Below are positions 1 through 64,000 of a stretch of DNA of 64,000 nucleotides, piece by piece; within the stretch, counting starts at the first letter, position 1, and each line of letters begins with the position of its first letter. The translations under genes were made by a program, and so were the position numbers. This DNA comes from Fragum whitleyi. Its lineage: Eukaryota; Mollusca; Bivalvia; Cardiida; Cardiidae. Where the stretch lies: the NCBI GenBank assembly GCA_948146395.1, contig OX411559.1:1802001-1866000 (forward strand), in the 5' to 3' direction. A model generated the notes under the pieces. The model was not told the DNA's origin. It saw nothing but the letters and a program-made list of their open reading frames with translations, and searched no databases.

Positions 1-600
1 TATTTTTACAGTACACATGTATATATAGATTGTCACATAAATCATACTGAAACCTATATGATATTGAAACCAATCAGAATCATCTCATTGAGATGATTCT
101 GATCAATTGGTAACAACGCCATGGGACTAAATTATGAACAATTTCTTGTGTAAGAATGTTTACATTTTGCTAACAGAGTGGGGACTTTTTAAGATGGTCA
201 CTTAAACTTAAACTGGTTGCCTAATAGAAGTTGATCCTCAAGCAATATTGACTGTATTTAAGTGAAGAGAACTTGGAAAATGAAGAATGTGCTTTTCTTC
301 AGGGGCATAAAAAAGTGGGATTGTATGGATTTAGGACAGACTTTATGGATTTTGATATTTCTGTAATTTTGGCGTTAACATTGCCAATTACCATATTTTA
401 AAGCTATGATCATGTTTGGCTTGATGAAAGATCTCAATGATAGATATCTTGGGACACTTAGCTCATGTGACAAGGTCAAAATCACCTTTAAAGATCAAAT
501 GCAAATGCTGGGGGTATATGTTTTCTAAAAAATCATCTTGTATGGTGTTAAATCAATCTTTAAAATGTGTTAGCAATCATTATTTTCCTTATCATTTTAG
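1..600 (+). other. Intron of the CAP-Gly/kinesin gene with a foldback MITE
   Basis: This is non-coding sequence upstream of the exon at 601. It ends in a pyrimidine-rich acceptor (tccttatcattttag). Positions about 9-254 look like a shortened copy of the TA-flanked foldback family also seen at 12548 and 56003. They hold a palindromic core at about 70-105 (ATCATCTCATTGAGATGAT) and the typical right end actg|ta at 251-256. Nothing recognisable lies between 260 and 580. Confidence 0.5.
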
Positions 601-803
601 GTAAAAATGATGGATCTGTAAATGGCATTCGTTACTTCCGCTGTCGTTCACGTCATGGACTTTTTGTTCGACATGATAAACTTATCTGGGACAAGAAGCG
701 TAAAGGATCGAGGAAGATCGCTGCAAATCTCATGAATCGTCGAAGCTTTCATTCTGGGACCAGTCCTATATCAAAGGGAAATAATTCTATGAAAAAGAAA
801 TAA
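601..803 (+). CDS. KIF13B: Terminal exon of a CAP-Gly domain protein, KIF13B/Khc-73-like kinesin-3
   Basis: The exon opens right after a good acceptor (..cattttag at 600). Its reading frame completes a glycine codon and runs to a TAA stop at 801-803. The first ~30 residues are the second half of a CAP-Gly domain: the signature GKNDG followed by GIRYFRC and GLFVRHDKL, which binds the EEY/F tails of tubulin and partner proteins. After the domain comes a short basic Lys/Arg/Ser-rich tail of about 36 residues and then the stop. A CAP-Gly domain this close to the C-terminus is typical of the KIF13B/Khc-73 kinesin-3 motors, which carry vesicles and polarity cargo along microtubules. CLIP family proteins share the same signature and cannot be fully excluded from one exon. 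The upstream motor and FHA exons lie outside the window. Confidence 0.62.
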
Positions 804-1206
804 ATCTAGTGGAGTGATTTCCCATTTCACCTTGTGTTCAAATTTGTCATAATAATCAGATGACTGTATTAGAAAAAATTCTCACAAATAGCCAGTCATT
901 TAGAATGGAATGATTTTGGAAAATGAATATTCTAACACAACTTTTTATTCCAAGACTACCCCATTTTAAATGATTGGCTTGTAAAATGAATTTAAAAATT
1001 CAAAGATTCATATCTGTGAATGAAATTCTATGTTTAAGCATACATAAACAAATAATTGCAAAATAACTATTCATTGAATATCATTTTGGTAGTTAACATA
1101 CATATTACTGCTTTGGCAAATAGTTACATAAAATGGTATATCTATTAACTACATGAATATATGAGCCTTAGTAGATTTTCTCTGCCAAATATTAAGGTTG
1201 CATAGC
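804..1206. other. 3' flank of the CAP-Gly gene
   Basis: A+T-rich sequence, presumably 3' UTR and flank of the gene ending at 803. An AATAAA overlaps the stop codon (799-804), but its use as a poly(A) signal is unproven. No repeat or coding signal was seen. Confidence 0.4.
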
Positions 1207-1210
1207 TTAA

Positions 1211-1406
1211 CCCTTTGCTGTTAAATCCCTGCTTTTTACGTGTCCGTGATTTTATGATTAAGAAAAATTTGTGGGAAAAGAAGAAATTGCTTCTGACAAG
1301 CAATTTCTTCTTTTTCCACACTATTTTCTACCCTACAGAATGGTTATTTTTCAAATAAAATCCACTTTAAATTTTCGTCTGCAAAACCTTTGAAAACAGG
1401 AAAGGG
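1211..1406 (+). mobile_element. TTAA-flanked MITE, copy 1 (piggyBac-type ends)
   Basis: Starts CCCTTTGCTG directly after TTAA (1207-1210) and ends ACAGGAAAGGG before TTCA, a mutated TTAA. The centre is the palindrome GAAATTGCTTCTGACAAGC with its return arm. About 25 bp near the right end are missing compared with the copy at 1682. There is no coding capacity. Confidence 0.7.
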
Positions 1407-1681
1407 TTCATTTATCAAAATATGTAATAGAAAGTTTATGATTTTTAAGACTCAGCTGAAAAAGAAAACATCTTACGGAAAGTATAACTAGCTTGTTAAT
1501 TGTAATTTCAACTTTTAAAAAATGCTATTGTCTTTTCAGCAATCAACCACAATTATGCTTTTGTCATTAAGTAATCATTTCAATTTTTATGAAATAAGGA
1601 ATAATTTTCCATATTTTTGTTGTGCTCTAAGCCATTGATAAATTGCAAACATTGTTGTGAAAGATTGTAGGGCGAAGTTAA

Positions 1682-1902
1682 CCCTTTGCTGTTTAATCCC
1701 TGCTTTTTACATGCCTGTCATTTTATGATTGAGAAAAAATTGTGAAAAAAGAAGAAATTGCTTCTGACAAGCAATTTCTTTTTTTTCCACACTATTTTCT
1801 ACCCTACTGAATAGTTATTTTTCAAATTAAATGCACTTTAAATTTTCGTCTGCAAAACCTTTGAATTTGGATAGGTCCAAAATTTTGTAAAACAGGAAAG
1901 GG
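1682..1902 (+). mobile_element. TTAA-flanked MITE, copy 2 (piggyBac-type ends)
   Basis: Intact 221-bp copy with TTAA on both sides (1678-1681 and 1903-1906). The inverted ends are CCCTTTGCTGTTT and AAACAGGAAAGGG, with a central GAAGAAATTGCTT hairpin. The TTAA duplication and CCCTTT ends are the hallmark of piggyBac-mobilised miniature elements. The superfamily is inferred from the ends alone. Confidence 0.78.
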
Positions 1903-2029
1903 TTAAATGACTTCTTGGTGCAATATTGTTAGTTTAGCATTCCATTTATACATGGGTCAATTAGACAGAGCTTCAGATAGAGGGGGTAAAATTGAATTTA
2001 GATTGAAATATTTCAAAAATAATAATTTG

Positions 2030-2490
2030 TTGTGGCTACTCATTTGAATTGTCTTGTTGCGATTATTCAAATGAATACCCACAATATAGGGTTTCATTTG
2101 TATCTCATTCTATGTGGAATATTAGTTGAGTAAAATTATCTTGTAATTCATTTAGGTATGAAAATAAAGATTTTAGTCTATAAGAGCAAATGAAAAAAAC
2201 GGATAGAAGAGGTATTTTTGATTTTAGATCAAAGTATTACAATTATGATAGCACAAACCTTTAATTGTTTGAACTGATTGGGCTCGTCTCCTCAAGACAA
2301 TTTGAATGAGTACCCACAATATAGGGTTTCATTGAGAAATAAAGATTTTAGACTAAAAAGTATTTCAATAATGAGAGCACAAACCCTATATTGTTGGTAC
2401 CCATTGGAATCGTCTCCTCAAGACGATTCAAATGAGTACCCACAACATAGGATTTCATTCAGAAATAAAGATTTTAGACTAGTTTCACCC
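2030..2490. repeat. Tandem/dispersed repeat with palindromic GGAATCGTCTC core
   Basis: Two to three related units contain attggaatcgtctcctcaag / acgattcaaatgag, followed by tacccacaatatagg and aaataaagattttagact. They lie at about 2035-2170, 2278-2380 and 2395-2480. Related fragments occur at 8350, 9365, 12695 and 58030-58250. Open frames here are by-products of the repeat. Confidence 0.55.
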
Positions 2491-2499
2491 TCTCGTATC

Positions 2500-3824
2500 T
2501 GTACCTTTGCTGTCAATATGTAGAATGTAATATGTTTGTATATAAACTAAGTTTTGTTCATATCATTTGTGTCTCATTCTATATTGAATATCAGTTGAGT
2601 AGAATTATCTTGTAATTCATTGAGGTATAAAACTTAACCCTAAAAACCAAGGGTCCCTTAATTTTGTACTGGGCCCCTTGAATTTAGGAGAAAATATCTA
2701 TATTCCAAATAAAGGTATTTGAACCATAAAATTTTCTCAACATTTCCAAAGTCATGAACAGTAACGGTGTTAACTGAGGTTTCCTTATGATTTGAGTTAA
2801 CAAAGTGAAAGATCATTAGTTCTGGTACATTGTGGAACTATTTTTGGTCCACTACCTTAATGTTAAGTTTTGCATTTTGCCAGTCAGGGCTCCTTAGTTC
2901 TAGTTTTCAGTCTGATCTATCACACTTAAAAAATACTTAACATTATGTGATTAGGTTTTAAGTTTCATGCCTCATTGAACTAAAAAGATCTTTATTTCAT
3001 AGTATTCAAATTCATATCATCAGTCAAAAAAGACTTGAGCCAACAAATTATGAGCATACTAAAAATATTGCAGCACTTTTCTAGCAAAATATGCTCAATG
3101 AAATTAAGTCATTTTTACGATATGACATCAACATGCCCAGCTCACGTAGAAGTATTGTCATACCTTTGATTATCGAAAATAATAATAATTGGTACTAAAT
3201 ATTGATTGAATTGCAGCACTTTTCCCGAAACCTTTTGGACCTTGTGATTGTCTAAAAGGAAAACTTTATTTCATGTTATGTTTAGGTCTCTAGAAGACTC
3301 ATGTTAATTATTACAAGTCAAGTATTATCATTTCATAAACATGCATTCCAATGTAAGCTTTTGTAATTATCAAAATGCCGATTCTGTACCAAGCATCTTT
3401 CACAAATTATTTTAAGCAAATTATGTTGACCAAGCTTTGTTTTCTCTTTTAGGTATGTAAGATTACTATTTAGCTTATTTGACCCCTACAACATCACACG
3501 AATAAGGTTGTTTTATGAGAGGAAGATACAGACCAAATCTCTGATCAAACGTGATTTTTGCTTTAAAATATATAAATTCTTAATTTACTGTTTAAATTCG
3601 TTAGACTGTTTTGTAATATTTACCAATGTGTACAATTATTTAACATTATGGAAACAGCAGATACAAGCATATACTTCCTCTGTGTATTTTCAGTTCATAG
3701 TGCTGCCAAATTGATAGAGTAGATAATTGTTTCTTGTTAAAGGTTGTTTTTATGCCCCCTTATCAATATGATCATGGGGCATATTGCTTTACTGGTGTAT
3801 GTCTGTCTTAAACCAACTTATCAA
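2500..3824. other. Intergenic, mostly featureless
   Basis: A+T-rich sequence. About 2735-2862 resembles the right half of the TTAAGGTAGTGGACC foldback family (ends tttttggtccactaccttaa). At 3749-3785, ttttatgcccccttatc with ggggcatatt is a short inverted repeat like the ends of the tandem-core elements. No gene was seen. Confidence 0.35.
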
Positions 3825-5211
3825 AACAAGAGCCGTCAGAGACGGATTATGCTCCCCGAATAAGGCATTGTCACAAAAACAAGAGCCATGTTGGACATGG
3901 ACATCCCCCGCCAAGAAAGCTTGATAGTTAACTGAAGCCTAATAGATAAAAGATTCTTTTGTACTGTCAAAGATTTGCCTCCAATAAAATCTAAGTAATA
4001 AAAATAACAAAGGGCAATAAATCCAAAATTATGCAAGCAAGAGTTGTAGTTCAGGTGTATTGCACTTCTCCTCCATGAGATCTATCCACCCATAAAGATT
4101 CAAGTTGATAGCTATTATACTTTAGGAGATATGCTCCAGACAAAATCTAAGTATCAAAAATAACAAAGAGCAACAATAACTCCAAAATTATGCAAACAAG
4201 AGTTGCAGTTCTTGTACACTGCACTTCTCCTCCATGAGATCTATCCACCCATAAAGTTTCAAGTTGATAGCTATTATACTTTAGGAGATATGCTCTGTGG
4301 TCAGATTGCAAGGACTCAAGTAAGGTGTTATCTTATACAGCAAACATAAAGGTAACAAACATTAAACCCCCTTTTTGCATGACATATTTTTAAACACAAA
4401 TTTCAAATAGTTTATGGTAAAGGGCATCTGATTTGCTACTGAAATGTGAAATTTCATCAAATTCTGAGCATAAGACTAGGAGAAATGAAAGAATAACTGT
4501 ATTTTACGTGCTAGCGTAACGGTAACAAACATTAAGCCCCCTTTTTCCATGATATATTTTTTTTTTACGTTAATTTCAAATTGTTCATAGTAAAGGGCAT
4601 CTGATTTGCTACTCAAATATGAAATTTCACTAAATTCTGACTGTTAGACTAGGAGAAACTTGGGAAAAATTGTTTTTTTACCCTAAGTCCCCTTTTCCCG
4701 TGACGAGGCCTCAAATCCATAAACCGTCACAGATGCAACAACACTATATCATAGGAAGTTCACATGGTAAGTTTCATTTGATTTGGCCCAAGGGTTATGG
4801 AGAAATAGGTGGGGACGGATGGACGGACGGAATAACTATTTTACATGCTAATGTAAAGGTAACAAACATTTAGCCCCCTTTTTCCATGATATATTTTTTA
4901 TGTTAATTTCAAATTGTTTATAGTAAAGAGCTTCTGATTTGCTACTCAAATATGAAATTTCACTAAATTCTGACAGACTAGGAGAAATTTGGGAAAAACT
5001 GTTTTTTACCCTAAGTCCCCTTTTCCTGTGACGAGGCCTCAAATCCAAAAACCGTCACAGATGCATCATCACTATATCATAGGGAGTTCTCATGGTGAGT
5101 TTCATTTGATTTGGCCCAAGGGTTATGGAGAAATAGGTGGGGATGGACGGAATTACGGACGGACGGACGGACGAAGCGGCGGCTATATGCTCTCCCTTCG
5201 GGGAGCATAAA
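3825..5211 (+). mobile_element. HINE/pearl-like element with ~330-bp core repeats
   Basis: The left end is AACAAGAG (3825-3832) followed by the perfect hairpin CCGTC-AGA-GACGG and attatgctccccgaa. The right end is ttcggggagcataa (5198-5211), the inverted partner of that motif. The interior holds about two full and one partial core units of 330-360 bp, each with acggtaacaaacattaagcc and ccctaagtccccttttccc. It ends in a (GACG)n tract at 5157-5174. A second AACAAGAG with hairpin CCATGT-TGG-ACATGG lies at 3878-3900 and suggests a nested copy. There is no protein; short frames repeat with the unit. Confidence 0.62.
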
Positions 5212-5515
5212 AACATGTCATTTACTTAAAGCCTATTTGAGATGATACAATTCTGTTCCTTGGAATGATTATAGATCCCATTAATATCTATCTACTGATA
5301 ACAAGGTCAAGGTCATTTTAGGAGGTCAAAGTCATCTGTCAAGGTCAAACTTCTGAATAAAATGGCCACTTACGGGGACATTAGTGTTAAACAAAAAAAA
5401 TCTTGTTTTTCAAAGATCTCAGAATCAAATATTGATGCTTCAATTTATGTATAATTCTAGATATTTCACCTAGCATTAATTGTTTTTGTGTTCAATTTAC
5501 TTATAGAAAATAATG

Positions 5516-5900
5516 CAGGGATCGACACTAACACCAGTCCTCTGGTCCAAAACCAGCGGGTTTTAGTGAGGAATTGTAGAAGTTACCATTTTGCAGGTCC
5601 TTCAGGCCTGTAAATAATAACATTGTTACTTTTTATTTGTCTACTTTCTTTTTTTAAATTGCCTTTCCGATACTTAAATTTGCATTACCCTAAAGGAAAC
5701 ATTGTTAAAAAAATTGCTTCTCACAAGCAATTTCTTCTTTTCTCACAATGTTTTCTCAACAAATTTCTCCTAAATATGAAGAAATAATTTTAGTTTTCCT
5801 AGAGGACCTGTTTTAATCGGGGAGGACCAGAGTCCGACCTGTAATATTAAGGGCTTAAAGGTCCCTCAGGATGATGGCAAAAAACAGTGTCAAACCCTTG
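5516..5900 (+). mobile_element. CAGGG-ended MITE, copy 1
   Basis: Inverted ends CAGGGATCGACACTAAC and the complement of GTGTCAAACCCTTG, flanked by an exact 5-bp duplication TAATG (5511-5515 and 5901-5905). The core at about 5710-5750 is the same AAATTGCTT..AAGCAATTT palindrome that sits in the TTAA-type MITEs. Non-coding. Confidence 0.65.
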
Positions 5901-5970
5901 TAATGTATAGGAAATAATGTTTGAAGGAAAGGATAGGATAATCCATTATTTCAGTGAATGAACAATAATG

Positions 5971-6044
5971 AATGGCTCAGCATGCAAAAGCTGTAACTGC
6001 CTATACACATAAAGGTAGTTCCAGGTGTTTCCCTCTGAGCCATC
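5971..6044 (+). repeat. Short foldback MITE (ATGGCTCAG hairpin), copy 1
   Basis: A ~74-bp hairpin with arms beginning ATGGCTCAGCATG and ending CTGAGCCAT. Other copies are at 7241-7312, 19404-19472 and 56515-56586, with a degenerate one at about 52990-53063. Confidence 0.6.
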
Positions 6045-6284
6045 AATTCTCTCATAGCTACTACTGCTTTTATACAGCCAAAAACATCAGGGTCTAAAAT
6101 TATAAAAACTGTTTATCGTTTGGACTGTTTAGCCTAGTGAATGAACAAAAAGTATTGAAAAAAACAAACTGGCATTTCACACTTGTTTAATTTAAATTGT
6201 TTCTAATATGAATAAAATGTTACCCCACATAAGGCTTTATTTAGTTAAAAAGGAAAATATAGTCTAACCCTTGTCATGCTGAAC

Positions 6285-6530
6285 CTGGGGCCCATTTTAC
6301 AAAACTTCTTGCGAAAAAAATTAATCCTAAGTCAAAATCACAAATTGTACCTGGTGTTTCATTCATTATTAGTTTCTGCCTTGCAATAACTCATTGGAAT
6401 TGTCTTAAGAAGATGATTTTAATGAGATGATGCATGGCAGAATTGTATATTTAGTAACTGCTGTAGAAGCAACTTTAATTTTTTACTTGCTCAAAAAATG
6501 ATTGTAAGATGTTTAGTAAAATAGGCCCCT
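6285..6530 (+). mobile_element. GGGRCCCRTTTTAC-ended MITE, copy 1
   Basis: Inverted ends ggggcccattttacaaaac and gtttagtaaaataggcccc. It is collinear with the copy at 62481-62714 (shared tcaaaatcacaaattgtacc and gcatggcagaatt). It contains the attggaattgtctt palindromic core. Non-coding. Confidence 0.6.
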
Positions 6531-6985
6531 AGAACCTGGAATATTCCTGCTTCAGATGGATGTATAGACAAAGGTATGTGAATCTGATCTTAGTCTATCC
6601 CACCATTTCTGTATAGACAAGGAAAGGTAAAAAGAACAAATTTTAAAAGAAAGACTGACTCACAATTAAGGCACTCAGTTCTTTTAGCACTTTGTGGAAT
6701 TTTTATTCAGCATGATAAGAGTTAACAAACGGCTTCCATATTTAAACTATACTTCCAAAAGTGTTTCAAATGTTTTGTTGTTTTTTTCTTATCTTTATTT
6801 GTTATTTGTGCTAATTGTATATTTGTTAAATTATTGAATTTGTTATTGCATTGCTTGGTTGTGTACACTAGTATCAATTTTTATCAAGTTCAATTTTTCA
6901 GTATGTTTTCATTCTGTATGAATTAAATGATTTAATCATTTGTTGACCAATATTTTACAATATTCTGGTGCGATATTTATGATTT

Positions 6986-7201
6986 GAGCCTGTGCTGCGT
7001 GACATTTCCAAAATACTCAAAAGTGTGGCAAGCAAAGACTTTGGCAAGCCTGACCATAGTCTTCACTACACACTTAGTGTATAGAAAAGGTCTCGAAGTA
7101 TCTTTAGACAGTCAGGTAATTGATCTATGTGGCTGTCTAAGCTGTTCAATGATTGTGCCTAACCAACATGTCAAATCGTTGGAAATGTCACGCATAGGCT
7201 C
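6986..7201 (+). mobile_element. GAGCCTGTGCGTGACATTTCC MITE, copy 1, 4-bp duplication ATTT
   Basis: Terminal inverted repeats start GAGCCTGTG and end TCACGCATAGGCTC, flanked by exact ATTT (6982-6985, 7202-7205). It is related to 43821-44050 and 53843-54079, each with its own 4-bp A/T duplication. The overlapping frames on both strands are repeat by-products. Confidence 0.72.
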
Positions 7202-7240
7202 ATTTAGTATTCTTCTCTGACGCAGAGAAAGTAAATATTG

Positions 7241-7312
7241 ATGGCTCAGCATTAAACAGTTGTAACTGCCTATATGTTTATAGGCTGTTACAACTGTTTC
7301 ATGCTGAGCCAT
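7241..7312 (+). repeat. Short foldback MITE (ATGGCTCAG hairpin), copy 2
   Basis: Near-perfect 72-bp hairpin. The arms atggctcagcattaaacagt and its complement surround a short tatatgtttata loop. It is the best-preserved copy of this family. Confidence 0.68.
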
Positions 7313-7606
7313 AGATACATTGTCATTGGATAACAGAATCTTTGAAGCTGTAATTATGAAAATTTGTTTGCCCATTACCAATATGTTTCATTTGCAGATC
7401 CAGAGAGGGGGGAGCAGGGGTCAAAGACACCACCCCCCTACCCTCCAAAAAAAGAAAGAAAAAAAATTTGGCCAAGAAACAATTGGTTTTCAGGCTGGAA
7501 TTCAGAGATAAAAATGTCGTGTTGTGGTTGTAATGCTAAAATCTCATTACTACAGCTTAGTAAAAGCTGAAGTTATGAGATAATGGAAAAACAACTACAA
7601 AAACAA

Positions 7607-7650
7607 CCTGCCAGTAATACCGAAAAGGGGAGTTTGGCAGTATATATAGA
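7607..7650 (+). mobile_element. 3'-end fragment of an L2-like retrotransposon (terminal hairpin)
   Basis: cctgccagtaataccgaaaa with ggggagtttggcag closely matches the 3' terminus of the retrotransposon at 31.6-33.7 kb (positions 33696-33730). Here it is followed by tatatatagatatc instead of a long GATA tract. Upstream sequence does not match, so this is a severely 5'-truncated insertion or a captured terminus. Confidence 0.5.
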
Positions 7651-7932
7651 TATCGTCAATGGGCTACTGAAATATCATCACTACAGCTTTGTTGAAGGTT
7701 TAGTTTCAACAGTTGCTCACACACTATTGAATTTCTTTCAAAAAATACATAACAAAAATGGCATTATTGTATTGTCCCAAAACAAACAGTTGTTGGTTCA
7801 GATGTAACAAGTTCTCATTTACACTTCAAAATGTGATCTTATAGAAAATATGTCTCACAGTCAAAAAACTATTACCTCAATTTTCATCTTTAAAGTACTC
7901 TTTGTAGGTTCACTCGAAATAAACACTTGTAT

Positions 7933-8064
7933 TTAAGGTAGTGGACCTGTAATAGTTTCGCAAGGTTTAGGAATTATTGAAAATCATTAGGAAACCTCGG
8001 TCTACATCATGAAAATTCATGGGTCCCGAAATGTTGCAGAACTATTATGGTTCCACTACCTTAA
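7933..8064 (+). mobile_element. TTAAGGTAGTGGACC foldback MITE, copy 1
   Basis: 132-bp palindromic element. The left end ttaaggtagtggacctgtaa and right end atggttccactaccttaa are inverted. A second full copy is at 13288-13428. Partial copies are at about 2735-2862 and 17290-17370. Confidence 0.62.
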
Positions 8065-8636
8065 GGTAAATGCAAAATTTTTTTGTTCCTAGTTTAGATA
8101 AAAAGCTCAAAATATTATGATTATTTTAGCTCATTATCACGACTCTTAATTTGTTGTGCTGAAATATTGATGGTAAAGGAATAATGCTGTTGATCCTAAA
8201 TTCATCCTATGCCTGCAATATTTTATTCCAATGAAGATCCCAAACTTTGCATAACTCCATGAATGTGGACCAGTCTAAATCTAAAATCTAAGTGGAGTGG
8301 GTTCATTGTCAAGGGTAGCATAGTTACTGCATCAAACCATAATCTGTGCTTAGTCATTGGAATTGCCTTATCAAGACAACTCCAAGGAGTAACCATAACA
8401 GGGTTATGAATTTTCTAGTTTTGTTGATATCATGGAAGTATTGACTAAAAACATTATCACACTTATTTTTGAACAAGCTATGTGTTTTCATAATGTGATT
8501 AGGTTTTTCGTTTCATACATCCATGACATAAAGTACTCTCTTCATATCTAAACTGTTTATGTTTACCTAGAACCTGCAGAGCTTAATTCCCCAGTATAAA
8601 AGAAAATTCGGTTATTTCATGAAATGCTTACTCAGG
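8065..8636. other. Intergenic, little recognisable
   Basis: Only a decayed attggaattgcc..caaggag palindromic core at about 8357-8390 is recognised. No coding signal. Confidence 0.3.
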
Positions 8637-8943
8637 ACTGTATTTCTCCTAATAAACCCTCACGGGAGCTATACATTACATGGTCCCAGAGCTGTTATTC
8701 AGTACGCATTTTCTGATTAAAAATATCATTAAAGTAATGTCTTTTAAGCTCTTTTCCCTTTAATTAGAGGTAAATTTCCTCTTAACAATCATTTATTTGA
8801 TTGTTTAGAGGAAAGTTACCTCAAATTAAAGATGACGTCTCAAAAAGTTCCTAAAATTTAGGCATTTGAAGTCGGTTTTCTTAGTAAAAAAATGTAGGGG
8901 TGCTACTATTAGAGAGGGCATTATTATTAGAGGAAATACAGTG
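8637..8943 (+). mobile_element. Foldback element with ACTGTATTTC ends and a strong central hairpin
   Basis: The ends actgtatttctcctaataa and attattagaggaaatacagt are inverted. The centre (8760-8830) is a hairpin with ~33-bp arms (tttaattagaggtaaatttc against its imperfect complement) and a 6-base loop. Non-coding and miniature-element-like. No target duplication was identified. Confidence 0.55.
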
Positions 8944-9408
8944 TATGGAAGCTTTGCTTGATAAAATACAATTAAAATATCATGTTGTTATAATTTTAGA
9001 CATTTATCATGCATGAGATGTATTAGCTTGTTAGGGTACTCTCAGCTTCACATACTCACCCCACCCCAAACCTAGAACTGCTTGAGCAGCTGATTTGCTC
9101 CACAGGCCTGAATCTTATGATATGATTAGACCAGAATTTAAGAGATTGAATGATTATTTAAAGTAAATAAGTATCACATGCTGTAATATTTCTGCAAAGA
9201 AATATTCATGATTGATAAATAACACATAGAAATTAACCTCTGCCTGTTAAAAACATGTATTTGCAGAAGCTCTGACCTTGACCTTTTATCTTTGAGGTTC
9301 AAGGTAGTGAGGTTATTCAAGTCTGAAATCATTATTTCTGAATTGTTATCCTAGGTTGTGGATACTCATTGGAATTGCCTCAACAATTTCACCAAGTACC
9401 CTTGACAT

Positions 9409-9690
9409 TTTTAGCTTGGCTGCTTTTGGAGAAACCCGAGGTATTGCTATAGCCTTGGTGTCATCGTCGTGCCAAAGCTTTGACATTTTGCGATATCTCT
9501 GGTTCTACTAAGGGCATTCACTTAGCACACATGTTAACCATTAAAAGAGCAATCTATTTTATCAAGGGGGATAACTTTAGATGTATTTTGTGCAAATTAT
9601 GCCCCATTTTTGAACTCCACTTCCCACCACCCAGCACTCAACAGCCGAGCATAGGTACCTGTAGCCAGTTCTCTTGACAGTATTTTACCC
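9409..9690 (+). mobile_element. TTTTAGCT-ended fragment of the HINE-like superfamily
   Basis: Begins ttttagcttggctg, then ccgaggtattgctatagcc and tcatcgtcgtgcc. The same module lies inverted at the right end of the element at 35326-35607. The far end with the AACAAGA hairpin was not found, so it is probably truncated. Confidence 0.42.
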
Positions 9691-10261
9691 CATCTTTGAG
9701 CTGTGACCTTAACAAGCTAGTTGTCATTCATTATTATGTTAGGACATTACAAGCACAGTATTTCAACATCCACTGCCTGTTAGTATAGACCTAAACTTGC
9801 ACAGAGTATTTACATTAAATGTAAAATCATGGATTTGCGTGTTTGTATTTTAGCCTTTTGATCCTCAGTCAAGTGAATATTCTTTCTTGACCAAAAAGTC
9901 CCGAATTTCATTCCAGGGAGCTGCCATCGATTTTCATTCATTTTTGGCACACAGTCGGAACGATTTCTGGAGAATTTTCCAGGAAGCAGAATCAAGAGGG
10001 ATAATTAATCTAAGTTGTAAGAACTTGTTTCCCATCGATTTAAAATAAACAAAAAATAACCGTTATTTTTTCTCACTAATGGGTGGATAATTGTTTTGTG
10101 GGATAAATAGCTGGAGGCTAAGAAATAATGTAATGATGGTACTTATGTGAAAAATACCTAGAATATATTGGTAGGTATTTGAGGCACCACAGGATTCAAA
10201 ACACTGCTAGGACTTTTTCATAAATTGGTACCTTGAATGTAGAGTAGATATTTTGGATCTT
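9691..10261. other. Intergenic, nothing recognised
   Basis: A+T-rich unique-looking sequence on both strands. No gene or repeat could be supported. Confidence 0.3.
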
Positions 10262-10520
10262 TTTAGCTCACCTGAGCACAACATGCTCAAGAGGAGCTTT
10301 TAGGGGGGTTATGAGTCCATTGTCCGTCGGTCATTGTCCGTCGTCAACAATCTTAAAACTTCTTCTCCTGAACCACTGGCCCAATTCCAATGAAACTTTG
10401 CCAGAATGTTCCTTGGGTGACCCTCTTTGAAAATTGTTCGCTAAATTCTGATTGGTACATAAATATGGGCGTGGCAGTCTATAGGTACATGCAGATGTTT
10501 AATGCAGAGCCATAAATTGT
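10262..10520 (+). mobile_element. TTTTAGCTCACCTGAGC-ended HINE-like fragment
   Basis: The left end ttttagctcacctgagc is followed by a hairpin TGAGCA-CAACA-TGCTCA, a (GTCCGTCG)n-like tract and one core unit (aacttcttctcctgaacc .. tgaaactttgcc). The same end, inverted, occurs at 49270-49305. The right part is truncated near a degenerate half of the ATGGCTCAG hairpin at about 10476-10520. Confidence 0.45.
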
Positions 10521-10837
10521 AGATATTTAGAGATAGTACCTTGTTTATGCAATAGTCCACATGCAAATCAGGGAACATTTCATCTTCAATGCAGGAAAAC
10601 TTTAAGTCAGGATGGAGTTATTTTTACTTTTCAAATTCTTTCAAATACTAATTGACTTGCTCTATAACCCAGGATTCGTAGTCTCAAAACAAGTTCATGA
10701 GATTTCATTTGTGACAAAGTGATCTTAACCAAGTTTAGAATAGAAATGGTATAAAGCGGGACTCAGCGAGTTTAATATCTTTTCTTTTCTAGACGAGGTT
10801 ACAAGATCAGCTAAGGTCAATCGAAAATCAAGTGACA

Positions 10838-11876
10838 GATTTTTAGCTCCACTGGCTGAAAGCCACTGGGGCTATTGTCATGGCGTTGTGTCCGTCGTGC
10901 GTCCGTCCGTCCGTCTGTGCGGTCGTAAACTTTTCTTTAAAAATCTTCTCCTCAGAAACTACTGGATGGATTTCAACCAAACTTCACATGAATGATCCTT
11001 GGGTGACCCTCTTTCAAAGTTGTTCAAGAAATTTTGATACAATGAAAAACATGGATTTAATGGGCGTGGCTTATTTCCAAATATGGTAAAAAGTGCGTTT
11101 TCTCAGATTCTAAACAATGGATATCAATGAAATTTTACATGAATGATCCTTGGGTGACCCTTTATCATTCTACAAAAAATCATTGTGATCGGATAGAAAA
11201 TATGCATTTTATGGGCAGAGGTCATTTCTCTTTATGTTATATAGTGGAAACTTTGAAAATCATTTTCTCAGAATCTAACTGATGGATACCAACCAAATTT
11301 CACTGGAATGATCCTTGAGTGACGCTTTATCAATCTACAAAAAAATCATTGTGATTGGATGAAAAATATGCATTTTATGGGAGGAGGTCAATTCCCCATA
11401 TGTTATATACTGGAAACTTTGAAAATCATTTTCTCAGAATCTAATTTTTTGATATCAACCAAATTTCACTGGAATGATCCTTGAGTGACCCTTTATCAGT
11501 GTACTAAAAATTGTTTTGATTGGATGAAAAAAAAATGCATTTTATGGGTGGAGGTCATTTCTCAATATGTTAAATAGTGGAAACTATGAAAATCATTTTC
11601 TCAGAATGTAACTGATTGGTATCAATCAAACATTTTTGGTATGATCTTTGGGTGACCCATTATCATGCAGCCAAAAATTATTTTGATTTGATGAAAAATA
11701 TGTCTTTTAATAGCGGAGGTCATTTCTCTATCTGTTATTTAGTTGAAACTTTGAAAATCATTTTCAACATCAATAGAACCCCAAATATCTAAAAATCTAG
11801 TCAAAACATTTATTTGCTTTTACAAGAATTTCAAGCCTGTGGAGCGACTCAAGCCATTCATGGCTTTCTAGTTTTT
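10838..11876 (-). mobile_element. HINE/pearl-like element with four ~166-bp core repeats
   Basis: The left end on the + strand is ttttagctccactggctg with hairpin TGGCT-GAA-AGCCA, then a (CCGT)n tract at 10898-10915. The core follows in tandem: ttctcagaatctaactgatg starts near 11100, 11265, 11431 and 11598 (spacing 165-167 bp). The right end read on the - strand is AACTAGAA, hairpin AGCCAT-GA-ATGGCT, then gagtcgctccacagg. GCTCCAC(A/T)GG near both ends is a subterminal inverted repeat. Non-coding. Confidence 0.6.
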
Positions 11877-11977
11877 TGCCCTAAACATAATTTTTGTATG
11901 TTTAAACTAGTTTTTGGACAAAATATTGACAGAAACCCTGCAACGATATACAATTAATGACATCATTTAGAATGTGA

Positions 11978-12265
11978 TCCTACACATGTGTACACATCGT
12001 GAAATTGACACTCAATCTGATCAAAATCATTTAAAATCGCTCACTCAACGCTCCATTCGTTCACTCCAAACACTCGCTTATTAAGAGAAAATTACGTACA
12101 TTTTAATTAAGGGAGGTAATAATTGAGGCGAATTTTGTTTATGTTGAACAAAATTAGCCATATTCATTAACTCCCTTAAATTTCACTCAAAACATGCTCC
12201 ACACACTCTTTCAATTTCAAAATCGATCAATCAATTTCATGATGTTCTTAACTGTAAGACAAGGA
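11978..12265 (+). mobile_element. MITE with CATGAAATTGACA ends and GGGAGGTAATA hairpin, copy 1
   Basis: Inverted ends acatcgtgaaattgaca and caatttcatgatgttc..actgtaag. The central palindrome gggaggtaataattg .. ttaactccc encloses a gaattttgtt/aacaaaatt loop region. It matches the element that interrupts the SINE at 34597-34994. Confidence 0.5.
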
Positions 12266-12547
12266 TATCTCTGATAGCTGTTCCTTATAGCAGACAATGG
12301 GAGGAACGAAAGTGCGTTTTCAAGCACAAAAATGTTTATGTGAGAAAAAGAATTTGTGCAGATTTTCCTTGGGACAGATTGATCTTAACCTCATCTGGAA
12401 AAAAAGTTATTCAGCTCATCCTCCACTCACTTAATAATATTACTTTTCTGAACTTGGTTTAAGATCAGCTTGTCTCTAATGTATTTCTGTTTTCAAAGGG
12501 TAAGGGAAAAGGGAAAATAGTAATAAAATGCTTTCAAAATTCAAATA

Positions 12548-12892
12548 CAGTCGATATTGCTTGAGCGAACACATCTATTAATGGACCAATTTTATTAAGT
12601 GACCACCACAAAAAGTCCCATCACGGTAAGCAAAATCTCTAAAAAGAGGACATTATAAGGAAAAAATGGTAATTGTTGAATCTTATGTAGTTGGAATACA
12701 TTAGAATTGTCTTAATAAGATGATTTCAATGGGTTCGAACAGTATAGGATTCAGTATGACTTGATTGACAATCTATGAGTGCTATTAAAATGAATTGTGA
12801 CATTTATCATGGTATATCGGATTAAACAACTATTCCTATAAAAGTGGCTTTTTGGTGGTCCCTTAAGTGGTCCCTAAACACAAGTTTTACTG
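12548..12892 (-). mobile_element. TA-flanked CAGT-ended MITE (pogo/Tigger-like ends), copy
   Basis: 345-bp element with TA at 12546-12547 and 12893-12894. It starts CAGTCGATATTGCTTGAGCG and ends acacaagttttactg. It carries stretches such as aagtgaccacc and gtggtccctaa, plus the attagaattgtctt palindromic core. Related copies are at 56003-56343 and, decayed, 9-254, 15835-16150 and 54265-54545. The link to pogo/Tigger is inferred from the TA duplication and CAGT ends. Confidence 0.55.
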
Positions 12893-13287
12893 TATATCAG
12901 ACTTTTTTTTCAAAAAAATAACATAAAATAAATTTTAAACTTTAACTGACATATGACTTTAACTTAACCATATCATTACATCCTTTCTCAGTGCCAAGGA
13001 AAAATATCGTCAAAAATGTGAAGGAGAAATTGGGATTGTCTCTTTTCTCACAATGTAATTGATCTTTAAGTTTCATCTTATTTTTTTTCTGTCGTGAGGT
13101 ATAAGCAGCATTATGAACAATTTTCAAGTTGGCCTAATGTAAAAATTTCTAAAAGGAACTTTTTAGACTGCAGCGACTAATGGAATTGATTAGTGAAAAG
13201 AAATAAAATTGCCAAAGGAAAGCCTTAAAAGGTCATATTTGGTGGTCCCTAAAGGATGTGAAGTTGGCCAGGGTAGGAAAGCATTAA
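12893..13287. other. Intergenic, nothing recognised
   Basis: A+T-rich region between two miniature elements. Short frames are not supported by splice or similarity signals. Confidence 0.3.
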
Positions 13288-13428
13288 GGTACTGGATCCG
13301 TAATAGTTCTGCAACATTTTGGATGACATAAAGTTTAACAGTGGTTTCATTAGGAAACCTTGGTTAACATTGTGAAAGATCCTTAGATCCAAAACATTGA
13401 GGAACTATTAAGGTTCCAATACCTAAGG
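13288..13428 (+). mobile_element. TTAAGGTA foldback MITE, copy 2
   Basis: Inverted ends taaggtactggatccgtaat and attaaggttccaataccta. The palindromic layout is the same as at 7933-8064. It lies just 3' of the MRNIP stop codon (13516, - strand) and may fall in its 3' UTR. Confidence 0.55.
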
Positions 13429-13515
13429 CAGTTTCTGCCGTAATTTGAACTTCATCTCAAGGTGGCCACACAAGACTTGACGCTCAATCTTTAAATTTGA
13501 TGACAAAAGCTTTAG

Positions 13516-15029
13516 TCAGAGCTCAAAATCCTCATCAGAGAGATCTCCAGTAGTGAATAAACTTTTCACATCATGTTGTTTATTGTTCACAACACTGGAT
13601 TTATTAAAATGTTTGTTTATCTTTACACCATTATCTTTTGCATCATTAGTGTAAGCAGTGTTTCCATAGTTCAGTTGAGAGCTATGTTCTCTAAGAACTG
13701 TTCTGTTCACAATAGATTCAGATTTCTGCTTTAAAGGAACATTTGTGTCTCCAAGATATTCTTTATGTATCTTATTCAAATCTTTCTTCTCATCATTCTC
13801 TACATTTTCAGATCTTTTAGCAGTCTTTTCCCAAATACTAGTGGGTTCAGGAGCATTATAGTTACGGTGACTGAAGACATTTGATAAATCCCCAAGACCT
13901 TCATCTTCAGCATCTACACTAACAAACTGACCCCATTTAGAAGAAGTTGGCTTTGGTATTGATTCTTGTGACTTTCCATTTCTTGACACATTCTTATATT
14001 TTGAAATTTCATCAGCAACATCACTTTGTGTATAATGTAAGGTTGCATTGAAGTCTACATATATTCTGGTGTCAATCTGCGACTCCTCAATATTATCACT
14101 GCTCTCCTGACTACATTGGTTATCATATGTACTCCATTTTGATGATTCATTATTCATTGTAGCAGAATTTGGGTCAACATGACTATAACTATCATCTAAA
14201 TCTTCTTTGAAAGCCAAGGGATATAACTCCACTTTGTTCCTGTTTGATTGGAAAAAAGTGGAGTTACCTCCCTTTGCTTGTGATGATACATCCATCCTAC
14301 TGCCAATCTGCGACTCCTCAATATTATCACAGGCTTCCTGACTAGATTGCTCTTCATACATACTCCATTTTGATGTTTTATAATTCATTGTAGCAGAATT
14401 TGGGTCAACATTTTTGTAACCAGCATCTACACCACCTTTGCAAGCCAAGGGATATAACTCCACTTTATTCCTGTTTGAAAGGAACAAAGTGGAGTTAGCT
14501 CCCTTGACTCTTGATGATACATCCATCCTACTGTCAATCTGCCACTCCTCAATATTATCACTGCTCTCCTGACTAGATTGCTCTTCATACATACTCCATT
14601 TTGATGTTTTACTACTAGTTGGAGCACAATTTGAGTCACCATGACCATTACCATCATCTACACCACCTATGAAAGCCAAGGGAGCTAACTCCACCCTGTT
14701 CCTGTTTGAAAGAAACAAAGTGGAGTTACCTCCCTTTGCTTGGGATGATGCGTCTGCACAAGCCTGTAATTGATTTATGAAATCACCATTTTCCTGTTGT
14801 TCATAATTTTCCCCAAAAGAGCTCCATTTTGAATAACCAGTGCCTGTATCAAGTGCCTGGTTTTGACCACCCACGTTTTCTTCTCGGTATTTGTGTATTT
14901 CAGTTTGGCTATGCTGTTTGGTGGTTGTATCTCTATCTGTCGAACTGTTTTTGTCTCTTTGTCTATAGTTTATACTAGCTCTGTACATACTCATATCATT
15001 CTTTGAGTGTTCTCGGGTCATTCTTGTGC
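13516..15029 (-). CDS. MRNIP: MRNIP last coding exon with 77-residue tandem repeats
   Basis: The acceptor ttattgaag|gcacaag at 15029 gives 503 residues to the TGA or equivalent stop at 13516-13518. The open frame continues upstream to 15198, but that part is translated MITE and must be intron. Five SKW[S/G] motifs and eight SQ sites lie in the exon. Three consecutive units carry [13 protein letters not shown], then [14 protein letters not shown]. The last ~100 residues are unique and end in the conserved acidic C-terminus. Confidence 0.85.
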
Positions 15030-18000
15030 CTTCAATAAATAACCAAGGCCAGAGATTAATCCTTTCCTGTTTTACCAAATTTTGGACCCGTCCAAATTCA
15101 AAGGTTTTGCAGACGACAATTAAAAGTGAATTTAATTTGAACAAGATGTGTTTGTGAAACACGAATTCCCCCGTAACAGCGATCTTTCGATAAGGCAAAG
15201 GTTAAGTTTTCGGGTTAAGTTTTCGGACAGACGGACGGTTGGACAGACAGACGGACAGACAGACAGACAGACAGAAAGACGGACATGAGTAAAACAATAT
15301 GCCCCCCATCTCTCGATTCCGGGGCATAAAAATAACCATTCAGTAGGGTAAAAAATAGTGTGGAAAAAGAAGAAATTGCTTGTCAAAAGCAATTTCTTCT
15401 TTTTTCACAATGTTTTCTCAATCATTAAATCACAGGCATGTAAAAAGCAGGGATTAAACAGCAAAGGGTTAAAGCAAGTATTTGCAATTAAAACAAGATG
15501 TGGTTGATACACTCAAATGCCCCCCACTTTTTTTCAAAACTTTGATCTTCACATATGACCTTTCTTCTTTTCATGCGACCTTGAACCTTATATCTCCAGA
15601 AAGACATCATAGAGGTTTGTCATTATGCCGAATATGAGGCTTGTATTTTCTATGGGCATGTCAAAAGTAATAGCAAATGTATGAAATTTAAGAAATTTAG
15701 ACAAACATGTAATTTTTTCCTCACAAACTATCAGAAGAAGTATCATGAAAATGGGACACTTAAACTTAATAAGAGCTTTTGTTACAAGTTTTTTTAGGTA
15801 GCCCATTGACAAAACGTTAAACCCTTCAATATGGTATTAAGCGATCATTTAGGGGACTGACCAAAATTAGTCGCTTATGGGAAACTTCACTAAATACAAT
15901 ATTTCATTATAAAGACAGGTCATTATTTTAGTTTATTTAGATCGTCTTAACCAATTCTATGATGACTTGAAATCGTCTATTTGACTGATTCCCAACAGTT
16001 CAAACAACATAAGATTAAAACAATAAATAATTTTCTGTTCAGAAATTCCACTTTTACAAAGACTTTGCTCACAGTGAAGGGACTTTTTATAATGGGCTTA
16101 ATAAAAGTTGTCGCTAAAAAAGGAGTGGTTGCTTAAGCAATATCAACTAAATAACAATCTTAAATTTACCCTGTGTATTAGGATAACTTGTATGTAGCCC
16201 ATCACTATCATCATAGTCCTCTTGGTGGTCAATGAAATCATTAAATCTTCTGGACTTCTCACTATCTTGGTAAATTGGTGTTTCTCTTTTCCTATTAAAA
16301 ACATTACATGAAGAATGAGAACGCAATTAGCTACATTGTGTTACTTCCCTTAAAATTAAATGTAGATTTAATCTCAAAACGGTGAACTAACGCCGCTTTC
16401 AACATTATTTCAGTTATATCGCGGCGGCTGGAGCACCTAACAATGGATTCCAGTTATTTCTCTCACCAGTACAACCATTACATCCTTTCTTAGCCTCCAG
16501 CTACTATCTCACATAGGTCTACGATTATCAACCCATTGGTGAGAGTCAAATTGTCGGAAAGAATGAGTGCCGCCGTCGGGGATCGAACCCGGGACCTCTA
16601 GAATGACAGTCCGTCGCACTACCAACTGCGCTATGACGGCGGCCCTCAACAAAGGACAATGAAGACCTTGAGATTGTAAGATGAACTGGAATATTGTATC
16701 ATTTCAATTGCCATACTTATATTCCTTTGGTTTCTACATCACTGTCATATCGAAAGTTTGCTGATTTTATTTATTGCTTGGGGTGTAACCCCACTTGCAA
16801 AAGTATTTTTAATATATTTTTAAAGCTAGTGTCCCTACCCATGTTTTTTTGCTGTTTTCCCCCTCAGTAAAACCACAATATTTCATCCAAGCCATCAGCT
16901 GCCCATCCAAAAGGCTCACACCTTATATCATTCTCTGAATTCTTCATTTAACAGAAATGATAATGGTCTTGTCCATATTTTTTTTGTACGATAAATACCT
17001 TTTCCTTGATTTTCCCTTTTTGTCCAGTATAGAAGCATCTGTTGTATACTGTCTGTCATCATAACCATCATCATCATCATCAACATGGCTTGTATTGTCA
17101 ACAAACTGACTCCATTTATTTTCTGATTCCTGGGAATTAAAGGCTACAAAACTAAATGCCATTTTCAAAGATTTGATAGATAACATATTTTATGTATAAT
17201 AATAGGCAAGTCCAAAAAGGGGCATAACTCTTACAGCAATCCATGTAGGGTTATCTCCCTTGATCGTATCATCAAAGACATGCCGAGTTTAAGGTACTTG
17301 ACCCAGAATAGTTCCACAACATTTCCCAAGTAATCAACAGTGTTTACTGAGGTTTCCTAATGATTTTCACAGGATGATGACAAGTTATTTTGTTTTATTT
17401 TTATCTTCAAATTTCTTTTAAGGAAATGTTCTTTCTGTATTAGTGCAGAAAATAGTTGCACACTCAATTTACAATAAGGATGTATGATTTAGAACTTTTT
17501 CTCTAAACTGCTGAATAGATACTGGTAAATCCCTGCATTCAAGATCAAAATATTTAAAGATAGCAACACCCTCAAATTTAATGTGTATGCGCATGTAAGG
17601 CAGTCTGTCGGAGTACCATTTTTATACGGCAAAAAGGGACATATTATAGGATCACACATGGCTTCCGGCTTCAATATCTTTATCCAGAGTATAGGTCTGT
17701 CCCATTTATGTTCAATTTACTTACAACTTGTCAGTCAGGTTCCTCTGATGATTATGGAGTGCAGTGCACAAGAACCATTACTCTACCTAGCTAATAATTT
17801 TTGAATTATGTGCCTTTGTTGTTTTTCATACTTTGGCATCAAGAATTGCCACAGGCGTACCTTGGTACAATTTGCCACCTTGTCAAATGTTTGCAAATGC
17901 TCTTGTACTCTGAACCTAGGGCATAATTGATTACCTGAACATTTTCAGGATAACACGTAACACAGTCATCAGAGGTATAATGGGAAGCCCCCTGTAGACC

Positions 18001-19246
18001 CTCTGGATGTTTAAATGTCTCTTTCAGCATGTCAATTTCTCCCCTGTGTGTGTTCAAACTTTGTACATGTTGCCTACATTCTGCCCCTGTTCCTCGACCG
18101 TACACCTGCAGAAGAAAGCGTATTTTAAATTAATGACAATACTAAAATGTAAATCATATTATGATCATAACAAGAACACTTCATGGAGACGCCATTGATC
18201 AGCTGTCAGGGTTTGACACTAACTACTTTTTGCCACTAGCCTGAAGGACCTGTAAGTCTGAAATATAACAGGTCCTTCCTGGTAACAACAGGTCCTGCAA
18301 AAAAACATGTTTAAGCGATAAATTGCAAGGAAAACATTGTTAGAAATGAAGAAATTGCTTTTGACAAGCAATTTCTTCTTCTTCTACAATGTTTCCATCT
18401 GGTAATGCAAATTTTAGTTTTGGAAAGGTAATTATTTTTCAAAGTTGGACAGATTTGAAATACTTTCATGATAATTTGAGTTCTGCCATTTACAACAGGC
18501 CTGAAGGACCTGCAGCATGGTAACATCTACCTGTCCTCCCTAAAATCCACAGGCCTTGGGCCCGAGGACTGGTGTTAAGGTCAATCCCTGGCTGCAGATT
18601 CCGGACTGGGTGTGGAATTGCTATACCTGACTAGTCTGATTCTGACAAGTACCCTCCTCTATGCCACCTGTCCACAAGCAGGTAAATACAGGGCTTGTGT
18701 TTGACCCTTAAACCAGGGTTTTGACCCTCAAAGATCTGAAAATATCATTTTTTGACTCTTATTAATTACTCCCAAGGGTTGGGCCTTCTCTGGGGGTCAC
18801 CATTGTTGCCAAATGCGAAAATGAAATCAATTTGGCGATAAAAAAAATGAAATTGGCCAAATGACTGGCGACGAAAAATCTCTGAACTTTGACCTATTAG
18901 GTTTATTGATTTTGACATTGGCTGAGAGGGTATTTTGTAGATACGCTCACGAGTGACTGGCAATTAATTGGGGCAAAAGGCCAGCATGTGTGTCAATTAG
19001 TCATCTCTTGGCTACCCATATTATAAGCTGAAATTAAGATTAAGCCACAAACAATCCCTTCATTCAGCCATAATTATATGTAATTGTGGAAAAGGTTGGT
19101 CCATATAGAAGTCAAACGGACCATACCTTGATGATAGACTGTTTTTCACCACACATTTTACAGGCCCATTTCTTTGCTTTCTTCACTTGGTGTACTTGGA
19201 ATGTCTTACAACTGTAACACTGCAATACTTGAAATTCCTGAGGCAT
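13516..19246 (-). CDS. MRNIP: MRNIP, MRN complex-interacting protein (complete, five coding exons)
   Basis: Joined exons 19246-19127, 18105-17935, 17129-16999, 16291-16170 and 15029-13516 give 2058 nt and a 685-residue product. All introns are GT-AG and phases match (0, 0, 2, 1). The N-terminus matches vertebrate MRNIP: a C10-x2-C13/C29-x2-C32 zinc-binding motif around [15 protein letters not shown], then [18 protein letters not shown]. The middle holds KWSQF-type motifs and acidic runs. The C-terminus ends [14 protein letters not shown], like the acidic end of the human protein. Known role in vertebrates: binding of MRE11-RAD50-NBS1, promotion of ATM signalling and fork protection in the nucleus. 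The product is about twice the human length (343) because exon 5 carries tandem repeats. A CAGGG-type MITE (18207-18590) lies in intron 1. A SINE lies in intron 3. A nested MITE lies in intron 4. Confidence 0.87.
14160..14770 (-). repeat. In-frame 231-bp tandem repeat inside MRNIP exon 5
   Basis: The anchor ctcca starts at 14227, 14458 and 14689, exactly 231 bp (77 codons) apart. Each unit contains a palindrome of ~30-bp arms: aagccaagggatataactcc.. against ..ggagttacctccctttgctt, with a ~9-base loop. High identity between units points to recent unequal duplication. Confidence 0.85.
15060..15468 (-). mobile_element. TTAA-flanked MITE, copy 3, split by a nested element
   Basis: TTAA at 15056-15059 and 15469-15472. 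The ends are tcctttcctgttttac and aaacagcaaaggg, in reverse orientation to the 1682 copy. The sequence is interrupted at about 15139-15332 by the AACAAGAT-hairpin element. It lies in MRNIP intron 4, directly 5' of the last exon. Confidence 0.7.
15140..15332 (+). mobile_element. Short AACAAGAT-hairpin HINE-like element nested in the TTAA MITE
   Basis: Starts AACAAGAT, then the perfect hairpin GTGTTT-GTG-AAACAC (15148-15162). A (GACAGACG)n tract at 15225-15285 follows, and the element ends ccggggcataaaa. It has no core repeats. A second, decayed AACAAGAT head is at 15492-15510. Confidence 0.6.
15835..16150. mobile_element. Decayed CAGT/TA-type MITE
   Basis: Contains ttagtcgcttatggg, aaagttgtcgctaaaaaagg and a tagatcgtctt..aaatcgtct core in the same order as the copies at 56003 and 12548. 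The ends are no longer clear. Confidence 0.4.
16170..16291 (-). CDS. MRNIP: MRNIP coding exon 4
   Basis: 122 nt. The acceptor is tttaatag|gaaaag and the donor cagg|gtaaat. It encodes a charged segment ([16 protein letters not shown]). Phase matching with exons 3 and 5 is exact, which supports the join. Confidence 0.75.
16381..16644 (-). mobile_element. tRNA-headed SINE, copy 1
   Basis: Read on the - strand it begins GCCGCCGTCATAGCGCAG, with A box TAGCGCAGTTGGTAG and B box GGGTTCGATCCCC, then a conserved body (tggagcacctaacaatgg in + orientation). It is the same family as 28343-28621, 34445-35106, 49955-50160 and 51411-51674. It lies in MRNIP intron 3. Confidence 0.78.
16999..17129 (-). CDS. 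MRNIP: MRNIP coding exon 3
   Basis: 131 nt. The acceptor is attcccag|gaatca and the donor aaaag|gtattt. It encodes NKWSQFVDN followed by a run of five aspartates and a basic KKGKSRK stretch, the first of several K-W-S/G motifs in the protein. Confidence 0.78.
17935..18105 (-). CDS. MRNIP: MRNIP coding exon 2
   Basis: 57 codons, phase 0 at both ends. The acceptor is cttctgcag|gtgtac and the donor gttcag|gtaatc. It encodes the conserved [17 protein letters not shown] segment that follows the zinc motif in the family. Confidence 0.85.
18207..18590 (+). mobile_element. CAGGG-ended MITE, copy 2
   Basis: Starts CAGGGTTTGACACTAAC and ends ggtgttaaggtcaatccctg. It is flanked by GCTGT (18202-18206) and GCTGC (18591-18595), a 5-bp duplication with one change. 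The core palindrome gaaattgcttttgacaagc resembles that of the TTAA MITEs. Confidence 0.62.
19127..19246 (-). CDS. MRNIP: MRNIP coding exon 1
   Basis: The start ATG is at 19246-19244 and the exon encodes residues 1-40. This Met is chosen because it sits nine residues before the first zinc-ligand Cys, as in vertebrate MRNIP. The donor is caag|gtatgg at 19127/19126. Upstream 5' UTR exons were not identified. Confidence 0.85.
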
Positions 19247-19919
19247 TCTCAATTCCTTTCCAAGATTGTCACTAAAAATAGAAATTCATAAAATCAATCA
19301 ATAAATAAGAGAAATGTTAAACTATTCTCAGAGATGGAAATCAGCCTGATTAGGCTAGCTCAGTCTGTCAATCCTGACGCTGGCACACTTACAAAGTAAT
19401 TTGATGGCTCAGCTGGAAACAGTTGTAACTGCTTTATGGACCATTCTAAACATTTGGCACTGAGAAATCAAATTGTCTTTCCGTAAAGATGTTAAACTGA
19501 GGCCCTGTGTGATGGTGCTTTACACTATAGCACATTGTTAAAGAACAATGGCAGGTTTCAGTAAGAGTTTCACTGACTTGGCTTGTCACAATTTGATTGA
19601 TGTCATAGGTGACATTATACCCCTAATTCATTAAACTGAAGAAAACTAACAATATTAACCCTTGTCATGCTGAACCCAAAATATTCCTGTTTTATGTGCA
19701 GACTGATATTATCTACACCACCAGTCCTGCTTCTCACTTTCAAACCAGAATGGTCAATAGATTAATTTTTTCAAATAAAAATTGACCTACAGTTGACACA
19801 ACCCTAACTAACATACATATTTTCTCGCTTGCCAGCAATAGATATTGACCCTTGTCATGCTGTATAAATTTTGGCTAAAAATTTTCATCAAAATCATTGG
19901 GCAAAAAGCACTGAAAGTA
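19247..19919. other. Upstream flank of MRNIP with a foldback MITE
   Basis: Holds a short ATGGCTCAG hairpin copy at 19404-19472 and two gene-distal words of a dispersed repeat (acccttgtcatgctg at about 19657 and 19850). No clear core promoter element was recognised. Confidence 0.35.
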
Positions 19920-22579
19920 CAGTCAACTGGCCAATAGTGGATCACTAGTGAGAACTTTGTTGATTATTTTTCAAAGAAACGTGGCAGAATGCAGATTTTG
20001 GTCTTAGGAGGCAATAAAATTTGTACACTTTGAAGTGCAACATACATCTTTAGTCAATCTATCAAAACAGTTACATCGTGTGGGAAATAGTAGTATACGT
20101 AAATTAGCCATTTCCGGATCAATTTGGCCAATAGCGGATCACGTGATAAGATGACTCTGGGGGCTGTCTCAAAATAATTTTGACCTGTCATCACTGTCAA
20201 ACCAACATGTTTTCTTTGGTAAGAAGTAATTTTTATAATAATTTTGTCATTCCAATATTAATTGAGTAGGACAAACAAAATCATTGAGCAGACATTTATT
20301 TATTAAGCTCTTACAACACAAATTAACTAATAATCAACATATTGAAGGTTTAACCGTCTAAAAATGTATAAAACCAAAGGTTTTTATTTATTTCATCTAT
20401 CCAAACTTAAACTACGTTTTTAGACTGGTTTTTAGATTGCATCAATCTGAATTTGTAATATTCTATTAAATGCCTTCTGTGTAAGAAACATTGTAACAAA
20501 ATGTTACATGTAATCCTATCATTTTTCATTTTCCAATTCCTGATTTTTCAAACCCTAAAATTATCATTTGCTTCATTCAGAATCTACCCATTTACACATG
20601 ACACAATTTAGGGCTGGTTGAAATTTAAAAAAATAAGTACTGTACTGAAATTTTAAAGTATCACTTTTTTTAGTTATGGAAAATTGAAAATATGGACCTT
20701 TTCAGTTGAAACCATTGGAGAGAAATAGAAATCACTTGTTCACTTGCAACTAGAATGACAGTTCTAACCACCCACCTTTTACCAGACAAAATTTTCACTT
20801 CGTAACTACAGCTTGATCAAAGCAGTCGTTACGAGATTTTAGAATAACAACAACAGCATGTATTGTTAAAAAACTCTTCTTATTCTAGGTAGAAATTAGC
20901 ATGGGAAACAAAAAGTAATTTGTTAAAACCAAATCGTCATGTACACTTTGTTTTCCTGGCCCATGCCAAGTATGGTTCAGAAATCCATATATGTTTACAC
21001 TTATCCTTGCGGCAAATCATTTATTTTCTTTTGCGATATAGTGAATCTAAAATATTATTTAGAGCAGTTCTATTGCAGAACCTTCTGGTATTGTTTACTA
21101 AAGTGCCTTTAACTTATTTTCATGATGTATCTGTAACTGTATCAAATTTTGATAGAGGCTGCAGACAACTGGTGGGAAGTGATGGGGCCTTAAACATACT
21201 TGATGAAATAAAATCTTTAAAGAAATTGTGTGTGGCAAGCAACCGAGGCTTCTTTTACAGTCCTGTTTTCTTCTTTGAAAAAAGTATCTAAGTATCTTTA
21301 AATCATTAGAGTTGTAGATCGTTTGAAAATGATAAGATTATACCCCAAAAGCAATTACTTTTCTAACCACCATAATTTGGGCAATTTTTTTCTTAAAAAA
21401 ATTCAACACTTTTTTCCTCTGGTTTGATACATTTATGTTAGTAGAAAATCTGATATTTATGGCCAGATACTTCTGTAATCTCCTAACTACCACCTTTTTC
21501 ATTCAAGACGTAGATCTAGTTAAGGTATTTTTGGGAAAAAAAACCTACCAATGTTATAGCCCTTTAACATTTAGACCCAACGAACAATTTAAAACACTAT
21601 TCTTTTACAAAAAAATGAAAGTTCTTGTGAAAGACGAATACCCCAGAAAATGCCATTTTCATTACCTCGTCACATGAGGTTGACCTTGGTATCTGTAGAT
21701 GCGCACTTTTGAGATCTACATTATACCAACTATGAACATGGTATCTTGAATAACCTTGCAGTAATTGGCAATGTTAGGTTTTTTGGTTTTTTTTGTTAAG
21801 TGTTGCAGACAGACAGACGGAAAATGGTCAAGCAATATTATCCCGATCTTTCAATGTACTGGTATTAAAAAAAAACAAAAAAAAAAACAGCCAGATTTGC
21901 AAAACTTCTAGGAAATTTCATCAGCAACTGCTGTCAAACAACGACATTGCTTAACAGATAAATGATCTAAATATAGGTCATTTCTCAATTTAATAAAATG
22001 TTTTCAGAATAAATCAAAACCAGATTAGAATTGGGATTGATAAAATTTCTTATCATTTTTTCTTTAAGAACTTCAATATAATAAATCAAAATGCATAAGT
22101 AGCTAGATCTTTATAAAATATTTGGTTTGCTTTTTTTGAGACACCCCCTATGATGCGCACAGCTGATTCGCTAATGGCGAGTAAGGGTTGGGGATTGTTT
22201 CTTTTTATTGTACACAAAAAGGTGGATAAAACCATGCGAAAGCATAGAGAACCAACAATTTATGCCCCCTTTTCGTGGTTTCATCCACTATTTGAAGTCG
22301 TACTCGTTTACTCGCCTTCAATTTTGCAGACGAATTCCTTTCTTTGAAATTCCTATGACGTAATCTTTCAGTCGAACAGAAGCTTGACTAACGTTCCGTC
22401 GGTCAGAAGCACTACAACAACAATATAAACTGTCAAAATTTTGTTATGCTACGAAGAGATGGACAGTGTCTTGGGATAGAATATTAGTTTATTCCTCGGC
22501 ATTTGCAAGTGAAAGTAATTGAAGATGGAAATCAAAGTGATCCGCTATTGGTCATGATCCGCTATTGGCTAGTTGACTG
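19920..22579. mobile_element. 2.66-kb TA-flanked inverted-repeat transposon without recognisable transposase
   Basis: The left end is CAGTCAACTGGCCAATAG after TA (19918-19919). The right end is CTATTGGCTAGTTGACTG before TA (22580-22581). The motif GGCCAATAGYGGATCA is repeated inside both ends: at about 19928 and 20130 on the left, and twice in inverted form at 22540-22575. The interior has only short frames (the longest, 123 codons at 20920-21291, resembles nothing known). It may be a non-autonomous derivative of a Tc1/mariner-pogo type element, judged by TA and CAGT. Confidence 0.6.
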
Positions 22580-22840
22580 TATCATTCATTGTCTCAAAAT
22601 ACGCAAAATGAAAAATGTGATCATTCTGAGGAATCACATTTAAATTGTTATTTAATTATTCTAACTTAACTATCTATACACTGCCTAATTCCCCTTCAGG
22701 TATTTTCCTCTTCACCTAAATTATTGTGCATGTAAGCCTTTTGACCCTCCCTGTACTCTGAAAGTGAAGCTTTCATACCATTCAATGTCAATTTTCTTTC
22801 AAATGATATTTCATTAACCTTTCTATACATGAGTTGACGG

Positions 22841-22880
22841 GTGACGTCACGGGTCACATGATGGTTACATCCGGGTAATC
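22841..22880 (-). promoter_or_regulatory. Candidate CRE/ETS promoter cluster
   Basis: A perfect TGACGTCA (22842-22849) lies next to an ETS-like CCGGATGT on the - strand (about 22868-22875). It could be a TATA-less promoter for a 5' non-coding exon of MRNIP, but no transcript evidence links them. Confidence 0.2.
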
Positions 22881-22949
22881 GCTGTAGGCAGAAAGATCTA
22901 CCAGTTGCATACACAAATAGTAAAATATCCAATATTCAAGTTATTGGAT

Positions 22950-25900
22950 TGTACATTTCTAATGATTATTCCCTGTTGACAAAGGTGTCAAAATTTAGAT
23001 AAATCATCCAACCTTTTGATAATGCAGTTGTCATCACATGACATTGTCTGTGAAAAGAATACTTCTCGCCGAAAGATAATCACCCAGAAATGCAAATGAA
23101 TGCAAACAAATCGCTGTTGAGCAACTGATATATCGCGCATTCGACATGAATTAAGCTGTATTCATGTTTTTTGTTCACTCATAAACGAAATATAGTATAT
23201 CTTACCTATACTGAGCTGATTTGAGTTTCAATGCCGATTTTTCTTATCCCATTTCCGTTATTCATCCTGTCACAGAAATTTCAAACATTGGGAAAGGCTT
23301 TTATGGCCCTTTCCCTTATTTGCCTAAAAATTATTAATCCAATTATTAGTTTAATCTGTAAATTTTGAGAACACAACCTACTGTTGAAAACCTATTTGCT
23401 TCCGTAAAAAGTCTCCCGCACATTTAGAAAATTGGTTAATTTAAGATAATAAACGAATGTCGCAAAACACACGATCTGCCGACTTAACAGCTTTTCTAGT
23501 TAGATTGTAAAATCCTATCACAGAATTTTCATTATGCGACATAAAAATATTAGCAGCTATTAACACAAACATGTGTCATAAAGTTCGCTGTTTCTAACGC
23601 AATGATCCATACTACACGGCCGCGGAATCTCTTTCATCTGACCGTAACCGGATGGGCTTATCGATATTGCCCATGTCATAAAACAGTAGCCGCTAATCAC
23701 ACACTTGCATGTGTCATAAAGACAAACTTCTATACACGTGCCAGATTTTAATTGATCTGACCGTGACGATGCACACGCCACTGATTGATTGCTTTTATCT
23801 GGGCAAAACCTTTATCCATTCATTAGGCATAAAGTGTGAAGTTTCATTTGACAGAAATCTTTTAATGCCTTATCAGTCATAGATTAAGTTAAGCTTTTGA
23901 TAAAATATTTCATTTGAGATTCTATTTCAGCGGCGATAAATGAGGCCCACATGATTTTCAATTCTGAGCCGCGTTCATTTAGTAGATCGATCTTCCGTGT
24001 ACAAGCTGTTAACACTAATAGTTCTTCCTCAAATTTGAAAAAAAGGCCGGGATGATTTGTAATCAAATATTAGTTAGGCCTACTGCATATCTGAAACGCA
24101 GCGTTTGCTTCAGCGAGAAATGGAAGCCGCCAAATCCAAAATGTACTCCGAACCATTTTTCTATTTTGCTTTATGTAGTTCCCAATGAATAATAAGAGGG
24201 TAAAAATCGCATTTTAACGGGTAGGAAAGAAATCGAAGTCTACGTAATTTCTTGATTTGTTAGAGATGTGATCGTCCTTTGTAAATCTTCGTTTTTTACC
24301 CCGACCAGACGACAAAAAAATAATCTTGAAATTGAAAGCGTTGGTGGCGAACATCGCAATACAGCCTGATTAAAAAGGATTTGCGATGTTCTGTTGCTCA
24401 ACGACGACTTAAACTACATTTCAAAAACAAAAATATAAAATGAATGTGAGGAAAAATAAGTAGAAAGTTCTGAAATTCTGGCGAGTGAACGAATTAACGT
24501 TACAATGCACTTTTTCCGCAAACGTTGTTTAACCAGAGTCATCTTAAACTCGGTAAAATTACTTTATTGGAAAGGGTTAATGAATTTTACTTATTCATCT
24601 TACGTTTACCCCAATAACATTTTACACGTATGACCATTTCGTCTGATTTTACCCTTGAAAACGGCGCGAATACGGATACAACAGATCTCGATCGGCTGTA
24701 GTTACGAAGTTTTATTCTACTTGACGCCGTGAACCGATTAATCTGAGTCAAACTTTTGTATGTAGTTCATGGCATACAAATTCATTACGTTATGGAAAGC
24801 GGTAAGGAAAGTTAATTTTTTCAAGAGGCCGATGCAAAAAGGGGTTCAAGGGATTCAAACGAATCCCCATCTTTAGCATAGTTGTTTCATTTTTACACAG
24901 AAAATCAAACAAAACTTTGTAATACTAGGAAAACGAATCTTCTCTCACTTTTTTGTACATTAGTACCACTTTCATAGAAATCCTTCATCCATCGCCGTTT
25001 TCATCCAACTTTCTATAAAAATCTTAAAATGTAACTATTTCTGGGTTTGTTTACAGAAACGGTGCAACTACAGCTTTGTCAGAACTTTCATGAGTGCTGT
25101 AGACTGAGTTACGGATGTTTGAAAACCTAAACACTTACTATGTTTCATACATAATTTTCAACTTTCTTCATGAATGACGTGAAAATTGACAAAAAAGAAA
25201 ACATCAAGTCTACAAAGGAAGAATATTTGCGCTAAACCACGGACACGTGTTTAAGAGTCCCTCGAGCAAAATTGCGCAACTCGAGCGTCTATCTAAGACA
25301 GATCCTAGGCCATGTTTATTTAAAGATTCTAGGTTACAATCTTTCTAAACAAATACATTATCTAAAGAGACAGAAAACTAATTCTAAATAGCTAAAAGAT
25401 CTATCCTCGATGGCAACTTCGTTCAATAAGTCGGACGAAATAGTCTAATCTCGGGAAGCTTATAAAGGGCTATTACGTAAGAGATTCTTTAAATATTGAT
25501 TGATCATTAACGGGAAACATTTGTACAAATAATATTTAATTTTCTTTTAATCTGAAATTTAAATGAACGGTTGATTTTGAACCAGTTTTAATCGTCTGCT
25601 CGCATAGAGATCTGACTCTTTCTGCCTACCAGTAATGCGCATGCGCAGGAAATTCTCAATATAAACAATAACAATCAACTCTCCTATAAATTTTGGTATT
25701 ATTCCGATGGTAAAATCATCATCAAATCCCCTCAAATAACTGCTAGTTGGCCTTACAAAAATTTGTATTGCCTCCTCAGTTATTATGCATCTGAAAGAAA
25801 CTCTGTCAACTCAGCCTGTATATAAATTATATAGTGTTTAGGCTAGTAGACGGATATATAAGCACACCTTTCAGATAGTTAATATTATTAAAAACCTTTT

Positions 25901-26755
25901 GAACGAGTGATTATTAATTAATTATTTAATGTTTAACAATTATTAAAATAGCACATAAGGTGCCCAAAATATCTACATTGCATCGTCATACATGTACCTA
26001 TATAATATATAAACAGGCCGAGTTGACGGGTCGAGTTTACGGGCCGAGTAATTCACAGGCCGAGTTAACTGTGAACCATACACATGACCAATTTTACCAC
26101 AGAGAGGAGGTAGCAATAAATAATGCATTGCGAGAGATTAATTCAATGAACCATATGCAATACCTCCAAAAATTGAATGACAACACTCACAGTATAAAAC
26201 ATTTAAATAAAAAAAAAAAAAAAACACTTTTGTCAGTTTTTATTGGGTTCGAATGCAGGCGGGACCGATAGAATTATTAGTCTAGAATATTTTTGGAATT
26301 TCCTCTATAGACTGGTCACTTATGAAGGTGTGGTATATCAACTCACAAAGACTGGAACGTAAATGCTTCTAAATGAACTAGAAGAAGTAAGAAAAATACA
26401 TAAAAACGCAAAGATAAGAGATGGACAAATCATTATACCTACAAAGAATATGAACACAAAAGACAAATCTGGGGGAACACCTTGAACAAGAAGAAAGAAG
26501 ACACACAACACGGTACCTACCAAGCAAAATCTAATGACTTAAATCATTCCACTAATAGTTCATGTGATTTCATGGACTCTACATTAATTGACCCAGATAT
26601 GACATTTGCAGGGGGATAACAGCTAGCCAAATATCCCACAACAAGAAAGAAAATCAACAGAATTAGCAAATTAAAATGTTTAATTTTAATCATGTAAATA
26701 CGAACGGAGTGAACAACCACACAGCTAGCTGCAATAATGTACCCCTCTCTCTGAT
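22950..26755. other. Largely unique intergenic DNA
   Basis: Only scattered signals are seen. A perfect 11-bp-arm hairpin GAACATCGCAA/TTGCGATGTTC lies at 24349-24391. An NRF1-like TGCGCATGCGCA lies at 25636-25647. A poly(A) run at about 26206-26222 could mark the end of a retroposed sequence. 26280-26755 may be the decayed 5' part of the retrotransposon that follows. No spliced gene was supported. Confidence 0.35.
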
Positions 26756-28342
26756 ATGCTGCCGGTCGAGGGCCCATCCCACATCAGACTACCAAAAGGG
26801 ATGGGGGTACGTTATCGCAACTACCACACAGCTAGAAATACCTTAAAAATTTTGTACACAAATGCAGATTGTCTTACCAATAAAATAGAAGAATTGAAGA
26901 CCTTTATCTCTTTGAAAAACCCTGACATTGTAGCTATAACAGAAATAAAACCAAAGAACAACATACTTGATCTCTCCGAAGCAAATTACATGGTAGAGGG
27001 CTACAATCATTATACCAACTTGGATACTGGAAAAAGAGGTGTAATAATCTACACTAAAGATAGCATCTTGGTTGATCGGGCGGCAATAATTAGTTCTGAA
27101 ATTGAATCTGTATGGATGAAAATAAAACTACTTAATAGGGACTCTCTTTTAATTGGATGTGTCTACAGAAGCCCAAATTCAAGTATAAATAGTTCATCTG
27201 AGCTTGCTAACATATTTGAGAGAGCGAACAATAGTGGTTGTTCACACATATGTATATTAGGTGACTTTGATTTTAAAGAAATAGACTGGAGAACATGTGA
27301 AACAAATGTTAGTGAATCACATCCAGCTTCTTTGTTTTTAGAGATGTTACAAGATAACTATTTAATGCAGCATGTAACAGAACCAACCAGATTCCATGAA
27401 GGTCAAACACCATCGTTAATTGATCTGGTCATTACAAATGAAGAACACATGATAAACAAAATTCAACACTTAACAAGTCTCGGAAAGAGCAATCATATAA
27501 TCCTGGAAATAGACTTTACTTGCTACACAGATGAAGTGGTTAAGACAACAAACATCAAACGTAATTACTTCAAAGGTGATTACCACAAAATTAGGAACGA
27601 ATTAAAGAGTATTACCTGGGATACTTTATTATCCATCCCAAGCGCTTCAGAATGTTGGAATGTCTTTGTCGATAAACTAAATTTAATAATTGAAGACAAC
27701 ATACCAGTGTACAGACACAGTCCAAAGTTCAGCCAGAAGCCCCCATACATTAACCAGGACACTCGTAAAGATCTCAAACAAAAACAACGCTCATGGTCCA
27801 AATATCTTCATTGTAAATCAACTGCAAACTATGAAAAATATAAAACTGCAAGAAACAAGGCTACAGAATCAATAAGAAAAGCCAAATACAACTACGAAAA
27901 GGACCTTACTCAAAATATTAACTCAAACAGCAAACTTTTCTGGAAATATGTTCGTTCACAAACCAAAACAAAGTCATCAATCTGTTCAATCAAAGATAAC
28001 AATGGACATTTTGTGGAATCAGATACTGAAAAAGCCAACATTTTCAACAGGTATTTTGCAAGTGTCTTTAAAGAGGATAACCTGGTTACCACCATGAACA
28101 TCGGGGAAAAACGAACAGAAAAAATCCTAGGTGATATCGAAATAAGTAACATGGATGTTATGAAAGCCCTAAACAGTTTAAAACCAAACAAATCCCCAGG
28201 TCCAGACAAACTACACCCAAAACTACTGTTAGAATGCAAGGAAGAACTTTGCTGCCCCCTTAAAGAAATATTCAACAAATCCCTAAGAAATGCAGAAGTC
28301 CCCAATCGATGGAAAAATGCAGATGTCGTCCCTATCTTTAAA
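26756..28342 (+). pseudogene. Retrotransposon ORF2, endonuclease and N-terminal RT part
   Basis: 529 codons. Residues ~30-260 form an exonuclease-endonuclease-phosphatase domain (LYTNADCLTNKIEEL, NPDIVAITE, GVIIYTKD, ILGDFDFKEIDW, SLIDLVIT, KSNHIILEIDF), which nicks target DNA. A linker with YEKDLTQNI..FWKYVRSQTK follows, then the start of the RT domain (LKPNKSPGPDKLHPKLL, WKNADVVPIFK). Two active-site positions differ from the usual: GDFD for GDFN, and SNH for SDH. The frame stops only because the SINE at 28343 interrupts it. Confidence 0.8.
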
Positions 28343-28621
28343 TGATTGATTGATTGAATGGAGTTTAACGCCGTTTTCAACATTATTTCAGTTATATCGC
28401 GGCGGCTGGAGCACCTAACAATGGATTCCTGGTATTTCTGTCACCAGTACAACCATCACATTCTTTCCTAGCCTCCAGCCACTATCTCACATAGGTCTAC
28501 GATTATCAACCGATTGGTGAGAGACAAATAGTCGGAAAGAATGAGTGCCGCTGTCGGGGATCGAACCCGCGAACTCTAGATTGACAGTCCGACGCGCTAC
28601 CAACTGCGCTATGACGGCGGC
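28343..28621 (-). mobile_element. tRNA-headed SINE, copy 2, with 14-bp target duplication
   Basis: 279 bp inserted into the RT frame. The duplicated target TCCCTATCTTTAAA is at 28329-28342 and 28622-28635. On the - strand the head carries A and B boxes (TAGCGCAGTTGGTAGCGC, GGGTTCGATCCCC), and the 3' tail is (CAAT)n at 28344-28357. This is the cleanest copy of the family and defines its ends. Confidence 0.9.
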
Positions 28622-28782
28622 TCCCTATCTTTAAAACAGGAGACAAACACAAACCAGAGAATTATAGACCGATAAGCCTCAATCCAATCTGTTCAAATTT
28701 ACTCCAAAAAATCATCAACGAAAAGATTATAGAATATATGACAACAAATGAACTATTTGCTAAAGAACAGTTTGGGTTTGTA
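28622..28782 (+). pseudogene. Retrotransposon RT, middle block
   Basis: Continues the RT frame after the SINE: TGDKHKPENYRPISL (the NYRPISL motif) and EQFGFV. It is cut at a TA dinucleotide (28781-28782) by the next insertion. The frame is open throughout. Confidence 0.75.
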
Positions 28783-30175
28783 CGAGGGTTGTCCCAAGAA
28801 TTCGTGAACTTTTACGATAACTTTTATTTGGAACGTCCGATAAAACTAAAAATTACCAGTAATGTGGACGAATCATTTTCCTTTATTCTGGTGTGACTAC
28901 AGATGGCTATTTTCAATACTCGCGAAGATATGAATTAAAACATAACACTAGTAAATGGGTATCGGCGCACGCTATTAACGTCGTTTTATAATACGTGAAA
29001 CGTCGTTTCAAAACTGAACCACTTACTATCAACATAGCGTTCTTTCCGGCCCTATATACTTGTTACAAAGAATAGATTTTTGTTGTGCATTCAATCAGAT
29101 GTTTGATTTCAAACCATTTTCCCCAATCTTTTACTTGGATACGCACTATCGTATTTTTTTAACCCGACAATGGGCGAATTGAATAAATGTTGATGTTTTT
29201 TTTTTTATATTGCAAATCGCTTCATCTTTAGACATTTCAAAATAGGAACTTTTCATGTTTTGTACGCACAGGAAATTAATATTTTGGTTTGTTTTGAATA
29301 CCTTAGTATTACACTACCACTACCTTAGTTCATCGAGATAGACCCACCAAAGAAATATAGGATTTCGTGGAAAACGCTTCCGAGTCCCATTTGCTGCCAA
29401 AAGTGCATGCATATTTCTTTAAAATCTCGATACCTATCGTTCATTTGCACGACTCATATCAGACTACACACTGCTGATTTACTTACATGTATTCGCGGTT
29501 TCTGTATCCCACCAGGCGTTCTGATTGACGTCGCCGAAAATGTCTTTTATTTATTTATCGACGCTTCTCGCACAAGTTCTTCCTAGCTTGATCTTGTTTT
29601 TCTGACATTCTTTATGTCAATTTCACTTTTACTCCTCGTTTATCCGTAAAAAAGTGTATGCGCCACAAATAGTTACGGTTATTCCTTGTTTCGAATTTTT
29701 TTATGGTCTGTATAGGGCTTATTTCGCGATTCAGACCTAATTATGAACGAATTTGTGCGCCGAGCGTTCCGTTGACGTCGCCATTTTCACGCCGTTTGAC
29801 TTGCACTCGGACAAAACAAAACGTCATAACTGCGCACTGCGTAATGTCATTTGTATGAAAATACACATACGTGAACTCCAGAATAATCTGCTTTCAGCAA
29901 TGGTTTTATATCAAACTCAGGGTGAATATTGAAATAAATGGCGTTCAAACTTCTACCATATAAGATTCGTAAGTTATAAATTTGACGTGCGCCGACTACC
30001 CCTACCGAATGTGTCTTTTAAAGCTTTATTTCTCAACATGACTATAACAAAATCGTAAAACCTTTACCAATCTATTGCAAATTAACGTGTGTTGTAAACT
30101 TAAGAGTTTTATTTAAATCGAACGCTGGATTTTTGAATAATCGAAAAAGTTCACGAATTTCTGGGACAACCCTCG
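28783..30175. mobile_element. 1.39-kb TA-flanked inverted-repeat element (mariner-like ends)
   Basis: The inverted ends start CGAGGGTTGTCCCA and continue to ATTCGTGAACTTTT, about 36 bp with a few mismatches. TA is present on both sides (28781-28782, 30176-30177). The size and CGAGGGTTGTCC ends suit mariner, but no frame over 60 codons lies inside and no DDE-type motif was recognised. I call it non-autonomous or fully decayed. A similar end word (acgagggatgatccagaag) lies at about 62889. Confidence 0.75.
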
Positions 30176-30177
30176 TA

Positions 30178-31460
30178 AAAGGGAAATCTTGCCAGTTACA
30201 GCTTTTGGAATCATTGGAGGACTGGTCTTCGTCAGTAGACAACTCTATTGAAACTGATGTCATATTTTATGACTTCAGTAAGGCATTTGACACTATCTCA
30301 CATAAAAAGTTGCTTGAGAAACTACAGACTTACGGCATAACTAACAACATATACCATTGGATAGAAAACTTCCTTCAAAATAGATACCAAGAAGTAATTG
30401 TCAACAACTGTAGATCAGAGAGGCAACGAGTCACTAGTGGAGTACCACAAGGAAGAGTATTGGGTCCCACCCTTTTCCTTATTTTTATTAATGACCTACC
30501 CGAAAAAAACAATACGAAGGTGAAGTTGTTTGCAGACGACACAAAAACTTACGTAGAATTGAAGAGTGAAGATGACCTTGTCAACTTACAAAAAACAACA
30601 GATACATTCTGCAAATGGTCAAAAACTTGGGGGCTTGACTTTAACTCAAACAAGTGCAAAAGACTACGTATTGGAAAAAGTAATCCAACAGGAAAATACC
30701 TTTTGACAATAAAAGAAAATAAAAAAGAAGAAATCATAAACGTTACCGAAGAAAAAGACTTAGGAGTAATAATCGACAAAAACCTACACTTCAACACCCA
30801 CATACAGTCCAAAATTATAAAAGCAAACCAGAACCTTGGAATCATAAGAAGGAACTTCAAATGCATTGACAAAACCATATTTCTTCACCTATACAAAGCT
30901 CTTGTTAGACCCCACCTTGAATATGCCAGCCCTGTATGGTCGCCATATCTAAAAAAAAAAAAAACATAAAAAAGCCATTGAGGATGTACAACGTAGGGCC
31001 ACAAAAATTATACCGAGTTTAAAAACATTAAGCTACAACCAACGACTTCTTAGCCTGGGTTTACCATCATTAGAATACAGGAGAGAAAGAGCTGACATCA
31101 TCCAGGTGTACAAACTGGTCCACAGAATCGATAAAACTAACACAAAGTTGATCAATGTGGCAGAAAAAAAATCAATACAAGGGGAAATACATACAAAATT
31201 TTCAAAAAAAGGTTCAATACAGAAGCAAGAAAAAATTCTTTCAGTAATCGGGTAGTTGATACTTGGAATTCTTTAAGCAACGATGTAGTAACATCCCCAA
31301 ATATTAATACGTTCAAAAGTAGACTAAACAACCATTGGAAAAACCACTATCTAAAGTTCACTCCAAGCTGCTACAGCACCTATACAAACAGTCAACAAAC
31401 ACGAAGAGATGGACCTCAGAGACTTACCCTCGGTCCAAGGAAGGTAAATTAAGGTAAATT
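30178..31460 (+). pseudogene. Retrotransposon RT, catalytic block and C-terminus
   Basis: The frame resumes directly after the TA site. It shows FYDFSKAFDTISHKKLL, TSGVPQGRVLGPTLF and FADD (30529-30540, catalytic aspartates), then the thumb region (EEKDLGVIIDKNL, YKALVRPHLEYASPVWSPY). The long frame ends at 30969 in a run of A; past it, in another frame, IEDVQRRATK and LGLPSLEYRRERAD follow, so one indel broke it. The block ends in the tandem tail at 31441-31460. Confidence 0.8.
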
Positions 31461-31564
31461 AACCCTTCGATACCGCAATGAACTTATATACTCTTTGCCA
31501 TACTAACGGTGGTTTTGATGCAAATCTTCTGTGTTTAAGAATACCTCGATTTTTTTTTTTTTTT

Positions 31565-34024
<2,460 letters not shown>

Positions 34025-34444
34025 TAGTCAAGGAAACATTGTGAGAAAAAGAAAAAATACTTAAAACAAGTAATTTTTCCATTTATATTATATTTTATCT
34101 TGTCTGGTCGGTACTTCTTCTTTGAATTTGATAAGTCTGTTAAATATCGTCTGCAATTCTTGTCCTATGACGTGACGTCTTATGAAAACTTGGGCGATTC
34201 ACATCAAGCGGTTGGAAATGAAAGGGTTTCTTTTAAAATCACGACATTCAATATACGATGACAAAATTGGACTTTTTATTATCGGAGATGAAATAACAGG
34301 GTTTGAATATTTTCAATTAAAATTATCGATTTTTGGTTATTTGTACAGCAAATATCATCTTATAAAATACATTATAGACCCATGTAAGATGTCAATTGAG
34401 CGTATCGATATTCATACAGGTGCATAGCTAGATACTTATCTGAA
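34025..34444. other. Intergenic, nothing recognised
   Basis: A+T-rich flank. A frame of 81 codons (34182-34427) has no recognisable motif or splice context. Confidence 0.3.
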
Positions 34445-35106
34445 CTTATGGTTTAATGTCGCTTTAAGCAGTTGTTCATTCATATTGCGGTGGCTGGATC
34501 ATCTAACCATGGATTTCTGATAATCCTCTTAGAATTGCTACTTCGTTATACTTTCCCAGCACCCAGCTGCTGCTCGTCTCATATATGTTTACAACTACTG
34601 TAAGTAACCTCATGAAATTGACATTCACCACAATCACAACTATTCTAAAACACTCAAACAAACCAATCCAAAACGCTCCAAAAAATCTAGAAAAGGTAAG
34701 ATCAACAACTACATTCCAAACAAATATATCTAGAAAAAAATGCGATTTCACAGATATGTTCTTGTGATTTGTTCTTGAAGAAATAGGAAGCTATCCATAA
34801 CGTGTATCTATATTTTATTAGAGGGAGGTAATAAATATCGCTAAATTTGTTCATCCTGAACAAAATTAGCGATATTGTATTACCACCTTTGTTTTCACTC
34901 AAAACTCACTCCTCCAACTCATTTAATTTAATCCCCAAATTATTCAAGAATATTTCACCTTGTCAATTTCACGATGTTTGTTTACTGTAACTGCTCATTA
35001 GCCGGAGGCAAATATCGGAAAGCCGGAATGTATCTCTGCCGGGGATCGAACCAAAGACTTACGAGTGGGAGACCGACGTGTTTCAACCAGATCTATGACC
35101 GCGGCT
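34445..35106 (-). mobile_element. tRNA-headed SINE, copy 3, interrupted by a MITE
   Basis: The body (gtggctggatcatctaacc) lies at 34455-34596 and the head (ccggggatcgaacc .. tatgaccgcggc) at 34995-35106. They are separated by ~400 bp of another element. Aligning to copy 2 shows the SINE is continuous across the gap. It is more diverged than copies 1 and 2. Confidence 0.6.
34597..34994 (+). mobile_element. MITE with CATGAAATTGACA ends, copy 2, inside the SINE
   Basis: The ends actgtaagtaacctcatgaa and tttcacgatgtttgtttact are inverted. A central hairpin of ~27-bp arms starts gggaggtaataaatatcgc. It matches 11978-12265. Exact borders are uncertain because the flanks read actgtaa on both sides. 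Confidence 0.55.
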
Positions 35107-35290
35107 AGTTGTTCGAAGGATTTTGTACTCGACTCGTAATCGGATGGTTGCAGGTTTGAGTTCCACCAGAGGCGGGGTACTTTAATAGGCCAGAACACTT
35201 TACAAACAGAGCCCCAGTAATCCGGACTGTAAAACTGGGAACAATGGTTAGAATCCACTGCCTTTCTCTTTGTATATGAATAAGAAGATC
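35103..35290 (+). mobile_element. Second SINE family, + orientation
   Basis: A tRNA-like head (agttgttcgaaggattttg.., B box ggtttgagttcc) is followed by a body aacactttacaaacagagcc and ggttagaatccactgcc. The same body lies inverted at 35735-35972. Confidence 0.5.
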
Positions 35291-35325
35291 TTATAATATT
35301 CAGGACTACAATCGAATCTAAAATA

Positions 35326-35607
35326 AACAAGAGCACCGCCTACGGGTGCCTACGCTCCGCTGTTGAGTTCTGGATGGTGGAAAAAATCTAGGTCGAAAAA
35401 GGGACATAATTTGCAGAAAATTCATCAAGAATTATCCCCCTTGACAATATAGGTTGCTCGTTTGATGATAGCCAAGTTTCAAGTGAATGACTTCAGTAGA
35501 AACAGAGATATCACAAAATGTTAAAGTTTTCGCACGACGACGACGACGACGACATTAAGGCTGTAGCAATACCTCGGTTATTCTCCGATAAAATGCCGAG
35601 CTAAAAA
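35326..35607 (+). mobile_element. Short complete HINE-like element without core repeats
   Basis: The left end is AACAAGAG, then hairpin GCACC-GCCTACG-GGTGC and ctacgctccgctg. A (CGA)n run lies at 35533-35552. The right end is gctgtagcaatacctcgg .. atgccgagctaaaa, the inverse of the module at 9409. At ~282 bp it shows both termini of the family close together. Confidence 0.6.
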
Positions 35608-35734
35608 TGTTGGTAATATATTTCGACTGACAAGTATATTCGAATTTTACCATCGTCTCCTAGTCTAGTGACTAGACTTACACAGAAGTCTTTTACTTTC
35701 TTTTTTTTATACTCGAGGATAACACGATAATGGG

Positions 35735-35972
35735 GCGAATGCCTCTTATTTCCATCGTGGTCCTAACCCATTCCAGATCTTATCCTGCACATAGAGAGGG
35801 AAAGAGGGGAGAGTCAATGGTTTCTAACCACTGCTACCCACTTTTACAGCTGGGTGAAACTGGGACCCTGTCTGTAAAGTGTCTTGCCAAAATACGATAC
35901 CCGCCTCCGGTGGGGCACGAGCCCGCAACCACGTTCGAGCTTACCACTCGGCCAACGATCCAGGCTCATTTT
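35735..35972 (-). mobile_element. Second SINE family, - orientation
   Basis: On the - strand: head gttggccgagtggtaagc (A-box-like), then ggctcgtgccccacc, then a body aagacactttacagacagg and ggttagaaaccattgac. The short frames over it are by-products. Confidence 0.55.
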
Positions 35973-35979
35973 TAACTTC

Positions 35980-37579
35980 TATGCAAAAGTCTCCGACTAT
36001 CTAGCCATTTCCAACTACATTTTTGATATCAGCAAATCTATGCCACTGTTTGTAGCTGTTACGACAAGTGATAAACAAAATCAAAGCAAGAAAGAAGGGT
36101 CCCCGCACGCACAGGTCCGCACCAGCGTTGTTAATTGGTGATATTCGTATTTTTGTTAAAATATTCTTTTGAATAATTTACCCATGAAAATCAATTCTTT
36201 CGGTAGGTCCTCTATGTTTGGACATGAGGATCTTTCTATGGCGATATGGGTATGTATTTTTTCTGTATCACTTTATTATCTGTTTAACTGCTTAACTTAT
36301 CACTCAGAATCGTTTTTAAGTTGGAATGCGGAGCAATTCCAACTTAGATTTAACAAAACCGCAAAATGAACACAAGATAATTTCATTTCGGGTTTCTTGA
36401 TAACACATATCACGTGAACAGGATGTGAATACACTCCGGCCTATTTTGTATATCTCAGCTTGACATAGACATACAGTTTATTTCATCAAGAAGTAATAAT
36501 GTTGAACAATTACACAACTATCACTTCATGTAAATTATTAACACGCTAATTTATGTTTTAAACGAAATTTATTGAAACTTGCGTACGGATTTACTAGAAG
36601 CAAATGTTTACATTACTATATTTGGAGATCATGTGATAAGTCAAGTCCAATAAAGTAAGCTATTGACAACAGCAATGTCCAATCACGTGATCTGCTTATT
36701 TGGTAATACGCGACCTGTTTTTCGTAGAGTTGTGGCAATAGCACAAGCCAATCACGTGATCTGCTTATTTGGTAACGTCGCGACCTGTTTTTCGTGGAAT
36801 TATGTTATAGCTTCTTTAGAGGTCTAGTTTCTCTTTCTGAACGAACTTTTTACACACTTCAACAAAATACCGTAGTTCAAATGTGGTTTTTTTTATCTAA
36901 TTGTTTCGTAAACCATTATAAGAAACGCGCAAAATCTGCAAATTATTTATCTGTATTAACAACCCTATCCAGCAAATATTCACTTTTTATTACTTCTCTT
37001 AAAAAAACGGAACCCCATTTCCAAATCGAGCGACAATTTCACTTGATGGTGGACGCAGCAAGGATCGATGAAGGTATAGATCCACAAGTTTAAGTGATAT
37101 ATCATAGGTCAATTTTGTCTATACCTGTATAGACAAAATTTACCTTTGATCACTCAATCTAAATTGCGGGTCTTTAGGCAAACATTTTTCTTCTCTTTCT
37201 GATTTTGTCCATTTTCTTTAAAATTGCTTAGACATAAATTCACTTGTGCTAAAATACGCACGTGCGCAATCCTTTAAATATCATTGAGATTATCACAAGG
37301 TAACTACAGCCTTTGTTGTTATCAAATATCTGAACGAGTTTACCAACCCCACGTGTTTTGCCTTCAGGGGCCAAGTTCTAGAAAGGTCCTACGACCGAAA
37401 TTTGATCGTATCGCAATCGTACGATTGAAATTGGCTTTCAAGAAACATTTTTGGCTTTCAAAAAAAATGTATCGATTAATTTACGCATAAATTTGCGTTA
37501 CCGAAAGGCTTGTCTTGAATTTTGCGATTTTGACTGTACAAGCATAGTACTTTCTCGGATTTCATTTTTATATGCAGCT
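35980..37579. other. Intergenic with a CCAAT/CACGTG duplication and a perfect hairpin
   Basis: ccaatcacgtgatctgctta repeats at 36679 and 36748 (69 bp apart). AATTTTGTCTATAC-CT-GTATAGACAAAATT at 37111-37140 is a perfect 14-bp-arm palindrome. Frames of 66-99 codons show no recognisable domain. No gene supported. Confidence 0.4.
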
Positions 37580-38060
37580 TGAGGCGGTTGTATATTAGCG
37601 TCATCTTCTCCGTCTGTGTCTGTCCGTTAGTCCGTACGTACGTCCACTTTTCTTGTGAGCACAACTCCTCCAAAATTTCTCGTTGGATTTGGATGAAACT
37701 TTCACAGAATGTTCCCAATCACCTGACCTCGCGCATAAAGTCTCTGTTTAGTGAATTTCAGCCGCGTCATGGAAAAAGAGCCTTCATGTAAAAAAAATCT
37801 TGTTAACACAACTTCTCCCTCATTTATGGACCGATTTGGATGAAACTTTCACAAAAAGTTTCTAGTCACCTAACCTAGTGCCTATTGGCTAGGGTTTGGT
37901 GAATATTAGCCGTGTCATGGAAAAAGAGGCCTTCATTTGAAAAAACTTGTGAACGCAACTCCTCCTCCATTTATTGACCGATTCGGATGAAACTTTTAAA
38001 AAATGTTTCTAGTCATCTGACCTAGCGCATATTCTAACACGGTTTGGTGAATTTTTTAGT
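37580..38060 (+). mobile_element. HINE-like fragment with three ~147-bp core units
   Basis: A (GTCCGTACG)-like tract at about 37610-37645 precedes three tandem units. Each has cacaactcctcc .. gatttggatgaaactttcac and tggtgaatttcagccgtgtc-like words, starting near 37656, 37801 and 37949. The last unit is cut where the next retrotransposon begins. Confidence 0.5.
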
Positions 38061-40245
38061 CAAAAACAATAAGGGAAAAATTTGACTCAATAAAATGGGA
38101 CAAGGAACTCAACTATGAGAGTGTGGAAGAGGTTTGGATGAAGTTTGTCGATATAATAAATAAAATAACATGGAAAAACATACCGGTGTGCAACTTCAGA
38201 TCCAGACCATTCGACACACCATGGATGAAACCAGACATCCTAGATGCAGTCAGAAACAAGCGAACAAAGTGGAAAAAGTATCAATACTGTAGAAACATCC
38301 TAAACAGAGAATTATATAATGAAGCCAAGTCCATAGCCTCTAAAAAGGTCAGGGAAGCCAAGAAGGTTTACGAAAAAGAGCTTGTTGATGAAATGAAAAC
38401 TAACCCAAATATATTTTGGCAATATGTACGAAAAAAAAAACAAAAAAAAAAAACAACACAGGAATCAATTCCATGTATCAAAAATGAAAATGGGGATATT
38501 ATTTCGGATGATGCAGGTAAAGCTGAAATACTAAATGAATTTTTCACAAGTGTATTTATTCAAGAAGACACTGAAAACATCCAAATTTTTTAGAAAAGAA
38601 CAGACAGAATCATCAACAATATCCTATTCAACGAAGAACAAGTCCTGAAACAACTGCAAAACTTGAATGATTCAAAATCATCTGGACCTGACGAAATCCA
38701 CCCCAAACTAATGAAAGAATGCTCTAAATCACTTGCAAAGCCATTAACAATGATATTCAATAAATCCATTGAACAAAGCCAAATTCCATCATGCTGGATG
38801 TCAGCTAATGTAATACCTATACACAAGAAAGGTTCAAAACAAGAGGCATCAAATTATCGACCTATTAGCCTGACGTCAATTATATGCAAGATAATGGAAA
38901 GAATAGTGAGAGATGAAATCACTCAACATATGGAAAGCAACAACCTTTTTTCGGATGATCAACATGGCTTCAGACAAGGCAAATCATGCACAACCCAATT
39001 AATTGAAGCTATGGATGATTGGACGGATCAAATAGACAAGAATAACAATATAGATGTCATCTACCTCGATTTCAAAAAAGGCCTTTGACACGGTCCCCCA
39101 TAAACGTCTGCTAAGAAAACTAGAAGGATATGGAATCCAAGGAAAACTACTGGACTGGATAAATGCTTTTTTGGCAGACAGGAAGCAAAAGGTGATACTC
39201 AAAGGAGCTCATTCAAAAACAACATCAGTTACAAGTGGAATACCACAAGGTAGTGTCCTAGGACCAACACTGTTTACAATATTCATAAATGACCTGCCAG
39301 ACAGCACAAAAAAACAAGACTAAACTCTTTGCCGATGATACCAAAATATACTCTGTAGTAAACAGTCAGGAAGAACAAAACGAGCCTTCAAAACGATCTG
39401 GACAAACTTCAGGAATGGTAAAAAAATTGGTTATTAAAGTTCAACGAAGACAAATGCAAACACCTACAAATTGGTAAGAACAGTCCAACCCAGTACCACA
39501 TGTCAGGAAATATTTTGAGTAAAGAAACAACGGAAAAAGACCTAGGCATTCAAATTGATAATAAGCTATCATTCAAAAGCCACATTAACCAGAAAGCAAA
39601 AACAGCTGATAAAATTCTAGGATTAATCAAAAGATCATTCAGCTTTATGGACAATCAAATGTTTCTGACATTATACAAAAGCTTAATACGGCCCCATCTA
39701 GAATATGGCTCAAACGTTTGGTCAGTGATATACAAAAAAGATGAGGCAAAATTAGAAAATGTGCAAAGAAGAGCAACCAAAATTCTATAAGGACTAAAAA
39801 ATAAAAACTACCATGAAAGACTTATTGAACTAGGACTACCAACACTACAATACAGGCGAAATAGATCCGACCTAATCCAGGTGTAAAATAATGAACAACA
39901 TAGATAGAGTCAACAAGAATAAGCTTTTTCCTACAAATCCAACAGACAGAAATACCAGAGGACATGAATATAAAATCTTCAAAACTCCATGCAAAACGAA
40001 TTTTAGGATACACAATTTTACACAACGCATTGTTAATGCTTGGAATAGCTTGCCAAAGGATGCCGAATGTAAATAGTTTTAAAAATGCAATAAACAAATG
40101 CTGGAAAAATAATAGTGTCAAATTTAATCCCGATTGTTAATGGCCGGAAGCGGGCTTAAGAAAGGAAAGGAAAACAGAAGAAACGGGCCAAAGAGGCACC
40201 AGCCTAATGACGGTTTCTACGCATAGGTAACAGGTAACAGGTAAC
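38060..40245 (+). mobile_element. Third non-LTR retrotransposon, 5'-truncated and frameshifted
   Basis: Blocks: 38123-38593 (linker, FWQYVRKKK), 38663-39088 (SSGPDEIHPKLM, NYRPISLTSIICKIMERI), 39075-39323 (KKAFDTVPHKRLL, TSGIPQGSVLGPTLF), FADD at 39328-39339, and 39500-39790 (LIRPHLEYGSNVWS, VQRRATKIL). At least three frameshifts or stops split the RT. The tail is aggtaac three times (40225-40245). It is related to the element at 26756 by its RT motifs and tail, but is a separate, older copy. Confidence 0.78.
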
Positions 40246-41123
40246 AAAAGTCGAGACCACCTGGGCGGGATTCGCCAGCTTAGTGGCTTGATGTCAGTCT
40301 CTTTAGCGCATTCCAACTTATCAGTACTTTCAGTACTTTGATTATCTTATAACTATAGCCAACTAATACCATAGTCATAACATCCCATATGATATTTTTA
40401 TGATATCACATGGATATTTTTGGAACAATGCAGATATTTTTCAGAAACTTGCCTTTCTGTAAGAAACATCGACGAAAACAAGGCAAATAGACGTTATAAG
40501 ATAAATATAATACGTACTTAGTGTATTGCATGAAAAAATCTAACTCGGTTGTGGGAATTTATAATTGTCTCGGCAGAGCCCCGACAATTATCAATTCTCT
40601 CAACCTTGTTAGACATTTTTATCATACAATACACGAAGTACGTATTAAATATAAGCCTGTTCGTGACATTTCCGACAATTTCATTTGCTAAGGTGAAGCA
40701 TCAGACCAGACTGTGCAGCTGCACAGTATGGTCAGAGTCTTCACCATGGCAATACAGATCGACATTAACTTTAATCTCGTCAGACAATACCCGAATATTT
40801 CCTATTTGTCAGGGCCGATCAATCTGCTCAGTTTCAGCCATTCGTCCACATATGAATTTGTCAGAAATGTCACTAGTGGCCCACGTTATATGACAATTTT
40901 AAAACAGGTTTAGACCGAGTGTCGTTTTTTAAAACAGAATATAAACAAGAGCTAGGGGTCAAAAGAAATTTTAGTTGTTGTTGGTCAATGGGTAGAGGAC
41001 TGGCCTATTTACCAAAAGGTCCCGAGTTCGATTCCAGGGAGCGGACTTTAGTTCTTTTCGCGATTCTCACGTCTTTTAAGAATCTTCCGCTAGCAATATA
41101 AACGAAAGAAAAAATTAATAAAT
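40246..41123. other. Intergenic with a decayed GAGCC-type MITE and a tRNA-like box pair
   Basis: 40655-40885 resembles the GAGCC/GGCTC MITE family (aagcctgttcgtgacatttcc .. gtcagaaatgtcactagtgg) without a clear duplication. 40995-41042 carries A-box-like gggtagaggactgg and B-box gagttcgattcc on the + strand, probably a SINE head rather than a tRNA gene. Confidence 0.4.
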
Positions 41124-42482
41124 AACAAGAGCTTCGCAGAGCGGCGCATATATGCCCGATGGGGCTTGTCAGTAACCTTGGCTTGTCAGTAACATAAGCT
41201 TGAATGATAGCTAGAAAAATTGCAGACAGACAGACGACTGGGGCCATAACATAGTATGACCCTTTGAGTGTTAATTGAAAATGGTTTAATGCACAACTAT
41301 ACGCCAAAAAGTCATTTTGCAAGTTTCAGTTCATTCCAATTCAAAGTGTGACCAGGTGCTCATAAAAGAAATATAGTGAAATACAAACAATTCAAGGGCA
41401 GATAATACAAGAAAGACCTAAGCTTTTTTAATTTCTGAAGTCTTAAGTTCAACCAAATATCAGGGTTACATTGTGGCAAGATTCATTTCAATCAATTTGT
41501 AGGAGTTGTGCACACACACAGAAAAAAATCTGTAATTTTAAACTATTTTGTGAAGTAAAGGGCAGATAAATCAGGAACTTCTTAACATGTGAAAAATATT
41601 TAGTCCTAAGCACAAATAGACAACCTACAGAGTCATTGTGGCAAGTTTCCTTTTATTCCCATCCAAAATGTAGGAGAAAGTGAGCCGACATTTTTTATTT
41701 AATTTTATTTCATTCAACTCAAGGGCAGATAATTCGAGATTTTTCAGGAATGACTGGAGAATTTTGAATTGACAAGTCTTATGCACAACTAGACATCATA
41801 GAGAGTAATTGTGTCTAGTTTCAGCTCATTTCAATTGATAGTAAAGGAGCTGCACACAAAAAACAGTGATTTTTGTTTAATTCAAGGGCAGATAATTCAA
41901 CATTTCTCTGGAATGACTGGAGCCATTTGAATTTCAAAGGTCTTTACACAACTAGACATCATAGAGAGTAATTGTGTCTTGAACTCTTTCAGTGCAATTG
42001 GTTTTTGGGAGAGTTCTGCGCACAAAATATAGTGATCAAAATATAGTGATTTTCGTTAAATTCAAGGGCAGATAATTCAAGATTTCACAGGAATGACTGG
42101 AGCGATTTGAATTTCAAAGGTCTATGCACAACTAGACATAACAGGGAGTAATTGTGTTTAGTTTCAGCTCATTCCCATTGATAGTTTAGGAGGAGTTGCG
42201 CACACAAAAAACAGTGATTTTCGTTAAATTCAAGGGCAGATAATTCAAGATTTCTCAGGAATGACTGGAGCGATTTGAATTTCAAAGGTCTTATGCACAA
42301 CTAGACATGATAGAGAGTAATTGTGCCAAGTTTCAGCTCATTCCCATGGATAGTTTAGGAGAAGTTGAGCACACAAAAATTGCTAACGGACGGCCAGACA
42401 GACGGACAGACAGACGGCCAGACAGATTGACAGACGGACGGACGACCGGGGCCAAAACATAATACGACCCTTCGGGCGTATG
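41124..42482 (+). mobile_element. HINE/pearl-like element with six ~165-bp core repeats
   Basis: The left end is AACAAGAG and a short stem TCGC-AGA-GCGG, then catatatgcccga. The core unit word aagggcagataattcaaga recurs near 41396, 41560, 41721, 41885, 42065 and 42232. A (GACGGACAGACG)n tract at 42388-42445 precedes the right end cttcgggcgtatg, the inverse of the left catatatgcccga. Non-coding. Confidence 0.65.
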
Positions 42483-43639
42483 AAAATGAAAATAAATAAA
42501 GACATCGTCCGAGACATAATGTGGATAATTTCATTATTTTTTGACAAGGGTTGACTACTTTAAAGTAGTTCAATACATAGAATACAATATATCTTATAAC
42601 TTTACTAATACCCGTATGATAACACCCAATATGATATGTTTAAAACATTGACATAATGCGTATATTTTTAGAAACTTGCATTTCTATCAGAAACATCGAC
42701 GAAAAGAAGGCAAACAGAGGTTATAAGATAAATATAATACGTACTTGGTGTATTGTATGAAAAAATCTCTTACAAGGTTGTGGGAATTGATGATTGTCCC
42801 GGCAGAGCCTCGAAAATTATCAATTCCCCCAACACTAAGTACTTATTTATATAAAGTTAGGTTTATAGTCTGTTTCTATGCCAGGCATACTAGGTGGGCG
42901 ACACCTCAAGGGTTTCGCAGAAGAGGAATGAAGAGAAGATGAATAAAATGTCCATTTTGCGGTTGATCTTACTCATAACTGTTTGCGAAAAAAGGGTAAA
43001 CGAAAAAGAAAAAACGATAAAAGGACCATTTAATCCTTTTTTAAATGTTTGATCGATATGCTTTATATTAAATTGGACGAACAAAATGGATTTCCTCAAG
43101 TGTTGGAGCTAAGAAAGAAAATATAGCGTTTGGCTTTCAATGGATCAAGGATTTATTAACCGTGCAAGAAAATTAAAAAAAATGCCATCCCATTTCTTTC
43201 ACGCAAAAAATAACACGAAATGCGGAAATTGAAGGATTGTTTCTTAAAAGCGCGTCATTTCGCACGAGATTGCATGGCAACGTCGATCATGACGTCATAT
43301 GTATAATGTCTTGCTTAGATGAGAAATATACGCATTCAGACCTAATTTTCTCTTCAATACGAATTTTCCCAGACAAACCAACTGGCTGTGGACCTAGATG
43401 GAGAGCTCCTCTACACGATTCTGTAACTTTTATCAAACTTTGTCGTTTAGATTTTTCTGTCCTCAAATCGCGGCTATATCCGGCAAAATCGTATGTTTTA
43501 TCGGTGTTAAACATTTCGTTCCGAAAGAATCGAACTAAGTTCAATTCATTCTTCTCTTCATTCCTCTATTCAACCGACTTCACACTTTAAACCCCGATCA
43601 TCGAATTGCAAGTCGGCTGTTAACAAACGGCGCTCATCG
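42483..43639. other. Intergenic; candidate promoter motifs near 43.27 kb
   Basis: A repeat of 40370-40640 is partly present again at 42600-42840 (cttataactttactaata .. aatacgtacttggtgtattg), so an older duplication is visible. 43268-43281 is X-box-like and 43289-43298 is a perfect ATGACGTCAT. The frame of 117 codons (43237-43590) has no recognised domain. Confidence 0.35.
43268..43298 (+). promoter_or_regulatory. X-box-like motif plus CRE
   Basis: GATTGCATGGCAAC has a perfect right half-site for RFX factors but two mismatches on the left. ATGACGTCAT follows 7 bp later. It lies ~1.7 kb upstream of the Pro/Tyr-rich gene. Function is conjectural. Confidence 0.2.
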
Positions 43640-43815
43640 GAAGCCACAGCACATAGACTTACATTCTCACAGGTACCCATTTATACACCTGGGTGGAGAG
43701 GAGCAACGTGGAGTTAATATTTTGCTCAGAAAAATTCCCGTGATCTGGCCGGGATTCAATCCCGGGACCTTTCGATCCCAAAGCCACCGTCCTAACCACT
43801 AGACCACGCACTCCA
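43640..43815 (-). mobile_element. Third SINE family (tRNA-Glu/Asp-like head)
   Basis: On the - strand the head reads gtggtctagtggttaggac (A box) and gggattgaatccc (B box). The body includes ccacgttgctcctctccacc. It lies immediately left of the MITE at 43821. It is not scored as a tRNA gene because the arms do not fold cleanly. Confidence 0.55.
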
Positions 43816-43820
43816 CAAAT

Positions 43821-44050
43821 GAGCCTATGCGTGAGATTTCCAACTATTTCACATAGCAATGACTCAGACTGGTCGGTGCATCCGCACAGTCTGACCAGAC
43901 TCTTCACTATGCGTTTAGTAGATAGATAAGGTCTCAAAGTATTTGTAGACCATCAGGTCACGTTACATTTACTGTAGTTGTATGTCAACGCTGCTCAACA
44001 TTTGCCTCTCACGCACATTTCAAATTGTAGGAAATGTCACGCACAGGCTC
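43821..44050 (+). mobile_element. GAGCC-ended MITE, copy 2, 4-bp duplication AAAT
   Basis: Inverted ends GAGCCTATGCGTGA and TCACGCACAGGCTC, flanked by AAAT at 43817-43820 and 44051-44054. A central palindrome cagactggtcggtgcat .. cagtctgaccag lies at 43868-43900. Confidence 0.72.
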
Positions 44051-45034
44051 AAATGACATTTATTTAGTCCCAACGACGTTAATGACGTTTTAACCCTTTT
44101 CATGCTGCATACGACAAAGCATTGTGCAGTTTATCATGAGGGCCTTTCTCTGTTGATAATCCAATAGGAAAACACAGAAAAAAGTTGGTATAACTTCGGT
44201 TGCCTTTCAGAAACGTTATTTTCGTTTTAGCTTACGATTTATTTTTAGCGGGGTTGTTGCTGGATCAAGAAATAAAGACTTTTTCTGCCAAATTGGGAAT
44301 AACGAAACACGCATTTTATTAAACAAGTGTTGTTAATGAAGCATGACATCTTTTTTTTCTGGATTTGAAGGTTCATCAGGCCGCGTTTTTTACGACCTTA
44401 GTTAGAACAGTTGAAACAACGTTATGTTGAACCCTTTCTTTTTTCAAGAAAGACCTATGAGCGAGGTAATTAAAATGGATACAGTGTACAAATATGCATG
44501 TTTTTTATTCATTAAGTTTTGCCTTCTTTTGGATTATATCGTGTCGTAATTAGACAATCTAACGTGCGTGTTATAACGTTGTTTCATTCTAAGACCGTAG
44601 ATATAAGTTCACAAAACTACCGTAGATTGGAAGGTTTAACCGTCTACTTTTACAATAATGCTACAACCATCCATATTCTATTACTCATAAAAAAGATTTT
44701 GCCTTATCTGCAAAATCGCGAAACCGGACAAGACTTTTGTCGATAGTATACTTTCGTCTTTTGCTCACACAAATACGTTGGTTTGAACAATATTTTACCT
44801 TCACCTCTCCGGATTTGAAATTAATTCAATAAGGATAGAATACATGAATACATGTATATAAATAAACAATGGAAGAAAATAATTTCGACCTCATTAGCTC
44901 AAGTGTTCCCATAAATATTAAGACTACACGTCTGTGCTGTCTGATCTTAGTCTTACCTGTCTGACAAAACTTTGTGTTCAGCAAGAGTATTTCGTGAATA
45001 GATTAGGAAGGATGAAACTTTTTTTATTTTTCAG
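44051..45034. other. 5' flank and probable first intron/UTR of the Pro/Tyr-rich gene
   Basis: A+T-rich. A ~45-bp imperfect palindrome of the agactaagatcag family lies at about 44923-44962. It ends in a strong acceptor tttttatttttcag (45021-45034). No coding signal. Confidence 0.4.
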
Positions 45035-45047
45035 ATGTCATTGAAGA

Positions 45048-51333
<6,286 letters not shown>

Positions 51334-51410
51334 TTTTTGAAAATGAAAATTTTTTTCTGCTTCCAAGATGATTTGTTTGTATTGTGTTCAACTACACCTC
51401 TAGCAGTAAT

Positions 51411-51674
51411 TTGTTTGTTTGAATGGGGTTTAATGCAGCTTTCGGCAATTTTTCAGTTTTATTGTGGCAGCTGGAGCACCTCACAATGGATTCCTTGTTT
51501 TCTCACGCCAGAACTACCATTACATCCTTTCCTAGCCTCCAGCTGCTATTCCACATAGGTCTAAAATAATCAACCAATTGGTGGAAGACTAATTGTCGGA
51601 AATAACAAGAGCTGCCATTGGGGATCTCTAGATTGACAGTCAAACACGCTACCAACTGCACTATGACCGCGGCA
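51411..51674 (-). mobile_element. tRNA-headed SINE, copy 5
   Basis: Full-length but diverged copy. The tail (TTTG)n is at 51408-51420. The body words are ggagcacctcacaatgg and agcctccagctgctattcc. The head has lost the B-box sequence but keeps accaactgcactatgacc. It starts ~80 bp after the Pro/Tyr gene stop, probably in its 3' UTR. A fragment of a sixth copy lies at about 51810-51910. Confidence 0.65.
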
Positions 51675-51910
51675 TTTTTGTTATAATGTGGAGTCTGGTG
51701 CACCTACCTATAGCTTAGTGTCATTTGCCTATTGGTGTCCCTGATGAAGTTGTAAATGTACCAAAAAATAGAAATCTTGGCATCCAACATGAAATGACAG
51801 ACTTAATCTAAGGGGTTGAATGACACTGTCACCATTATTTCAATTTAATTACAGTGGTTGGTGCACCTTACCATGGATTCCTGGTGTTTCTCTCACTCCA
51901 ACACTACTAA

Positions 51911-53842
51911 AATGTCCAATCCAAGCTTAAACCTAATAAACTACTAAACCTATTGACCATTGCCATGCTTTTCATAGCATGTACCTATTGTACTCAAACC
52001 TTTGGCAGACAATATAGTCTAAGATCAGCCTGCACAATTGTGCAGTCTGATCTTAGTCTACACTACCTACTTTCGAATTAATGTGGGAAGAAACTGAACA
52101 TCTGACTGATGTGTCAAAATGAATGGTGGTCTATTTGGGACAAAATCTAAATTCATCAAGATAGGGTTCATCCAATTAATTGACTTCTGGCGAAACAAAT
52201 GACCTTAACAAATGATAGAATGATTAATAACCAAGCTATGGGTTTATGGCAGATCCAGGATTTCTGTAAAGGGTGTTCCAACATACAAGGTTCTAAGGGA
52301 CGAGGGCTCTCAATACATTCTGATGAAAGTCCTTACGACCCTCTGGAAATAAACATTAGAAAAGAATTGAAGACTGTTTCAAATAGTCTTCAATTCTTTG
52401 CTGATTATGGTCTCCAAAGGTACACATCTTTTACTCAAACTCAATCTTTACTCCCCATGACAATGAAATAATTGATAAATGATAATGATATCCAAAGAGG
52501 GGGGGGGGGTCGTTTAAACCCTGCAAACCCCCTCTGGATTCGCCACTAGGGTGGGTCAATGGCTCAAAGATTTCACATTTCACATTCATTATTTGTTTTA
52601 TGTAATGAAATAAAATTGTGCAAGAGATACATCATTGTTATTTCACAAATGTAACTAAATGTCTTACACCAAAGGCTCCAAAACACTAGGTTTACCTTTT
52701 TTTTGATCCCCAAAGAAGTAGCTGTTGCCTAAGTCGGACAGATAGTGTAAACAAGTTTTTGTGGTGGTTTTATTTTGGTTATATTGGTGGTCAAGCTAAG
52801 ATGCGCCAAAATTAAGCCACGGCCCATATTTGTCATTATTAAATGAAAAATTCCTTTATTTTTAGGGAAATGTTATCTTGCTTGATATACATCTTTGTCA
52901 ATGTTATTTGAACTCTATATCAAAGATATGCATACCATACTTATTCAAATTGGAATTAGAAAATCTGTTGACATCGTATACATTTTGAGGGGTTGGCTTA
53001 AAACTATTGTAAGTGCCTATATATTATAAGCAATTACAATAGTATTGCTCTGACCCCTTGATTCATAAATGTCTAAAAACTGATTCCAGATCCAAATTGG
53101 TTGTTATATTGTCACATATTGTGATGAAAATGTATAGAAAAACTTGAACACTAGTTATAATTCTAATGAAAGGTGTGAAAACAAACTATTGTTTAATCAT
53201 AGAAAGTTGACATTACTCTAGATAATTGCCTTTATTACACTTTCCTTGTTGAGAAAAAATGAAATTTAGATAAAGTGTTCTATTTTTGCACTACATATAA
53301 GATGTGCCAAAATAAATCACGGCCAATAAATCATAACCGAAAACCCCAAAATGTGGACACCACCAATATAAAGCAGTTAAATAGATTATTACAGGGATGT
53401 TTTACAGCACTACTTAGCAAGTAAAGCTATACGCTATACAATAAACAAAACTAAGCCCCAAAAAGTACACTAAACAAATCTTAGCCCCAGAAAATGCCAA
53501 TTTTTACAAAAATGCCTCCAGTGTTATCCCCTTTGATAGTATTGATAGGTCTTGTTATAGTGAACACACATGCAAGGTTTAAAGTAGATATTTTGATGAT
53601 AGTATAGATGCCAACTCTTACCAAAACATCAAAGACTCCAAGATGATGCAAATACCTCAGCTTTTTTTCAAAACAGCTAGAAACTTGACTGTCGCAAAGC
53701 GAACTGATACCCCCCTACAAGTGCTTGTCAAAAATGAAAAGCTATTTTCCATCAAAGGGCAATAACTATGTCAAAAGTCAATGGATCATAACCAAAATAT
53801 CACTGCTTCTCTCTGCATCTCTGCTTGATACCAATTACATAT
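51911..53842. other. Intergenic between the two convergent genes
   Basis: Contains the 46-bp palindrome at 52015-52060 (tagtctaagatcagcctgca and complement), an inverted pair aattgaagactgtttcaaat / agtcttcaattcttt at about 52369-52400, a G-run at 52499 and a decayed ATGGCTCAG hairpin at 52990-53063. 53680-53842 shows a hairpin TCGC-AAA-GCGA typical of the tandem-core element heads. No gene. Confidence 0.4.
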
Positions 53843-54079
53843 GAGCCTGTGCGTGACATTTCCAACAATTTGACATTTGTGTGAGGTTCAAACATTTAGC
53901 AGCATAGACAGTCACATGGAGTAATTAGAAGACTGCTTGGTTGTTGACAGATACGTTTAGACCTTTTTATCTACAAATTGCATGGTGAAGACTATGGTCA
54001 GACTGTGCGGATGCACTGACTGGCCAGAGTCTTTGCCTAGCATACTTTTGAAATTGTTGGAAAAGTCACACACAAGCTC
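53843..54079 (+). mobile_element. GAGCC-ended MITE, copy 3, 4-bp duplication ATAT
   Basis: Inverted ends GAGCCTGTGCGTGACATTTC and its partner ending CACACAAGCTC, flanked by ATAT at 53839-53842 and 54080-54083. The arms extend to ccaacaattt, about 30 bp. An internal palindrome lies around 53988-54030. Confidence 0.74.
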
Positions 54080-54264
54080 ATATGAGAGTTGAATTAGTTG
54101 CTGAGAATTTGAGTGGACACAAAAATGCTACAGTTTGACAGATGGACTGACCGACAAGCTCACTCCTATAGTTTTGCAGAAAATAATGACAATAAACATG
54201 TGTCCGACATTTAAGCACTTTAACAAGTAGAGTGAATAAAAACATGCATAGTAAAATCAAATGG

Positions 54265-54545
54265 CAGTAGTTTAAGAGAATGGTCGCTTAGTACATGTTT
54301 TTTATTAGCAAATTGGAAACATAATGAATTCATCAACAATCCTATGTTGTTAAAACTCAATAGATTTGTCTTATTGAGACTATACGAATGAGTTTGAACA
54401 ATATAAGATTTATTAACAATACTAAGACCAATAATGTCTTCTTTTTAAGACACTTTGATTTACATAATGGGATTTTGAAAAAGGTCATTTAATGAAAATG
54501 TTCGCCTAATGGATGTGGTCGCTCAAGGAAGATGGACTGTTCTTA
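54265..54545. mobile_element. Decayed CAGT/TA-type MITE
   Basis: gaatggtcgcttagtacatg, the core agatttgtcttattgagac and the right part ggtcgctcaaggaagatgg follow the order of the 56003 copy. It may overlap the CENPO 3' UTR. Confidence 0.45.
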
Positions 54546-54718
54546 GATCTTCATCACAGTCTGATCACAGCCTTCACCAGATATCACACAGCAGATCTCT
54601 GCCAGAAAGGTTTCAATATACAAACAAAGGAGAGTCTACATAGACCCTGCAGATCCAGGCAGTTAGATGCACTATGCTTCACACCAAAACAAAATCGTTT
54701 GAAGTTTCAAGTCAAGAC

Positions 54719-54843
54719 TCAAATGTCTTGAAACATCTCTGTAAAAGCCGTGTACAAATCTTGTTGTATAAACTTGGTTTTCCACTGTGACAACAGTCTG
54801 TTGAGTTGGTCTCTTTCTCTACCACGTAGGGAAACTGAGTCAT
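54719..54843 (-). CDS. CENPO: CENPO last coding exon
   Basis: The acceptor is tttgtttccag|atgac. It encodes DDSVSLRGRERDQLNRLL, then SQWKTKFIQQDLYTAF, ending MFQDI and TGA. The first codon is split with exon 57311. A TTTATT on the + strand at about 54407 could serve as the poly(A) signal. Confidence 0.65.
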
Positions 54844-57800
54844 CTGGAAACAAAACAAGACAAATAGCAGTTAGAAATGCTGATTCTTCCCAACACAGAA
54901 CTACAATCATAATCTGCAAGTTATCAAAAGCATGGCAAGAACAGAGGTGCGTTCATTAGGGCGAGATTCTTAAGATTCTTATTGAGATTTTTAAGATAAA
55001 GCGTTCGGTAGAGCGAGATTTTTAAGCCGCTCAATAAGAAGATATCTCAATGAGGAAACAAAGATGGTATTGCATTAGCTTAAAACGAGTAGTCATGACG
55101 ACGTCGAATATTTTCACTCAAAATATCGAAAATCGTTCATTACGACGTCTTAAAAATCTCATTCAGATGGATTTTTCATCTTGCTCTAACGAACGCACCT
55201 CTGGTCAAATTTGAATAAGGTGCTTGGTAGTAAAATATTTTTGACCTGTTTTGTGAAAAGAGACAAAATGGGAAGTGCTTAAAGTGTTGACCCTAGTCAG
55301 ACTGCGCAGACTGACTAGGGTCGATACTTTTTGCACTGTGCTAATTTCCTGAATCCAAAATGATCCATCTACCTACCTGTGAAAAAAAAATTGCAATGCG
55401 ACCTCCAGTTTATCTGCACTGGAACCAATATCTTTTTCAAATATTCACTTTCCAGAGCAATTATGCAAGTAAGAGCTGTCAGAGGATAGTGATGCTCCAC
55501 TTTTCCAAAGTGATAGAAATTTCATTAAATGAATATCAGAGTAACAAATCTGTGCCTACAGGCCGACACTATGTTCCAGAAGCATGCAAAAGCAATAGCT
55601 TAAAAAGAAAAAAGTTATGAAAGATTTATGATTTAAAATTATGACAGTTGCATGTTAAACTTTGATCAAGAAATTGTAAGTCCCAAAAGAGTGAAAACTG
55701 AAGTAAAATGAATCTAAGACAAGAGACTATTATAATGGTCTCTGAAGAATGTGCAAAATTTCAGACCAATTACAGTAAAAGAAACAGTGATAAGACACTT
55801 GCATGTAACACTTAAGCCAAAGTCCAAAAATGGTTAAAATTCTACTTCAATGAATGTGATTACGGCACTTTTTTAGAAATTTGACCTTGTTTTTTTTTAC
55901 CTTGACCTTGTTGAATGACCTTGACATTTAATGATATGTATTGATGAGAGAAGCCTTCACATCAAAATTGGGAAATGTAACTCAAGTAAAAGAAAGAAAT
56001 TACAGTAAAACTTGTATCAAGCGACTACAAACAGGACACCCAAAAAGCGGTCGTTAAAGAAAATGGTCGCTTAATACACATTTTGTTTACTAAATTTTCA
56101 TTGAATAGGCATATTATTTCGAAATTCTTAATTATCCTATGCTGATAAAACTTAATACAATCGTCTCATTGAGACGATTCTAGTGAGTTTTAACAACATT
56201 GGATTCATTTAAAATGAATTTTAAACCAATGCTATCTACTTTTTCAGATACATGTATTCCGATTTAAAAAAGGGGATTGTAAAAACAGTCGCTTGATTAA
56301 AATGGTCGCTAAATAGACGTGGTTGCTCAAAGAAGATAGACTGTATTCAGTTTACATATTAAGTTTTTGCAGACTGAATGACAGATGGACAGACAAAAAG
56401 ACAGACACTGGTAAAACAATATAGCCCCAATGTATAAGGGGTATATGAAGGGTATAAAGTCCACTAAAATTACATATTAAAGAAGTGGATCTTTGTCTAT
56501 AGATTCATATTCCGATGGCTTAGTGCAAAATGGTTGTAACTCCCTCTAAACATATAGGGAGTTACAACCATTTCACGCTGAGCCATCATTATTGTGGTAA
56601 ATGAAGCATGTGGAAAGTTTCAGAGCAATAGCATTAGTAGAAACAGGGATATGAAAGTAGCACATAAAACTTTAACTAAAATATTATGATTACACAATCA
56701 CACAGAACAGATCTCTCTGAAGAGCTAAAATATTAGCAGTGTTCAAGATTTTAGATTTAATTTAGCCTAATTACATTCAAATGGGAAAGAGATGGTCTTT
56801 TTTAGATAGAAAATTTCATGTATTTCAAAGATTTTATCACTGAAAACTGTAAACCATTCAAACAAGCTTTGAAATATCATGTATTATGGCAATCATTATT
56901 TGTGCTATAAGATAAAGGATAAGCATATGTTTCAGTGTAAGATTGAAATATGTTTTATATTTCATTGAGTGAACAACAAAAGCCACTCATGAAATATAAA
57001 TCTATCTTACTTGAAAATCAAACTATTATTCTATTTCTTCAATGCAAAAATGTGACAAAATGTGGAAATTTTAGCACACATTTTCTTAAAGGGTTAAAGA
57101 GCATCATTTTGCATGTGATTGTAATGCAACATTCATGATGACGTCACTCATAGGCTCCTCTTAGATAATGTCAGATAGATTTAAATGAATGAAAACAGTT
57201 ATGAGTTTTTGATAATTTCACTGTTTAGGCAGAGAATTTAGCAAATGATAATCTACATTTATTTCTCGACAATCCACCATATTTAAAAGGGTTTCAGTCT
57301 AACTACTCACCTGTCTCAATTGAAACCATTCTAGGTGTAAACTTGGACAAATCATAGTGTAATATAATGACAACATTTGGCCAATCTTGGTTAATGTTAA
57401 CTTCAAACTTTACATAAGTTATAGGCAAATCAGCTTCAACTTTTATAATACCATGGTCTTCATATTCAACCTACAACAATAAACAACATCTATGGAAAAC
57501 CAGGCTTTACTTTCAACTTTAACCCTTTGCTGTTTAATCCCTGCTTTTTACGTGTCTGTGATTTTATGATTGAGAAAACATTGTGAAAAAAGAAGAAATT
57601 GCTTCTGATAAGCAAATTCTTCTTTTTCCACACTATTTCCTACCCTACTGAATGGTTATTTTTCAAATTTATTCCACTATAAATTTTCGTCTGCAAAACC
57701 TTTGGATTTGGACAGGCCCAAAATTTTGTAAAACAGGAAAGGATTAAGATGTCCTAGACAAACTACAGCTGTGGCAAAGCAGACAAATACCCAGAAACTC

Positions 57801-60800
57801 AAAAACGAAAAAGGTAAGCTAGGGGGGGGGGAGTTACAGTAGTAGTACACTACACTCCTTAAATATGAAAAGAATATTAATTCTGGGTTTCAAGTCAATC
57901 AGACATAAGGGGACAGTGTTATGCTCCAGACTAAGAAGTGGACCTCACCCTCTTGCAAGATGTCACAGGTGATTCAACAATATGTCCATGTCTTTTGACA
58001 TGCATTTAAAAATGATACATGTACTTTCATTAATCCTATATTGGGGCTTTCGAATGAGTACCCACAAAAAAGGCTTTCAACAAGAAATAAAGAATTTAAG
58101 ACTTGTTTAATTATCTCAAAGCTACTGATAGAAAGGCGCGGGGGGGGGGGGGGTATTTAGGGATTCAGATCAAAGTAATTGAATAACTATGGTACAAACT
58201 CTATGTCCATGGTATTCATTGGATTTGTCTCATTGTAACATAGGCGTATCTACGCACTCAGACGGCGACAACTAAAAAAATAAACAGGATAAAGGCGATA
58301 TGTGTACTGTGACAAAAGATAAATGCCCTCTATGCAATTCTTTTTTTACGATTTGAGCGTTGGTGAATAATCAAAATATTGTAACTACAGCTTGAATAAG
58401 CTGTAGTTTCCATGTTATGATCATTCAACTGCGATATTTTTCAACAGATTGTATCTTTTACGCACTTGCATAAATTGCGTAATGGGAGTTATGCCCTTGT
58501 TGATACAACTTAGGGTTCCATTGAGAAATAATGATTTATGTCTGTCTTTACAACCTCTTATCTATACCTCTGAATAACTACAGTCAAACCTGGTCTTCCG
58601 GCCACCTCTATTCAGCGTGCACCTGTCTTTAACGTGCAGTTTAATGTCCCCCCGAACTGATATACTCTTAATTTTACCTGTACTCAACAAGCACCTGTGA
58701 AACGCACGCAACGATCGCTAAATTCATGTCCTATCATTCATAAAACCTGAGATTTGCGGCCACTCAAAGAATAAAGGGCAATTGTCGCAGTTATACCTGC
58801 GGCCAATTAAAGATCTTCGCCAGTCGAAAGACTAAAGTGATTTTCACGGATTCGTGATTCTTACAGTCAACTTTTGTTTTTTCGAGTTATCTATTCAAGT
58901 GTCATAAATCAATTATACATACACAAAGACACGTGTTAATAGTTAACAGGTGGTGACAAACATTGAAGTTTCTTTACAAACAATTAATATTGATAAAATT
59001 GTCATTGTACACAAACTATTTTAAGACATTTGGTTCAGATTTTTATTGATTTATTTTTTAGTCCAGTAGAGATCGAAAGTACTGTTAATACTTTATTCAA
59101 AGGTTGGCTTTCGTATTTAATTCAGCCAGAAACATTTGGGAAAAAATGCAGTTTTTGAGGTCTGTTATGGGTAATAGAAACTTGACTGCTTGATGAGGAC
59201 TGATTCTTTCCAATTTTTTGATTGGCAATTATAGATTTTGTTTCAGAGATGGCTTTTGCATTTGAATGTAGCGGATAATTGGTGATAAATTTGTAGAATT
59301 GCCTTCCGATGATTGAATAGATTCAAAATATTATTGTTTTTATATTGTTTTTATTGGTCATTGGAGATTTAGAAAAAAAGAAGCCATTTTCTCACAATCT
59401 TAATATAAATGTCAATGTTAATAGGAGAAATAAGATGTAAATATTTTATGAATATAATCATAAGTTGTTTTTCCTTCTCTGTGCCTTTTCCTTGATCAAA
59501 ACGATGATGATGTACCATTAACCCCCCCCCCCCCTCCCCACCCCTGATATCAGGTCGACCTGTATTAAGCAAGCACCTGTCTTAAGCAAGCGATTTTGGC
59601 ATATCCCTTGACCGCTTGCTTAAGACAGGTTAGACTGTAATAGACTTTAAAAAAGATTGTAACAGGATAAATAGAATAGATGATAGGTGCCTTGAGATGG
59701 AAAAGTTTATAGGGCTTGGCTGCGGAATTTATCCGGTTCGCCTTAAAATTAAATTAAATTCATACGCCTTGCCCAATAAACTTTTCCATCTCAAGTCACC
59801 AACCATCTATTCTCTATATATCTGCCACAAGGCAACAACTCTAATTTAACTGCCATCCTTTTGTAACTTGATGAATATGCCGAACAAGGGTACCATGGTC
59901 ACAATATTATGGTGCTTTGGAATTTAACACAAAAATCACTTTTTAGGTGATACACAGAAAATATGTTTATGGTCACATGATGAGGAATTTTCTATGAAAA
60001 TGTCATACATATCTATCCATGCTTGAAGTAGGATTTTTATTAACAAGAAATGGATGAAAAGACTGTCAGCCTGATTACCAATAAGCAACTTGCATGACCA
60101 TTAAAGATAGAGCTGAAAGAGTGGGTAATGTAACCTACCTTGACTTGTTTGACACTTTCACTGCGTTGAATGTAGCATCGTAGGTAATTCTGAATTTCTT
60201 GTACAAACTGTTTCATTTTTCCTTCATCTACAAAATAAAAACATTTTGATAACAAAGTGCATAGCAAGTAGATGGCAAGCTCGATTGCATGTCCTTTTTT
60301 TTCATGAAAAAGTCTATCATTCTTACAAAAGTGCTTTTAGAGCTCTTCTCATTCATAGCATGGATTTATCATATGATTAAGAATACATATGCCAAGTTTC
60401 AAGCCAATATCTAAATAAAGTAGATCTGTTGCAAAGCTGACTTATATCCCTCATTTCTGACAGGGCTTTCAGACAAGCTTCGATAGTGACTTTGACCTTA
60501 GAGACCTCAAAACAATAGGACACCTCCTTTGGTTATGTGCAAGGATTTTATAAAGTTTCATGGTTCTAGGTAATTCTTAAGTGAGTCTGGAAACAAAACA
60601 AGAGTTGTCAGTGGACAACGTGGCTCTCCTAAACCACTGCTTGTCACAAACAGCACTTGACCAAAGATCTAAGTTCAAGGTTAATATTTTTTGTTAAAGT
60701 CCATGATCTAATATATATCAGTCTGATTTAGAAATAAGAAATAAAGGTAAAATGGCCCCAGGTATAAGCACTCAGAAAATATAAGCAAGGTTCAATTTTC

Positions 60801-62441
60801 TTGTTAAAGTTTTTATAAGTACATAAAAAGTCAAGGTTAAATTATCAAGGACCTTGGTTACTGGTGAAAGCCTATCACTTGGTGAATTTGTGCATGAGAT
60901 TATTTTGGGTTAAAGCTTTTCTAAGTCAATAAGAGGTCAAGGTCAAAATGTCAAGGCACTTGGTCTCTGGTGTAAGCATATCACCTTGTGAGTGCATATA
61001 TGAAGTAATGATGTCCATAGGTAAAGAATTCAGAAAAAATGAGCAAAGTTAAAGTTTTTTGGTTAAAGTATTTTTGGTTAAAGATTTTGTTTAAAGTTTT
61101 TTAAAAGGGTCAACGTCACCGTCTCAAGGTCATTTTGACAGGGGTGCTTGTTCTAAATGAAAGCCTATAACCGAATGAGTGTTTATGTGAAATATAAAGC
61201 CTCTAGGAAATAATAAACCTTAACCTAATGCAGACGCCGACACCAATGCTGACGCCGACATCTGAGGATATGACAAGTCTTTCGAGACTTTTGTCCGAGG
61301 CAAGCTAAAAAAAAAAGGCCTACAGACAGACAGACAAACAGACAGTCGGACAGACTGACAGGTGGATGAAACTAATATACCTCTTCAGGGTTCTAGCCTG
61401 AAATCAACACAAAGGGGTCCAAAGGACTCAATCTTGAGGGTCCTTTCCTTTCTTAAAGTTTGGGAGTCCCTACTTAAGATGTAGACTTTTTCATTGAGGT
61501 TATAACCTTACATACGGTCAATTTAGAGGTATTCCCTGCTTAATGGTATGATGGAAATTGATGAAAGTATATGAACATTTTGGACTCAATTTCAGGAAAG
61601 AAGCAGTCTTCATTTCTTAACTGAAATTGATCCTCAAAGAGTCTATGGGACTCACATCACATGGTTTTGAGGGTCCTGGCTACTAATTTCCGCATCTCAG
61701 ATGCGTCCATTAAAACCCTTCCTCTTTCAGAAGTCTACTTAGTAGGTGTATGTGAGGGTATAACCCAGATATTGTTAAATTTCAAGTTTATCATTCCGTC
61801 AACACTTACATCAATGCCTACACTCACTGAACACAGTTCATATAAAGCAAAGCTATCCTAAAGAGTATTCTTCTATTCATGTAAATGAATTTTACCATTT
61901 TCAACAAAAAGTATGCTGAATGTTAATTTTGTTTTCAAATACAATTTACCATCGTTCACATTATAATGAGTCTAGAGTTGGGATGAGTAGAAATTTTGTA
62001 CCCTTGTACCCGAGATCTTGTTACCCGCAGGTACTCAAATACCAAATGGTTGCTGTCCATATATCATGTATTGATTTTATCAACTATATACATAGGTGGG
62101 TCAAGAATGTCTGTAAAGGGGGTAACATACAAACTCTGACATGGTTTTAAGGGATGCAGGTGTCGCGAGTCTGTGACTAGCAAATATGTAGCCAGGACTC
62201 TCAAGACAAGCTCATTTAAGTCCATAGGACCATCCGGAAATCAAATTTAGAAAAGAATCCAAAGCTCACCTAAATGTGTTGTCTCAAACTGTTTTGTGGG
62301 TATAAAGGGAGGTAAATTATGTTGACCAAGCCTGTGTCCATCACTTGTCTTTTTGATCTCAACTTGAAAACAGCTGTCATTGCTGGGGCCCTGGCTCTTG
62401 TACAGTGGGTCAAACTTGAGGATTATGCTGTCTTCTATTTC
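54719..62441 (-). CDS. CENPO: Centromere protein O (CENP-O) homologue, 3' part, four exons
   Basis: Exons 62441-62270, 60227-60139, 57470-57311 and 54843-54719 join in phase (1, 0, 1) to 546 nt, encoding the last 181 residues. Order and spacing match the C-terminal two thirds of vertebrate CENP-O: DSCFQVEIKKT..LPPFIPTKQF, then QFVQEIQNYLRCYIQR, then LPITYVKFEVN.. VIILHYDLSKFTPRMV, then LSQWKTKFIQQDLYTAFTEM. CENP-O is a tandem-RWD subunit of the inner-kinetochore CCAN and pairs with CENP-P. Upstream exons for the N-terminal coiled coil were not found before the window edge. Introns hold several MITEs and two tandem-core elements. Sequence identity to vertebrates is low, so the call rests on pattern and length. 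Confidence 0.6.
54942..55203. mobile_element. CAGAGGTGCGTTC-ended MITE (hAT-like ends)
   Basis: Inverted ends CAGAGGTGCGTTCATTAGGG and TCTAACGAACGCACCTCTG, ~25-bp arms. The flanking 8-mers ggcaagaa and gtcaaatt agree at only 4 of 8 positions, so the duplication is decayed or absent. It lies in the last CENPO intron. Confidence 0.6.
55289..55322. repeat. Perfect 12-bp-arm hairpin
   Basis: GACCCTAGTCAG and CTGACTAGGGTC enclose actgcgcaga, itself containing a self-complementary ctgcgcag. It is related in layout to the palindromes at 44925, 48021 and 52015. Confidence 0.7.
55466..56460 (+). mobile_element. Decayed HINE-like element carrying a nested MITE
   Basis: The head is agtaagag with imperfect stem ctgtc-aga-ggatag, then tgatgctcc. 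The end is a (GACAGATGGACA)n tract at about 56380-56408 followed by atatagccccaatg..ggggtatat. The MITE at 56003-56343 sits inside. It lies in the last CENPO intron. Confidence 0.45.
56003..56343 (+). mobile_element. TA-flanked CAGT-ended MITE, best copy
   Basis: 341 bp, TA at 56001-56002 and 56344-56345. It starts CAGTAAAACTTGTATCAAGC and ends gttgctcaaagaagatagac tg. The middle contains caatcgtctcattgagacga, the shared palindromic core. Non-coding. Confidence 0.62.
56515..56586 (+). repeat. Short foldback MITE (ATGGCTCAG hairpin), copy
   Basis: Near-perfect hairpin: atggcttagtgcaaaatgg against its complement, with ggttgtaactccct arms and a taaacatata loop. It lies in the last CENPO intron. 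Confidence 0.66.
57311..57470 (-). CDS. CENPO: CENPO internal exon
   Basis: 160 nt. The acceptor is ttattgttgtag|gttgaa and the donor gacag|gtgagt. It encodes LPITYVKFEVNINQDWPN and VVIILHYDLSKFTPRMV, aligned with the second RWD region of CENP-O. Confidence 0.65.
57523..57743 (+). mobile_element. TTAA-flanked MITE, copy 4
   Basis: TTAA at 57519-57522 and 57744-57747. The ends are CCCTTTGCTGTTT and AAACAGGAAAGGA. The length of 221 bp equals copy 2. It lies ~50 bp 5' of the CENPO exon at 57470, inside an intron. Confidence 0.76.
58020..58580. repeat. Intronic repeats: GGAATCGTCTC-type fragments and an ACTACAGCTT foldback
   Basis: 58030-58250 carries words of the 2030-2490 repeat (gaatgagtacccacaa, gaaataaagaatttaagac). 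A G16 run lies at 58139. 58310-58500 is an inverted copy of the 49690-49860 foldback, with perfect core actacagcttgaataagctg at 58384-58407. Confidence 0.45.
58581..59637. mobile_element. 1.06-kb TA-flanked element with CAGTCAAACCTG ends
   Basis: TA at 58579-58580 and 59638-59639. The left end CAGTCAAACCTGGTCTTCCG and the right end (read inverted) CAGTCTAACCTGTCTTAAGC are similar over ~20 bp. The interior has repeated aagcaagcacctgt words near the right end and a C-run at 59521-59537, but no transposase. Non-autonomous, of pogo/Tc1-like type by its ends. Confidence 0.6.
60139..60227 (-). CDS. CENPO: CENPO internal exon
   Basis: 89 nt. The acceptor is ttttattttgtag|atgaag and the donor gtcaag|gtaggt. 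It encodes EGKMKQFVQEIQNYLRCYIQ and RSESVKQVK, matching the helical ..FLFSLCEYLNAY..-type segment of CENP-O. Confidence 0.62.
60597..61310 (+). mobile_element. HINE-like element, GTTGTC hairpin head
   Basis: The head is AACAAGAG with the perfect stem GTTGTC-AGTG-GACAAC (60604-60619), then gtggctctcc. The core has loose ~140-bp repeats (tcaaggtcaaaatgtcaagg, ggtgtaagcatatcacc). The right end is caagtctttcgagacttttg and gaggcaagctaaaa, a hairpin plus TTTTAGCT inverted. It lies in a CENPO intron. A (GACA)n tract follows at 61322-61365. Confidence 0.6.
61366..62269. other. CENPO intron, little recognised
   Basis: A+T-rich sequence with short frames of 66-76 codons that lack splice or domain support. 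Confidence 0.3.
62270..62441 (-). CDS. CENPO: CENPO exon, first one in the window
   Basis: 172 nt. The acceptor is atatccccag|gaaata and the donor tttag|gtgagc. It encodes EIEDSIILKFDPLYKSQGP, then NDSCFQVEIKKTSDG and LPPFIPTKQFETTHL, corresponding to the first RWD region. Confidence 0.62.
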
Positions 62442-62480
62442 CTGGGGATATTTTAAACTGACACCTGTATAAGTATAGAC

Positions 62481-62714
62481 CAGGGACCCGTTTTACTAAA
62501 CTTCTTACGAAAAAATTAATAGCAAGTCAAAATCACAAATCGTACCTGGTGTTTTCATTTAAAGTTAGATTTTGCCTTGCAATATCTTATCGGAATCGTC
62601 TTTAGATGAGATACTGCATGGCAGAATTCAACATTCCAGAACTAATCTACAAGCAAATTAAATTTTTGTCTTGCGCAAAAAATGATCGTAAGACGTTTAG
62701 TGAAACGGGACCCT
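62481..62714 (+). mobile_element. CAGGGACCCG-ended MITE, copy 2
   Basis: Inverted ends CAGGGACCCGTTTTACTAAA and TTTAGTGAAACGGGACCCTG. It is collinear with 6285-6530, including the core cggaatcgtctttagatgag. No clear target duplication. Confidence 0.66.
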
Positions 62715-63259
62715 GAGAAACAACTTAATAACAAATATATAGGTGCAGCTAGTAGTCATGTTTCATGAAGTTGTATTTTTCACATTGCCCGAATTTTAAA
62801 AACAACTCATATGTAAACATATAAAATCAACGGTATGGTTAGACTATAAGTTTAAAGAGATCTAAATAAATAATTTCTCATCAATTACGAGGGATGATCC
62901 AGAAGTTCGTAAAATTTGCTAATAACTTTGGCATTTCTGGCTTGTTTAGTATATAATTTGGTGTATGTGCAGTTTAGTAACTGCAGAGTTCATAAATAGT
63001 ATTATTTTTGCAGAACTATCTTTAGCAGCCAACGGATACATTACCATAGTAACGTATGTATGCTTAGGCGGGGGAGCATGAAAAAATATTGAAAATCTGT
63101 TAAATAAATCAAGTTTACTGTAAGTTTTCTGAAACTGTAGTTGAAAATCCTTGGCTAAATTAAATAAGACGCTTAAATAACAATATTTGTTATATCTAAG
63201 AGCTTGTTTTGGAGACTTTTACGGACACAGAATATTTTTATAACATAGACTATTTGAGA
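62715..63259. other. Upstream CENPO intron or flank
   Basis: tacgagggatgatccagaag at about 62887 resembles the mariner-like end of the 28783 element, but no partner end was found. No CENPO 5' exon was recognised. Confidence 0.35.
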
Positions 63260-64000
63260 AACAAGAGGGCCATAGTGGCCCTTAATCGCTCACCTGAATT
63301 AACAATCTTAAAATGTTTTTCTAAGATTTGACCCCGTGACCTAGTTTTCGACCCCACTTGACCAAATTTCAAACTTGTTCGAGATTTCATCAAGATAATC
63401 ATTCTGACCAATTTTCAGGTTGATTGGGGAAAAAAAATATGGCCTCTAAATGTCCACAAGGTTTTTCTAAGATTTGACCCTGTGACCTAGTTTTTGACCC
63501 CACTTGACCCAATTTTGAACTTGTCCAAGATTTCATCAAGACAATCATTCTGACCAAATTTCAGGTTGATTGGGCTATAAATATGGCCTCTAAATGTCCA
63601 CAAGGTTTTTCTAAGATTTGACCCTGTGACCTAGTTTTTGACCCCCACTTGACCCAATTTAAAACTTTTCTGAGATTTCATCAAGACAATCATTCTGACC
63701 AATTTTCAGGTTGATCGGGCTAAAAATATGGCCTCTAGAGTGTCCACAAGGTTTTCTAAGATTTGACCCTGTGACCTTGTTTTTGAACCCACTTGACCCA
63801 ATTTTGAACTTGTCCAAGATTTCATCAAGATAATCATTCTGACCAATTTTCAGGTTGATTGGGCTAAAAATATGGCCTCTAGAGTGTCCACAAGATTTTT
63901 CTAAGATTTGACCCCTTGACCTAGTTTTTGACCCCACTTGACCCAATTTCGAAGTTGTACGAGATTTCATCAAGATAATCATCCTGACCAATTTTCAGGT
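63260..64000 (+). mobile_element. HINE/pearl-like element with ~145-bp core repeats, runs off the window
   Basis: The head is AACAAGAG with the perfect hairpin GGGCCA-TAG-TGGCCC (63267-63281), then ttaatcgctcacctg. Five core units, each with ctaagatttgaccc and caattttcaggttgatt, begin near 63321, 63467, 63611, 63756 and 63901 (spacing 144-146 bp). The open frame on the - strand is the repeat translated. Confidence 0.72.

What the first reader, a model, noticed from the sequence alone, without database searches (positions are those of the whole stretch)
3825..63281. AACAAGA(G/T) followed by a hairpin whose stem sequence changes but pairing is kept
At six places the word AACAAGAG or AACAAGAT is followed at once by a perfect hairpin: 3833 CCGTC-AGA-GACGG; 3886 CCATGT-TGG-ACATGG; 15148 GTGTTT-GTG-AAACAC; 35333 GCACC-N7-GGTGC; 60604 GTTGTC-AGTG-GACAAC; 63267 GGGCCA-TAG-TGGCCC. 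A weaker one lies at 41132 (TCGC-AGA-GCGG). No two stems share sequence, so pairing, not sequence, is conserved: covariation at a transposon terminus. In most copies the hairpin is followed by a GCTCNCC-like word. This is what a structure-recognised rolling-circle terminator or a transcribed RNA hairpin would look like.
Basis: partly seen in the sequence, partly recalled or inferred. Interest (0 to 1): 0.75.

Follow-up and report, generated by a model that had tools for sequence, protein, structure and literature searches.

The report
Hairpin ends of bivalve rolling-circle transposons
The repeated word followed by different hairpins is the tail end of a very common class of rolling-circle jumping genes in what appears to be a bivalve genome, where the folded shape rather than its letters is kept; tails of this kind are already known from fruit flies and oysters.

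Summary
The seven named sites exist; pairing beats chance in the window (7 of 19 word sites, background 4.9%) and in 20 new 10-kb stretches of the same 1.22-Gb genome (11 of 36, background 4.7%). Where a second copy was in hand, homology starts at the word and stops outside it, so the word is an element end. On the other strand the elements are HINEs, non-autonomous Helentrons: 5' TTTTT + subTIR, microsatellite, satellite-like repeats, 3' subTIR, palindrome, CTCTTGTT, T-rich target. Two of four sampled candidate autonomous Helentrons end in this hairpin + CTCTTGTT. Likely mechanism: a structure-read terminator of rolling-circle transposition (inferred). Stems are fixed within families and differ between them. 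Stem covariation was already reported for Drosophila DINE-1 (PMC2374699), and Helraiser tolerates a swapped stem (PMC4778049): a new member of a known kind. Less ordinary is a family, including window 3824-5214, with two tandem 3' ends 53 bp apart; in the two copies read only the outer end matches the 5' subTIR and only it is the border.

The parts
3824..5214 (-). complete HINE (non-autonomous Helentron) with two tandem 3' ends; 5' end at 5214, 3' end at 3825
   Evidence: 93.2% identical over 1426 bp to a copy in L164, similarity stopping at both borders; 14/14 subTIR
3825..3832 (-). 3' terminal word, CTCTTGTT on the element strand (outer end)
3833..3845 (-). 3' palindrome CCGTC-AGA-GACGG (outer end)
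   Evidence: the 33-mer of word, hairpin and subTIR start has 988 perfect copies in the genome
3847..3860 (-). 3' subTIR TTATGCTCCCCGAA
   Evidence: exact inverse of 5197-5210
3878..3912 (-). inner, passed-over 3' end: word 3878-3885, palindrome CCATGT-TGG-ACATGG 3886-3900, own subTIR-like ACATCCCCCGCC
   Evidence: 23-mer of word and hairpin has 2377 perfect copies; no inverse partner above null downstream
3971..5173 (-). tandem central repeats (3971-5151) and, by eye, GACG-type microsatellite (to 5173)
   Evidence: for the repeats; sequence
5197..5210 (-). 5' subTIR TTCGGGGAGCATAA, with GCTCTCCC inverted repeat at 5189-5196 beside it
15140..15332 (-). short HINE of the GTGTTT family: AACAAGAT, palindrome 15148-15162, GACA microsatellite 15226-15285, 5' end CCGGGGCATAAAAA at 15319 by eye
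   Evidence: similarity to L155 and L168 starts at the word; subTIR pairing not above null
15492..15514 (-). decayed 3' end of the GTGTTT family
   Evidence: similarity to L168 starts 2 bp outside the word; no perfect stem
35326..35349 (-). 3' end of the CACC family: word, palindrome GCACC-N7-GGTGC; (CGA)n near 35534; possible 5' end GCCGAGCTAAAAA near 35595 by eye
   Evidence: similarity to L167, L163, L161 starts within 2 bp of the word; subTIR pairing not above null
41124..42483 (-). HINE-like element with decayed hairpin, 180-bp repeats 41708-42379, GACGGACA microsatellite 42389-42443, 5' subTIR CCCTTCGGGCGTAT 42468-42481
   Evidence: subTIR score 18 against null 95th percentile 17; no second copy among held sites
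60597..60619 (-). 3' end: word, palindrome GTTGTC-AGTG-GACAAC; ACAG microsatellite 61322-61361; 5' end not found
   Evidence: no subTIR above null; no second copy among held sites
63260..64000 (-). 3' part of a HINE of the GCTCACCT family: word, palindrome AGGGCCA-TAG-TGGCCCT 63266-63282, subTIR TCGCTCACCTG 63286-63296, 145-bp repeats from 63315, running off the window
   Evidence: 38 homologous sites, 34 starting at 98-101 where 101 is the word's first base; pattern AACAAGAGN{8,24}TCGCTCACCTG has 17,177 genome matches

Best explanation
Each AACAAGA[GT]-hairpin is the 3' end of a HINE, the non-autonomous derivative of an endonuclease-bearing Helentron in a bivalve-like genome, written on the opposite strand: 5'-TTTTT-subTIR-inverted repeat-GTCC-type microsatellite-satellite-like repeats-3' subTIR-palindrome-CTCTTGTT-3', inserted in T-rich DNA. 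Mechanism: a Rep-PIF1 helicase-endonuclease protein starts at the 5' end, peels off one strand, and stops where the single strand folds into the hairpin next to CTCTTGTT; the strand is cut there. Shown here: element borders for the families with a second copy in hand, subTIR pairs for some families, pairing of changing stems, and Rep-helicase elements with the same 3' end. Inferred: termination by the hairpin, from Helraiser experiments. Each family keeps its own stem; between families, and in small steps inside one family, stems change with pairing kept, because shape and not letters is read.
For: Similarity stops at the word: 623 of 766 in-register aligned pairs among 100 word sites start at positions 98-101, where 101 is the word's first base (a few pairs come from overlapping loci, and only pairs in register within 6 bp and starting by position 130 were counted); two full copies share 1426 bp and no alignment outside. 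14/14 subTIR at 3825-5214. 19 of 46 rows (about 42 distinct sites; not all had 1.6 kb to search) of the GCTCACCT family show within 1.6 kb the 5' end ...AGGTGAGC-AAA..., with stems GGACCA, GGGCCA or GGACCC. Microsatellites and 145-180-bp repeats lie inside elements. Partner: L175 encodes PIF1 (6e-23) and Exo_endo_phos (4e-8), in the same reading frame as a Helitron_like_N match with a 2628-aa open frame (the 1.4 kb between was not read), and the element ends 209 bp after the stop codon in CTCAGGTGAGCGA-CCTA-GGGCC-AAC-GGCCC-TCTTGTT; L177 has the same plan, its endonuclease end recognised by eye. Covariation: 11 double-change cells and the covariation score reached by 0 of 500 shuffles, slid controls 22-50% paired against 93.6%; arm-exchange test. 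A at -1 in 28 of 42 flanks, that is T after the 3' end, base frequency 0.32. Papers, passages read: PMC4067079, PMC7492417, PMC2374699, PMC4778049.
Against: Two of four sampled Rep-bearing lineages (L176, L178) show no CTCTTGTT in the 900 bp fetched; the L176 lineage ends in another palindrome. SubTIR pairs beat the null at 2 of 8 window sites only. Two hairpin sites of the window, 41124 and 60597, had no second copy among the held sites. No GGGCC-GTT-stem site showed the 5' end. Two of the five covariation measures were reached by some shuffles (pairs with double change 43 of 500, further pair types 15 of 500). Partners with the CCGTC, GTGTTT, CACC or TTGTC stems were not found; the 5' ends of L175 and L177 were not read. 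Termination was not tested in this system.
Confidence: 0.92

Rival explanations
1. The hairpin acts in RNA: a transcribed element whose RNA hairpin serves processing, reverse transcription or 3'-end formation (SINE-like).
For: Stem covariation alone cannot tell DNA from RNA.
Against: No Rfam family at the sites at gathering thresholds; the elements with the same 3' end encode Rep, helicase and endonuclease rather than reverse transcriptase; subTIRs and T-rich target fit Helentrons.
Confidence: 0.03
2. Cut-and-paste MITE with inverted repeats; the hairpin is only a by-product of the terminal repeats.
For: Inverse repeats exist at both ends.
Against: The repeats are subterminal and the palindrome lies outside the 3' subTIR at one end only; Rep-PIF1-endonuclease elements share the 3' end.
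Confidence: 0.02
3. Stems change as a block by template-directed copying of one arm from the other (palindrome correction), not by step-wise compensatory change.
For: Stems of unlike families share no letters while the word stays fixed.
Against: Inside the GCTCACCT family the changes are single pairs with half-way forms: pair 10-20 A-T 13, G-C 10, G.T 3, other 3; the imperfect stem GGACCC-TGA-GGGCCC is repeated (8 of 100 listed copies; also in L155 and L174).
Confidence: 0.12
4. Chance: A-rich words near chance palindromes.
For: 12 of the 19 word sites in the window show no such stem, about the number of words expected by chance.
Against: Replicate stretches, arm-exchange permutations and genome-wide counts with zero in the reversed-pattern controls.
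Confidence: 0.01

Closest known systems
HINE / Cg_HINE elements of the Pacific oyster (PMC7492417, passages read)
   Same: 5' subTIR, adjoining inverted repeat, GTCY-type microsatellite, satellite-like repeats, 3' subTIR, 3' palindrome, T-rich target, abundant in a bivalve
   Different: a conserved CTCTTGTT end and a tandem double 3' end are not mentioned in the passages read; the terms CTTGTT and AACAAG do not occur in its main text, but figures and supplements were not seen
DINE-1 / INE-1 of Drosophila (PMC2374699, passages read)
   Same: subTIRs, microsatellite, central repeats, TT target, 3' stem-loop whose stem sequence differs among species with compensatory change, proposed as a rolling-circle terminator
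   Different: there the stems were compared between species; here several families with unlike stems coexist in one genome
Helentrons (PMC4067079, passages read)
   Same: Rep-helicase with C-terminal endonuclease, subTIRs, 3' palindrome, non-autonomous derivatives sharing the ends
   Different: other hosts; the palindrome there lies 8 to 35 bp from the 3' end in the mite families, here directly against an 8-bp terminal word
Helraiser / canonical Helitrons (PMC4778049, passages read)
   Same: 3' hairpin as transposition terminator; a foreign stem with the own loop kept about 90% activity; read-through makes new 3' ends
   Different: canonical ends are 5'-TC and CTAG-3' with the hairpin 11 nt inside; here the hairpin abuts CTCTTGTT and there are subTIRs

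Membership tests
Helentron / HINE | subterminal inverted repeats of 11-15 bp | tested here: met
   14/14 at 3825-5214; 41124 just above null; 6 of 8 window sites not above null; inverse 5' end in 19 of 46 rows of the GCTCACCT family
Helentron / HINE | palindrome near the 3' end, outside the 3' subTIR | tested here: met
Helentron / HINE | central satellite-like repeats and short microsatellite | tested here: met
Helentron / HINE | insertion in T-rich or TT sites | tested here: met
   A at -1 in 28 of 42 flanks; run of A after the 5' subTIR, partly required by the search pattern, and in the two full copies
Helentron / HINE | no target-site duplication (empty sites) | not tested
   no empty site was searched for
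Helentron / HINE | autonomous partner with Rep, helicase and endonuclease and the same ends | tested here: met
   3' end shared by L175 and L177, 2 of 4 sampled lineages; helicase and endonuclease by Pfam for L175 only, endonuclease of L177 by eye; the 5' ends and Rep catalytic residues were not examined
Canonical Helitron (Helitron1) | 5'-TC and 3'-CTRR with hairpin about 11 nt inside | tested here: not met
   ends are TTTTT+subTIR and CTCTTGTT directly after the hairpin
Rolling-circle terminator (function) | hairpin directs 3' end formation | not testable with these tools
   inferred from PMC4778049
Structured RNA | match to a known RNA family at the sites | tested here: not met
   (gathering thresholds)

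The most novel reading that the evidence does not exclude
The double-ended family is a natural test of how a Helentron picks its 3' end: many copies carry a complete inner end (hairpin + CTCTTGTT) that the machinery passes over, going on 53 bp to the end whose subTIR matches the 5' end. This would mean that hairpin + CTCTTGTT is not enough, and that agreement of the 5' and 3' subTIRs chooses the terminator, with the stem free to drift. The passing-over was read in two copies; that it is general is inferred from counts (26 of 39 perfect outer ends on C1 have a perfect inner one).
Probability: 0.35. Interest if true: 0.5.

Novelty: new member of a known kind. Interest (0 to 1): 0.3.

Why it matters
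It shows, inside one genome and with thousands of copies, that a rolling-circle transposon end is kept by shape while its stem letters change, and it ties the non-autonomous elements to Rep-helicase elements with the same end. The double-ended family offers a way to ask what besides the hairpin defines a Helentron end, which bears on how these elements capture neighbouring DNA.

Tried and rejected
Paper searches for the word itself and for longer family strings showed no mobile-element paper (30 of 1,629 listed; 30 of 31 listed). MFE z-scores hardly discriminated. An unbiased tally of words before hairpins was swamped by another repeat. I considered a MITE, a SINE-like RNA element and chance (see rivals). 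Whether the inner hairpin CCATGT-TGG-ACATGG also serves as an end on its own is open: 1100 of 2377 perfect copies have the intact tandem context, 26 of 39 perfect outer ends on C1 have a perfect inner one but only 26 of 100 perfect inner ones have a perfect outer one; divergence of old copies could explain part of this. A test of which strand is read, by counting half-way stem forms, did not complete. The host species is not established: size and 19 or more large contigs and best named protein relatives point to a bivalve, no more.
Full report
What was checked. The window belongs to a genome of 1,224,646,155 bases in 38 contigs and lies at C17:1802001-1866000. All seven sites of the finding exist; the weak one starts at 41134, not 41132. 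In the window 7 of 19 AACAAGA[GT] sites carry a perfect stem of at least 5 bp next to the word against 4.87% of sampled positions (p 2e-5); in twenty new 10-kb stretches 11 of 36 against 4.67% (p 5e-7). The G form carries the signal (10 of 22); the T form gives 1 of 14. Seven of eight control words were not significant; the near variant AGCAAGAG gave 3 of 5. When the halves of 27 distinct sites are exchanged, 11 in-cis stems fall to a mean of 1.6, never above 8 in 20,000 permutations. The 27 were made distinct by the 7 nt after the word, so some are still relatives.

The word is a border. Among 100 word sites in held DNA, 766 pairs are homologous in register (start by position 130, offset at most 6) and 623 of them begin at positions 98-101, 101 being the first base of the word (a few pairs come from overlapping loci). 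This is so for the GTGTTT family (2 of 2 partners of 15140), the CACC family (3 of 3 within 2 bp) and the GCTCACCT family (34 of 38). The four hairpin-less or chance sites looked at (4195, 38838, 40944, 51604) have no partner, but neither have two of the hairpin sites, 41124 and 60597. For the inner site 3878 the similarity runs on outward, through the tandem outer end. The complete element 3824-5214 has a copy in L164, 93.2% identical over 1426 bp, the alignment stopping at the outer word and at the run of A behind the 5' subTIR.

Anatomy. Read on the minus strand, 3824-5214 runs: TTTTTATGCTCCCCGAA (5' subTIR), GGGAGAGC inverted repeat, GTCC-type microsatellite by eye, repeats, 3' subTIR TTCGGGGAGCATAA (14/14), palindrome CCGTC-TCT-GACGG, CTCTTGTT. 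The GCTCACCT family, to which 63260 belongs, has the 5' end TTTTTAGCTCACCTGAGC...; it was found within 1.6 kb at 19 of 46 rows (about 42 distinct sites, not all with 1.6 kb to search), with 3' stems GGACCA, GGGCCA or GGACCC and the same 5' end; no GGGCC-GTT site showed it. SubTIR pairing was above the null at only 2 of 8 window sites; the others may be cut, decayed or, for 63260, run off the window. The base outside the 3' end is A (T on the element strand) in 28 of 42 flanks, base frequency 0.32.

The Rep-bearing partner. Pfam Helitron_like_N gave 150 matches in the genome, from the 150 scored of 260 candidates, with open frames up to 2628 aa; the 14 control genomes gave none. I read the 3' side of four lineages. 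In L175 the frame holds PIF1 (6e-23) and Exo_endo_phos (4e-8); it is in the same reading frame as the Helitron_like_N match 1.4 kb upstream, which has the 2628-aa open frame, but the stretch between was not read. The element ends 209 bp after the stop codon in CTCAGGTGAGCGA-CCTA-GGGCC-AAC-GGCCC-TCTTGTT. L177 has the same plan with GGGCC-AAT-GGCCC, 406 bp after its stop; its endonuclease end was recognised by eye, not by Pfam. L176 and L178 have no CTCTTGTT in 900 bp. Two copies of the L176 lineage are identical for 317 bp and part directly after the palindromic stretch ATACCAACCCATTAATATGGGTAGGTAT, so that lineage has another kind of end. The end of the L178 lineage was not reached (two copies identical over 900 bp). 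The best named relatives of the L175 protein are from Ruditapes philippinarum (65% identity over the whole query), Pecten maximus (49%) and Mercenaria mercenaria (66% over 67% of the query), so the host is most likely a bivalve; the species is not established.

Covariation. In the GCTCACCT family (17,177 genome matches, reversed-pattern control 0) the 29 distinct ends of 37 nt among 100 listed (15 of other length dropped) keep 93.6% of cells paired, with 11 double changes; 0 of 500 shuffles reach the covariation score, the cells paired or the double-change cells, while 43 and 15 of 500 reach the two measures that count pairs and pair types; slid structures stay at 22-50% paired. Pair 10-20 is A-T 13, G-C 10, G.T 3, other 3. 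An imperfect stem, GGACCC-TGA-GGGCCC, recurs: 8 of 100 listed copies. On the element strand its mismatch is a G.T wobble. This is one event, noted as a hint that the CTCTTGTT strand is the one that folds.

Double 3' end. The window element and its L164 copy each hold two complete 3' ends 53 bp apart. Only the outer one has the subTIR of the 5' end (for the window; the same letters at both ends of the L164 copy), and only the outer one is the border. Genome-wide the outer end (33-mer) has 988 perfect copies, the inner 23-mer 2377, and the inner one with its tandem context 1100; reversed controls are 0. On C1 up to 43 Mb, 26 of 39 perfect outer ends have a perfect inner one, 25 at exactly 53 bp and one at 327, and 26 of 100 perfect inner ones have a perfect outer one. 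The arrangement could have arisen by insertion of one element near the end of another or by read-through to a second end; in either case it has since been copied many times as a unit.

Mechanism. The best-supported account is the Helentron one: initiation at the 5' end, strand displacement by Rep-PIF1, arrest and cutting where the displaced strand folds at the 3' palindrome beside CTCTTGTT. In Helraiser (PMC4778049, passages read) the hairpin is the terminator, a foreign stem with the own loop kept about 90% activity, a construct with changed loop and loop-closing pair behaved like hairpin deletion, and bypass transduces flanking DNA. That explains why stems can drift while pairing stays. It is inferred, not shown, for this host. 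Loops also vary between the families here, which the Helraiser loop result would not have led one to expect.

What is known. [quoted passage not shown] Thomas and colleagues 2014 (PMC4067079, passages) defined the structure of Helentrons and HINEs; the oyster paper (PMC7492417, passages) describes the same anatomy in a bivalve. PMC10294476 (passages) reports a mean of 5.9% rolling-circle content in the bivalve context. Searches for Helitron with hairpin and compensatory, and for Helentron with palindrome and termini, listed five papers each; I did not see a conserved CTCTTGTT end or a tandem double 3' end in the passages read. This is no proof that they are unpublished, since figures, supplements and most subscription papers were not seen.

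Verdict.

Noticed in passing
window about 1276-1315, 1756-1795, 5713-5750, 15368-15402: Another dispersed repeat with a little-changing long palindrome (GAAGAAATTGCTT...AAGCAATTTCTTC); words of this kind top the tally of all hairpins of the window.
   Followed up: no
window 33730-34024: A perfect GATA array of about 74 units.
   Followed up: no
window 16568-16640 (-) and 28546-28618 (-): Two Rfam tRNA matches, 37.5 and 39.6 bits; the second lies about 200 bp after a retrotransposon endonuclease frame.
   Followed up: no
window 26756-28345 and 30133-30969: Non-LTR-type retrotransposon frames: endonuclease (6.6e-15) and reverse transcriptase (1e-24).
   Followed up: no
L176 and L179, first 317 bases: A Helentron lineage with an open frame of 2508 aa whose two read copies are identical up to a terminal palindrome and then part: a different 3' end and probably recent activity.
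   Followed up: partly
L175:2412 onward: What looks like a second element's 5' end (TTTTTAGCTCACC...AGGTGAGCT, GTCC microsatellite) abuts the 3' end of the Rep-bearing Helentron: insertion right at the T-rich border.
   Followed up: no
G000:C1:34470934-34489958 and G000:C1:21077709-21078719: Six double-ended copies in a row at 2.6-4.4 kb spacing, and three inner ends at exactly 494-bp spacing: tandem multiplication of element parts.
   Followed up: no
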